This document shows positions 1 to 64,000 of a stretch of DNA of 64,000 nucleotides, in pieces. The position numbers were made by a program, and so were the translations under genes. The stretch is from the NCBI RefSeq assembly GCF_009730915.1, contig NC_052482.1, forward strand, positions 19,064,345 to 19,128,344, given 5' to 3'. Within the stretch, counting starts at the first letter, position 1, and the number at the start of each line of letters is the position of its first letter. Below the pieces are notes generated by a model. It was not told the DNA's origin and searched no databases. It saw only the letters and a list, made by a program, of their open reading frames with translations. Source of the stretch: Dioscorea cayenensis subsp. rotundata (lineage: Eukaryota > Streptophyta > Magnoliopsida > Dioscoreales > Dioscoreaceae).

Positions 1-3000
1 CTCGAAGATCGCATTAAAGTCCCCACAAACCACCCAAGGCCGTGGAGGGACCCCGAGTCCATGCTTCTCAATTCATCCCAAAAATTCCTACTTTACGGGC
101 CGCTCATTGGGCCCATACACCACCGTACATCTCCACTTAATATTTAAATTCTTCGAGGTAAAGTCAACCGTTAGACTGAACTCCCCCATCCAAATCAAAA
201 AGTCCCCGTAGAAATTGTGCTATTCCAACCTATCGCGATACCACCACAGTGCATCTGGGCGGGTAAAAAAATAAAAATTGATCAAGACGATGTCCACCAA
301 TCTCCCTCCGGTAGCTTGATTGATCTCTTCCAATTTTTGTCTCTTGAAGGCAACAAACATCGGCATGATGGATTGTCAAAAAGTCCTTAACTAGAAATCT
401 CTTCGATGGCCTACCTAGCCCCCTAACATTCCGAGTTTAAAAATATTCATGGACAACCAATTAGCACCCTCGACCCTCCACCGAGGTCGACTCGGACCCC
501 TCCGGGCTACACCCGTGGGACCTTTCAAGCTTACGGATATGGTTAATACAATCATTCACAGATCCAGTAAAAGAGATACCACAAGCATCACAATAATTCG
601 CAATTTGAACATTAGACCACTCAGCAATTAATAAAGGTTTGGATCTCGTACCTTTATCGCCATCATCATCCACCCCTTTTTTCTTTGCCGATTTGGGTAT
701 CTCTACTACGTAGCCCGCCTCCTCATTGAATCTCGAGGAGGGTTTCTTTTTGTCGTTCACTCTTCCTTGTTCTAGTCTGCTGCCCCATTTTAGACGTATT
801 ACTTTCCACGTGCAAGTCTGGCAACAGCTTTTTTAAATTACTTTCAAACTCTGTCAACGAATCATCCGAGTCAACTTCCATATCGGCGACTACGTAATCG
901 GAGGACCGATACTCGTGAATTTCTCCCGCCAATTTCAATTTCGCGCCACCGATATCCCCTACAACACCGGGACTCGCTCCCGGGATTAGGGCCCAAACAC
1001 CGCCAAATATCTCCACACAAATCCCACGGTGGGGCCACATTAGGAGCAACCGATTTATCTCCTGAAGTTTACCCCCGACATCAGCTTGTTCCAAAGAACT
1101 GTCATTACCCACCTTAGAGGTCTCTACACATGTAGAGGCCCCCCAAGTCTCTTTTCATTACAAACATCAGGCCCGCCCCACCCAATCGGGCCCACCACCC
1201 CTTCTATTCCCAATGTCCCGGTCCATTTGATGCTCCACCTCACATAAATACACTGGATCCAAAGAGGCCAATCGGCCAAGATCTTCAGTGGGCCCAGCCA
1301 AACAAACTAAAGGATCCTCCATTATCTTGTCAATAATATGAGAATTCATATCCTCGTCCCCAAAGACCGGATCAAGCGCGTCATTATTCATGCCACCCGA
1401 CCCACAATCCCGGTCCGACAGACAACATTAACCTTAACATGTTCCTCTCCTTCCTTAACCTCGCTCCGCTCGCTTTCCTTAACGTGCCTCTCCACGTTCC
1501 TCTTCCGCCCATGCATCGTCACGAGGCCTCCGGAGATCGACACGACGCCGCTTTCGCACCTCGCGGCACCCGCCTCCTCGCCGCAACAAACAAAGCGGCG
1601 CTCGGGAGACCGAGCCATCGACGAATGCCCCCTCTATCGGGCTCACAGTGTTGCCCATCGGTCCGGCGATGTCTGCTCACACGAACGGTGAGAGACCTGC
1701 GTCGGAACCGCCCGTGGGAGCGAGGCTCCACCACCGGTGGGAGCTAGGCTCCACCACCCCCTGCGCTTCCTTCAATCGCCGAGTCTCATTCCCTGACCGA
1801 TCCTGGTGGGAGCTAGGCTCCACCACCACCGTGTTCGCAGAGCCCACGAAGCACTCGGGAAGGCGGCCTCTTGTCATTCTCCTTCATCTTCCTCTCCCCC
1901 TAACGATCCTTCTTCGACTATCGCAGCCCCTCGCCAATAACATATACCTTGCCTCCTTGCGTAATCACCGGGAAACTTGACCTCTCCTCCGTGAAAAATC
2001 ACATTATATCTCCTCATTCCCATCGTCGAAGTCCAACACCATCGGGCATGAGACTCCCAACCGTCGCCGAACCAACACCGAGACAAAGTTTTTATGTGGA
2101 TGTATCGTCTCGAGATACTGCGACCAACTCTCCCACCCGGTCGAACAACCTCGCAATGATGCGCTCACACGGGCATGGAGCGGAAGGTTCCAAATGAGGA
2201 CCCAAAGACCCTCACCCGACGCCCTCCCGACCGCACCGAGCTCGGCAGACCAAGGTGAAATCAATACTTTGCAAGGACCGTCCTTTGTCATCACCCCGAA
2301 CTTCCCAAGCTTGCATAGATCCTTCATCTCATCTCGACTCTTCGACGGGAGAAGGAAATTACAATCGTTAACCGCGTAATGGGCCCGGCCAACTCCTTGT
2401 TGATGATCGAGGGCAAGACCGCTAACAGGTTTGAGTCGTTGACGTAACCTTCTTCGACTGAACAACACCGCCACCTTCGCCAATTCTTCTCGTAGCTCTC
2501 GTCGCCTCCGGGTAAAGGGGATCGAGAGCGACATCCGATGAATCTGCTGGGATCGTTGTACCTCCCGGGACGCATCTAATTCCTCTACAACACCGCTCAT
2601 GACTCCACTTGCACACCTTCCCGCTTGGTCCTAACGTGCACTTTCCTCCGAAAAGGACTCCTTCTCACCTCCACTGGACAGTGGGCAGCCATATGGCCCA
2701 CACAAGAGCACCGTAGGGCAAACAATCGGGTGGCGACACTCGCCGTTTTGTGGGTGGTCTGAAAGCAGCGCCCTCAGGGGGTCGAAAGCAGTGACTGGGT
2801 CTCTTAGTCCCGACAAGCGGATCTCTGCTTGATAGAACGCGACCCACCACCCCGGGCCTCACTGACGCTTAGAAGGCGAGCCACCTCCTCCCGACGACCC
2901 AGGCCGCCTGGGCATACGACATCTCCTTCTTCTTACTCCGAGAATCCCCAGAAAGGGTCGGCCCTAGGATGACCCAACAAACCCACCCGAAGCCTTACTC

Positions 3001-3110
3001 CCACGGCTAGCGCCCCGCTAGAGTCCTCCCAAAAGGCTCTTCGAGAGACTCATCCGAATCCCCCTTGTGGTTTCTTGGACCGATCACCGAAATAGTCCTT
3101 TTCTTTAATT
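1..3110 (-). mobile_element. Decayed L1-type LINE, 5' part only (LINE-A), cut by window start
   Basis: Read on the minus strand, this stretch matches LINE-B (50055-56825) piece by piece. Around 2925 lies an N-terminal SYAQAA-like motif. At 2680-2760 there are zinc-knuckle remains (ECRHPIVC, then GHMAAHC in another frame). At 2004-2600 lies the DUF4283-like part, with IWNLPLHARV against IWNMPLHCWG in LINE-B. At 461-760 lies the ORF1 C-terminus (KKPSSRFNEEAGY against KKPSSRWNEDAGF). The first bases encode the endonuclease motif CGDFNAIF, where the window cuts the element. ORF1 is broken by several frame changes; one is an extra C near 2710 inside the second zinc knuckle. The 5' boundary is estimated from the ORF1 start in LINE-B and is not exact. 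The family assignment is firm; activity is excluded. Confidence 0.85.
461..2930 (-). pseudogene. LINE-A ORF1 (Gag-like, zinc knuckle plus DUF4283), broken
   Basis: This is the RNA-binding ORF1 protein of LINE-A, now in fragments. Minus-strand reading blocks at 2004-2600, 723-1112 and 461-760 align in order with residues about 270 to 950 of the intact LINE-B ORF1. They lie in different frames, and the N-terminal third is scattered over several frames. In LINE retrotransposons the ORF1 protein packages the element RNA in cytoplasmic particles. Here it cannot be made as one protein. Downstream on the minus strand (below about 450) the endonuclease start of ORF2 follows, as expected for the ORF1-ORF2 order. 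Confidence 0.75.
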
Positions 3111-4881
3111 TTTCTAGTGACTAAGATCGGTCACGATGATAAAAATTAAAGCTAGCTTAAACATTAAACCTTTCTAGTCTCTCGGTCTTTAGTTAAATAG
3201 TCATTTGGGTAAATGTGCTAAAGTTAACAAAAAAATATTTTAAAAATTATAAATTACTTTTTTTAATTATATAATATATAACATATAATATTCATTACGG
3301 TTAGAAAATAAAAACATCCTCACGTCCTCCGGGAGTTGAGCGGTAGTATACCTCTTATTCACTCTATGTCCAACAAAAAAACTAGGATTAAATGAATTTA
3401 TATGTAAAAAAACCTAAGCCTATCCTGATACAAATCATATCCAAATCCTAACCATATTTGAATCCTAAACTCATCTAGGTCTTAAACCATATATAACATA
3501 TGTTATCGCGCCACTCACTTAGTTCTCGCATCTACTTTGTTACTTACAGATATGAGGGCATACACAATAATTACTATTTGTTATTTATGAGATAAATAAT
3601 TTGAAGGAAAAAAATTATTAATGATAATTATAAATTAACAAAAAACATTTAATAAAGAAAAAAAGCCTCAACCATAGTTATTAAAGCATTACTATTTTTC
3701 AAGAATGATATATCATTTGTTTTTTTAACATAAACAAATTAAATATAAAAAAATGAAGGAATTAAAATGTTATTTCAAAAAAATAAAATTTGACTCACCT
3801 AGGTTATAGAAACCACGACGATTCATCAAGTTTGGCCGGGTTCAAAATGGGTCAAAATGGGTTACATTAGGTTGATTGCATAAGTGGTCCAATTAAAAAA
3901 ATCTAGACCAATTTAAGTGCCATATTACTCGGTCATATAATCCATGTTAAATAACTATATGAAGTTTTTAATTATAAACACTTTGGAGTTTATGGGCCAT
4001 ATATCTCATTAATGGTAGGCATTGATTATTTTTAGGTTTTTATGGAAAAATGGATAGGGGTTACTGAGGAGAATTTCAAGGTGTCCAAACATTGTAAAAA
4101 ATGAAAGAGACAGATATATGAGGAATTAAATTAAATAATAAAAAGGTGTTAGATTTTTTTATTAAATTGAATGAGTTTCTATAACATGGTGTATTAGCAA
4201 AAATTTTAATGAAAAGGAACAATGTGATTTTAGGGCTAATTCATTGATCGTGTGATTTAATACTCAAAAAGTAATTATGGTAGCTTTGATTCTTTCACGA
4301 TATGGTAGCTTTTGCTTCTTTCACGATGTTATCGAAAATGCTATGAAATATATTATTGTGTAATTACGTTTATTTTACTTTTTGCTTCTCTTCTAAATAT
4401 TATTTTTTTATTTTTGGGTCTAGGCATTGTTTCATTTACAGTACCTTTTTTTATTTTCTCCTACATACTACGTATATAATTTTATAATTTAATTAATTAA
4501 ATTATTTTTGTTTGTGCTTTGAATTATAAATCTATATGCAATATTGTCTAAATTTTGTTTCCATAATGTTGTTTAATTTGTAATTATTTTAATTCTCACA
4601 CACTTCATTAAAAAAACACTAACTTTCTTGATTGGGGTTGTTTTTATCTCTTCTTCTCCCAACAGTACCTTTACCAAAAAATTGAAAGTAATTTTTGTTT
4701 AGATAGTAGTCTCTCCTAAGCATGAGCAATGATAGAAAAAAACGTAAGTTCCTAGTGTAGAACATCATTGCAGGCCTTCATTAATTACCTCATGTGCTGC
4801 CCAAGGTAGTAAATTTATAAGGGGTCCTCAAACCACTATAGTTGATGTGCCTCCATTTCTGCCCGTGTTTTTTTACTATGC
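3111..4881. other. AT-rich intergenic DNA, no gene seen
   Basis: Very AT-rich sequence with many stops in all frames, homopolymer runs and no recognisable protein or RNA gene. The last bases before the gap are ordinary sequence. Confidence 0.7.
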
Positions 4882-5881
4882 NNNNNNNNNNNNNNNNNNN
4901 NNNNNNNNNNNNNNNNNNNNNNNNNNNNNNNNNNNNNNNNNNNNNNNNNNNNNNNNNNNNNNNNNNNNNNNNNNNNNNNNNNNNNNNNNNNNNNNNNNNN
5001 NNNNNNNNNNNNNNNNNNNNNNNNNNNNNNNNNNNNNNNNNNNNNNNNNNNNNNNNNNNNNNNNNNNNNNNNNNNNNNNNNNNNNNNNNNNNNNNNNNNN
5101 NNNNNNNNNNNNNNNNNNNNNNNNNNNNNNNNNNNNNNNNNNNNNNNNNNNNNNNNNNNNNNNNNNNNNNNNNNNNNNNNNNNNNNNNNNNNNNNNNNNN
5201 NNNNNNNNNNNNNNNNNNNNNNNNNNNNNNNNNNNNNNNNNNNNNNNNNNNNNNNNNNNNNNNNNNNNNNNNNNNNNNNNNNNNNNNNNNNNNNNNNNNN
5301 NNNNNNNNNNNNNNNNNNNNNNNNNNNNNNNNNNNNNNNNNNNNNNNNNNNNNNNNNNNNNNNNNNNNNNNNNNNNNNNNNNNNNNNNNNNNNNNNNNNN
5401 NNNNNNNNNNNNNNNNNNNNNNNNNNNNNNNNNNNNNNNNNNNNNNNNNNNNNNNNNNNNNNNNNNNNNNNNNNNNNNNNNNNNNNNNNNNNNNNNNNNN
5501 NNNNNNNNNNNNNNNNNNNNNNNNNNNNNNNNNNNNNNNNNNNNNNNNNNNNNNNNNNNNNNNNNNNNNNNNNNNNNNNNNNNNNNNNNNNNNNNNNNNN
5601 NNNNNNNNNNNNNNNNNNNNNNNNNNNNNNNNNNNNNNNNNNNNNNNNNNNNNNNNNNNNNNNNNNNNNNNNNNNNNNNNNNNNNNNNNNNNNNNNNNNN
5701 NNNNNNNNNNNNNNNNNNNNNNNNNNNNNNNNNNNNNNNNNNNNNNNNNNNNNNNNNNNNNNNNNNNNNNNNNNNNNNNNNNNNNNNNNNNNNNNNNNNN
5801 NNNNNNNNNNNNNNNNNNNNNNNNNNNNNNNNNNNNNNNNNNNNNNNNNNNNNNNNNNNNNNNNNNNNNNNNNNNNNNNNN
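4882..5881. other. Assembly gap of exactly 1000 N
   Basis: Unbroken run of N from 4882 to 5881. The round length suggests a placeholder for a scaffold join of unknown size. Any reading frame crossing it is meaningless. Confidence 0.99.
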
Positions 5882-6821
5882 GTTTTACAATTTATTTGTA
5901 TCCTTTTGAAAATTATATCTTAAATTACTTCGCTTTGTGCTTTTTTGTAAATTTTTACGTGAGAAATTAATTTTTATTTTTACTTAAAATTCAAAAATTC
6001 AAAAATTAATTTAATATGATTCTTTTTAAATAAATTAATAACATGTTCATTAAAAATATGATTCAAAACCTTTATCTCATCAACCTCATAAGAATTAAAA
6101 ACAAAAAGAGGTTTGTACTGTAATTTGTTTAATGATAAAATAATAGTAATATGTAGATAGAAAATCCCCACTAAAAAATATATGTTTTAAACTCAAGATT
6201 AATTACGTCAACACACTTATTACTTGGAGTATTAAATCATGACTTTGGTGTTTTAACTCTTATTACATCAAAAACATGAATTGGTGTTACCTTTCAATGC
6301 ATGTCATAGCCCAATCTCCAATATTCAAAAGCAATGTTCTAATTTCAAAAGCACTAACTCAAAAGAATAAATAATATTAAAAATATCAATAATTTCAAAC
6401 CGTCAAGCGTGTTCAATTAGTAATATAGAAATTTTATATTTCTAGAACTTTCATACAAAATTTAAACATAATCAGTGAATTAGGTTAAAAGTGAAAGTCA
6501 TCAAAAATTGATAAAATATTCCCAAAACCAATTCACTTGAGTGAGACAGACAAGAGTGGAATTGATCCAGAGCTTATGCTTCAACAATCAAGAAACATTT
6601 TTCTTTAACCTAATAGAAAGTGATTATAAGAGGACCGTCCATGATCCATGTTGCATAGTTCATAGAGATACCTAGATGTCAAATATAGGAATGTGTTTCA
6701 TTTCATGCCTGAACTTAACCTACAAACTGATTAAATTCACACATACTAACCCTATGAGTTTCAATGATGTCATCATACTACTTTCTAATTTTTTAAAATA
6801 TAGATAAAGTTATGAAAATAA
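5882..6821. other. AT-rich intergenic DNA, no gene seen
   Basis: AT-rich stretch between the gap and the first MITE. No open frame with family resemblance, no RNA gene and no clear repeat border. Confidence 0.65.
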
Positions 6822-6823
6822 TA

Positions 6824-7081
6824 CTCCCTCCGTTCTTTTTTATATGTAGTAAATAACCGAATCTCACATACCAAGAAAATTTAATAAAAAAAATAGTTAT
6901 CTTTCCAAAATTACCCCTAATTTATATATTCACATTTCTCTCTCATATTAAATTTTAAGAAGAGAATTGAATAGAGTGTTAGGATAATTTTAGAAAAAAA
7001 ATAATAAATGTTTTTTGATATTTAAAAATAACAGATAAAAAAGAACACGGGATTATGACAGATAAAAAAGAACGGAGGGAG
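6824..7081. mobile_element. Stowaway-type MITE, copy 1
   Basis: Starts with ctccctccgttc and ends with gaacggagggag, a perfect terminal inverted repeat. It is flanked by TA on both sides (6822-6823 and 7082-7083), the target duplication of Tc1/mariner-type elements. It is about 258 bp, AT-rich and has no coding capacity. Near the right end a short block containing cagataaaaaagaac is duplicated. Related copies lie at about 7890-8110 and 26123-26381. Confidence 0.9.
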
Positions 7082-7083
7082 TA

Positions 7084-7889
7084 CTTCTTTATTGATAGGT
7101 ATTATTTATGCATTTAATTATGTAATTTATGTAATCAATTTTTTTAGCTTTCCAAAGACATGCAATTCATAAATTAAAGGCAAGTTAGAAGAACAACCAC
7201 AAGGTAGTTTTTATTTTAACTTGTAGTACTTTATTCATGGGGTAAAACTTCTTATGACCAATTTTTAGTTTCAGCAAACACTCTTATATTACCTTAAATT
7301 CAGTACTTACAATAATACTCAATTAAAATTTTTAAAAAATATAACTTTATGTCTAAGTCCAATATCAACGGTATTAATTACGTTATTTTAATTTAAAAAC
7401 AATTTGAATGATACAATTAACATCGTTCTTATTTAACTTTTTAGTTTATAATTCAGTGTCATGGTACATAATCAAACCACTATTGATCCTTTTATCAAGA
7501 GCATTTTGGCTCATAGAATATAATATTTCACTTTTAAATTTAAATGCTTAGCAATGTAAAAAGTTGGGGATTACTTTGATGAGTATGTTACATAAACTTA
7601 GTTGATTCAGCATTAGATATGACACAATTTAGAATATAATATAATTAAATTGTGAATTACTCAAATATCGTTTTTATATAATTTATATGAAAACAATAAA
7701 AGCAATATATCTCTATATATCTTTATATTGTAGAGGAATTAAACCATTATTATTTATTTGTTATAATAACCAAACATCTCTTTACTTTCATTCTTCTTTT
7801 CATGAGTAAGATAATCAAACTTTGCCACATATTTTTTCTAAAATTTTAAAAATAAAATAAAAAAAAGGTCATTTTGCTTGGATTGGACA
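7084..7889. other. AT-rich intergenic DNA, no gene seen
   Basis: Low-complexity AT-rich DNA between MITEs with no gene or structural RNA that I can support. Confidence 0.65.
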
Positions 7890-8110
7890 TAACAATGTTA
7901 TTTTTTACCTGTCATTTTTAAACATTTATTATTTTTTTCCAAAATTATTCTTAACACCTTTTTAATTCTTTTATTGGAATTAAATATGAGAGAGAAATGT
8001 GAAGATATAAATTAGGGGTAATTTTGAAAAGATAACCAATTTTTTATAAAATTTTGTGAAATAACTAATTTTATCGGTACGTGAGATTCGTTAACCACCA
8101 TAAGAGGGAG
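7890..8110. mobile_element. Stowaway-type MITE, copy 2, inverted and truncated at one end
   Basis: The interior reads as the reverse complement of copy 1, including blocks such as tatgagagagaaatgtgaa and aattaggggtaattttgaa. The right end is gagggag followed by TA. The left terminal repeat is not recognisable, so this copy has lost one end. The left border is approximate. Confidence 0.75.
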
Positions 8111-8232
8111 TATTTCAGTATAAAATATATAATAGTAAAAAAATAATAATAAATGATATAAATTCTAATGAAATGTTTAGAACACTTTGTTTTTTTCGCA
8201 TTTGAGGGACCAATGATTTTCAAAATTGAGTA

Positions 8233-8543
8233 CTCTCCGCTCATTTTTTTAATTGTCGACTTTATCTAATTCACAGCGATTAAGAAAAAGTTGGTTAAAG
8301 GTAGATTGATTTACCTATATTTTATAAAAAATCCCATTACTTTCCAAAACTACCTCTATTTAAAACTCCGCTAGTGGAGTATATAATTTAATACTTAGTT
8401 GATTGTGATTTATTGAAAATTATATAAGTACATTAAATTAAAAGGTAAATTTGGAAAAAATTATTTAATCTGCATAAAATTTCTAATATGATAAATATGA
8501 GAAAAGTCTCAAAGCGTGACAACTTAAAAGGACATAGATGGAG
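8233..8543. mobile_element. Stowaway-like MITE, second subfamily
   Basis: Left end ctctccgctcattttttt and right end aaaggacatagatggag are imperfect inverted ends, each flanked by TA (8231-8232 and 8544-8545). About 311 bp, AT-rich, non-coding. The interior differs from copies 1 and 2, so it is a separate subfamily. Confidence 0.65.
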
Positions 8544-8545
8544 TA

Positions 8546-9009
8546 TATTTTTAGACGATAAATATATCCTACCAGTAACTTGAGCCGGATCATAATAATG
8601 TTTAGTCTATTGGCACGGGATCTATTGCACAAAATGTTCGTCCCTCGAAGGAAGCAGATTCAAATCATAATTTGCTCGGATGGAGAATTCAGGACACATG
8701 CTATGTAAGTCAACTTTCTCGTATGCTCTCACTCTCAACACTGATTTATTTTACATTTTTCAAAGAAAAAACTGAACCACAATTTAAATTTAAATTGCGC
8801 TTATTCTAATTAACTCAATATCATTTATCATTGAAATTAAAATTAAAATAATAAGTAAAATTTATTTATTTATTTATTTATTATTATTATTATCATTATT
8901 ATATAAAATTCCAATTTTAGAAAAAAATCAAATAATCAAGTACAAGATGGCGTATTTGAATTTTGAATAGAACTTTTGTTCCCAAAAAGGGTTAGCAAAG
9001 CAAACGATC
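8546..9009. other. Upstream region of the 9.3-kb gene, no gene seen
   Basis: AT-rich DNA with a tttatttatttattta run at about 8860-8880 and an att repeat. It passes into a C-rich leader from about 9010. Presumably the promoter region of the next gene; no single element can be assigned. Confidence 0.5.
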
Positions 9010-9296
9010 CCGGTCTCTCATTATATCCCGCGCCTCCCCAGCGATTTCAAAACTAGAATCCTATAATCCAAAACCAAAACCCTAATTTTTCCTCCCAAAT
9101 CCCAATCCTCACCTGATCCTCTCCGTTCTCCACTCCAAGATCATTTCTTTCCATCTTATTCTTCATCTCCCGCCCATTTCTCTCTACTCGGAACTAGGGT
9201 TTGGCCTCCAAGATTTCTCATTTCCCCTCTCCCGCCATATATCTTTTGATCCATTTCTCCCGGTTTGGATCTAGGGCTCCGGTTTTGGGAATTTGA

Positions 9297-12200
9297 ATGG
9301 CTGATGCCGCTGGTGGTGGATCGCGGCCCAAGGTTTGGATTTGCTTTCCTTTTTTGAATTTATGCTCTTTTGGTATCTGAGTTTGTTTACGGTTTATGAT
9401 GTTTGTTTGTCAGAGGGCTCTGGAGGGTTTTGAGGAGATGGTGGATGGGGAGAAGCGGAAGAGAGTGAAGGGTTCAGGGACAGTGTCCGAAGGTAGTGTT
9501 CCCTCCTTTTCCATCGTAAAGTTGTCTCCTTTCGTAGAAGTAGTGGATTTATTTATTAATGTAAAATTTGGAAGTAATATGATTATGGGTTTGATTGGAG
9601 GTGTTTTATTTTCCCGCATGATCCGTGCTCTGTATAACAAATATTTAAAGTTATTCTTGTGAGAATTTGAAATTTTGTTGTGGCTTTATTGATCTACATT
9701 GGAATAGAAATGATGGATTTATACTGATTCTTTTATTGTTAGACAAATGTGGTTTCTTATTGAGGTTTAGATGTTCCTATCCTAGTTTTTTTACTCCACT
9801 TTGTTCGAGGAACATTAATTTCGAGTTATAGGGATGATTTGCAGTCCTTGTCAGTAGATATTTTTGGGCTACTCTAGCAAAGTTTATTTGGTGATAGAGA
9901 AATAATTGAATGAATGTTGATTTGGGTGACATCATTGGACTGCAAAAGGCGGGATCCTTAATTAGGCAGACTATTATGAGAATGGTGTTGACTTGGCTGA
10001 TATGGCTAACACATTATATGAACATTCTTGATTATAATTCAAATGGTGCTTTTGTTTTGATACTTTGGTTGACTTATTGCTGCTTGACTGGTTCTTTGTA
10101 GTAACTGACACAGAAAGGCAAAACTATAGCATTTGAAGAAGAAAGGATAGTTGTGGAGGGAGGTCTCTTATGATGCCTGGGTAGAACCCTGAATTTGATG
10201 GTGTTAGATATATATATATATATATATTATTTCTTGAATTATTTCATGCTTCTTTCCATTGTGTGCTTTTGAGATTCTTTTTGTTTTGAAAAAAATTATC
10301 ATTATTTTAGTAATCTGTAGGTGTATGGAGAAGCCTTTGATTATTTTTGGCTGCTGGTAATGTTAGGGTGGTTTATCCGGTTGGTCATACCCTCTTGGTT
10401 CAAGTTTGAGCTAGCATCAGCGTTAAGTTTGGTTAAAAATCTTAATTTTGTTTGTCATTCCATCGCATACTTGGCCAACTTTTCAGAAACAGAGTTTCTG
10501 ATTTCCTAGATGTTTCTTTTGGACAAATGTTTCTACAGGATTTTGACCCTTTAAATATCTGTATACACTGTGTTGCTGAGAGGATGGAGATTAGGGGATA
10601 TTAACCTTCTTTTGCTCTGTGCTTCCTATATGTCTGAAACTTTGATCCCTTTCTAGGTGGAGTATATGGACAGCCATCTGTAAGAGAGCCCTGGTAACTA
10701 ATGGGATGTGATAATATATATATATATATATATATTTTATTTACATTAGGTGGACAAATAAATGCTTCTAAGATGCCATACAACTCCTCCCGCCCATCCT
10801 ATTTATATGCCCACTGTAACCGATTTATGCCACTTTAACTGATTTACGCCGATTAAGAAAGTCTGTTAAATTTAGGGTGAAAGACTAAAAATTTATAAAA
10901 TATTACACCAACCTTCTAGAATTATCTTTTTTAAAAAGTCCATCAAGATTTCATTAGTTTCTCTTTATTTTTAATTATACTTAATTTTTATTTTTCTCTT
11001 TTAAAATGGTGCTTTTATGTCTTACAAAAAAACATTGAAAAGTGTAAAAAAATACATCAAAAATAGAGAATAAATTTGGAAAAAAATGATTATTTAATGC
11101 TTCATAGATTTTTCTAAATGGATATATAAAAAGAACTAGAGTAGAGGACATGCTAATAGGACCGGAGGGAGTACTATATACCAAAAAGCGATGTGATGTT
11201 AAGACATTGAAGTTTAAAGGTTGTTGTCATAAATATACATGAATTAACTTCCCCATGCTACATTGGAGGACCAATTGTTTTCAATCATGTGGTTTTCTGA
11301 GTTTTACTTGCAATTCCAATAATAAATATTGACCATGGTGTTTTCCTTTGCTAATGATCCGAATTACAAAACATCTAATTGGTACATATTTATTTATGAG
11401 AGATAGATAACCATTTATATCAAGCAAGGCATTTCATTGATTCTTGCCATCAGTTACTCTTTTTTATTGATTCCTTGACAAAGTTCTTTAATAGAGTTAT
11501 CCTTTTCGTTATCTTCCTTAAATTCTTTTATTTTAGTTACTTCTATATTTCAGGAACCAGAACTTACAATTCAGAATGCTTGAATGTAGCAGAATGCAAG
11601 TCTGATGGGCAACGGCACAAAAATTCTGAGGTGGAAGCTATTTGCCAAATCACTGAAGAAAATGTGCCCACACTTTTGGATATACCGATAAATGTGCCTG
11701 CTGTCAATAGGTTTCATGAACAAAATGCTGCTCCTTCAAGTTTGGGTGCTGATGGCTGCCAGCATTTTGCAGAACAGCAAAGCAATGCTCCTTCTAAACA
11801 CCATGAAGAGATGAATGGATCATACCCTGCTTCCAAAGCTGATAAAGATTGCCGTTCCCTAACAAGGACCATAACTGGCTCAAAAGTGGGGTTTACTGTT
11901 ATAGATGCTTCAAGGGCAATTGAACACAATCCATTTTACCCCTACAAGAAATTAGGACAGGTGAAATCAACAGATACCTCAGAATGTGGCAGCACTACTG
12001 GTCCTGTGGAGGAGAGTGAACCATTAAGAATGTGGAAAGAAATGAAGCAGAATGGCTTTCTCTCATCTTCACATGGAGGCATACCCATGCCCAAACAGCG
12101 TGGTAGGCATCATAGAAAAGATGAAAGAGCTTAAGAAGAGGAATGAGATAGCAAGAACATGCTAATAGGCTCACGAAGTGCTGCGCCGAGTGGATTGCTC

Positions 12201-13738
12201 TCAGGACTCAGCAGGGATCATAAACCATGTCAGGAATAGCAAAACAAGTCCACTCCATAATAGAAGCTATTGTGAGGTCTGAGAAGCTTGAAGGTCCTTG
12301 CCAAAATAAGTTTCCTAACCAGTCAGGAACAGAAAACAAGGAAAATTCTGAGAGGAGGAAAGAGCAGAACTACACGCATAATGCGGCAGCCAGTCAATTA
12401 AATCAATCCTTAAGTAGTTCAGATTATAGTATGCCAAGTTTTTCATGGCATACCTCTGAACAATGATGAAATCAGCTGACTCTAAAACTGTCATCAACTG
12501 CAACTATGAAAATCAGAGGATGGAAGCAGTGCCTATGTTAATGATCATTCAACAAACCAAGATGCTATTTGTTCTCTATCTTTAAAAGGTAACTTCCTTA
12601 TTATTTCTAACCTATGGGATCATATTTTAGTGGGAGGTTGAGTCATTTTAACAATTAACCATATGTTAAAAGAAAAGTTTGAACACACCATCAGTCACTA
12701 TTTGGAACTATGTTGCTGCATGCTAACTTGAACGCCTTTTCATTTGCAGCTGCTAATGTCGCTTCTCGGTGGCTGGATTTGCTTCAGCAGGATATCAAAG
12801 GACGTCTGGCTGGTAAAATTCTCTTTCAATGTGTTGAATATGGAATGCACCTGCCATCACAAGATATTGATGCCTTTGCTTTTGTTATTGCAGCACTGCG
12901 ACGTAGTAAGAAGAGGTAAGAAATGTGACTAGAGATTGAATTGCCTTACGTATTGTCAACTGGGAATCTCTTCAAACCAAGAAAATAGGCCTGCTTTGGA
13001 GCAATCCTCTGAGGCAGGGATTCTAAAGACAACAGTTCACAATATGCATGTGAAATCGATGGAAATCACTTTTGGTCAAATGGATAAAAGCCCTCACTGA
13101 GAGAAATATCTTGTGAGTACTCCACATTCCTTGATTTTATCATTTGTGTCGTGAATTACTTGCCATTTTAACAAATCTTGGTGCTTCTCTGTTGAATTCT
13201 GCACAAAAATTACTATGGATATTTGTCTTAGGTGAAGTTCAATCCGGGTTGAACTCTAGCTAATTGGTAAATTAGCCTGCTAAATATGTTTCGTCCAACA
13301 GTATCTCTATGGTTATAGTTAGCTGGTCGCTTTGTATCAGGAGAACTGGTTGAGACAAGTCCAAGAAATGCAATCACATTGTGATGAAAAGGCCTGAAAT
13401 ATGCCAGTCCTGATGGTATCAAACCATCTCGACCCTTTGATAGATTCCAGGTTAGGATTCAAAACCCCTTTCTTCCTTGTTCTTGCATATACTACTATAG
13501 CATATCCTCTACACACCGTAGTAGTTCTCACGAGCGATAATGAGTTCTATTTTTGTCTTGTCATTTGATCATACATGTTTCCCAACAATCTAACAATCAG
13601 AATGCATTGTTTCTCCATTGTCACTAGAATGAAGAAGCCTGATGCTCTAGAGCGTGAATGTGCAGTAAGAGCAGCTGCAGCTTCAATCTACTCAACAAAG
13701 CAATCTTAACCATGACAGAAAATGTACAATGTTTCTGA
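9297..13738 (+). CDS. Conserved plant protein of unknown function, multi-exon; frame interrupted by indels
   Basis: I recognise this as a conserved plant family but know no function. Splicing fits well at the start: exon 1 is 9297-9332 (starting MADAAGGGSRPK), exon 2 is 9414-9492, and exon 3 is 11554 to about 12588. Exon 4 begins near 12751. An 81-bp intron at 12814-12894 joins GRLA to ALRRSKKR. Conserved blocks follow in order: RMWKEMKQNGFLSSSHGG, then INHVRNSKQVHSIIEA (spanning an extra A near 12252), WLDLLQQDIKGRLA, DGIKPSRPFDRF (about 13410-13450) and a C-terminal AVRAAAASIYST block ending near QCF. The protein is basic and polar with no signal peptide or membrane segment, so a nuclear or cytosolic location is likely. 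Between 12120 and 12260 and again near 12917-12975 and 13715 the frame shifts by single or double bases without nonsense substitutions. The 5' leader (about 9010-9296) has the C-rich, aaaaccctaa style of plant leaders. Internal exon borders after 12900 are uncertain. Confidence 0.7.
10781..11171. mobile_element. Stowaway-like MITE inside intron 2 of the 9.3-kb gene
   Basis: Left end near ctcctcccgcccatcctatt and right end aataggaccggagggag are imperfect inverted repeats. TA follows on the right (11172-11173) and TA precedes on the left (10779-10780). AT-rich and non-coding. It lies in the long intron between 9492 and 11554, so it would be spliced out. Confidence 0.6.
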
Positions 13739-14032
13739 ACTGATTTTTAATCCAAAAATTTTCTTTTCTTATAATTATGAAAAACTCTCCATTCTCACTC
13801 ACTTCTTGTTTGCTTGCTCTGTGATTGTATAGAACAATCTTCTCACCCCTGTTGTCTCAATTATTTTTCGTGTTAAATTGTTTCCCTTTTTCAATGTATC
13901 AACAGTCTTGGATTCTCTTGTTTACCAACTCATTCATATATTGAATTTGTTGAGGGTTTGTACTCGAAACTTCTCCACTAGTTCATAGAGGTTTCTTGTG
14001 ATCATTTTATATGCTCGCGCACACACACAGAT

Positions 14033-14054
14033 ATATATATATATATATATATAT
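14033..14054. repeat. TA microsatellite between the first two genes
   Basis: A ta run follows acacacacaga. It lies between the end of the unknown gene and the cupin promoter. Similar TA runs occur near 10205, 10715, 21090, 32925 and 33075. Confidence 0.85.
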
Positions 14055-14147
14055 AGAAAATGAGAAATTGTTCGTCCACTATATTTTTATAAAAATAATA
14101 ATATTTTTATAAAAATAAATAAATAACCAATAAAAACATCTCCCCAA

Positions 14148-14153
14148 CACGTG
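14148..14153 (+). promoter_or_regulatory. G-box / ABRE-like core CACGTG upstream of the cupin gene
   Basis: The palindrome CACGTG in the context caacacgtgtac lies about 230 bp before the cupin start codon. G-boxes of this type bind bZIP factors, including ABA-response factors active in seeds. The combination with the RY motif 120 bp further down is typical of seed storage promoters. Function is inferred from position. Confidence 0.45.
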
Positions 14154-14270
14154 TACGCCAAAAATACAACTACGAGACAAAACGAACGGCAAGGATCTCT
14201 GCAGATACCTAAAGAGCACAGTAACCAACCCAGTCTTCATACGTCGGCCACGTAAAACCCCCAACCATGC

Positions 14271-14282
14271 CATGCATGCATG
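14271..14282 (+). promoter_or_regulatory. RY repeat (CATGCATGCATG) upstream of the cupin gene
   Basis: Two overlapping CATGCATG motifs lie about 100 bp before the ATG at 14381. RY elements are bound by B3 factors of the ABI3/FUS3/LEC2 type and drive seed-specific expression of storage protein genes. The downstream gene is a vicilin-like cupin, so motif and gene agree. Confidence 0.6.
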
Positions 14283-14380
14283 ACACTTATTCCAACCTCT
14301 CCTCGTGTACTCTTCTCCTCTCTTCTTTTATCCCATACATATCCACACATCCAAAGAAACATTGAGACACAGAGAGAGAA

Positions 14381-15940
14381 ATGGATCATCAGAGAATTCT
14401 TGTAGTGATGATGCTAATGGCCATGGTCTTAGCCATGGCAGACAAAGAGAAAGGAGGAGATGAGAGCAGAGAGGTTGTTCATGCTTAAGGATTCTAAACA
14501 GGTAGTGAAAAACAGAGGCCGGTGAGGTGAAAGTTATCTCAGGACCAAAACTAGACAGAGATATGCCCAATATGCACATTGGTTTCATCTCCATGGAACC
14601 AAACTCACTCTTCATCCCTCAATACATTGATGCCAATCTCATCTTCTTTGTCCGCAGAGGTACTGATACTGTTACTTTTGAATCTCCATGTGATTTTTTT
14701 CTGAGTTCTTTGATTTGTGTGAAATGGTAGGGGAAGTGAAGATGGGATGGATTTATAAAGATGAGTATGTGGAGAAGAAGCTTAAGATGGGAGATGTTAA
14801 CTTTATACCTGCTGGTTCAGCTTTCTATATGGTTAACACTGGCATTGGACAGCGTTTACAGATTATCTGCAGCATTGATGCTTCTCAAACCATTGGCTCC
14901 AGCTCTTACCATGTTAATCAAGCTCACTGTTTTGCTTCTTCTTCATTCTCACACAATTGTTTGATTTCTAATATGTTCTCTTGTTTTTCCAGCCTTTTTA
15001 CATTGCTGGAGGAATTAATCCATCCTCTGTTTTGTTCGGATTTGACATGGGCACTCTTACTACTGCACTCAATGTAAAGCTACAGAACTGATTAGAAAGA
15101 AGTTTTGAATTTAATCAATCTTTGATGTTGAATTTATGTATGTGTACATAGGCTACAGCTGAGGAAATAGGGAAGGTGATGACAAGCAGAACAGATGGTG
15201 CCATAGTGTTTATAGATGGAAAAGAAGCTGAGCCACCAGCTAAGTTCATGAAGAGGAAGCTGAAGGAGATGAGTGGAAGAAGAGATGGTGATGTTGATGT
15301 TGAAGATGGAGAAGAGATTGATGATGGTGGAGTTTGGACATGGAGGAAGATGTTAAGCTCATTGTTGAAAACTAGGAAAGGCAAAGCAAAAGGTCCAGTT
15401 AGAGCACCAGATTCATACAACTTGTATGACAGTGCACCAGACTTCAAGAACAAGTATGGATGGAGTTTGGCATTGGATGAGAATGAATATGAACCATTGA
15501 AACACTCTGATTTTGGAGTATACTTGGTGAATCTCACTGGAGGGACAATGCTTGCACCACATGTTAATCCCAGAGCAACGGAGTTTGGGGTGGTGCTAGG
15601 AGGAGAAGGGAGGGTGCAGGTGGTGTTTCCGAATGGGACGATGGCGATGAATGAGGAGGTGTCAGAAGGAGATGTTTTTGGGTGCCTAGGTACTTCCCTT
15701 TTTGCCACATTGCTTCAAGGAGTGGGCCAATGGAGTTCTTTGGATTCACTACGGCTGCGAGGAGGAACTGGCCGCAGTTCTTGGCTGGGGGCGAGGTCGC
15801 TGTTGAAGACAATGATGGGGCCGGAGTTGGCAGCAGGGTTTGGAGTGAATCAGACTAGGTTGAGGAGGATGGTGGAAGCTCAGAAGGAGGAATTGTTTCT
15901 ACCTACATGGCCTGTTAAGGAGGAGTTCATGAGTGCGTAG
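14381..15940 (+). CDS. Vicilin-like seed storage protein (bicupin), At2g28490-like; four exons
   Basis: A secreted, vacuole-type globulin of the vicilin-like cupin family, probably a seed protein. The start at 14381 gives a signal peptide (MDHQRILVVMMLMAMVLAMA). Exons: 14381-14659, 14731-14912, 14993-15073, 15152-15940, all with GT-AG borders and matching phases. The N-terminal cupin is visible in MHIGFISMEPNSLFIPQYID, EVKMGWIYKDEYVEKKL and GDVNFIPAGSAFYMVNTG. The C-terminal cupin is visible in PDSYNLYDSAPDFKNKYGWS, GVYLVNLTGGTMLAPHVNP and EFGVVLGGEGRVQVVFPNGT. The expected length is about 442 residues, shorter than some homologues. Four single-base frame breaks occur. One is an extra base near 14470 and one an extra A in A5 (14508-14512). 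A T is missing from T5 (15675-15679), and a G is extra in G5 (15787-15791). The last two cancel, so the normal C-terminus is kept. RY and G-box motifs upstream support seed expression. Confidence 0.85.

Positions 15941-15943
<3 letters not shown>

Positions 15944-15973
<30 letters not shown>
15944..15973 (+). repeat. GT dinucleotide microsatellite in the 3' UTR of the cupin gene
   Basis: A near-perfect run of gt units begins directly after the stop codon of the cupin gene. It lies in transcribed 3' UTR. Likely length-variable between individuals. Confidence 0.9.
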
Positions 15974-15975
<2 letters not shown>

Positions 15976-16709
15976 TGTTTAGTTTTGCTGGTTGATAGTG
16001 TTAGATTTGCTGCTTCTATGAACTCTATGTTGTTGTTTGTGCTGTTGCTAATGTCTATGTATTGTCATAATAAAAAATTCTTGCAGAAATCTTGGTTTGT
16101 TTGCCATTTTTTGATTGAAAGAATGTCAGGCTTTTGTTTCTGAAACTGAATGCTTTGGCTCTGAAATTGGTGCTCATTGAAGAAATTGTCTTGATATAAA
16201 GATTGCAAAACTGACCAAACATGAAACATGTTGCAGAAATCTTGACATGAAGCTCAACAACAGGGCCATTCAACTTGTGATATTTCATTATTGAAAGAAG
16301 TATATTGGCATTACAGGAATTGTACATTTTAACAGAAAAAATAGAATTTCAATTATTTCTGGAAACATTAATTATGGAACCTCTTCCATTTACAGGATTA
16401 CTGTAAGAATATCTGGTCTAGTTCATATCACTCCACCATGGCTGCTTGATTGTTGTGTTGATTGACATTGCTGAGCCTCCTTTGAATTCTTGAACGTTCT
16501 GTTACAACAGTGAAGTTTGAAGAATTCACAGATCATGAAATTTGTGCCCACAGATCAAAGCAATGTCACACAATTCTTCATTTGAATTCTTGAACATCAG
16601 AATACTATGAACTGTGTGAGCTAGGGCTTTGCCTTCTGAACAAATTTCACTGATTGCCAACGTGAAAAACTTATGTGCAGAGAGATACACAAATTTCTCA
16701 ATTTGGTGT

Positions 16710-18436
16710 TCATTCTTTGCATTCATCTCCTTGTATTGAATGAAAATGTTCATTTCCAGCCTTCAGTTGTTTTCCTGGTATCCTTTTGGGAACTACACCC
16801 CACTTCACTGCAGCTGCATACACTCCATAAGCATCCAGCAGTCTTCCTTGCCTTTCTAACTCACCAATCAAGACACTAAAAGAGAACTTGCCAGGAATTG
16901 TATCTTTCTCAAGCATAAGAATGAAAACATACATTGCATCATCAACTCTACCATCCCTACAGAGAACTCGGAGAACGACGTTGTATGTCAGCATTCTTGG
17001 AGAATAACCTTTCCCAATCATTTCGAGCAAATGATTGAAAGCTTGACTAACCTCTCCTTTCTCAGCAAGAGCTTGCACCATCAGGCAGTATGTGTAAGGG
17101 GATAGGGGATAACCCAATTCCATGATCTGCTCAAACAACTCCTTAGCTTCTTTGAGAGGTTCGTCATTTCTTGTAGATTTACGGCAAAGGCCCCTAAGGA
17201 GTGTGTTCATCACTCTTTCTGATGCTTGAAACCCTGCATTGTGCATTTTCATATAAGTCTGGAATGATACTGATATCAAACCAAATCTCAACAAGCCTTG
17301 AAGCAGAATGTTATAGCTGATGAAGTCTGGAGGGCAGCTTCTTCCTTCCATCTCCTTCAAAACCCGAATCCCTTCCAAAGGCCGGCCTTCTGTGCAATAC
17401 CCGCCGATAAGAGAATTATATGTGACAACATTCGGAACTAGACCCATTTCCAGAGCTTCATCAAGTAGCTCCCTCGCCTCATCTGATCTTCCAACCTTAC
17501 AAAATCCATCAATGACCAAAAGTGAATGAATATATATCCGGTCTCTTTGTAGACTTCTTGATCTTGTGCAATAGCTCAAGTGCTTCCTCCACTCTACCAA
17601 CATAACACAAACCTTGGATCAAACAATTATATGTTCGAACAGTTGGTTCGCAACCGATTCGCCTCATTATCTCAAAAAAATCTCGAAAGACATTGCCATT
17701 CTACCTCTCTTGCACAAACAAGTAATTAACTCAGTGAAAGTCACTACATTTGGCACAAAACCCCTTTCCATCATCTCATCCAAAGCTCGTTTTGCCTCAT
17801 CAGGCTCATTCTTCTTGCACAAACACTGAATCATCACTGAATAAGTCCATGAATCTGGAGAAACCCAAGAGATGGGAGCTCAGAGAACAAATTCACAGCA
17901 GAATCAAATTCCCTTGCCTTCACAAGAGCTGTGAGGATATCATTGTAATCCGAAACAGTCAAATCTCTATAATCACAATCCAACAGATCAAGAACCTTGA
18001 CACGCTCCTCAATGGGCAAGCTCATAACTTTTTTCACCAAATCACCAACATGCAACCTACTACTTCTCCTCCCACTATTCTCCACATCTAATAATCCATT
18101 AACCCTACACTCACCTGTTCCTCTTCCGTTTCCACATCAAAGTTAACAACTTTACTGGTGCTAACCTCATGAATTTCAGTTTTTGAAGTTTGAGGAGCAT
18201 CTAGGTCTTGTCTAGTGCATGATTTGTAGTTTGTGCTAAAAGTGGGAGCTTTCAGTGAGTGCTGTGCTTCTAGTGGAGAGAAATAGATGAGAAACAGGGG
18301 AATGAGTACCTTGCTGAGGTTCGGAGATGGGCAAACTCCTCCTCCTCCTCCTCTTTATCACAATTATGGATGATTTGCAGCATGGGAATGGGGATGAGGA
18401 GATCGAAAGATGAGAAGAAGAGGAGATGGAATGCAT
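16710..18436 (-). CDS. P-class pentatricopeptide repeat protein, organelle-targeted; frame interrupted by indels
   Basis: PPR proteins bind organelle RNA in sequence-specific fashion and affect its stability, splicing or translation. The clean C-terminal block (16710-17520) shows successive 35-residue repeats, for example LVIDGFCKVGRSDEARELLD, PNVVTYNSLIGGYCTEGR, PDFISYNILLQGLLRFG and RMLTYNVVLRVLCRDGRVDD. The upstream part continues in other frames with SPDSWTYSVMIQCLCKKNEP, VPNVVTFTELITCLCKRGRM and CEPTVRTYNCLIQGLC. There are no E or DYW domains, so it is P class. Frame changes sit in short runs: T3 coding (17861-17863, one short), T7 (17674-17680, one short), T4 (17518-17521, one long) and AAA (18129-18131, one short). 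The ATG at 18436 (MHSISSSSHLSISSS) opens a serine-rich presequence suited to plastid or mitochondrial import. The frame at 18236-18300 is unresolved. Intronless apart from this, as usual for PPR genes, about 575 residues. Confidence 0.8.
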
Positions 18437-18795
18437 GGAAGGAAGAGAGAGAGAAAGAGAGAGAGAAAGGGTTTGAGGTTTAGGGTGGGAAACATAGAGA
18501 CGTAGAAAGGATGGGGTTGGGATAAGAACACCGCTGGTAAGCACAAGAAGAGTAACAGAGTCTATGGAGAATTTTGGGCCAAATATTGTGTGGGCTTTAT
18601 GATAAGGCCTAAGAATTTGGGCCCTTTATTGGGCTAGTATGTTCATGGCCCAAGAAAATGCTTGAACTTTTCATCTATGAGACTTTTATGAAAGCTAAAC
18701 AAAGTCATTTAGAAAGATGTAGATAAATGAAATGTTTTTATTTTTATTTATTATTTATTTTTTATGAATAGAAATTGAATTTTTTTAATGAAATT

Positions 18796-20245
18796 TGTTA
18801 AGTCTGATGACGTAGGATTGACATTATATGACATAATGCCAGTGGTGACATACAGCAGAGGATGATGACGTAGATCGTGGTGACTCATCAAAGGAAAAGT
18901 ATGACTAGGATGATGATGTGGCAAAAGATGTTATCATGACATTTAATGGAGATCAAGGTGGAGATTTGATTAAGATCTATATTGAAGATTTTATAGATAT
19001 TTCTCTCAATACGATCATGTGATGATAAACTATTTTTGTAAAGTGCACGTCAGACTATGTGATCTTTTCTAGAAAGCAAGTTTTATTTTTCGATGTGATT
19101 ATCTCATCCCTTGTAAGATCCGGGATGATTATTCATATCTTTGATAGAGCTCCTTTTAGAAAGATCTATTTGAAGAGAGAGGAATATTCTATTATCTGCA
19201 AAAGAGTTCAAGATCACGAAGATTATTCGAGTCTATTCGAAGAAACAAAGATTTAGTTTGGTGTGAAGTTCATTCGAAGCACTAATAAACTAAATAAAGG
19301 TACATACCAAGGAGATCATCAAGACCATATTTAGCATTACTATATCGAAGGAAGATTCAAGAGCTCATATATGGTGCGGAACTATTCATGAAGACTAGTC
19401 ATATGAGGAGATTGATCGAAGATAGCATAAGATATGATTAGAGATTTCGAAGATCCGAGCATGGATGATTAAAGATCATGCTTAAAGATATTTAAGGCTA
19501 AACTTGGATGAAGATAAGATCAAGTTTAGTAACAATATTTCCATGAGTCAAACGAGATCATTTGGAAGACCAAACTTGGGCCAAAGTTTGGAAAGGAAGA
19601 TCGGGAGATCTTCGGTGGCTATCTTCGGTGGCTATCTTCGGTAGGATGGTCACGTGTGACTAGTGCAGCGTCCCTCGGGAGAGGAGACCTCCCAAGTGAT
19701 GTGAGGAAGCGAAGCGCTACAGCGTGAGGAGCTCGAGGTTGAGTCAGCTCTACAGGCGGATCGAAGGACACGGGAGGTTGAAGGTCGCAGATTCAAAGTG
19801 CATCGCTGAGAACTCAGTCATGTTCGATGGAGTGGGCCATGTTGCAGACTGGGTGTTGCAACATCTAACTTTCGGAAGGTGTCCAGGTTAGGAAGCCGCA
19901 GAGAATTCTAAAAAGAGATAACTTTGTAGACGTCGTGCGCTCATATAAGACATCTGCCCTCAAGATTTAGGGATGGAGCCAAACAAAGATGAGAGACTCT
20001 TGCTGAGAGTTAAGGTGTGTGGCAGTCGGGGCAATCTTGAGAGGATATTCTTTCGTATTGAGTGAGTAAGTGAGTGTTGTACTCCTGTTCTTATACCTCT
20101 TTTAGCTGGATTGCTTTCTCCCGGCTCTGGCCTCGACGATAAGCAAGGTTTTGCCAACTGGTTACTAATTTGCTTGTCTCCTTTATCTGCTTTTGATTGT
20201 GTGTGAGTGTTTATGCTTTGAGTGAGTTTTTGAGTAAACTTAACA
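18796..20245. mobile_element. Solo or truncated LTR, about 1450 bp
   Basis: Begins TGTTAAGT and ends ACTTAACA, an exact 8-bp inverted terminal repeat with the TG...CA ends of retrotransposon LTRs. The interior is purine-rich with repeated gatgatgacgt-like blocks early on. It has a promoter-like stretch with catataaga near 19945 and a T/G-rich 3' part, as in long LTRs of SIRE/Maximus-type copia elements; this clade assignment is a guess. No primer-binding site follows and no polypurine tract precedes. The flanking five bases (aaatt and cttca) do not match, so it is either a solo LTR with decayed target duplication or a leftover of a deleted element. Confidence 0.6.
19609..19648 (+). repeat. 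13-bp tandem repeat, three units, inside the LTR
   Basis: The unit tcttcggtggcta is present two full times plus a partial third. A short slippage repeat within the solo LTR. Confidence 0.8.
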
Positions 20246-22535
20246 CTTCACACCCCCACCGGAACCATCAAAATTATTAGATATTTAAATTTCCTATAAT
20301 CGATTTTAATCAAGCAATCATGTGTTTTTCGTTAAAAATGAAAACTCATATTTTCATATTTAAAATATAGTGTGACATTTAGTTGTTGTTGATTTAATAA
20401 AATTGTTGTTACTTTGAACCACTTTGAAAAAGTCTTCATTGTCCATATTTTCTAGTGTTTGTTTTGAGTATTTGATAACCAAAAATTTGAAGTATATCAC
20501 AACATATTTTTTTCATTCATTTATTTTGCAAATAGGGTAGAACTATATTATAAAAAGGTGATTACAACACAATTTTATATATTTTATATATCTCATAATA
20601 CAAAAATTTTATCAAATCACAACAAAGAAAACAAAAACCAAAGAAAAACATCTTTTGTTAGAATAAAATTTTTTGTGATGTCTACTAAACATTGAAGATA
20701 AAGAGGTACAAGCACTTTGTACTGTAACTCAATTACTTGTATAGTATTATTTTATTTATGCTGTTTTTATTTGTACTGTAACTCAATTACTTGTATAGTA
20801 TTATTTTACTTATGCTGTTTTTATTTGTAAATCAAATGAACTCTTAATAAATATCTATAAAAGAATAGTTTTAATATTTTGATTGATATTTTTTAAAAAT
20901 AGTTTTTCAAAAACATATTTTTAAACATATACATACCCTTTTATTAAGACAGGGTATGGACTATGATATAAAAACCAATAGTATAAGATATTTTTAGATT
21001 AAAAGTGAAAAAATGGTTAATTTTTAAATTTTTTATATCCTATATTAAATGATATATATTTAAATAAAAATTTTCATACATGTTAATGATATATATATAT
21101 ATATATTATATATAGAGAGAGAGAGATTAATATATATTTAATTTAATTAATTGATGGTAGGTTATTATTTCTAATAATTCAAGCATGTGCTAGCACAGTG
21201 TATTCCTTTTGTTTGACATCATTTCTAAACATGAACACTTAAGCATGACTTCATTCTCAATTGCTCCACTCTTTAATAAATAAAAACTAAAAATCCTTGC
21301 CACCTTAATAATTCAAGAGGTATTAAACTAGTCTCATTATTTGAACTCTAAACCTCCGAAGCCTCTTGATTACATAAAGATAGACAAAAAGCATTTGAGA
21401 GACATTATTGATAGCTCTTCATTAGCTTGGTGCATTCTTATATTTCTATATATATATATATACATTCATAAATCTTAACATTTGTGTGTTTGTGTGTTCT
21501 GTAGAGCACTCTCTGCTTTTTTTGTTTTTCTTTTCTTTAAAAGCTGTGATGCATCTTATTCTGTCTCATGATAAAAGTGGTACTGTCTTCTCATCTTATA
21601 GTCCTACACCCACTCAAGACAACCACTTTCCCTTTCTTTTTCTCCTTTTTCCATGCTCTTCCCATCCTTACTCTCTTTGAATCATGCCTTGTTCTTCATC
21701 CATTTCTCATCAAAAAGCATACAGTTGTATGGGAAGCATTAAATCATTCTAAATCCATGGGAAACAGTGATATCTGTTTCTTTCTTTAATTATCTGTCCT
21801 GCTTTGTCTGCATGTTGTCTCAGAATGGAGTAAGATATATATATAAATTACAGGTAGATTTATCTGCATTTATTTCTGAAACCAGTTTTGAGTTTTGACA
21901 GTGCTGGGAGCATCTGAACTTTTGAATGAATAAACAAAAGCAAGATGCCAATGCTGTTGCTGCCTTCTGTTAAATTTCCTTGAATAAAGAAGCCATGCAA
22001 CTCTTCTTTCCTTTTTCCTCCAGAGAAAGAGTAGTTGGACCCCATGTGCACTAGTCAAGCCAACAACCATCTGAGATATTGTTAATTCTGTAATCCATAT
22101 GAAGCTCCTCAAAGTGTACCATTTTATATTTATCCTCTTGAGAAGATTCTTCTTCAAAAGAATAGATGTGTGTATGGCCTTCATGAGGTTTCACTACCTT
22201 CCAAGCTTGTTTTGATTTGGTTCCCTTACAAAACAGAAACAAACAATGGTCCATGTGGTTGATGACCATCCCACTGATTGAATTTTAATTGAATTCATAC
22301 TCATTACTCCATGAATTGACTTTGATTCAAATGGCATGCACTTGATGTATAGATAGATAAGTGTTGTTCCTTTCTATTTGAACTGCCATGAAACAAAAAT
22401 ACACAGAAAAACAAAAGTACACACACACAAAACCAATTCATAATAGAGAACAACTCTTCTCAGATACTACATACATAACTTTTAAACTTCTAAGCAGATT
22501 GAACATGGAAAATGTGATGTCAGTTTCAGTAAAAC
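20246..22535. other. Intergenic DNA with AT-rich repeats, no gene seen
   Basis: Contains a 54-bp tandem duplication (20720-20827), a TA microsatellite followed by a GA run (about 21090-21125) and short open frames without family resemblance. The part 21480-22270 is less AT-rich and might be transcribed downstream sequence of the receptor kinase gene, but I see no conserved protein or structural RNA. Confidence 0.5.
20720..20827 (+). repeat. 54-bp direct tandem duplication, two copies
   Basis: The unit starting tactgtaactcaattacttg is present at 20720-20773 and 20774-20827 with one visible mismatch (ttat versus ttac). The near-identity suggests a recent duplication. Confidence 0.95.
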
Positions 22536-25475
22536 TCAACTTATTTCAGCACATATGCTGCTTCCTTGAGAACAACTGACTAACTCTAGTATGTTCACCA
22601 CTTCGCTCATTTCGGGTCGGTTAGATGGTACTTGAGAAGTGCATATCAAGCCTAATTTGATCACTGGAACCATCTCCTCCGCCGGAATACATCCCTGGAG
22701 TTTCCCGTCGACAAATTCATCTGCTTTCCCTTCCTCCATTGCCTCCCTCATTACATCACAGAGCACGACAACATCATCCTCCATGTACTCTACCGGTCGT
22801 CTCCCTGTCATGATTTCCAGTATCAGTACGCCGAATGCATAAACATCGCACTTCTCAGTGATTTTGACTGATCGACAAGCGAATTCGGGCGCCATATATC
22901 CTAATGCACTCTGAATTTTGCTGCTAATCACGTATCTGTCCAGCATTGGTAACAATTTGGCCAATCCATAGTCCCCAACCTTCGGCACACCGGTGCCATC
23001 TATCAACACATTGCTCGATTTCAGATTGTAATGGATAATGTTCAGCTGATGAAGGTGAGCTAAACTCCTCGCAATGCCAAGAATTATATTGAGCCTTTCT
23101 CTCCATGAGAGTGTGTTTGATGCTGAATTTTCATGGAGGTGTTTGTATAAACTTCCACCAGACAGGAACTCATATATGAGAAGCTGCAAAGATGAAGTCC
23201 AGTAGTAGCCTTCAAGAGCAACAAGATTCGGGTGTCTAATCTTCGCAAGCTTCTTAATAACTTTCTCGAATTCATCTTGTGATTTCACCATGCTTGATAC
23301 TGTTAGCTTCTTGATCGCTACCGGTCTCCCATCTTTAAGAGTCGTCTTGTAGACAGTACCAAAACCACCACGACCAAGCTCACAGTCCTTGTTCAGGACT
23401 GCATGAGCACCGGCACTGAATTCAGGTTCCCCAGAGAACATGACAAGCTTGCCAGAGTTGGCTTCTGTGGTTTCCGACCGGCTGACATTATCATCAAAGA
23501 GAGCCAATGCAGCAGCAGAGTGAGGGGCCATTGACCGAACTCGAAGATTCAAGACTGTAATGCCAATGACACCAATGGCAATAACTGCAGCAGCACCAAT
23601 GGCGATGAGTGTTGAGATACTTAGAATGGTCTTCTTGTGTCCAAGGAACTCCGGTGAGGCTTTATGACTAGAATTATTAGGAGACGATGAGTTTGGATTG
23701 AGAACAATGGGCTTCGGGAGGACAGCAGGACAGGTGCGATGAACTGCAGAGCCACAAAGGCTGGGGTTATCGGATAAAGAGGATGCAGGGATGGTGTCAA
23801 AGAAGTGACCGGTGGGGACTGGGCCAGAGAAGAGATTGTGAGAGATGTTGAATGAATGGAGATGAGGAAGATCTGAGAGTTGCTTAGGAAGTGTTCCAGA
23901 GAACTTGTTATGGGAGATGTCTATGGTTTGCAGATTCATGGAATTTGCTAAGGTTGGAGGCAATGAACCAGTGAGGTTGTTTTGTGAGAGATTTCTAAAC
24001 AAACATAAAGATTCAAAATTTCAGAAATAAATAAAAGAATAACAATCAAAATGAAACAAAAACAATTTGAAGAACAAGATATGGACTTACAGTGATTTCA
24101 GAGAGATTAATTTGCCAATCTCTGAAGGGATGCTCCCATTGAGAAGATTATGGCTAAAATCAATGATTTCCAATGATCTCAAGTCGCCAATGTTTGCATG
24201 AATATGACCAGAGAAAGAATTGTGAGAAAGATTCAATGACTGCACACTCTGAATGCTTGAGATATCATCAGGAATGACACCAGAGAAAGCATTTCCAGAC
24301 AAATCCAAGACTGTGATTGTGGAATGATTCATCTTGGGAATTCTTAAAGAATCACTGAGTTTGTTCTCTGATATCAAAACTCTCTGCAACGTGGATTGGA
24401 AAAGCCATGAAGGGATTCCACCGGTGAATGAATTCCTACTGAAATCCACATCTGATAAGCTCTTGCAAGCTGCCATTGATTCCGGCAAGCTCCCAGTGAA
24501 GTTATTACCAGAAAGCTTCACCTCTTTCAATGCTGTGAGCTCGCTGATAGAATCTGGGACCTCGCCGGAGAATTTATTGTCAGATAAATCAAGAAACTGA
24601 AGCCTTATCAGCTCTCCAATCCAATGAGGAACTTCAACGGCGAAAGAGTTGGAGCCCAAGCTTAGATATTGGCACATGGATAGCCTCTGCATGGACACTG
24701 GGAGTTCACCGGAGAAGGAATTCCGGCCAAGGTCGAGACTTTTTAGTAGTAAACAAGCGCCAATGTCCTCCGGCAAGACGCCGGAGAGCCGGTTTCCTCT
24801 CAAGCTAATGGTTCTCAGATTGAACATTCGGTGAACTCCAGTGGGGACCTCGCCGGAGAACAAATTATCTGACAAATCAAGCATCCGAAGAGCATTCAAA
24901 TCCCAAAGCCCGGAGGGCAAAGCGCCAGAAAGCTGATTTGACGAGAGATTCATTGCCGCCAAGGTCGAGCAAGACCCAACATTGGCCGGAATCTCGCCGG
25001 AGAAGGCATTGTTGGCCAGAGAAAGGGTACGAAGCGACCTACATTGTGAGAAGAAGCCATCAGGAATAGGCCCCGAGAGGGAGTTCTCGCTGAGATCAAG
25101 AGTGCGGAGGCTCTCGAGGCGGAGAATCTCCGGCGAGAGAGGACCGGAGAAGTTGTTCCTGGAGAGGGAGAGCTTCCTGAGGGATCTAAGGCGGAGAAGA
25201 CCACGGACGCCGATCTTCCCGGAGAGGGAGAAGCCGGAGAGGGAGAGTTCGGAGACGAGGCTGGTCTTGGGGTCGCATAGCACGCCAGGCCAGCGACAGG
25301 GGGCATCATCGTCCTCGTTCCATGCGAGGAGCTTGGAGCTCGGGTCTTGGAGGTCGGCCTTGAAAACAATGAGGCCGAGAACGTCGTCGTTGAGGCCAGG
25401 CTCGGAGGAGAAAGCGAAGAAGGGGAGGAGGAGAAGGATGAGGAGGAGGAGCGAAGAGAGTGAAAAAGACGACAT
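22536..25475 (-). CDS. LRR receptor-like kinase of the IRK/PXC2 clade, atypical catalytic loop; two exons
   Basis: A plasma-membrane receptor-like kinase of LRR type, closest in my reading to Arabidopsis IRK (At3g56370) and PXC2 (At5g01890), which act in root and vascular cell division control. Exon 1 is 25475-24091; the intron 24090-23995 is GT-AG; exon 2 is 23994-22536. This gives 947 residues in one clean frame. Order: signal peptide (1-24), LRRNT ending in PCRWPGVLCDP, about 20 LRRs to residue 530, then CGSAVHRTCP and KPIVLNPNSS. The transmembrane segment is at 584-607 (ISTLIAIGAAAVIAIGV) and the kinase domain spans about 665-930. The glycine loop GRGGFG (669-674) and lysine in VAIKK (690) are present. 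HRD is replaced by HYN (783-785), so the catalytic aspartate is missing, and DFG is DYG (803-805). The HYN change is known in this clade. It therefore probably signals with little or no phosphotransfer. No frame damage, unlike its neighbours. Confidence 0.9.
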
Positions 25476-25704
25476 CTTGGAAGGGTTTCGATGGAGAGAG
25501 CTCTAGAGTTCCGCCATTAAAGATGGAGCTTTTAGAGCAAGCTCGCCATTAGCGAAGAGCTGCGAAGGTACACGAATCTCGAGGCAAAGAAAACGAATCT
25601 CAAGGCAATTTTAGTGAACGAGGTTGGAGTTTTGAGGGTTTAAGACGAGAAGCGAGATCCTCGGAGGTATTTATTGGGATGCTGGAAAGGGTCCCACATG
25701 GTGA

Positions 25705-25710
25705 CACGTG
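25705..25710. promoter_or_regulatory. G-box CACGTG upstream of the LRR kinase gene
   Basis: CACGTG in gacacgtggaaa, about 230 bp upstream of the start codon at 25475. A second CACGTG lies at 25857-25862 in aacacgtggcag. Paired G-boxes bind bZIP or bHLH factors; a role here is inferred from position only. Confidence 0.4.
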
Positions 25711-25856
25711 GAAATGTTTGGATGGGTAAAATGACATGAATGGGCTGCGTTTGGATCTCTTTTTTAGGGGTAGTTTGGGGAATTTAAAGGGGTAGTAAAT
25801 GAGATTTAATGAGGTCGTTGCTTTTGGACTTGAAGTAGTCGGGTAGGTTGCGTTAA

Positions 25857-25862
25857 CACGTG
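25857..25862. promoter_or_regulatory. Second G-box CACGTG upstream of the LRR kinase gene
   Basis: CACGTG with flanks aacacgtggcag, an ABRE-like context, about 150 bp further upstream than the first. Function inferred. Confidence 0.4.
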
Positions 25863-26009
25863 GCAGTGGATGCATTTAATTTAAAGCTGAACCTTTGCTT
25901 TTTATTTATTTATAATTTATTTGATTTTTTAAAATATCTTTTTCGAAGTCTCTGAGACTGAGCACTTATTTATTTATTTCTGAATAAAAACAAATGATCT
26001 AGTGTAAGT

Positions 26010-26612
26010 ATCAGGGAAAATGAATTATAGTTTAATGAAAGTTTCAAAAACATTAGGGACAAACCCTTATGTTTGAATTTAGCAGATAATTCTTTTTTTT
26101 TTTTAACTGTTTATTTTTCTTACTCCATCCATTCCTTCTTATAGGTTACAAATCAATGTTTTTTTATCTGTTATTTTTTATTTATTATTTTTATTCTAAA
26201 TTACTCTTAACACTTTATTCAATTTTCTACCTGAAATTAAATATGAGAGAGAAATGTGAATATATAAATTATGGGTAATTTTGGAAAGATAATCTTTTTT
26301 TATAAAATTTTGTGAAATAACTAGATTTCTTGGTATGTGAAATTTGGTTAACCATAACAGATAAAAAGAAATGGAGGAAGTTAATTTATTTTATCTTACA
26401 AATGTATAGTTTTTATTTAACATTGCTTGTTTTCATATAACCACATAAGTTTTTACGTGCCTTTTCGTTTAATATTTGATCTTTCCGTTTAATATATGAT
26501 ATTTTTGTTTAATATTATGTGTTTTCGTTTAAAAAAAAATTGAGACAGAAAGATAGAAAAATACAATGTCAGAAAAAATGACTTTTTAAGAATACCTAAA
26601 TTTGACACGACA
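26010..26612. mobile_element. Dispersed repeat copy 1 (unknown family) with a MITE inserted in it
   Basis: The left part (gaattatagtttaatgaaag, cagataattc) and right part (short units around cgtttaatat, then tgtcagaaaa) match the reverse complement of 58240-58715 in the same order. Between them a Stowaway MITE interrupts the homology. The right part is built of degenerate units of about 23 bp centred on ttaaacggaaacacataat (complement). No coding capacity and no clear terminal inverted repeat. The class is unknown; a non-autonomous DNA element is one possibility. Confidence 0.65.
26123..26381. mobile_element. Stowaway-type MITE, copy 3, nested in a dispersed repeat
   Basis: Left end ctccatccattccttctt, right end aaaaagaaatggaggaag, with TA before the left end (26121-26122). 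The interior matches copies 1 and 2 (for example tatgagagagaaatgtgaat). It interrupts the repeat 26010-26612, so it inserted after that repeat. Confidence 0.8.
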
Positions 26613-27457
26613 ATACGTGAATAAATGAAACTTGGAAGAATTTTTAGGGCATTTCCAGTAAAAATTATTGTAGTGCAATATACATTTTGTTCTTAAAAAT
26701 AGAACTTTCAATAATTTTTTTTTTTTTACAAAATGTGAAAAAAAGGACATTTCATGTATGCAAAAGGCCAAGTGTAAGGATCAGTACCCGAGCACCGCAC
26801 GGTGGATCGTTGGTGCGATTGGACCGGGAGGACAGTGACACCAAATACTATTGGGTTACAAACCATTTGGTAAATTTCTTCTATAAATAAGGCTTTTAGA
26901 TAGATTGCTTTGTTTTCCAAACTAATTCAACGAAATGAGTAACTTTTTAAGAGGAAATGAATAAATTTATTGAAATGAGTATTTTGAAAATAAAAATATT
27001 GATTCATAAACAAGTAAAAGAATAATAATTATAAATAACCTATGACAAACTATAAAGCCGGTTGAATGCATGAAAAATATGCAATGTATGATGTTCACAG
27101 TTTATAATTATTGATGCTTTTAACAGTGAAATAATAATAACAATAAGAAGCATGATCTCTTCAAACATAAACAAAAATCATGGCAATTGATAAGTGATTA
27201 CTAAGCACTCCAATTAGCATAGTTTTCAATGTCACTGGTCTCAACACTGTTTACTTTATATTAAATAAGAGAAGTTAAACAAAAGAAGTGCTTGAACTAG
27301 TTATGAGCCAGCTAAAAAGCAAGTAATACAAAGAGGATGGCACTGATGAGCTCCAAAGTTTACATACATGAGAGCTTTATATCCATACCACCCCTTCATG
27401 ATTTTACCAGACATATAATTTAGCACTCTTGATTGTTTTTTCAAGAAACATATTCAC
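26613..27457. other. Intergenic DNA downstream of the sorting receptor gene
   Basis: Mostly AT-rich. A short GC-richer patch at about 26775-26850 (gcacggtggatcgttggtgc) stands out and resembles part of the GC-rich patch near 61.67 kb. The 3' UTR of the gene ending at 27458 must lie in the upper part. No gene seen. Confidence 0.5.
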
Positions 27458-30400
27458 TCAAATTTCACCATGATGACTATGGTGATTCGGAATTTCTTGA
27501 TTGTCCAATGGCATGTACTGAGCCATGATCGCGCGGATCTCCGAGTCCATGTAACTCTGGAAGGCCGAAGAATGAGAAAGAATATAATTTAATTGAAGTT
27601 GCAAAGAAAAGACGTCGAAGATGCATACCCGAATTCTATATTTGTAGATCGCATAGGCTCCAACTCCCTGCAATACATAGGCCTAAAAAAAGATAACCCA
27701 CAAGAAGCTCCAGCCGACCTCTGTTGTCGCCTTCTTACCTGCAGACAGATTTACCGAAAATATAGCTTTGTTAAGAATGTAAATGCATTATAAGGAAAAC
27801 ACACAAAATAGTGGTACAATCGAAAAATATACGCACTTATACAAGTATCATGCTCTTTCATGTATAACAGATCGCCACGGCAATTGCATTCGTAACTACC
27901 CCATGTATTCTTGCATTTGCACCCTGAACACTGACATGCGGTTCTCTCTTTGCATTCATCGATATCTAAGACCACCTTACTGTTAGAACATTGTGTAAAC
28001 AACTATGAATCAAAGATAACCAAATGTAGGTTGAAGTACCTTCGCATGAATCAATGCCATCACCCTTAAAACCAGGAGGGCATTTGCATCCCTGGACATG
28101 GTTTTCCTGTGAGGCAAATATCAAGTTGCTTATGCTCTAAAGAGAATGACATTTTTATGTTTAATGTTTTCTCCATCAATGGATTCACTTACTAAACAGG
28201 CAGAAAATGTGCTTCCATGTTTGGTATGCTTCCAACATCCGCCATTGTTAATTTCACATCTTCCGGTTCCGGATGCTATAAAAGAGATAATGTTTGCAAA
28301 TGTACTTTGGTTATTTCACAAATAAACAACAGGAATATCACAAATATAATAGGAAAACACAAACACTGGAGCTGCTGACCAATGGAGAAAAGTTCCTATA
28401 AAAAACACCTCCAGAGGGGCCTTGATTAGAAAGTGACGGCTTCTTCTCGAGGGACTGTAAGTGACAATAGAGAACAGCCCCCTTTTTTTTAACTTGCTAT
28501 CTCGAACAAAAACGATCATACATGATTTTCGGAATGGTATTCGACAAGTTGAAATGAGATGAATTTTAGCCTTTAGGTTAAGTGGGTAATGGGCTCAAAA
28601 TTTGTGGGTTATACAGGTGATGCCAACTAATTCAGAAACAGATATTTCCACACTTTCACAAGAAATCAAAATATAAAAATTTAAAGGCAGGTCTTGTATG
28701 GACTGCAGGTTGTTGCTTGGTGTTAAAACTCATTAAATTAGCCTTTGATTGATACCATGGTCTTCGTTTGTGGTGCAATGATCAATATAACAGACAAAGA
28801 AGCACTACTAGAATCCAAGGAAGTTATGCTTACTAAATGGAGAGTTTATGGAAAGAAGAACCAAAAAGCATTTAAAACCAATTAACAAAAAGACAGCAAA
28901 CCTGGGGTTATGCATCATATTTTTTTAAAGTGGAACTTGAGAACTTCTACAAAGTAGGACTCTATTATGGATTTCTGGCCAAATTCTTATCTCCCTGTCT
29001 GAGTTCTAGTTATGGTATAAATCTGTTTCTAAATCTACCACATAAACTTCAAGGACAAAATATGCACCTTCACAATGCGTATACCCATCTCCAACAAACT
29101 TGACACCTCGAACAATAGGGCACTCGCACACTCTTCCACGGAAAGTATCCTGTCATAGGGTGGATGGTGGGTTTTATGATAAGAGTATGAAAAGGAATAT
29201 GATCTCAAATGTTGGTCATAACAATCGAAAGAAATCCACCTTGCATGCAGTGGCATTAGCAACCTTATCTTCCCAGCATCCACCATTCCGTTCCAAGCAC
29301 TCATTTGTTTCTATTTCTAAAAGCCAGAATCATAAACCGAAAAATGCTGCAGTTAATTCCAAAACAAACTCCATAATAAATGCCACAGTAGACAAGCAAA
29401 GAATGAGAAAAGTAGCTCTGCAGCAAACTGACCTTCACTCAAACAAACACCTGGTTCAGTAGTCTCCTTGAAGCCTGCACAAATAGCCTTGAGCACAGCA
29501 CCTTTATCCAGTTTACCTGTAGATACATACCATAAAACCATGAAAAATGCTCCACCGAACTTATAATAAACTTTGAGTATGACATATTGGAAGTGAGATG
29601 CATACCTCTGTACTGTCGGTTGTTGATGACAAGAGTTGGCAAGATGGTCACATCACCGCGAGAATTTTTCCCAATCTAAGAACATGAAATTGTTGATTTG
29701 AAAGATATATAGCAAGAATGGGTATTCATAAAGAAAAAGAGCCTATGAGATAAGCAAAGTTTCAAAATTTCAATTCACCTGCGCATCTTGTTCAGCCTTG
29801 AGAACAGGATTTTCTACATCCACATTAGGATCTCCGATACATTTATCTATCTCTTTTAGATCTAGGCCTGTCAAAACTCATCAAAGACCATAAGCAAGCC
29901 TTCGCCTTTGAAAAAAATTAATAAGCATGATAAAAAAAAATAGTAATAAATGCAGAAGATCCATAACAAACTTACCCAATGACTTGATAACATCATCAGC
30001 ACACTCTTTAGTATACTTCTTTTCCTTCATTGGGCATCTAATTGAAAAATCTGTCACATAATCCCACCAAAGCCATGGCTTCCTACTTTCATTGGCAACC
30101 TTAAACACGCAGACCTGCCGTAAGTTTTGGACTACAACATCTTTCCCATCATATCCTTTGCTAAAGTCTTGTTCAGGATCAGGAGCACAGTAACGCCCAT
30201 GATTAATGCACTGTGATTTGCACTGCTTGCTCAAGATAAAAGCTTCAGGACAATACCAAGTAATGTAATGTGGTGTGAATTGGGTATAGCCCTTTTCTCA
30301 AGTATTTGCGCAGCTCCTTTGAAGTTCTTCACAAATTCCTCTTTGACTGTCACATTTGGGGCCACATTCATCATTGCTGTTAGTCCAGAACTCAGTACCA

Positions 30401-31599
30401 CTACGATCATCCGGATGGGGTAGTGACTCCCTCCAATCCAGGTTTACATTAACCATCTCGCCCTCTGTAAGAGCTTTCTTCAGACTATCCCCGAGGGCTT
30501 TACTTATAAGTACTGACGGAATGGTAATGCTCTGTAGATAATCAGGTTCACCCTTATCTTCCTCAGGTGTGTCCATAGTTAACAAAGGTTCTACCTTATC
30601 ATCGGCAACAAGAATGGCAGCAGCCCCAGCATTTTGTGCATTCCAAGCCTTTTGCAGTGAAAAAAGCAATCTGCCCAACATTAGAAAAGATTGATCAGAA
30701 GTCCGGAGCGCACAGAAGGTCTGTTATATAATCAATACTGGGTTTGATCAAATTTCCATATCATTTACCAAGTAATATACTACATGATGACGGCATGACC
30801 AAAATACTTTATAACAACAACAATAACACACTGCCAGTTCAAAGACAGTGAAAGTATTAACCTCCCAATTAAATTTACTTAAGATTTATAACATTTCAAA
30901 GTGAACACAATCATCGACGCTGAACAAGATGCAAGAACCACCAACATTAGGTAGCTGGAGTGAAGCAAGGATTTGAGTTCTAAACACTCCTACTGAGGAA
31001 ATTGTACCTAAATAATGACTTAGGCATAAAACAATTTAGATACAGATCAGCAAACCAAAAAAGATCACTTAAAAAGATAAAAACCCAGCAGCTTCAGAAA
31101 TCAGATAAAAAGTGACAGCAATTTTTACAGTATCAAGTGGAATGCAAACAAATCACCCTCAAGCCTGCAACCAAAATTGTAAACATCTTAATGATCAAGC
31201 AAATAGAAAGATCATCACCTCGTGCAAATAGATTAAAACACCAAAATTTCAATCAAAATAGAATCCTGATAAAAATCTAATAAGATAACAAAGGCAAGAT
31301 CTTTCACCTCCTCTGTCAACAAGAAGGAAGGTGGGGAATCCTCCTGGCTTGGACTTGAATGAGATATCAAACTCATCAAAACTCTTGCAGGCCTTCTTAT
31401 TTGCCTTTGGATAAACAGCAATGCCCACCATTGTTCCACCATACTGAGGAACACCGAAATTCCCAATGGCACACTCATAAACACCCTTCAGTGATTCAGG
31501 TGAGGTCACCTTCAAGCTGTTCTTCTCCACTAAAAATTTCCCCAAACTGGAATCCCAAAGCAACAGAACCCAGATAACAAACCACAGCTTCTCTCTCAT
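27458..31599 (-). CDS. VSR: Vacuolar sorting receptor (BP-80/VSR type), 12 exons
   Basis: A type I membrane receptor that carries proteins with vacuolar sorting signals from Golgi/TGN compartments towards the vacuole. Exons (minus order): 31599-31308, 30670-29976, 29867-29779, 29675-29606, 29516-29433, 29316-29240, 29149-29068, 28275-28193, 28106-28040, 27965-27837, 27738-27629, 27556-27458, all GT-AG with consistent phases. The sum gives about 625 residues, the usual VSR length. Visible in order: signal peptide ([20 protein letters not shown]), PA domain ([18 protein letters not shown]), the central cysteine-rich region ([16 protein letters not shown]), and EGF-like repeats ([18 protein letters not shown], and a calcium-binding [13 protein letters not shown]). 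A transmembrane segment is followed by the cytosolic tail with the sorting motif YMPL. Frame breaks lie in runs: A6 30660-30665, CC 30338-30339, CCC 30290-30292, A7 27685-27691 and CCC 27666-27668 (plus strand). Which VSR class it belongs to cannot be settled by reading. Confidence 0.92.
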
Positions 31600-31739
31600 C
31601 CTTGCTCCAAATTCCTAAACACAACATTAAAACCAGTGAAAAATCCCAACTTTTAGGGAAATCCAACTGAAAGAGCTTAAAAAATCCATAAATAAACAAC
31701 TGAAATTCTCCAAAACCATCAAATTTAAAAGAAAACATT

Positions 31740-32915
31740 AAAAAAAAAGTTCACATTGATCTCAGTATATGCACCTCTGAATCAAACCAATACACCGAAA
31801 TTGATTAGAAAATGGAAAACAAATACAGAGGAGTGATAATAAGCTTGAAAAAGGAATTAATTTGAGGAAAATCTAGTTGGACATTCCCAAATTGTTTAGG
31901 GTTTGTGGATAGAGTGAAGGGGGAGTGAGAGGAGAGCGTTGGATGCTTTTCAGTGTGAGATTATGATAATGGCCTTAAATGTTAAAATGTTTGTCACGTG
32001 TTATAATTTCGGCAGTGTTTGTCTCTTGATAAATCTATCATTTTCTTTTTCTTTTTCTTTTTCTTTTTTAATATTTTTTATTTTTTTATTTTTTTATTTT
32101 GATCTCTCATATAATTATATTGTTAATTTGTGGATGATAAATATTAGATGCTTGTTTTATAATTTCTATTTTGGTTGTTTTGGCAAATTTATTTTTGGAT
32201 TATGTTAATTTTTATTATATATCCTAAAATTAAAAACCGATCATTTTCATAATATCTTGAAAGAAAGTCATGACTGAAAGTCGAAGCATATCGGAATTAT
32301 TATTAAGGATTTTATTATGATAAAGTATGTTGGATATTATTGAAGTATGATATTTATTTATTTTATTTTGAAAGTTATAAAAAGAACCAGCTATTTTGTT
32401 CAAAACTGATACTAATGACCAAAATAAATCTTTCTCGTGATTTGGATATACATGGAGAGAATTTGACCACTAATCTGGAGACAGACATTTGTTGTCATTA
32501 TAAAAATAATGAAAACAGTTTGTTTTTATATTTGTTTTGCAAATTGACACATCATATTGAAGGAAAAACATTACATCAAATCCCTTACAAATGGCGATGG
32601 TTAGATTTGTGGTTAATTTATTAATATGATGGGATTGATTAAGGAGAAAATCTTATAAGTCTATCTCACCCTAATAATTGAGTGTAGAGAAGATGATTAT
32701 AATTGAATTAATAAATGCAATCTAAAATTGATATTTTCACCATTCAATCAAATAGCATTGACTTTTTGCATACAATTTAATACTTGTATTTTTCCTATGA
32801 ATATACTTCATATTCAGAAGCCATTTGAAATTTGGTATTTTTTTAGCACAACTTTTGTTCTCTATTCTTTTCAATAGATTAAATTAAAAGTTAATATTAT
32901 ATATAGTAAATCAGT
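31740..32915. other. Upstream region of the sorting receptor gene, AT-rich
   Basis: Holds the presumed 5' leader and promoter of the minus-strand receptor gene (up to about 31920), then AT-rich DNA with a ctttttctttttctttttc run near 32040-32066. Open frames here show no family resemblance. Confidence 0.5.
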
Positions 32916-33329
32916 GATTCGAATATATATATATATATAATTAGGCATTTTAAAATAGTCTTTGAATTTTTGCATTAAGTTATCAAAGCTACATATTATT
33001 ATTATTATTATTATTAAATAATAAGCGATAAACATCTATTTTTATGAATATAAATAATATTAAAAGCCCGGATATATATATATATATATATATAATTAGG
33101 GATTTTAAAATAGTCTTTGAATTTTTGCATTAAGTTATCAAAGCTACATATTATTATTATCATTTTCAAATAATAGACGATAACCATATATTTTTATGAA
33201 TATAAATAATATTAAACAGTACTGAAGCCCGAATATATATATATATTATTATTATTTTTAAATAATAATAGATAAATATCTATTTTTATGAATATAAATA
33301 ATATTAAACAGTATTGAAATCCGGATATA
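32916..33329 (+). repeat. Tandem repeat, unit about 155 bp, two full copies and one partial
   Basis: Units share the order TA-microsatellite, tagtctttgaatttttgcat, att/tta run, ctatttttatgaatataaat, aatattaaa and cccggatatat or a variant. Copies start near 32916 and 33070. A third from about 33230 lacks the tagtctttgaatt part and keeps the rest. The period between the two full units is 155 bp. Confidence 0.85.
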
Positions 33330-34860
33330 TAATATATGCATAATATAATAATAATAATTTTTAGTATTATTATTAGTATTATTTTATAAGATGCGGGGAA
33401 TGGGATGGGAAAAAAACAAGTGTGGTGGAGAGGGACGGCTAATAATGTCACATGCCAGGATGGAGAACGGGGGTAGTTGCCACGACTACTGTCCACTAAT
33501 GTAGTGACACGTGCAAAAGTAGCCAATAGGAACATGGCACGTAGAATGATCTTAAAAGAAAGATTGCATTTGATTTGATCATAGGAAAGTGATTGTCACC
33601 CAAAGCCAAAACCTCATCACTAATTTATCTGTTTAGCAAACAAGGCAGAAGCTTGATTTTGTGATTTATATTTTAAAAAAAAATTGACTGTGAGTTAATA
33701 GCACCCTTGTATGTCTGCTCAATGTTTCAATAAATTTAGATTAGTTACATTTTAAGAAATAGAGTTAATTATTTTATTATTTATTTATTTATTTATTGAC
33801 AATGTAGATAAATCATAAATTAATCATGTATTTAAGACTAAGTCAAACCTTTCCATCTCCTGTCATACATCATATGTTTTAATTTCTTGTTTATTATTGT
33901 GGTATCATGATCCGTTTATTTCATTTATTTATTAATGAGTCAAAAATTTACGCCATAAATCAAATTATGTATTTTACCAACACAACACATGGTTATTCAG
34001 GGCAACTTAATCTATTTTATATGAATTTGACTACTAAAAGTAAATATGATTATTAAAATCTAAATGAATATTCCAGAGTTTTTTTACCCATGAATTCCAT
34101 TTAGTAAATAAAAAACATTATCGGTAAATACTTGTAAATCATCTCCAATTTTCAACCTTCGCAGAAAAGGCCTGAACATTTACAAAATATTATTATAAAA
34201 ATGAAAATTATGGCTACAGAAGAGAAGAAGTTTAGAGGTAGTATAAATCAAGTCATGCTTTACTAATACTAATCATGCTTAAAATTTAGAACATAAAAGA
34301 GAGTACAACTAAAAATTACATAAAAGTTGTGTATGAATGGAAAATTAGGCATAGTCTAGCAGGTGTTTTGAGGGTTTCAAGTTTGAACTCCACAACACAC
34401 AAAAACATAAACTATTGTGTGGAAGGTTTGTATAATTTGTACATTTTTTTTTAAAGTTGCATGATATGAAAATTTGTCTTTAGGAAAGTCTGCATAATCA
34501 CCATGCTCATCTATGCCTACTAAATCCTTCCTGGAAAGCACTTGTCATTTATTGGAAAAAAAAATTGCTTATGGATGGCACCACACAGAAAATTAGGAAC
34601 ACAAAAAGCATCATATATATTTGATGTTTTAAAAAATAGGCCTGCCAAAAATCCAACTACTTAGGTACATACACAAGTGTGCTACGTATCTAAGTATGGG
34701 ATGGTTGAAATTCCACAAATTATATATGTTTGAAATTAAATATTGTATATATTTCAAACATCTTATTCTATCTTCATTCTTACTTTTCTCACGTTTTTGT
34801 TTACATTCTCCTTTAAAGAGATTTAAAATTGTGGGGCAGGGATGACTGAAAGTATGAAAC
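33330..34860. other. Intergenic DNA, no gene seen
   Basis: AT-rich apart from a less AT-rich stretch at about 33390-33560 that contains gacacgtgc. No protein or RNA gene is supported. It ends where the copia-like element begins. Confidence 0.55.
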
Positions 34861-37800
34861 AACTCAAACAGGTTTTGCTCGTTAGTATGCTATTTTGTAA
34901 GATCTTACATTCAGCAACGTGAACGATTCGTCAGAGAATATGTCAGTGATCTACGGTCCTTATGGCGTCAAATTGACTTATTGGAGGAGTCCACTTGCCT
35001 AACATGCATATGTTGCAAAACTCGCACTCAGTCTCGCCAAATACAATGCACATTCAAATTCGACGCTTCATCCTCGATTTTGAAAGTCGTTCGCGACCAA
35101 TATGGCTCAATCGAGGGCCCCTCTTCCATCATTTGACGTATGTCATTCGTGTAGTGTGATTGTTGAAGAAACTCGTCTCGCAGACATTATCTCCACGACT
35201 TATCCCTACGAGACAGCTTCGTGTGATTTCTCCACGATCCACTAGGTACCCTCGACCCTTCTATACCACTAGCTCCCTGTCCTCATCAATCACTTCTCGG
35301 GCTCTTTGTTATTTGTCATTATGTGCAAAGCCTCTTGGTCGTATGAAGAATCGGTCTCAAGTCACGTAGCATCAATCATCATAGTCTCGCCCTCCCGCCT
35401 CAGATCTCCCGCTGCCTCTCCTCGTCCCCTTCCGTCTCGACTTCGATTCTCCTTCCTTCTATCGATCTTCTTTCTCGGGTTGCTCGGTTTAGTGAATGAT
35501 TCATGCTATGCGCGGCGCTCACCCTCCAACGCTTCTACTGCCCTCAGTTGCCTCTGGTATGTCTTCCACCTCCTGAATTTTAGATTCGGATGCCACTCAT
35601 CATATGACTGCTGATACCTCCAACCTAGTCTCTTTTACTACACCTCATACCTTTTCTAGTGTTCGTGACTCGCGATGGGAGCTTTTCATCCGTCACGCGC
35701 AGTTGTGGTCGCATCTTTCGATCCCACTTCTTTTGACATTCTCGATGTTTATTATGTCTTTGACCTAGCTCTCAACCTTCTTTCTGTTAGTCAGCTCACT
35801 GATTATGGTCTCATGGTTACCTTTTCTTCCTCTATTTATATTGTGCAGGACCATCTTACGGGCCAGAGGATTAGGATCGCATGGCATGAGTTGGTGGCCT
35901 TTATCACTTAAACTCTTCATTTTCCCACTCCTCCATTTTCTTACATTATCGCCTCGTATGTTCTGATTGATTGTACAGGCTGTTCTTGACTACTGTTTCA
36001 GTTCTCACTGAAACTCTTAACAAGTTCGAGTAATCTTGGTTCCTATTTCTTCCCTTCCTTTTACATCCTTGTATGGGTTGTAAACTCGCTAAACCCATCG
36101 CTTCATCCGTTCTCTTCACGAATCTATTTACTAATCTACTTTTGATCTAGTTCATTCTGATGTTTGGGATCTTGCACTCTTCCCCTTTCTTGGTGGTTTC
36201 TTCTATTACATAACTTTCGTTAATGATTTCTCATGTTATACTTGGCTTTATTTAATGCGTTCTCGATCGGAGGTTTTGATATTTACTCCATTTGCATAAA
36301 TGGTATATACTCAGTTTTGTAAACACATTAAGATTTTTCGCTTTGATGGGGTCCGCGAGTGTCTCTCTCTACATCCTTTCTCGCACATTATTGTCAATTT
36401 ACAGGTACTCTTCCCTCGCTAATCTTGTCCTTATACACCGCTCGTAGCTGGTGTCGCCGAGTGCAAACATCACCATATTCTTGACACTCTGCACGCGCAC
36501 TTCTTTTTGCCTCTTCTATTCCTCAATCCTTCTGGGCTGAAGCCATTCTTACACCCGTCTAACTTATCAATCGCACTCTTACCTCCACTTTTTCTGGTCT
36601 CACACCTTATATGAGCTGCTTTGTACTCTATTTCTCCATCCTATGGCCACCTTCGCACGTCCGGTTGCACTTGTTTTGTTCTTTTACCCACTGTCGAGAG
36701 ACATAAACTCTCTCCCCATTCTACCATGCGCATTTTTCTTGTATATAACTCCGAACACAAAGGCTATAGTTGTTATGATCCCCTATTCTCACCGTCTTTG
36801 AATTTCTCCATAGTTCTTCCCGAGCACCACTACCACCGCCAATTCCTGGGCTCCTTCCGGGCATGTCTCCATAGATGCTTCCTCTGTTCTTCCTTCCCCT
36901 TCCTCTAGTTATATTGATAATTCTGGTGATTCGCTCTCTCTCCGCCCTACCCATCCTCCACTCGAAGATGCTCGTGCTATTCCCCGTAGTTACTTAGATC
37001 GTCCTCGCCGCCCGCCTGCTAGGTACGCCCTTTCTCTCTCATCTACCTACTCTCCTGATTTTCAAGCATTTTTGCTACTATTCACTCACATTCTGAGCCG
37101 CAATCTTATCGTGAGGTGGTGAAACATCCCCAGTGACAACAGGCTATGTCAAAGGAACTGATGCTCTTCAGCATATGCATACATGGGATTTTATCCCTCT
37201 TCCATCTGGTGTTACACTTATCAGTTGTTACTGGGTTTATCGAGTTAAGACCCCGAGCCGATGGTAGTATTGAGCGCCACAAAGCGCATTTTGTTGCTCG
37301 TGGTTTTACTTAAGAGTATAGCATTGATTATACGGAGGAGACATTTACTCATGCTGGTCAAGTCGACTCATCGCTCATCTTCTTTTTCGCTATTTCTGCT
37401 GCTCGTCACTGGCCACTTCATCAGTTAAATGTAACCAATGCTTTCTTACATAAAGATCTCTCTGAAGACGTTTATATGACTCCTCTTGGTTTCTCTCATC
37501 CTTCTCAGCATCTCTGTCATCTTCGCCGAGCTATCTATAGGCTCAAACAGGTTCCTCGTGCCTAGTTTGAGCGATTTTGCAGTGTGGTTCTTACTCTTGG
37601 TTTCACCGAGAGTGATTATGCCCTCTTCACTCGACAGACTCCTCAAGGCATCACTATTTTTCTTTATGTTGATGATATGGTTATTATTGGTGTGATGTTG
37701 ATATTGTTCTTTCCTTGAAACAACAATTACATACCGAGTTTCAAATGAAAGATCTTGGCCCTCTTCGTTACTTTTTTGGTGTTGAGGTTGCTTATTCTCG

Positions 37801-38054
37801 TCGAGGCTACATCACCAACTCTCCTCTTCAAATGGTGAGCCTCTGCCTTATCCTACTTGTTATCGTGTCCTTGTTGGTGCTCTTGTCTATCTGACCATTA
37901 CTCGGCCTAATATTGCATATGTTGTTCATGTTCTTAGTCAGTTTGTGAGTGCTTCTCGCTCTACTCATTATGCAACCCTTTTACAAGTTCTTTCGTTATC
38001 TTCGTGGCACTATATCTCGCTCTTTACTTTTTATCTCGCCTCATCTCTTCTAGA

Positions 38055-38700
38055 GTTGTGCTGAGATAAATAGAAATTAATCGTTCGATGTCCGCTTGTT
38101 CTCCCTCTTCAATTCCCAATGAACAACATGATCTTCGACCCTATCATTTGTTCAATTTGGTCGATCCGATACTTAGTTAACTCATTCATCTTGATGTTCC
38201 CACTCGATATCTAATCGATAACGAACTCTAATGGCTTTTTAGGTCCAATTCCATCCATTTTTTGTTCACGATCGATCGATTCAACAAAACCAATTCTAAT
38301 TATTATCTTTTTCTTTCTTTTAAGCCTTCCTCAAAGAAGGTCTGGGGCTTTTTCGGTTTAGATTAGAAACGTTAGTCGTGCCAAAGTATTCATTGGGACG
38401 TAAGGTTCGACTTCTAGAGGATATCATCTATGGTTCATTTAGTTTAAAAAGCTTCATTAGTCCTTTTTACAGATGAGGTTTTTAGTTCAGATTCCACCTT
38501 ACTTGATCAGGAATAGGGTTATCGAGCGGAACTGTCGATGAAGAAGTTGAAAGTGTTGAAAAACCTTTCAACTCACCCACTTGATTTTCCTTTTTGGATC
38601 CGCTGTAAATGATGGATCTTAACCCGAAAGCTGCTCGACCCATTTTTTTCTTTCCCAAGTGGTACCCCGAGTACTTGACATCCCTAAGTGATGAATCCTC
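38055..38700. other. Unidentified insert of about 640 bp inside the copia RNase H region
   Basis: The copia reading stops after the block near 38.03 kb and resumes near 38.71 kb at the residues that should follow almost directly. The intervening DNA is less AT-rich and shows no copia similarity that I can see. I could not identify its source. Target duplications were not found. Confidence 0.45.
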
Positions 38701-39207
38701 GGTCCATAGGCCATTTGTCTAAGAGGCGTATTGATGATGCTCGACTGGCAGTGATGTCTTTGATAGACGCTCTACCACCTGTATCACGATTTTTCTTGGA
38801 GATTCTCTTATTTCTGGAAAAGCAAAAACAATCTACTATTACTCTTTCTACCCTGTTGAGGCTGAAATATGGTGTTATGTCTTCTATTGCTAAGGAGGTT
38901 CTTTGGTATGGCTGACGATTTTGATGGACTTTGGTGTCACTGTCTCTGCCCCCACTCCTATATACTGTGACAATTAGAGTGCTATTAAAATCACTGCTAA
39001 CCCTATATTTCATGAACATACGAAGCATTTTGAGATAGCTCTTCACTTCGTTCGTCATCATTATTTTTGCTAGCTAGTGATTATTCTTCCTTACTTACCT
39101 CTACACAATGACTACTAATATTTTCACTAAGTTACATACTGTCTCTCAGTTTCAGTTTCTAGTTGACAAACTCTCAATTTATAACCCACCGTGAGTTTGA
39201 GGGGGTG

Positions 39208-39362
39208 TGTTAGAGTAATATCTTATTTGTATATATATAGTATACTTATACATATATACTCTTAAGTATATTTATTTTTATATTCATCTTCTTGTATTTA
39301 TATGGATTGATCTCACCCTGGTGAACACACATTCATTCCTTCTTTCATACTTTGTCTATCAA
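39208..39362 (+). repeat. Putative 3' LTR of the copia element
   Basis: Follows the polypurine tract gaggggg, starts TGTTAGAGTAATATC and may end ctttgtctatca at 39362. The TG...CA ends and position fit a short copia LTR. The right border is a guess because no matching 5' LTR exists in the window. Confidence 0.5.
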
Positions 39363-40055
39363 TGATAATGACCTGGATGATCTTCAAAGTTCAATGAATC
39401 ACCACCTTTGGATCCAGGAAAGAGAGTATTTATGGTCGTGTCCGGTTAACTGGGAGTTAAAGCTGACAAATTAATGCAGGGACGGATAGTGATGGCCTAC
39501 CGCCTTTTTTTTCTCATAGAACGAAGGCAGCAGGATCCAATCAGTGCTGGGCACGCCAAATCTTAAAGTAAGCTATATAATAAAATCGATAGAGAGATAC
39601 CTAGATGGTTTCTTCAAAATATTAAAAAAAAAAACAGCGTAAATTCCTCCTGATAAAAGATTTTTTGCACAACAATATGATATCGTTTGTCAAAAAAAAG
39701 AAAAAAGGGACATCATGTATAAATGAATTCCAACAAGTCATGGCAGCGAAGTGCAATTAAATCACTGTTTAATCTCAGGATAAAGTGTAGCCTTTGGTCA
39801 GATAAATTAGTTGATTAACCTGCAACACCTAGAGCCACCTAGAGAGATTCTAACAAGTACGTAAAAATGGCAAAAGCAAATTAGAGAAACTCAAGAATGT
39901 TCTTGATCAATCCAGTACTATGGTCATTTGGCAAAATGAATTGAGGGAGTTTTCAAGTTTGCATTGACAAAAAGACGATGACAAGAACATTGTTCAACTG
40001 TCATATCTGTTGATCAACTTAGTGAAAAACATGGCATTTAGAGTGTGCATCATAC
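39363..40055. other. Downstream region of the 40-47 kb gene
   Basis: The last exon and 3' UTR of the minus-strand gene probably lie here, because a splice donor is visible at 40055-40054. I could not place the terminal exon. Confidence 0.4.
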
Positions 40056-43000
40056 CTTCTTGGTATCCTTTTTGATGCGTCCGTTAGTACTTTCTGCACA
40101 CAAAGAAGTTGAAGAACATAACTCTCAGCATTACCTGATACGATGTGTCTGTACTCACCATCTCCGTCGCTCTAAGTTTTATTCCCTCAATTCCATCCTT
40201 CTCCTTTTTGAAGTCTGAGTGCCAAGAAGATGCCCTGTCAGTGTCCCCTAACAATGCGCTAAAGCTAAAAAAATTTGAATCGCAAGGACCTGATCTAGAA
40301 ATTTGATGAAATTCAAGCGTACGCAAGTGATGATGACCGAACCTCTATTGGGACTTTGGCGTGAAACAGGGGAACTGCATTCTGGATGATCTCTGATTGA
40401 TGTGGCAATTAGCAGCAGAAGACAAAAGCAAAATTATAAAGATTCACAATTAAATCAGAGTTTCTGTAATCACTACGCAGGATAATAATTAGAGATCATA
40501 AAGTAATTTAGAATTTCTGCAGGGAGAGATGAGGCTACATACATTGTATGCTGAATGCAGTCTTTGGCAACTTCACATGGACTTCCAGGTTTAGGTTCAT
40601 TCAATTGAGTCTTATTTTCTGAATGTTCACTATCCACGGAGCTATCCTTGGGTTGTTTACTGACAGCGGTTATACTGTTTTCTGAGGTTAAAGATTTCTT
40701 CTCAGTGGAAAACATCATTTTCTGGCTTCTCAAAGGTATGGAATGTTTTGGCAGCACTTTTGTTCCTTTGGCAGGCTAGTACGTTGGTTGCTCATATTGG
40801 AAACCATCAGCATGAGATATGTTTAGAAAATAGCCTTCCGCTTCCATAAAATGTTTGCCCGGTTTCTGCGTGTGAAAATCAAAACCTGATGATGGTTGTC
40901 CTGATTCTTCAACCCCGTGGTCAACTGGAAAGTTGGATTTCCCATTCAATTCTGTAGAAAAAAAGGCTTCGGGAGTGGGTATGCTGAAGAGGTCACCCTC
41001 AGGCTTTCTCTTGCAGCTAAAAGAACTGGTATCAAGTTCAGTTGAAGTAAATCCTTCCTCGAATGGAGGAATGCTTTCTGGTTCCCAGACCGTCTGAAAA
41101 ATAGAGAGTTCTTGCAAATGACGACTTGCTTTTGGGCTCCCCTGATTTTGCGCTTTCTCAGATCGCTGCGACCCAACCAAATTGTTTTTCTGGCGAACTT
41201 TACCCAGACCGGCGTGAATTGCTTTCTTGGCAGAAAATTTCTGAACTTTTTTGGAGGGACTATGGAACTGTTCCCAATCATTAAAATTACTGTGTCTACT
41301 TCCAATTCCAATCGACTGAGATTCAAATTCATAACTCCTTTCCTCTCCAACTGCAGAAATAATGTAATAGGCGTAAAAATGAGCATGCTCAAATTAAAAA
41401 TTAAAACTATACAATTAGAAGCATACGATTATGAAGAATTACCCGCTGTGGATGAGCATGACTCTTCACTGTAAGAAGTTCCACGAAATCCAAAGAGTTG
41501 AGTCCAAATTTCAAGATAACAGATCAAGATAATTTGACTATATAAAAAAAAAATCAGTTACAAGAATCAAAGTTTACCTGAATAAACTGAAGCTGTCATG
41601 CATATCTTCCTTTCCAGTGAAAGACCAAGCATGAGGATCAATGGTTGTCTCAAAGTTAGCACTACTATTAGTTGCAGAATTCCTGTTTAGCGCTGGAATT
41701 AGAACTAGGATAAAAAGGCTGTGCACAAGCAATACGTAAACCAGAATCAACTAGAATCTATTTCCCAACAGAGCCTGAAAATATTACACTCTTTCTGCTG
41801 TTAACTGTCTGAAATCTGAGGTCAATGGTGCTGAATTCTGGAAGCCACCTAAAGACAATGATGAAAGATAAGTGAGAGAACAGGATGATAAAAGTATGAG
41901 CCATTGAGTGAAGGTGCATACGAACATGCTCAAGCAATTTAAATCAGTCAAATTCAAGAAGTACTGAAAAAAATATATATATGTATGTATATATATAGTT
42001 CTCATAGTTAAATTTGTGGAACCACAGTTGCAACTCCATAAATTCCTACAAGCCAGGACTCTGAAATCCAAGGATATTCAGCATATGAAATCCATCCACA
42101 ATAAAAGATGGAAAACAAGATTAAAGGTTTTTTTCAAATTGAACATAAAATACATAAACAAGAAGACTGCTAAATCTGCAAAAGACAATGCAGTGATGAG
42201 TATAAATCCGCAAAAGGTAATGCAGTCTGTAGGATAAACTCTCTGCTTGAGCACACGCACATTCATACATATCCCTCAAATCATAGTATCCTCTGAAACA
42301 AGTCTGATAAAATTGTGCATGTCTCTACTTGCCCATGAACTTGAGCAGTCTTCAAACACTCCCAAGAACTTTCATTTTATGTAATTAGCAAACCATTAAG
42401 CCTAAAATATTAATATGAATTATATTCTGACGATATATTGCAGAAAAGGGGAAAAAGCTGTCACAAGGAACATATATTGAATATGCATCTGGTTCTTTAA
42501 AGATATAACAATATCAATGTTTAGCATCAGTAACATATTCTAGAGCCTTAATGGGTGCATGAAAACCTGAAAAGTCAAAGCTTTTATCTATGCTTGTTCC
42601 AGTCCTGCATGAAGACAATACAAAAAACTTATGCTGTCAGAAAATAGATGAATACAAACATTTGAATATAGATTAAAACAACAAACCTAACCTGAAGTTA
42701 TCTAAAAAGGGGTCTTCAGGGTTTACTACAGTTCTTTTAGCTTCTGGGAAAAGAGAAAGACAGCCATCTGCATGAAATGGTTTCTTCTTCCATGCGTCAT
42801 AGTTCATTTGATCATGGAATTTTTCATCTAAGAGGCCAAAGCTAACTGAAAATAATGACAGGATTACAGGATAAGGCTCTGACGGTGGTGAATAATAGCC
42901 AAAAGGAATAGAGGCAAATATGTGCAAAGTTCACTCATAGTAAATTATGCTTTGTGAACAAAGTAAAAAACAGTATGATCATTCATACAAAATACTTTTC

Positions 43001-46000
43001 TTTAGGTTTCACCTAAGCTGAGCAATAGCAAGAATAGCTCACCACCATCATACCAGGAAAAAGCTTTTGTGTTAAAAACAGAATCATCTATATTGTGAAC
43101 AGAAAGCAGTACGAGAACTACTACTGGAATTAATGGTCAGTTTGTTGACATAAAATTTTCTAGCACTAAAATTGCTCTCATTAACATGTTAAATTCAAAT
43201 GGAGAGATGAGAATATCAGGAAGGTGATATACCATCATATTGCTGTTTCCTTTGACAATCTGCATAAGACCTAGTGTATTTTCCATCACTTTCAGAACTA
43301 TAAACTGATCGCAAAGAAATCTGTAGAAATAATGTATGTTTTCTGAACATTGTGTTTTTCCATATTCTCCAGCTCATCAAGCATGATGTTTGAAATGTGT
43401 AATGATTCTGGTGAGCTCCATCTGTTGACATTTTGATGTCATTTATCATGGTATCCTGTAGAAGTAGAAGCACCACATTATTATACTGAGGCACTGCAGA
43501 TACTGGGTAATTTAGTGTCAAATTGAGGGTAAATTTAAAACTCAATCAGAAACACTGAATTCACTTGAGAACTCCCAAAACTTAAGCACCAAACAGTTGT
43601 ATGTGTACTGTGGAACTCTGATTTTAACAATATCAAAACACCATGAAACTCTGATTAGCTATCTTGAAAAAGAAGTTTAAATAAATTTTCAGGCCTATTA
43701 CTGTCCTATAAATGTATAAACTGTGAATGAGGAAAATTTGATAATCTAATTTAGCAACTGACGAAAAATCTAATAAAGTCAAGAATTTCAAAACAATGAA
43801 AAAGTGAAACACCTTGCAAGTATAACTCTTGCAATAAATATGACTTTAGTAATAAAAGTGCTATATCAATATGATAACCACAAAATAATAGCAAAAATAT
43901 TCTGTTTAAAAGTATTTGTACCTCAAAGTAAAGAGGACATTACTGAAAAATAGCACATGATTTGACTCTTGAATGGTCGTGCGCAGTTTAAACAAAGGTA
44001 GCTTATTGTAAGATAGCAAGACCAGAGTATATTTCCACTAGGACACAGTATGTCACACAAAAGATTCTCTGGAGAACATAAGTAAAAAAAGCAGAATTGA
44101 GCTGTATTTCCTGAGATTGAAATTATTCGAAACACAGATCACTTCAGCTCCAGCAATGTATGTTGCAGGATATTTGTCATAATCAGAATTTGTAAACATT
44201 AGATCCAGGTAGTTGCAATATACAGTAAAATATCTACTCAGTGTTTATCTTGGCATTCAGTATAACATCCACACAAATTGTTTGACATCTTAAATTATTT
44301 TTTCACTAATTTTCAAGATAAGCAATCATAACACAAAGAAAACACAGTAAGGATCCAGGTCCTTACCAATTTGAACCCTAGGCTCCCTATGAACAGACCA
44401 TGTTCCCCTAAAAGAATGGATCCACCTTGAGACCTTTTGGTGGTCGAGGTAAATTCCTATAGGAGACTCTTTTGTATGACATGCAAAAACAAGACAGGAA
44501 TCAGAGCATAATATAGATATAAAATGCATTCACCATGCATTAGGAACCTACCACCCTCAGTATAAATTTAAAAAAAAAAACAAAGCAATTTCCTTTGCAA
44601 TCACGTAGAAAACAGAAAAAGGAGAGAAATTCAAAATATACCACATAGAAAACAAATAGAAACATGATCGCATACATCCACATCTAGTCCAATAAGAAAT
44701 TCACAGAGTAATAGAATGACAAGGGCATATATAAAAGAAAAATTCTCTAAAAAGTAAGAACTAAGTAGTGGCACTCCTTTATTAGAAAATAGAGATTGAC
44801 AGAACACATTTTTAAGAGCTACTTTCAAAGGCCGAAGTTCTGATTTTAAGTGACAATGTATTTATGTAGCTGATAGAGGTATTGGCATGCTAGATCATCA
44901 TTTAGGGTCCACAGACACCCATTTCATGAAGGAAATATGTGCTTACGGACATTTAATGATGATAAGTTCATGACAAATACAAAAATGCATAAACAAATGA
45001 AATAGAATGGTCCAAGAAAGAGAGATCTTAACCAAAAAGTGCAGAAAAAGAACTAGAAGCATTAATCTGTCACATATCTCAAAAATAATTTCTCATTTGC
45101 TCCAAGTTATTAAGTTCAATCACAAATCTCAGACATCAAATAAGCTTTTATAGGTTCAAATCGGTTAACCTATCTTGAAATCTTGGTGAATGGGCAGGAG
45201 TTATCATTCCAATCTTACCAAGACCTGCAAAAGAGTAGTCATGAGAAAAGGTACAGATAAAATCAGGAATAATATCAGAGGCATCACAACTGAATTAAGT
45301 GAAGTGTGGGTTCAACAGAATCAACTGATTTACAAACATTAGAATTTGAAGTCTTAAAACTGATATGATTTTTGTGGCAGTTCTCAAGGATACAATTCTA
45401 CGAGCGGTGAAAGCACAGGACATGGATATGGACTATTGAACGCTGGTTAATGCTCTTATTCAAGATATAACATACCTGAAGGCCATTCCTAAAAAGCATG
45501 AGGACAAACATGAATAAAAAATTAAGGGAAAGAAGCATTTTCCAACAATTTCTTAGATTTTAAGGCCGAGATGAAGGAAAGCTAATGAGAACAAAAGGGG
45601 TGTTTCCATGCAGATTCAGCAGCAAAAGATGGATACAGCATAGAAGATTGTAAAGCTAAAAATGTAACCCAATGGCCTCCTTAAAAAATTTATCTCCAAG
45701 AGATCCTCCAACATAACATAAACAAAAGGAAAGAAGAATGCTTAACACAGATTCAGATAACTTGGGTATAATATAATGAAGAAATAGAAATGAAGGCCAG
45801 ACCAGATAATTTATCATATTGTGAGAGCGTTAATAGCCATTTTGAGATTGACCAAATTAACAGTGATTATATCAAAAAGTCAAGAACTGTGCCTGTCAGC
45901 TCAGTTTCAGGAAAAATGATGAAAAATACCTTCTACAGAAAATGCAACATAGTGGTTCAGGAACTGATCCTCCTCCAAAATCATTTCTTGGTCTATCATC

Positions 46001-47423
46001 ACTGAGCAAGTCAAGAACTGAAACCTCTGGAAAGACAATACCAAGAAAAATGTCAAAATGCAATAAAATATTATATCTGCCTGAAGAACTAAATTTTCTC
46101 ACATATTCTCTAACTCTATTAAGTATCTTTTTCAAAAAATCCTGAATAATCCTTGAAAGGTGATACGCTCCAAAAAGCTTTGCAATTAAACCTCCAAACA
46201 AGTTTGCGCATTCACCAGTTTGAACTTCGCCATTTGGTACAGTGCTAACGTTGGTGGGTAGGGATTTACTAGGGCATTCTGGTGGCTTCACCCCATCATA
46301 ATCCAAACTAACTCCATTGGCAGTTGATACAATGTTAGAAACATTGGTTTCAGGCAATCTGCCAGATAAACATACCAAAGCTAGTTCAGTCACTGGAAAC
46401 ATAAAAGGAAAAACAAATTAAAAAAAAAAGATTTGTGAAACTCACTTCTTTGGAGATAAAGTAGTTGCTTCAGGACCTAAAAATACATCAAACAGTAATC
46501 AGGCAACCAGACTCATGATATAGGAATCAACATATTATGTTTAGTCAGACTTGCAGGAAAGTTACTTTTTAGATCCTACATTGGCACATAGGATTTGGTG
46601 GCAAGCCCTCCTTCAGGAGAGGATGCCTTGCCAGCTGAGATATCAGTTTAATAATAATTATGGAGAAACCTTATATATCAAAGTTAATTAAGTGATCTAC
46701 CATACTACTTTTACAATTATAGCTAGTGAATGAGAAATGCCTTGACTTACATGCTTCCTGTGAATCATGAGAATATCTGTTGATGATTTTCTTCAATGCA
46801 ACTGCAGGGGAAAGCTTGGATGAATGACATTTCATTTGTGGACCACCAATCGCTGGGCCACCATAAAGTAAATGTAAGTGATTTATGACAAATAGAATTT
46901 AAATGAATCAATCTGGTTAATTACCATGCTTGGGCTATAACAAAATGAATAACAGCAATTTTGTGTTCTGAGGCCAATAAATAGGAAAGTGCAATGAAAC
47001 CAGATGAATCCCATGAGAACCTAAAGGCACTTGCAACAGATGATGGAAAACCATTTCTCAGGCATGATTTTGGTTTGTAAACACAAAAAGTGTCTCATGT
47101 GTAGAGAGCCTAATTGAAATCAGCACATTTTTAACTGTATGGGATACTATATAATTTAGAGGATGTAATATACATTATACAATACGATACATGCCAAAAG
47201 TAAAAACCATTTCAGCAAGCATACATGTAAATTTGAACTTACCATTGGCCTGATTGGGGTACCCTTGCCAAGTAATAGTTTCCAAATTTATCAAACTGAC
47301 AATGTCTAGTGACCTCGGTTCCTCATAGTAATTGGCGTGTTTGTTTCTTGCAGAATCATTGTCTAGTCCAGGCGCCCGTTGTTGCCGTTTCCTTTGTTCA
47401 AAATATTGTTTTTGCCTAGACAT
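40056..47423 (-). CDS. Conserved plant protein of unknown function, many exons; one in-frame TAG
   Basis: I recognise a conserved plant family but know no function. The start codon at 47423 gives MSRQKQYFEQRKRQQ. Exons supported by GT-AG borders: 47423-47243; 46852-46751 (IGGPQMKCHSSKLSPAVALK); about 46391-45940 (probably two exons, the second giving EVSVLDLLSDDRPRNDFGG); 45224-45170 (GLGKIGMITPAHSPRFQD); about 43370-43229; 42845-42692 (EKFHDQMNYDAWKKKPFHAD); about 41690-41579; and a short exon near 41460-41436 giving SEESCSSTA. A long exon runs 41350 to about 40540, and a last visible one about 40320-40056 (LLCVQKVLTDASKRIP, after restoring a missing G near 40124). The long exon carries TAG at 40778-40776 (QPTY stop PAKG), after which the same frame stays conserved to about 40540. 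The protein is serine-rich and polar without membrane segments, so it is probably nuclear. A non-coding leader exon lies at about 49616-49740. Confidence 0.7.
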
Positions 47424-49740
47424 ATTAAATCACAGATGAACCATAATACAAAAGTGTAGTGCAGAAAACATGCATCTTGAATGCAGTAACAGACAGAGAA
47501 AAAAAACTAAATATATATATATTAAAAAAAAGGGTAAGAATAGAATCATGCAATATAAATTTCCTAAGAGAACAGGAATGCATGAGGAAGGAAGACAATA
47601 TAGTTACCTGTTATGCGTTGACTTTCTGGACTGTTTCATTCCCGCGTCCACCAGAAAGGAAAAAAAAGACATATGGTACATTAAAAGAAACATTAGCATC
47701 ATTTGTTCAAAATAAAGCGCCCACATAGTCTCTCTTTATTGTTAAAAAAAAATATAAGGAAAGGGAAAGGGAAAAGTTCATGAAAACTTAAATGAAAGCG
47801 AACACATACATCCATATCATAGAACATCTGAAAGTGATGACTGGTACTGAAACATATTACTGGAGACAGTGGGTAGAGCAAGCTAAAAATAAAATTGGTT
47901 AAGTAAACAAAAATTAACCACTCATCAAACTGATTAACTGCACAGCAAATAAGGTTGGCAAATGTCAGAATGCTTCCACGTCCCACCCAATCTACAAGTA
48001 TAACTATGGTTTTCATAGATCATGACAATATCCTTAAAATTATTGTCTATGAACCAGATTATTTGGACAATAAGGGATGGAAATCAAAGAACAAATAAAT
48101 AAGACATGATGGAATATCAGTCAGAACAAATTGTCTCATTAATCTGAGGAAGCAGAGTTCTCGGCTCAATGTAAAAGCCATTAACTGAAGGTAAATGGGT
48201 GAAAAAAATAATAATAATAATAAAGTATGCAAATAACAGCATCCTCTATGTAAATCACGTAACTTCAAGCATAGGTCAATATTTCACTCCAGCCTTACAT
48301 AAAGGCAATACTAGAAGAGAACAGAAGATAACAAATTTCTTGACTCCCAGGAATTTTGCATGAAAATGCAATCAGAAAAGTAGGGTATGCTGCTTGAATC
48401 AAGAAGTCCAAGACTTCTCACTATACATGGTTGCAAACTAGAAGGTTTTGAACCACCTAAGGTGGATAATTAACAAATCATAGACTTCATGGTAAAGCTG
48501 ACGTGTTATCACCGATAAAAGGTTCAGAATATCAGGCTTGACAGTTTCTTTTTAAAAGGAATTAAATAAATAAATAAATATACAACCAAAAGTCTACCTT
48601 ACAATATTACATTTTAGAAAAAGGAAATTTATCAACAACAAATAGAAGCCACTACTGGTATGAATTCACCTAGCAATAACTTACAGCAGTCACCTTCCTT
48701 CTAGATCCGCCTGTCCATTGTAACATTGCAGTGATGCAAAATACTAATTCCTTCATACAAAGTTTCCGATGAAGTTAGATTTATCTTGCTGGAGCACAGT
48801 ATCAGCATATCTCCAAGGGCACATAACTGCCTTCCGCCAAATCAGGCAATCACCATAATTTCATAAATAGGAAAAGGGTTAGATAAAATTCAATGGAACT
48901 AGCTAGATTGTCCAAACTATGTAATGTTTTGAAGGAACACATAATTAGGATCATAAATAAGTTCAAAATACCAACCTAATGCCTTAAACCTCAAAAAACA
49001 AGAATCTCTTTAAGAAAGAAGGAATCAGAAAATAAAATGGAAAACTAAGAACATCCAAAATATTGCTTCAAAAATTCTTCATCAGAGCAGACCAAACAGC
49101 ATCATGATAATTCTGGCAAGTTGAAAGAACTTAATATGATATCAAACCCTTCGTAATTGAAAAAAGTAGATCACAGAGACCTAACCGTCAGTCACAGGGA
49201 CTAAAAGTCGGTCAATAAAATATCTCCAAGAATTAGATTTCTCCACATGATCAAGCTAAACAGAAGGGATAATTCAAACAAGAAGAGGGATCACTTTCAC
49301 CGAGAACTAACACGCATGAAACCCTGATTTCCTGAAACTAACAATACCTCGAAGATCTGAGAGATTATACGCTAGAAATCCAAACTATAAAAAAAATTCT
49401 CCAAAACTAGATTTCTCCACCTGGTCACAGCAAAAGAAAAATGATAATTCAAAAAAGAAAAGCAGCGAGTAGTTCCTCCTAGAACTAACAAATACAAAAC
49501 CCTAATTCCATGAATCCCAGTTCAAACTCTCAACGACCTAGGAGATCGTAAGACTACAAACATCATAATCGACAAAGAAAAACCTCCAAAACTTAGATTT
49601 CATCACAAGATATACCTTCAATGGCGATCGTGGAGCAAATGGAGGAACGGATCATGGATGCTCGGAGGAGCCTCTCGCCGATCGGGAGAGCCGATGAGGA
49701 ATTTCAAAAAACGAGAGGGAGGGAAAAGCGGGGGCGGTGC
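47424..49740 (-). promoter_or_regulatory. 5' leader exon and long leader intron of the 40-47 kb gene
   Basis: A GC-richer block at about 49616-49740 ends (minus sense) in gccattgaag|gtatatc, a good splice donor. The start-codon exon begins at 47423 after more than 2 kb. The intron holds three imperfect units of 175-185 bp with ctccaaaactagatttctcc-like starts at 49224, 49399 and 49584. Leader introns of this kind can raise expression in plants; that role is inference. Confidence 0.5.
49224..49615. repeat. Imperfect tandem repeat in the leader intron, units about 175-185 bp
   Basis: Successive blocks begin ctccaagaattagatttctc (49224), ctccaaaactagatttctcc (49399) and ctccaaaacttagatttcat (49584). 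The first two share a following stretch with gataattcaaa and gaactaac plus accctgatt/accctaatt. The third is cut by the leader exon. Confidence 0.65.
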
Positions 49741-50039
49741 TCCTTTTATAGGCCCATTTTGGTTTAGCTTGCGAAGCACGCTTTGGCTCAACGGTAATTT
49801 TTTTTAATTTGGAACTATGAGTAGTTTTATTATGTTTTACCCTCGGTTATTCGAAAATTTAGTCTTTGGGTTAATAAGTAATAATTAAAGTGGAATTATT
49901 TGGCAATGTTTATAATTTTAGTTTTTACCGTTTTTTAATTTGAAAATATACTGCTATGGGCTAATATGTAATTTTATTCTATGTCATGTTTAAATGAAAT
50001 AAAAAATTATTGTATAATTTTTAAAATGAAAAATAAGAG

Positions 50040-50054
50040 GAAATCCAAAGGGAA
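50040..50054 (+). repeat. Left target-site duplication of LINE-B
   Basis: gaaatccaaagggaa, identical to 56826-56840. It marks the integration site and fixes the 5' border of the element. Confidence 0.95.
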
Positions 50055-50092
50055 CACGCATACACAGAAGCAGACTCACATCTGTTGCAATT

Positions 50093-52951
50093 ATGGACAA
50101 TCTCCTGGGTGGGGTCCAGGGTGGTGATGGCGGCGGCGCTCGCGGAGGTTCCCTTGCAAAACCTTTGAAGCTGGTGGCTAGGAACGACTCCCACTCCAAT
50201 CTACCCTCCGGTGGTGGCGGTGGTGTTCGACCAGGTTTGTCTTACTCGCAGGCCGCTCTTTCTCCTGTCGCGGAGGAGCGTACCGCTCCCCCTCGGTCCT
50301 CCAACACCCTTCGTCCTCAGCATACCCAAGAGTGGGTGGTGGTCAGCAGAGGAGGTAAGCGTCTCTCTTCAAGCCATGGCCTAGGACGTAGCTCGTCCGA
50401 TAGTTCCTCATCTACGTCTGTTTCCGCTCGTCCCGGTCCTCGCCCTAATGCGAAACGACGCAGCTCACCTGAGTCCCCTTCCCAACCTTGCTCACGGTGT
50501 TTTCGAGTGGGTCACCGAGCGGATGAATGTCGTCGCTTGATCGTCTGTTTACGCTGCTCTCGGGCTGGCCATACCGCATCGTCGTGCCAAGTGCCTTCTC
50601 GCTCGAAGACTGGTGAGGGTTCACGACGGGGTAGCCTACCCTCTGCTCAGAACCGTAGTGATTCCTCTTCACGCAGTGGTAGTGGCCATGCCATCCTTGG
50701 TGCTGGCAACTCTTCCCCGCCCCGTCGTCAGGTGACTTCTCCCCTTGAGGCCGTCGCCCTGCCCTTTCCGAGGCCTTCGGGAACCAGCCGGAGGGTGTCT
50801 ATCTTCATCCCTCTCTCTCTGGACATCATCCGTGCGAAGCAAGAGCTCAGTTCTGTTGTGGTAGGCTCCTTCATCTCTGGATTCATTTCCGCCGATAAGC
50901 TGCTTGAACTCCTCGCCGTGAAGCTGGACGTGGAATCCATTGGCACTACATCTGGTTTCTGCGGGGACTCCTTGTTTCTCATGTGCTCAATGGAGGAGAT
51001 GGCCAAGAAGATCACCAAACTCTCTGATTACAGGTGCTCCTCCGCCTTTGGCCTTTGCACCGTTCGCTTTCGAAGATGGTCTCCGGAACTAGGCTCCTCC
51101 GACAGAGCTATTGGGAGAACAGATTGGGTCCACATCTGGAACATGCCACTCCACTGTTGGGGCTGGAACGCAGTCTCCGACATGCTGAAATCTTTTGGCG
51201 AGGTGGTAACGATGCGTCGCCATGTGGAGGAGCCATCGTCGGCGCTGAGTGCTTTGGTGCGCCTGCGCCCCTCGGTAGAGCTCCCTTTGACGATTGAACT
51301 TAGCGTCGGCATGCGTCGTTTTCTTATTCTTCTCACCGATCACCGCTCACAGGTGCCTCGCTTCGACCCCCAGACGGACAGGTTCTCTCTTTTGGACCTT
51401 GCTTTAGGTCACCACCATGCTATTGTTCCTATCCCAGCAAACCCCAAGGGCAAGCAAAAGCTAGTAGCTGAGGAAGGCCGGAAACGTGTCTCAAAGTCTT
51501 CTGATGTTGTTGCGGATGCCGGTGGGAGCTCCAATCACCGTCCGGTCGCCCATAAGTGGGGGTTCTCCAAAAGACCGTTGGTCTTACCCCGCCCCTCATG
51601 TCGTCCAGCGGACCGTCATCGCACTCTCGCGAGCGACCGGTGGATCGCCCTCACCCCCATGAGCGGCGTCCATACGACGCTGTCGATCACGCAGTGGCTC
51701 TTGAAGCGCTCCTCGGTCGAGTCGATTGGCGAGAAGTCCCGCGACGTGGTTCTCGGGAGCTGTTCCTCGGACGTGTCGAAGGGAGAGAAGCCTCGTGATC
51801 CATGCAACCCCAGATCTCGAGGCATGCTGATGGTGTCTGATCGTGAGGCTTCACATGACGAGTTTTCCTCTTGTGCAGATCAGACGGCTGTTGCTGCTCC
51901 CATCTCGTGCACCCCATCCCGAGGCATTATGACGGTAGATGAGGAGGTTTTGCCCGCTGCAGCTCTATCCCAAGGCAGCCGTGAGGCTAATCTGGGTCCG
52001 TTGAATTCTCAACAGCCCATGGGCCTTGATCCAGGCTTTTGTCCGGGCCCGGAGAATGAGTTATTCAAATCTCAATCTCTGGGCCTTCATGTGAGCCCAA
52101 GTAACATTGAGTTCCCCAAATCTCAACCCTTGGGCACTAATGCTGGGCCTGGTTCCACCTTGGGCCATGAGGAGACCTTGCATTCACTATCCCCTTCTAT
52201 GGGCCAAGCAGGGGCTGATTCACGGACCTCGATCCCTAGTGATCCGGTAACCGAGGTGTCTTGTGAAGGCGATCTTGTTGAACAATTCCCAGGGTCGTTT
52301 AGGAACCCTGATCAGCACCCGGCTGGGATCCATATCCCACCAGGTTTCACTTGGCATTATATGATGGGCATTTGGTCCATCGTCCCTAAGGAGAACACCC
52401 TTCTCCTCGATTCCTTCCTCCCGGAACCCTCTTATTCCCTGGCCGATGGTGGGGAAGTTGATGAAGAGCTGTTGGATGACGTTCTTGCGGTTGAGGCAGA
52501 TGACCCTGACCTCAACCACCTTGCTCTTGTCCCTTTCGAGCCCCCTGCTCAGACCCATGAGGCAGATGGTGACCCTGATTTGCTGAGTGTTGATGATCCG
52601 ATTCAGGAGATGCTGCCTCAGATGGCTTCTCTTCCCCAGGCACAACGCAGGAGTCACAGACAGAAAAAGCCCTCCTCCCGCTGGAATGAGGATGCAGGCT
52701 TCTTGCAGCAACCTCCCCGCTCTACCAAGAAGAAGTCTTCAGGGGCTTCGCCTGATGGTACGCCTACTGACTTTCTGTCTATTAATTCTTGGAGTGACGC
52801 TCAATTAATTCAATATTGCTTAGCATGTGGCATTAAATTTCTTGATTCTGACAATCATAGGACTGCATGCTTAGACTTTATTAGGAATCTAGAGACCTCT
52901 AGAGCTGGCCAGTCAAAGGCACAGCCGGGCCCGACCTCGGGGTCCCAATAG
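50093..52951 (+). CDS. LINE-B ORF1, Gag-like protein with two zinc knuckles and DUF4283, intact
   Basis: 952 residues in one open frame from the first ATG after the 5' border. Two CCHC zinc knuckles of the form CX2CX4HX4C stand at residues 133-146 (CSRCFRVGHRADEC) and 152-165 (CLRCSRAGHTASSC). A DUF4283-like domain follows at about 240-375 (FCGDSLFLMCSMEEMAKK, IWNMPLHCWG). The middle is Pro/Ser-rich, and the C-terminal KKPSSRWNEDAGF block is shared with LINE-A. In L1-type elements ORF1 binds element RNA and helps form the retrotransposition particle. The knuckles lie before DUF4283, while many plant LINEs have DUF4283 first. The intact frame suggests recent insertion or selection, although ORF2 is dead. 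Confidence 0.92.
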   Translation: MDNLLGGVQGGDGGGARGGSLAKPLKLVARNDSHSNLPSGGGGGVRPGLSYSQAALSPVAEERTAPPRSSNTLRPQHTQEWVVVSRGGKRLSSSHGLGRSSSDSSSSTSVSARPGPRPNAKRRSSPESPSQPCSRCFRVGHRADECRRLIVCLRCSRAGHTASSCQVPSRSKTGEGSRRGSLPSAQNRSDSSSRSGSGHAILGAGNSSPPRRQVTSPLEAVALPFPRPSGTSRRVSIFIPLSLDIIRAKQELSSVVVGSFISGFISADKLLELLAVKLDVESIGTTSGFCGDSLFLMCSMEEMAKKITKLSDYRCSSAFGLCTVRFRRWSPELGSSDRAIGRTDWVHIWNMPLHCWGWNAVSDMLKSFGEVVTMRRHVEEPSSALSALVRLRPSVELPLTIELSVGMRRFLILLTDHRSQVPRFDPQTDRFSLLDLALGHHHAIVPIPANPKGKQKLVAEEGRKRVSKSSDVVADAGGSSNHRPVAHKWGFSKRPLVLPRPSCRPADRHRTLASDRWIALTPMSGVHTTLSITQWLLKRSSVESIGEKSRDVVLGSCSSDVSKGEKPRDPCNPRSRGMLMVSDREASHDEFSSCADQTAVAAPISCTPSRGIMTVDEEVLPAAALSQGSREANLGPLNSQQPMGLDPGFCPGPENELFKSQSLGLHVSPSNIEFPKSQPLGTNAGPGSTLGHEETLHSLSPSMGQAGADSRTSIPSDPVTEVSCEGDLVEQFPGSFRNPDQHPAGIHIPPGFTWHYMMGIWSIVPKENTLLLDSFLPEPSYSLADGGEVDEELLDDVLAVEADDPDLNHLALVPFEPPAQTHEADGDPDLLSVDDPIQEMLPQMASLPQAQRRSHRQKKPSSRWNEDAGFLQQPPRSTKKKSSGASPDGTPTDFLSINSWSDAQLIQYCLACGIKFLDSDNHRTACLDFIRNLETSRAGQSKAQPGPTSGSQ

Positions 52952-52965
52952 GTTTGTGTTTCCTT

Positions 52966-55900
52966 ATGAATATTATTTCCTGGAACGTTAGGGGTTTAGG
53001 TGGGCCGTCTAAAAAACACCTAGTTAGGGACTTTATTGATCAGTTTAAACCTAGCATCGTTTGCTTCCAAGAGACTAAACTTGCGGTGGTGGATCGCCCC
53101 ACTTGGAAATCTGTTGGTGGAGGCACTTTGGATTGTTTTTGCTCTTCTGCTGCTTGTGGCTCCTCAGGGGGTATGATTATTGGTTGGAATGGTACCCTTT
53201 TTAAGGGTAGTCTCGTCCACGCAGGCAAATTCTGCTTGACGGTGGAATTCCTCTCTGTTCTTGATCGCTCTAGATGGCATTGTACTACTATTTACGGACC
53301 GAATGCGCGCAATTTGAAGTCAGACTTTTGGTCGGAAGTCAGGAGCTGTAAGCCGCCACCGGGAATCCCCTGGATTCTCTGTGGTGACTTTAATGCGATT
53401 TTTTCTGAGTTGGACAAGAGCTCAGGGAACGTGTGTTAGGATGACATTCATAATGGCCAGGACCTCATTCGGGATTTAAACCTCGTGGAGACTCAACTCA
53501 GGGGTCATCGTTTCACTTGGACCAACAACCAGCAGACCTCTATATGGGTCCGTCTTGATTGGTTCTTGATTTCTCCCGATTGGCTCTGTCGTTTCCCTAG
53601 GGCTCATCAATTCGGTCTCCCTAGATTTGGATCGGACCACGTCCCCATTCGTCTCAAGCTTGGTCTTCATGTGTTTAAGCCTTCCTCCTTTAAATTTGAA
53701 AAATCGTGGTGTTTGACCGATGACTTTCATGATCAGATTAAGGGTTGGTGGGAAGAGCAGCATTTTGAGGGGTGCGGGGCTTTTGTCATGTCCAAAAAGC
53801 TAATTGGTCTTAAGAAGCGTCTCAAGCTCTGGGCAAAGCACACTTTCGGCTCCATTCGGGATCGTAAAAGAGACCTCCGTCATTCCTTGGACAGTTTGGA
53901 TGTCGCCCTGGAATCCAGACCGCTAACGACTGATGAGTTAGGGAAAGTGGAGTCGTTTTTGCACGAGCTTTCTCTTACCCTTAAACAGGAGGAAATCTAC
54001 TGGAAACAAAGATCTCGGGTCAAGTGGCTCTGGGAAGGTGATGATAATACTAAATTCTTTCACGCGGTTGCGAACGGTCGCCGTAACCGCAACCTCATCG
54101 CTGAAGTGGCTTTTAAGGATCGTGTGTTCAAGGGGGCAAAAGACATTGGGCATGCGTTCACATCCTATTTTTGCGCTCAATTCGGTGCCAAACGTGATTC
54201 CCGTTTGCACTTCGACTGGAATATTTTGCTCGCTAATAAACCAAGGAGGGACCTCACTTGCCTGGAGGCCCCTTTTTTCGTCGAGGAGATTGCTGCGACC
54301 ACTAAGGACTTAGGGGCGGACAAAGCTCCAGGCCCGGACGGTTTCCCTATCCTGTTCTTCCAAAAGTTTTGGAACATTATCGAACAGGATTTGGTTAAAT
54401 TGTGTAATGACTTCTCTAATCACTCTGCCAATATGGAAAAAATCAATTGGGCAAATATCGTTCTTATTCCTAAAATTGATGACCCTGCGTCAGTCTCTGA
54501 CTACCGCCCTATTAGTCTGATCAACGCCCCTCTCAAGATTATCTCCAAAATCCTTGCCACCAGACTCTCTAAGGTCATCGACTAGTTAGTGGATAGCTCA
54601 CAATCTGCATTTATTATGGGCAGGTCCATCATGGACAATGTGGTGGCAGCTGAGGAAATCATTTCTAGCCTTCAAAAAAGGAATCTTGATGGGCACATTG
54701 TGAAAGTGGATTTTGTTAAAGCCTTCGACATGGTTGACTGTGATTTCCTCCTTTAGCTTTTGGAGGCACGGGGTTTTGGCCCGCAATGGAGGCGTTGGAT
54801 TGCCAATCTTCTGTTCACATCCAAAGCCTCTATCCTTGTTAATGGGTCTCCTGAAGGCTATGTCAGATACCAGCGTGGTTTGCGTCAAGGGGACCCCCTG
54901 TCACCGCTGTTTTTTGTTCTGGTGGCTGATGTGCTCAGCTCTATGTTCAACCATGCTCTTACTTCCCGCTTGGCAGTTTTGGAAATGTTTGCCACCTACA
55001 ATACGCAGATGACCTCATTATTTTATCGGCAGGTGGGACAGAGGACCTTAGGATTATTAAGTTGATCCTCTTTATCTTTGAAGGTATCTCTGGTTTGTCG
55101 ATTAACCTCCACAAAACTTGCTTGTTCTCTACCGGCTTTGGATCCCTGCCCAACCAATCTGCCCTGGACACTCTTAATTGTGCTGCTAGCGCCCTCCCGA
55201 TCACCTATCTGGGTGTCTCGATTGCTGGTAGAAGGCCGCGTAGACAGGACTGGGAGGTTCTCATCCTCAAAGTCAAGAATAGGCTCACCTCTTGGAAGAC
55301 TAATTACCTGTCGCTGGGAGGCAGGCTCATCCTCATCAATTCCGTCTTGACGGCACTACCCACTTACTGGATGTCGATCTTTCGTCTCCCTAAGTGGGTG
55401 GTTCATCGTATTGACGGCCTGAGAATAGATTTTCTGTGGAAGGGTCCTGATCTGGATAGGCCTAAATGCCGACTGGTCAACTGCCTTAGGTTGTGTCTCC
55501 CAAGGGATCAAGGGGGCTGGGGGATTATCAACCTTGTCGAGTTCAATGGTGCTCTCCTTGGAAAATGGTAGTGGAAAGTCTTAAAGGTTGATTCCTGGTG
55601 TGGTTCGGCGCCCATCCTGTTCAATTATTTCCACCATCACCCGAGGTGGAACCTCTGGTTATCCCGCCATCGCCGGTGCTCTTTCTTTTGGCAAGGCATT
55701 CTCCCTTTGTTGGAAGCTTTCAAAGCCTGCCTTCGCTCCCATGTCAAGAATGGTTTGACCACGCTCTTTTGGTTAGATAATTGGTACGATGGGTGTTCCC
55801 CTAAATTCCGCTGGGCTGAAGCTTTCCACTCGACTACCTCCCCCTTTGTGACTATTCGGGAGATGCTCTTGGACCTCTTTTCTGGTGCTCTGGGAGACGA

Positions 55901-56587
55901 TCCCCTGTTGGCAGAGCTTAGTATCAGCTTCCACTCTGCGTTTGAAGATCTCCCTGATCTCAAAGTCTGGAAGCTCACTGCTGATGGCTCGTTCACTGTC
56001 AAGTCTTTCTATAATTTCCTTATCGACAGGGGGTTGAGATGCAGTGTCACCCCGAGGATCTTCAAATACTTCATACCACGGAAAATTGTTGCTTTTGCTT
56101 GGCTGGTTTGGGATAGGAAGATCCTCACGCTTGACACTCTTTTCGCCTGCGTGGCGCAACTAGTCGCCCACCGCAACTCGCCTCCTCTGCACGCATGGAT
56201 ACTGAGTCGATTGATCATCTGTTTTTTAGGTGCTCTTTGGCGAGGGATATCTGGGACCGCCTTGCACGCCTTTTCTCTTTCCCACGTATTCCCTCATCCT
56301 GCGCGGACCTTTGGGGTGCTTGGTACCGCGAGCTTAGCCCTCGGCTCACTTTGTCATGTTCTATGATTGCTAGAGTGTTCTTGTGGCAAATTTGGCTTGC
56401 TAGAAATAACTGTATTTTTAACTCAGTTTTTATTTCGTTGCATGCTCTATTTATGAAAATTTGTCATATATACATCTCTTGGATTCCAGTGGTCCCTGCT
56501 AGGGAATTGCACAGGCTTGAGGAGTCTATCGTCAGCCGTCGGGCACGCATCCAGCTCTCAGCCCCTCGCGAGGAGTTGGCGCCCTGA
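52966..56587 (+). pseudogene. LINE-B ORF2, endonuclease plus reverse transcriptase, broken
   Basis: Starts MNIISWNVRGLGGPSKK, the APE-type endonuclease N-terminus. Endonuclease motifs CGDFNAIF (about 53381) and GSDHVPI (about 53627) are present. Reverse transcriptase follows with DKAPGPDGFP, PKIDDPASVSDYRPISLIN, the GLRQGDPLSPLFF region and the catalytic box YADDL (55002-55016). A C-terminal zf-RVT region ends with ESIDHLFFRCSLARDIWDRL. The frame is broken by TAG at 53437-53439, 54583-54585, 54754-54756 and about 55569-55571. There are also frame changes near 54985-55000 and near 56150. The TAG stops are substitutions and so are real decay. Such an element could move only with enzymes supplied by another copy. 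Confidence 0.9.
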
Positions 56588-56825
56588 GCAGGTATGAGGA
56601 GCTCTCGGCTAGTGTCCCCTCTGTGGTCCCGAGTCTTGAGGAGTCCCTCCCTCCCTTCCCGGGTCTCGGGTGTCTTTTTCTCGCCCATGTCGGACTTTTT
56701 GTCTTCGATCTGCTTGTGTCCGCTTTGTTTCCACTACTACCTGGATGGTCTCGCTTTTTCCTTTTCATGCCTAGTATTGTTCTCTTTGTTTAACGATTTG
56801 TGGTTTTATCCACTTTTATCAAAAA
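56588..56825 (+). other. LINE-B 3' UTR
   Basis: Non-coding tail from the ORF2 stop to the short A-run at 56821-56825. It is pyrimidine-rich and probably carries the signal recognised by the reverse transcriptase. Confidence 0.75.
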
Positions 56826-56840
56826 GAAATCCAAAGGGAA
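56826..56840 (+). repeat. Right target-site duplication of LINE-B
   Basis: gaaatccaaagggaa, identical to 50040-50054. Confidence 0.95.
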
Positions 56841-58239
56841 ATTTATGTGTTAAATTTTTAAATGAATACTATCTTATTTGATCAAAGATAATAACTTTTG
56901 CCGAGTGATAGATTAAGGGATCACTACTCTCTTTGATAATATTGGTTGAAATGAGTACCTTATTCACTTTATGAAAAAACTATATTTGATTAAATATAAG
57001 TAGATTTTGATATAACTATATATCCGCCAACATTGAACTACTAGGTAATTGGCAATTTTTTATATAAGACTTACTGTTTTTTCTTTATTCCATAGTTGTT
57101 GAAGTTACCATTGTTGCTAATAAATGTATGAAAGGAACTAGATTTGATTTTTAATATTCCAAGTTTTATTATTGTTTTTATTTATTAATGTATTGTTATT
57201 GATCTTATAAATAATTCTATGTTATAGTCACTAGTCTATAATTTAAAATAAAAAAAATAAAAATAATGATTCGAATCCGTGACTTACCCACATTTATTAT
57301 ACATTGTGCTAGAAAAGTAGAAAACACTCCACCAAAACACAGCACACCATAATGTCGCCCATAACAAAGAATATTTATAATTAAATGGCAGCAAAAATTC
57401 TTAGAAATTATGATAGAAACTTGACTTTAATAGATAAGTACATGGAAAGCATGTCCCACAATCATCACATTCCATTCCCTGAATTCCAAAACAAATATTT
57501 CAAAGAAAGAACAAAAAAAAAATTAATGGAAATGAGAAAGATGGTGGTGGTGGTGATGGTGCCTGTGTTCATCCAAGCCAAGGCATTGCAAGATAGGGTA
57601 GCTAGCATGCAACAAAGGAACACCTTCCAATCATCCTAACACAGGGAGGTAACCAAGTGGTAGGGCCAGCAGCAACAGCAACCCAATAATGGAAAATCAT
57701 GTGCGCTATCACTCCCTTGATGGTGTTGTTAACCCATGTCCTTGCAACAAAATACCATAAAAATAACTAATTTAAATATTTTTTTATTTTCACTGTTATT
57801 ATTAAAAAAAGTAGAGAATGAACGTCAGTCTTAGAGATGATAACGAGATGGAATAAAACCTGAGCGGCCCCTCTGTGAGAGACAAAAATAAGGAATCCTT
57901 GTCCCCGGCCCAACTATCCAAAAAGAAAGTAATCTCCCTATCTCTGAATTCCACGGGAATCCCCATCCATTTCAAATTACAAACATAAAGAAATGAATTG
58001 TTGACATGTTGTTTTATTCCGAGCAACTCCTAAACAATATTAATTGTACTATATCTTCATGCATGTATATCTAATAAACAAGTAAAAAAAAAAAAATCAA
58101 GCCTCAAACTTAAATTATTTATATGCCTATTAATGATGGTTGAGGTTTAAGTTTGTAAACCTATCACTATGATGTACTTTTTTTAATTTAATAACTCGTA
58201 ATGAACAAATAGTTCTTTTAAAATTAAGATATTCACAAA
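56841..58239. other. Intergenic DNA, no gene seen
   Basis: AT-rich DNA. The open frame at 57385-57639 has a met- and lys-rich low-complexity product and no family resemblance, so I do not call it a gene. Confidence 0.55.
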
Positions 58240-58715
58240 AAAATCTCATGATTTTGAGTATTTTCAAAAAAAAATTTTCTGACAGATTATTTTACAGACT
58301 TTTTGGTCATAAAGGTGATTGATGTTGACATAAAGGTAACTGATGTTAACTGAGTTGACTCTCAATTTTTAAGCGAAAACACCAAATATTAAGTGGAAAC
58401 CCATAATTTTAAACGGAAACACATAATTTTAAGCGGAAAAGTCAAATTTTAAACACAAATGTGCTATATGTTAAGTGAAAACTTATATGGTTAAACAAAA
58501 ACACGTAATGTTAAACGGAAACTATATATTTTAAGCTGGAAGTACATGTTGTAAAATAGAATAAATTAACGGAGTGAGTTGCATTAATTGAAAAGTAAAT
58601 TATAAAGATTGAAAAATAAATTGTCAAAAAAAGAGACTGTCTGATAAATTCAAATGTCAGAGGTCTGTTTGGGATATTTTGAAACTTTGAAGAAATTATA
58701 ATTCATTCTCCCTTT
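58240..58715. mobile_element. Dispersed repeat copy 2 (unknown family), opposite orientation
   Basis: Matches the reverse complement of 26010-26612 without the MITE. It contains a series of degenerate units of about 23 bp around taagcggaaacacataat between 58365 and 58530. It ends gaaattataattcattctccc, the counterpart of the left end of copy 1. Non-coding. Confidence 0.65.
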
Positions 58716-59390
58716 TAATAATAAAAGTAGGTACTATCACATTTTTCCTCACATTCCTAGCCATGATTTCTTCATGTAAATGGTTTTTTCAAAAATCTTA
58801 TTATATATAAAGATAAAAAAGGTTGTAAAGCTAAACAACCATAGTTACACGTGTGAGATGCTTGAGCATTGAAGAGTGTTAGATAGTGTAACTAGTTTAC
58901 AACAGTGAATGGATAAATGGTTGCCTTTGATGGGATATTTAGAGTTAAATTGTTATACATATCATGCATTGATTATTCATGGAAGGTGACAACACATAGT
59001 GGAGTGACAAAGTGATATAAATTTAAGTAAATTTGACCACGTCCCATCTTGCAAGGGGAAAGAATTGTGAAATCCCCATCCTTATCGGTCAGGTTCTCAC
59101 AAGAATCGAGTATTTCCATCCTGTTGCCACTTTAATGAGTACCAAACTATAGTACTAACTAAAGTGCAAATTATAAAATAATTAACCTTAGTGACACCCT
59201 TGACAAATGATCCACTCCTTTATAAGCTATTGTTTTTTCTTTAATATCTCTGGTACTACTGTTTTCAATTTCTCTAGTACTTCTTGATCTTCATTCCTGG
59301 TGGAATTTGAGGCCACTTTTGTTGTGTTTTATTTGGTTTGCTTGCTACTTTGTTTGATTGTTGTAAATTTACTTGGCATTTTTTTAACTC

Positions 59391-59443
<53 letters not shown>

Positions 59444-59848
59444 AGCTTTCATCAGTAATGCCAATTTTTCGAATCACAGGGGATGTAAAAACCCAAAGGG
59501 ATGTGTTATCTGGTAGACATTGCTGCATATTGATTAAGTATTCAATGAGTTATACTATTTAGAGTAAACTAGGGTCCCTTTTTTTGTATAACTGAAGGTA
59601 TTGAGTGAGGTACATGCCTTTGAAGTACAGGTGTTTATACGCAGAAACAGAGCTCTGAAATCACAAGCATGAATTAATGGAGTCACTTCATCATTAAGAG
59701 ATCAAGAATACAGTAGTTTTAATGAAACTGTTTTTTTGATTCTTGCTTAAATGGCTAAAATCCAACATATAGCTTAAGAACATGTACTAAAGTTCTGCAT
59801 GTTATGTTCAATGATCAATAAGAGGCTTCATGGAGAACAATCAAATTC
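58716..59848. other. Intergenic DNA with an AAT/AATA microsatellite
   Basis: No gene seen. A run of ataat then aataaata units at about 59390-59440 is the main feature. Confidence 0.6.
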
Positions 59849-59861
59849 AAGTAGCATAACT
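59849..59861 (+). repeat. Left target-site duplication of the SINE
   Basis: aagtagcataact, identical to 60087-60099. Confidence 0.9.
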
Positions 59862-60086
59862 TTTTAAGAAGATGAGCGGGGCGAACCCACTAGAGACCCC
59901 AGAGATGTGCACAAGTCTCGATGGAATAAGTGGGGGACAGGCGCACTCACGTGCAGCTGGAACCACCCGTACACAACCACTATTCATAACTCCCAGAAAT
60001 GTGCTCTCAGCCGAGAATCGAACTCTCACCACTCGGTGAGAGCTCTATTGACGACCCGTGTATCAATAGACCCGAAGTTCATTGGG
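59862..60086 (-). mobile_element. tRNA-type SINE, 225 bp, minus strand
   Basis: Flanked by a perfect 13-bp duplication aagtagcataact. In minus orientation the 5' end reads cccaatgaacttcgggtcta. About 75 bases in is gagttcgattctcgg, a good match to the RNA polymerase III B box of tRNAs (GGTTCGANTCC). The 3' end is a short A-run (ttttt at 59862-59866 on the plus strand). Size, B box, A-tail and target duplication fit a plant SINE moved by LINE enzymes. The A box is not clearly recognisable. GC-rich compared with its surroundings. Confidence 0.8.
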
Positions 60087-60099
60087 AAGTAGCATAACT
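60087..60099 (+). repeat. Right target-site duplication of the SINE
   Basis: aagtagcataact, identical to 59849-59861. Confidence 0.9.
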
Positions 60100-60763
60100 G
60101 TTAGATAACATATAAGTTGTTCTTTTGTCCATCTCTTCTTCTTCATGGATTACAAGTCACAAACATGCAAACATGTTAAAAACAATAGAAAATATGAAAA
60201 GATAACAAAGAAAATTCATATGCTGACCTCTTGAAGAAAAAAGAACTGTTTTGCACTTTGCTTTAATTTAAAAGGAGAGAGTGCTCTTCACTTAAGCTCT
60301 TCCATAAAAACGTTGAACTTTTACATGTGAAGCTGGAATAGAGTTGTTTAACAAATTAAAGAATTGTCACAAATAGAACTAGCCCATATTTAAGTTGCCT
60401 AGATGAGACCTAAAAAACAAGAGCTCATATTGTAGTTTAATATAGAGTCAGTTAGTTTCCTGATTATTTCAATTATATATTACATAACTGCAAGTGGTGA
60501 AATAATTTTCCGTTTATTATTTTTTTATTTTTTTATTTATTATTTTTTATTATATTTATTTTATTATTATTATTTTTTTATAAAAATAGATAAACCACAA
60601 ATTTTTTATTTATTTTAACTAAAATTTTAGATAGATACATCCTCCTCCAGAACCATATTGAAAAACCAATTAAATGATAAATAAATAAATAAATAAAATG
60701 GTTATGAAATGACAGATAACCAATAGTCTCTTGGTCTATTTGTCAATGGACCCCTTGCAGACG
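60100..60763. other. AT-rich intergenic DNA, no gene seen
   Basis: Contains tttatta-type low-complexity DNA near 60515-60580 and an aataaata run near 60680. Nothing else supported. Confidence 0.6.
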
Positions 60764-61000
60764 GTGTTTATTTCAGAGAAAACCGTAGATCGAACTTCAA
60801 AGTCCATGTAACGTGAGGTCCCATGAGAGTATAAAGTGTATTGATGTATTAACTCCACACTTATATAAGTTCTTAACTTAATGCTTATTTCAGAGAAAAC
60901 CATAGATCGAACTTCAAAGTCCATGTAAAGTGAGGCTCCATGAGGGTATAAAGTGTATTGATGTATTAACTCCACATTTATATAAGTTTTTAACTTCCCT
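60764..61000 (+). repeat. 117-bp direct tandem duplication, two copies
   Basis: Each unit contains tttcagagaaaacc, tagatcgaacttcaaagtcc and gtattgatgtattaactcca. The first tttcagagaa is at 60771 and the second at 60888. Units differ by a few substitutions. The text has the style of LTR fragments, but no element border is visible. Confidence 0.85.
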
Positions 61001-61565
61001 TGGATGCAGGTCATTTGTCACCTATTTGTCATGGATAAAATTATTTGTCTAATCAAACAAATCATGGTCTATGATCAATTAGAAATGCGAAAATCATCAC
61101 AATTTTTATTTTTATTTTGTTTTTGTTTTGTTTTTTGTTTTTCACTTGCTTGTTTACAAATAAGGCAGTTTTAGTGTTTTACAAATACTTTTTACTTAAT
61201 TATAAGATTATAGTACAAAGATTTTACCAAATTACATCATAATTAAAAAAATAAAACAATCTATGATTAAAATAGAATATGACCGAATTATCTTTAACAT
61301 ATCTTATTTCAATAAAATGTAATAAATATTTCGTGCAATCTATTCAACATCAAATATAATGCAATACAAGCCTCTGTGGTTTAACTCAATAACTTGTATT
61401 TTATTGTATTTCTTGTATTATTCTCATATTGAAATCAAATTACAAAATAAAAAAATGGTATAATTTTATTATGTAGGAAGTGCAAATGATTATTACAGAA
61501 ATTATAACATATTTTATTCCTGGAGAATGAGTGTTTAATTAACAAAATAAAAAAATTATAGAAAT
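61001..61565. other. AT-rich intergenic DNA, no gene seen
   Basis: Low complexity, many stops, no repeat border or gene resolved. Confidence 0.6.
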
Positions 61566-61830
61566 CAGCAGATCGGTGATTAGACTGCCAATGGCCAGTT
61601 GTCGAAGGTCGGCCGAACCACCAGTGGATCGCTGGTGTGTCACCGGAGGCTAGCCGGCCGATGGACAAACCACCGGTGGATCGCCGGTGTGTCACCGAAG
61701 GCTAGTGGACCGGTGGTTGAACCGCTAGTGGACCAGTGACCGGTCGCTGGAGGCCGGCCGTACCGCCGGCCAGACTGGTGGCCGGTCGCCGGAGGTCGGC
61801 CAGGTCACCGGTGGACAGATGGCTGGATAA
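61566..61830. repeat. GC-rich patch with imperfect tandem units
   Basis: About 265 bp rich in ccggtgg and gccggtcgccgg motifs within very AT-rich DNA. A unit accaccggtggatcgccggt (with variants), followed by gtgtcaccg and ggctag, occurs at 61617-61653 and 61669-61705, period 52 bp. Such GC-rich subterminal repeats are common in plant DNA transposons, and an AT-rich stretch ending ccaaacaggtcg (about 62022-62033) may be the other part. Element borders are not resolved. Confidence 0.5.
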
Positions 61831-64000
61831 AAAAAGAGAGAGACTTTTTATAATGAAAAAATATTCTGCTAAGAATGAAATATTTTTTTATACCATAATA
61901 CCAATATTATGCCATAATTTTATACTCTAAAATAAGCACCCAAACAACCAATATAGCATAATTCTCAAAAAATATTAAATTATGGTATATTGTACATATT
62001 ATGCTATAATTCTGGCCTATCCAAACAGGTCGTGAATATGGTTCTGGATAGTATAACACAACATACTAGGTGGTCCTAAAAATTTATGGTTATATATTCA
62101 AATTGATATTATTTAAATAAATTGAAATTAGACTATTATCTAAAAATAAAAAATAAAAAAAATAAAAAAATGAAGAGGTCGTTCACATTTCCGTTTCCAT
62201 TATAGCAGCAGACTCAACTTCAAAATTAAGTTTAAGTTTGAAATAAAAAGTATTTACATGAATAAATGTTTTTATAGGTAGGGCTAAAGCATACATCAAA
62301 CTTTCCACAAACCCTTGGAAAAAGTCTTTGTTCAAAGTAAATGAGAATGCTTATGAAATAAAACACAGTTTTGTAGGCTTGTAGCCATTGTGCCTGACTG
62401 ACAAGACAACCTATAATTTTATAATTAGTTCTTCTCTCTAAAGAGACAAAATAAATTATCAATATTTTTAAATGATAAAACTTTTTAGCCTTCATACTAA
62501 ACAAGATGTCAAGATTCCTTGCTTAATTTAATGAGAAAATAAGTATTCTTCAAGTAAAATCAAGTTATAATATGGCTTCCAACTTTGTTTTGAGCTTCTT
62601 AAGTAATCACAATTTGAACAAACAAGAGCTTGATGTCAACTGGAAGAAGTACAACAAACAACAAGTTAAGATACTAATTAACAATTAATATCACCGCACA
62701 ACAAATCGTTTGACCATCTTAAGTCTTCAACTGAACATCTTAATCAACGATTATAATTTATATTCTTACACTAATAAATAAAAGATTAGAAGCTAGCGTA
62801 GTCAACACTATTAATTAATTATCGGCATTGCTTAAAAAGAGATTGTACAAGAATTCAGATCCTTAACATCTCCATTAATAGTTATTCATTAAAACAATTT
62901 TGGTCAATTTCGATGTTAATTCAATCGATTTAACTTACATTATAATTAATAAAAGAAATTTCTCACAGATCCTTCTTCATATATATCATATATGTAATAT
63001 ACACATTGCTTTTATAATTACTAATTAGAGAATTAGTATTTCATTTTTTAGTGTGTTTGGTATGAGAATTAATTTAAGATTTGAATGGACATAAAAAGGA
63101 AATCTATTATTTCTATATTTGATATAAAATTTATGAAATTATTTCCATACTCTTATAAAAGGTTGGTTATAAAATATTTTGGTGTTATTCTCATGTTTAG
63201 TATTAATAACATATTCTTATGAATATATATATATATATATATATTTATGAATCAAATAAGAGAATAAAATATTTTTAGGTTTATTATGCTCAAAAGAATC
63301 TATATTCCCATAATAATATTTTAAACCTTGTATCAAATGCTTCTTTAGTCAAAATTCTAGGTGTTTGAATCTGACTTTTTCCTAATCAATATATACACAT
63401 GTACATGCATTAGAAGAAAATAAGTTAACGGAGCTTATCCTAATCCGATAAAGGAATATGCTCTCTCAAACTCAACCAAATATCTTTATAATTTTTTTAT
63501 AAATCAAACTGAAGGAAGATTTAGTTTGAGTAAAAATCAATCTCTGCTATTTTTAAGCATATGACCAAGACATTTATTTATTTATTGTAAAAACGACAAA
63601 CACCATCCTATAAAGAGTGACAAACACCATCCTATAAAGGGTGTTAAGGAGAAGACATGCACAATGGTGCATCAGTTACTGTAGTTTAACGACTTTTTAA
63701 AAATTTATTAAATTGGTCAAACGTCACATGTGTGATTAGAGTTTTTATTATGTACATGTTCAGAATATATTTTAGGAACTAAAAGAGTTAATAAATACCT
63801 CATGCCATGCAACTACAGAAGGAGAGAAATGACGAAAACTGTAAACAGTGAATGAATATGGTTACTATAGTATTTTATATAGTAGCAATATGCACAGCAT
63901 TGTAACAAAATTATTGACATATGAATTTAACCATGGACCTATCCATGCACCATCCCTATAATATTTCATTGCATTAAATAGTAGTTGGTACATTTAATTT
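61831..64000. other. AT-rich intergenic DNA to the window end
   Basis: Contains a TA microsatellite (about 63220-63243) and a 24-bp tandem duplication (63595-63642). No gene is supported. Confidence 0.6.
63595..63642 (+). repeat. 24-bp direct tandem duplication
   Basis: gacaaacaccatcctataaa followed by gagt or gggt, at 63595-63618 and 63619-63642, with one mismatch. Confidence 0.9.

What the first reader, a model, noticed from the sequence alone, without database searches (positions are those of the whole stretch)
9297..47423. Indel-only frame breaks, mostly in homopolymers, across five of six host genes
The vicilin-like, PPR, VSR and both unknown genes stay conserved at the protein level on both sides of single-base length changes. 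Most sit in runs: A5 14508, T5 15675, G5 15787, A7 17674, AAAA 17518, CCC 30290, A7 27685, CCC 27666, and the A4 near 12252. Nonsense substitutions are almost absent in these genes, whereas the LINE and copia copies have many. This pattern fits residual consensus errors of a long-read or pyrosequencing assembly better than five independent pseudogenes. Automated annotation here will split or shorten genes. The LRR kinase gene has no such break, so the error rate may vary locally.
Basis: partly seen in the sequence, partly recalled or inferred. Interest (0 to 1): 0.75.

Follow-up and report, generated by a model that had tools for sequence, protein, structure and literature searches.

The report
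Sequencing errors breaking plant gene frames
Several ordinary plant genes in this stretch look broken by one-letter length slips, mostly in runs of one base, and the pattern fits leftover mistakes in the genome assembly better than truly dead genes.

Summary
The frame breaks are in the sequence. Three host genes carry 12 breaks of 1-2 bases in about 4.5 kb of coding sequence: vacuolar sorting receptor (5), vicilin-like cupin (4), PPR protein (3). Ten were placed by frameshift-aware alignment, one of them (14468) only with one template at a lowered penalty; two rest on reading frames alone. The receptor is 405/526 identical to Arabidopsis VSR1 and keeps 35/35 cysteines. Eight of 12 breaks sit within 4 bases of a run of 4 or more, against 14.4% of coding positions. 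No nonsense codon appears in the aligned parts; LINE ORF2 shows 4 nonsense codons and 2 frame changes (P=0.005). Residual consensus error is the best explanation.

Limits: the two unknown genes could not be tested, and one has an in-frame TAG. Lack of nonsense alone is weak evidence (P about 0.02-0.10). Breaks are unevenly spread: none seen in the LRR kinase or LINE ORF1, so a uniform rate fails. A rice nanopore assembly shows such clustering where short-read coverage was low (PMC7736813, passages). No reads were available, so the decisive test is open.

The parts
14381..15937 (+). Vicilin-like (7S cupin) gene, four exons, four frame breaks (about 14468-14474, A5 at 14508, T5 at 15675, G5 at 15787); exon edges approximate
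   Evidence: Three-frame translation; Cupin_1 on one piece above cut-off; best solved homologues 4lej and 6l4c; frameshift-aware alignment (the first break only with 6l4c at the lower penalty)
16713..18000 (-). PPR-repeat gene, three breaks inside the repeat array (17862, 17674-17675, 17520-17523)
   Evidence: PPR_2, 6 stretches in 16710-17510; alignment to a solved consensus PPR repeat, 381 matched codons, 0 stops. A further frame change near 18100 and the 5' end are unresolved and not counted
22539..25484 (-). LRR receptor-like kinase, two open exons, no frame break seen: internal control
   Evidence: LRR models on one exon and kinase models on the other, solved relatives, 0 stops in 494 and 465 codons; not run through the frameshift-aware aligner
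27455..31594 (-). Vacuolar sorting receptor, three lumenal breaks (30643-30659, about 30343, 30292) and two in the membrane exon (A7 27685, about 27667); outer exon edges approximate
   Evidence: 405/526 identity and 35/35 Cys to Arabidopsis VSR1 8r4y, 9 introns; membrane exon by reading frame
9297..13710 (+). Unknown gene 1 (limits approximate); its long exon changes open frame several times between 12100 and 12520; not verified by homology
   Evidence: Frames; no Pfam match above cut-off; codon model not specific
40540..47423 (-). Unknown gene 2 (limits approximate); in-frame TAG at 40776-40778 and one possible frame change near 43433, the latter by eye; not verified by homology
   Evidence: Open frames and sequence; no Pfam match above cut-off
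50093..52948 (+). LINE ORF1, open throughout: second control without breaks
   Evidence: 952 codons, 0 stops; DUF4283 at E 8.7e-06, just below its cut-off
52912..56584 (+). LINE ORF2: 4 stop codons (53437, 54583, 54754, 55569) and 2 frame changes, read from the open pieces; described only, pieces searched apart
   Evidence: Pieces; Exo_endo_phos above cut-off, RVT_1 and zf-RVT below cut-off on 4 other pieces; stop codons shown
4882..5881 (.). Run of exactly 1000 N, which looks like a fixed-size scaffold gap

Best explanation
The frame breaks in the receptor, cupin and PPR genes are residual consensus errors of the assembly, mostly miscounted base runs. The living plant most likely has intact genes here. 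Errors survive in patches where correction with accurate reads failed, so some genes are hit several times and others, such as the LRR kinase, not at all. Shown: the breaks, their sizes, their link to runs, the conserved protein around them, and the uneven spread. Inferred: that reads would show other run lengths, and that patchy correction explains the spread.
For: Twelve breaks of 1-2 bases in 4462 nt of coding sequence in three neighbouring unrelated genes, with 0 nonsense codons in the aligned parts. VSR: 405/526 identical, 35/35 Cys, one residue gap, and identity near breaks (77/95) no lower than elsewhere (328/431). Runs of 4 or more within 4 bases at 8/12 breaks against 14.4% of positions, P about 5e-5; all three runs of 6-7 in these coding sequences coincide with a break. 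LINE ORF2 in the same window shows 4 stops to 2 frame changes against 0 to 12 (P=0.005). Published parallels: a rice ONT assembly polished with 70x short reads kept on average 1.06 errors per kb, in clusters, and about 94% of those regions had short-read coverage of 5 or less (PMC7736813, passages); fungal ONT genes broken mostly by run-length indels, with widely differing error rates in orthologous genes of sister strains (PMC7500977, passages).
Against: No reads or transcripts were seen. Breaks are not uniform: 0 seen in LRR kinase plus LINE ORF1 (5733 nt, 60 runs of 4 or more) against 8 at 55 such runs in the broken genes (Fisher P=0.002). Four of 12 breaks lie at runs of only 2-3 bases. 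Zero nonsense is only mildly unexpected for recent pseudogenes (P 0.10 to 0.02 at 5.4 to 8.7 substitutions per indel; 0.27 at 3 per indel). The cysteine result alone is weak too (P 0.20-0.37 by chance). Unknown gene 2 has an in-frame TAG.
Confidence: 0.86

Rival explanations
1. The genes are young pseudogenes: each lost its function recently and gathered several small frameshifts by natural slippage.
For: Slippage also favours runs; the nonsense count alone does not exclude it (P 0.02-0.10, 0.27 at a ratio of 3); gene 2 carries an in-frame TAG; breaks spare the LRR kinase.
Against: It needs three neighbouring unrelated genes to die independently, each with 3-5 small breaks, no larger indel seen, and full cysteine conservation in the VSR lumenal part. 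In one Arabidopsis set, pooled over control and magnet-exposed lines, 77% of new indels are 1-3 bp (PMC10731980, passages); 12 of 12 being that short has probability about 0.04 (my arithmetic). With 0 nonsense codons the joint probability is roughly 0.001-0.004 if the two are independent, before counting the coincidence of neighbouring genes.
Confidence: 0.1
2. The breaks are hidden by biology: tiny introns, recoding or RNA editing of run lengths restore the protein.
For: Several opposite shifts lie close together and restore the frame (about 14474/14508, 15675/15787, 30343/30293).
Against: No residues are missing at the three lumenal VSR breaks (1 residue gap in the whole alignment, an extra residue), so nothing is spliced out there; no shared signal was seen by eye; no such editing is known to me for plant nuclear genes (recalled).
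Confidence: 0.02
3. The window mixes haplotypes or collapsed repeats, and correction with mixed reads left wrong run lengths. This is a special case of assembly error, so its odds overlap with the best explanation.
For: Fits the patchy distribution.
Against: Not testable without reads; VSR and PPR each align as a single clean copy.
Confidence: 0.1

Closest known systems
Clustered residual indels in the rice ONT assembly (PMC7736813, passages read)
   Same: About 1 error per kb, a 1-base deletion shown to shift a frame, errors in clusters
   Different: There HiFi reads showed the errors; about half of them were substitutions; here no reads and no technology are known
Homopolymer frameshifts in nanopore-only fungal genomes (PMC7500977, passages read)
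   Same: Indels mostly in runs, insertions and deletions, widely differing error rates in orthologous genes of sister strains
   Different: There short reads corrected the run lengths; here a third of the breaks lie at runs of 2-3
Ordinary plant pseudogenes
   Same: Frame breaks, also favoured in runs
   Different: Here breaks are only 1-2 bases, without nonsense in the aligned parts or larger indels seen, in neighbouring unrelated conserved genes

Membership tests
Residual assembly consensus error | Single or double base length changes concentrated in runs | tested here: met
   8/12 at runs of 4 or more against 14.4% expected; 4/12 at runs of 2-3
Residual assembly consensus error | Protein conserved on both sides of each break | tested here: met
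   VSR 77/95 identical near the three lumenal breaks, 328/431 elsewhere; cupin and PPR alignments resume after the breaks. The two membrane-exon breaks were not tested
Residual assembly consensus error | Accurate reads disagree with the consensus at the site | not testable with these tools
   No reads; the search of the window's own assembly was busy at every try
Residual assembly consensus error | Rate uniform along the contig (simple random error; not required of clustered error) | tested here: not met
   0 breaks seen in LRR kinase and LINE ORF1; P=5e-5. Clustered error is still allowed (PMC7736813, passages)
Plant pseudogene | Nonsense codons beside frameshifts | tested here: not met
   0 stops in the aligned parts of the three genes; expectation 2.3-3.8, so P 0.10-0.02: weak on its own. 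Gene 2, not aligned, has one TAG
Plant pseudogene | Loss of conserved functional residues | tested here: not met
   35/35 VSR cysteines kept; weak alone (P 0.20-0.37); tested for VSR only
Plant pseudogene | An intact copy elsewhere, or no transcript from this copy | not testable with these tools
   Genome search unavailable; no transcripts

The most novel reading that the evidence does not exclude
The block is a genuinely decaying gene neighbourhood, for example a recently hemizygous or silenced segment, in which several unrelated genes have fresh slippage frameshifts while the LRR kinase is kept by selection.
Probability: 0.05. Interest if true: 0.5.

Novelty: not a real feature. Interest (0 to 1): 0.1.

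Why it matters
If the breaks are consensus errors, automatic annotation of this contig will split or shorten conserved genes, and studies that count pseudogenes or missing genes from this assembly will be misled. The local tally (12 breaks in 4.5 kb of three genes, none seen in 5.7 kb of two controls) tells users that error is patchy, so a whole-genome quality score would hide it. It is not new biology.

Tried and rejected
A codon-usage frame model meant to test the two unknown genes was not specific. At a permissive prior it called 3 shifts in gene 1 and 4 in gene 2, but also 5 in the clean LRR kinase and 11 in the LINE. At a strict prior it missed most known breaks and still called 1 in the LRR kinase. 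An earlier version trained on misframed blocks was discarded after the frame check. None of these is used.

Pfam scans of the unknown genes gave only weak, implausible matches below cut-off. A search for direct repeats in 31900-40200, to find an LTR pair of the copia remnant and so compare indels with substitutions in neutral sequence, gave only AT-rich local repeats. The LINE contrast was kept but marked as confounded.

Programmed frameshifting and micro-introns were considered and rejected: no residues are missing at the lumenal VSR breaks and no common signal was seen by eye.

Weak points of my own counts. In one search one cupin block (15795-15937) was given in the wrong frame and was dropped by the script, so the nonsense fraction rests on 942 codons of 9 of 10 blocks. 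In one search several template alignments placed false long introns and the two templates differ by up to about 30 bases on the last two cupin breaks; the break at 14468 was found only with 6l4c at the lower penalty. The 30643-30659 break is net +2 or -1 and is counted once. The intron ends are canonical by construction of the aligner, so they are no test. The LRR kinase and LINE ORF1 were checked as open frames only; two compensating shifts inside an open frame would be missed.

Full report
What was checked. By its genes the window looks like plant nuclear DNA; the species was not identified. It has one gap of exactly 1000 N at 4882-5881. The finding says that five of six host genes are broken only by small length changes, mostly in base runs, and that these are assembly errors. 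I tested each gene for which a homologue could be found.

Vacuolar sorting receptor. A read-through of the minus strand matched Arabidopsis VSR1 (8r4y) over chain residues 1-535 at E 1.3e-298. That search used joined pieces, so I repeated the comparison with my own aligner, which allows introns and frameshifts and works on the raw DNA. It gives 405 of 526 identical residues, 35 of 35 cysteines of the template, 9 introns, one residue gap, no stop in matched codons, and three frame breaks at about 30658, 30343 and 30293. The first is a net +2 or -1 beside a T6 and an A4 of the coding strand and is counted as one. Forbidding frameshifts lowers the score from 2262 to 2189. Identity within 20 residues of a break is 77/95 and elsewhere 328/431. 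The membrane exon, outside the VSR1 alignment, changes frame twice, at the A7 at 27685 and near 27667, by reading frames only.

Vicilin-like cupin. The gene at 14381-15937 matches Cupin_1 and solved 7S proteins, best 4lej at 1.8e-36. Aligned against segments of two templates about 30% identical to it, it breaks at 14505-14508 (A5, both templates), near 15675 (T5) and near 15787 (G5); a break at about 14468 appears only with 6l4c at the lower of two penalties. The templates disagree by up to about 30 bases on the T5 and G5 breaks; the reading frames place them at the runs.

PPR gene. The array at 16713-18000, minus strand, matches PPR_2 in 6 stretches of 16710-17510. Aligned to eleven copies of a solved consensus repeat it gives 381 matched codons, no stop, and breaks at 17862-17863, 17674-17675 (the A7 of the plus strand) and 17520-17523 (A4). 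A further frame change near 18100 and the 5' end remain unresolved and are not counted.

Controls. The LRR kinase (22539-25484) has two open exons of 494 and 465 codons with no stop, LRR models on one and kinase models on the other, and solved relatives for both. LINE ORF1 is open for 952 codons. LINE ORF2, read from its open pieces, has stop codons at 53437, 54583, 54754 and 55569 and two frame changes; of the 5 pieces scanned, the endonuclease piece is above its Pfam cut-off and the four others only below.

Unknown genes. Gene 1 (9297 on) and gene 2 (down from 47423) have no Pfam relative above cut-off. Gene 1 changes its open frame several times between 12100 and 12520, and gene 2 has an in-frame TAG at 40776-40778 with open sequence continuing beyond it. 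A codon model could not decide, since it also called breaks in the clean control. These two genes are therefore neither confirmed nor refuted.

Statistics. Twelve breaks fall in 4462 nt of three genes. Eight have a run of 4 or more within 4 bases; coding positions in the same genes do so in 14.4% of cases (P about 5e-5). With a 2-base margin it is 7/12 against 9.9%, with a 6-base margin 8/12 against 18.7% (P 1e-4 and 5.5e-4; all). Host genes against LINE ORF2: 0 nonsense to 12 frame changes against 4 to 2, Fisher P=0.005. This contrast is confounded by faster C-to-T decay in silenced transposons (established knowledge, not tested). For neutral decay I took substitution-to-indel ratios of 5.4 (rates quoted there from Ossowski 2010) and 8.7 (946 to 109, pooled over control and magnet-exposed plants), both from passages of PMC10731980. 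Enumeration over 942 codons gives 3.6% nonsense per substitution, so 2.3 to 3.8 nonsense codons are expected and zero has probability 0.10 to 0.02; at a ratio of 3 it is 0.27. All breaks being 1-2 bases adds a factor of about 0.04, my arithmetic from the 77% share of 1-3 bp indels in the same paper.

Uneven spread. If breaks fell uniformly by length, all 12 would land in the three broken genes with probability 0.0026 (LRR kinase as the only control) or 5e-5 (with LINE ORF1). Counting runs of 4 or more gives 8/55 against 0/60, Fisher P=0.002; with runs of 4-5 only, 5/52 against 0/60, P=0.019. Simple uniform error is rejected, but clustered error is not. In a rice nanopore assembly polished with 70x short reads, errors averaged 1.06 per kb, formed clusters, and about 94% of those regions had short-read coverage of 5 or less (PMC7736813, passages read). 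In nanopore-only fungal genomes most gene errors were run-length indels, with widely differing rates in orthologous genes of sister strains; the same paper says that PacBio-only fungal genomes do not share this run-length problem (PMC7500977, passages read). A pear genome project used RNA-seq to correct coding frames for this reason (PMC6901071, passages read).

Verdict. Residual, patchy consensus error is the best explanation (0.86). Recent pseudogenes (0.10) are disfavoured mainly because neighbouring unrelated genes would have to decay in the same restricted way. The sequencing technology cannot be inferred: both gains and losses occur, and a third of the breaks lie at runs of 2-3 bases. 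Reads would settle it; none were available, and the tool holding the window's own assembly did not answer.

Noticed in passing
22539-24020: The LRR kinase has HYN where kinases have HRD and DYG where they have DFG (motif names recalled, read), so it may be an atypical or inactive kinase.
   Followed up: no
40776-40778: In-frame TAG in unknown gene 2, with open coding-like sequence continuing beyond it to a possible splice donor; the only nonsense candidate I noticed in the host genes.
   Followed up: partly
1-2870: A second, decayed LINE-like element on the minus strand, with endonuclease-like and ORF1-like pieces in several frames, by eye from the open-frame list.
   Followed up: no
32923-33331: Short AT-rich direct repeats of 88-98 bases, 68-93% alike, spaced about 92-155 bases apart.
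   Followed up: no
   Followed up: partly
4882-5881: Exactly 1000 N: looks like a fixed-size scaffold gap, so the contig probably comes from a scaffolded assembly.
   Followed up: no
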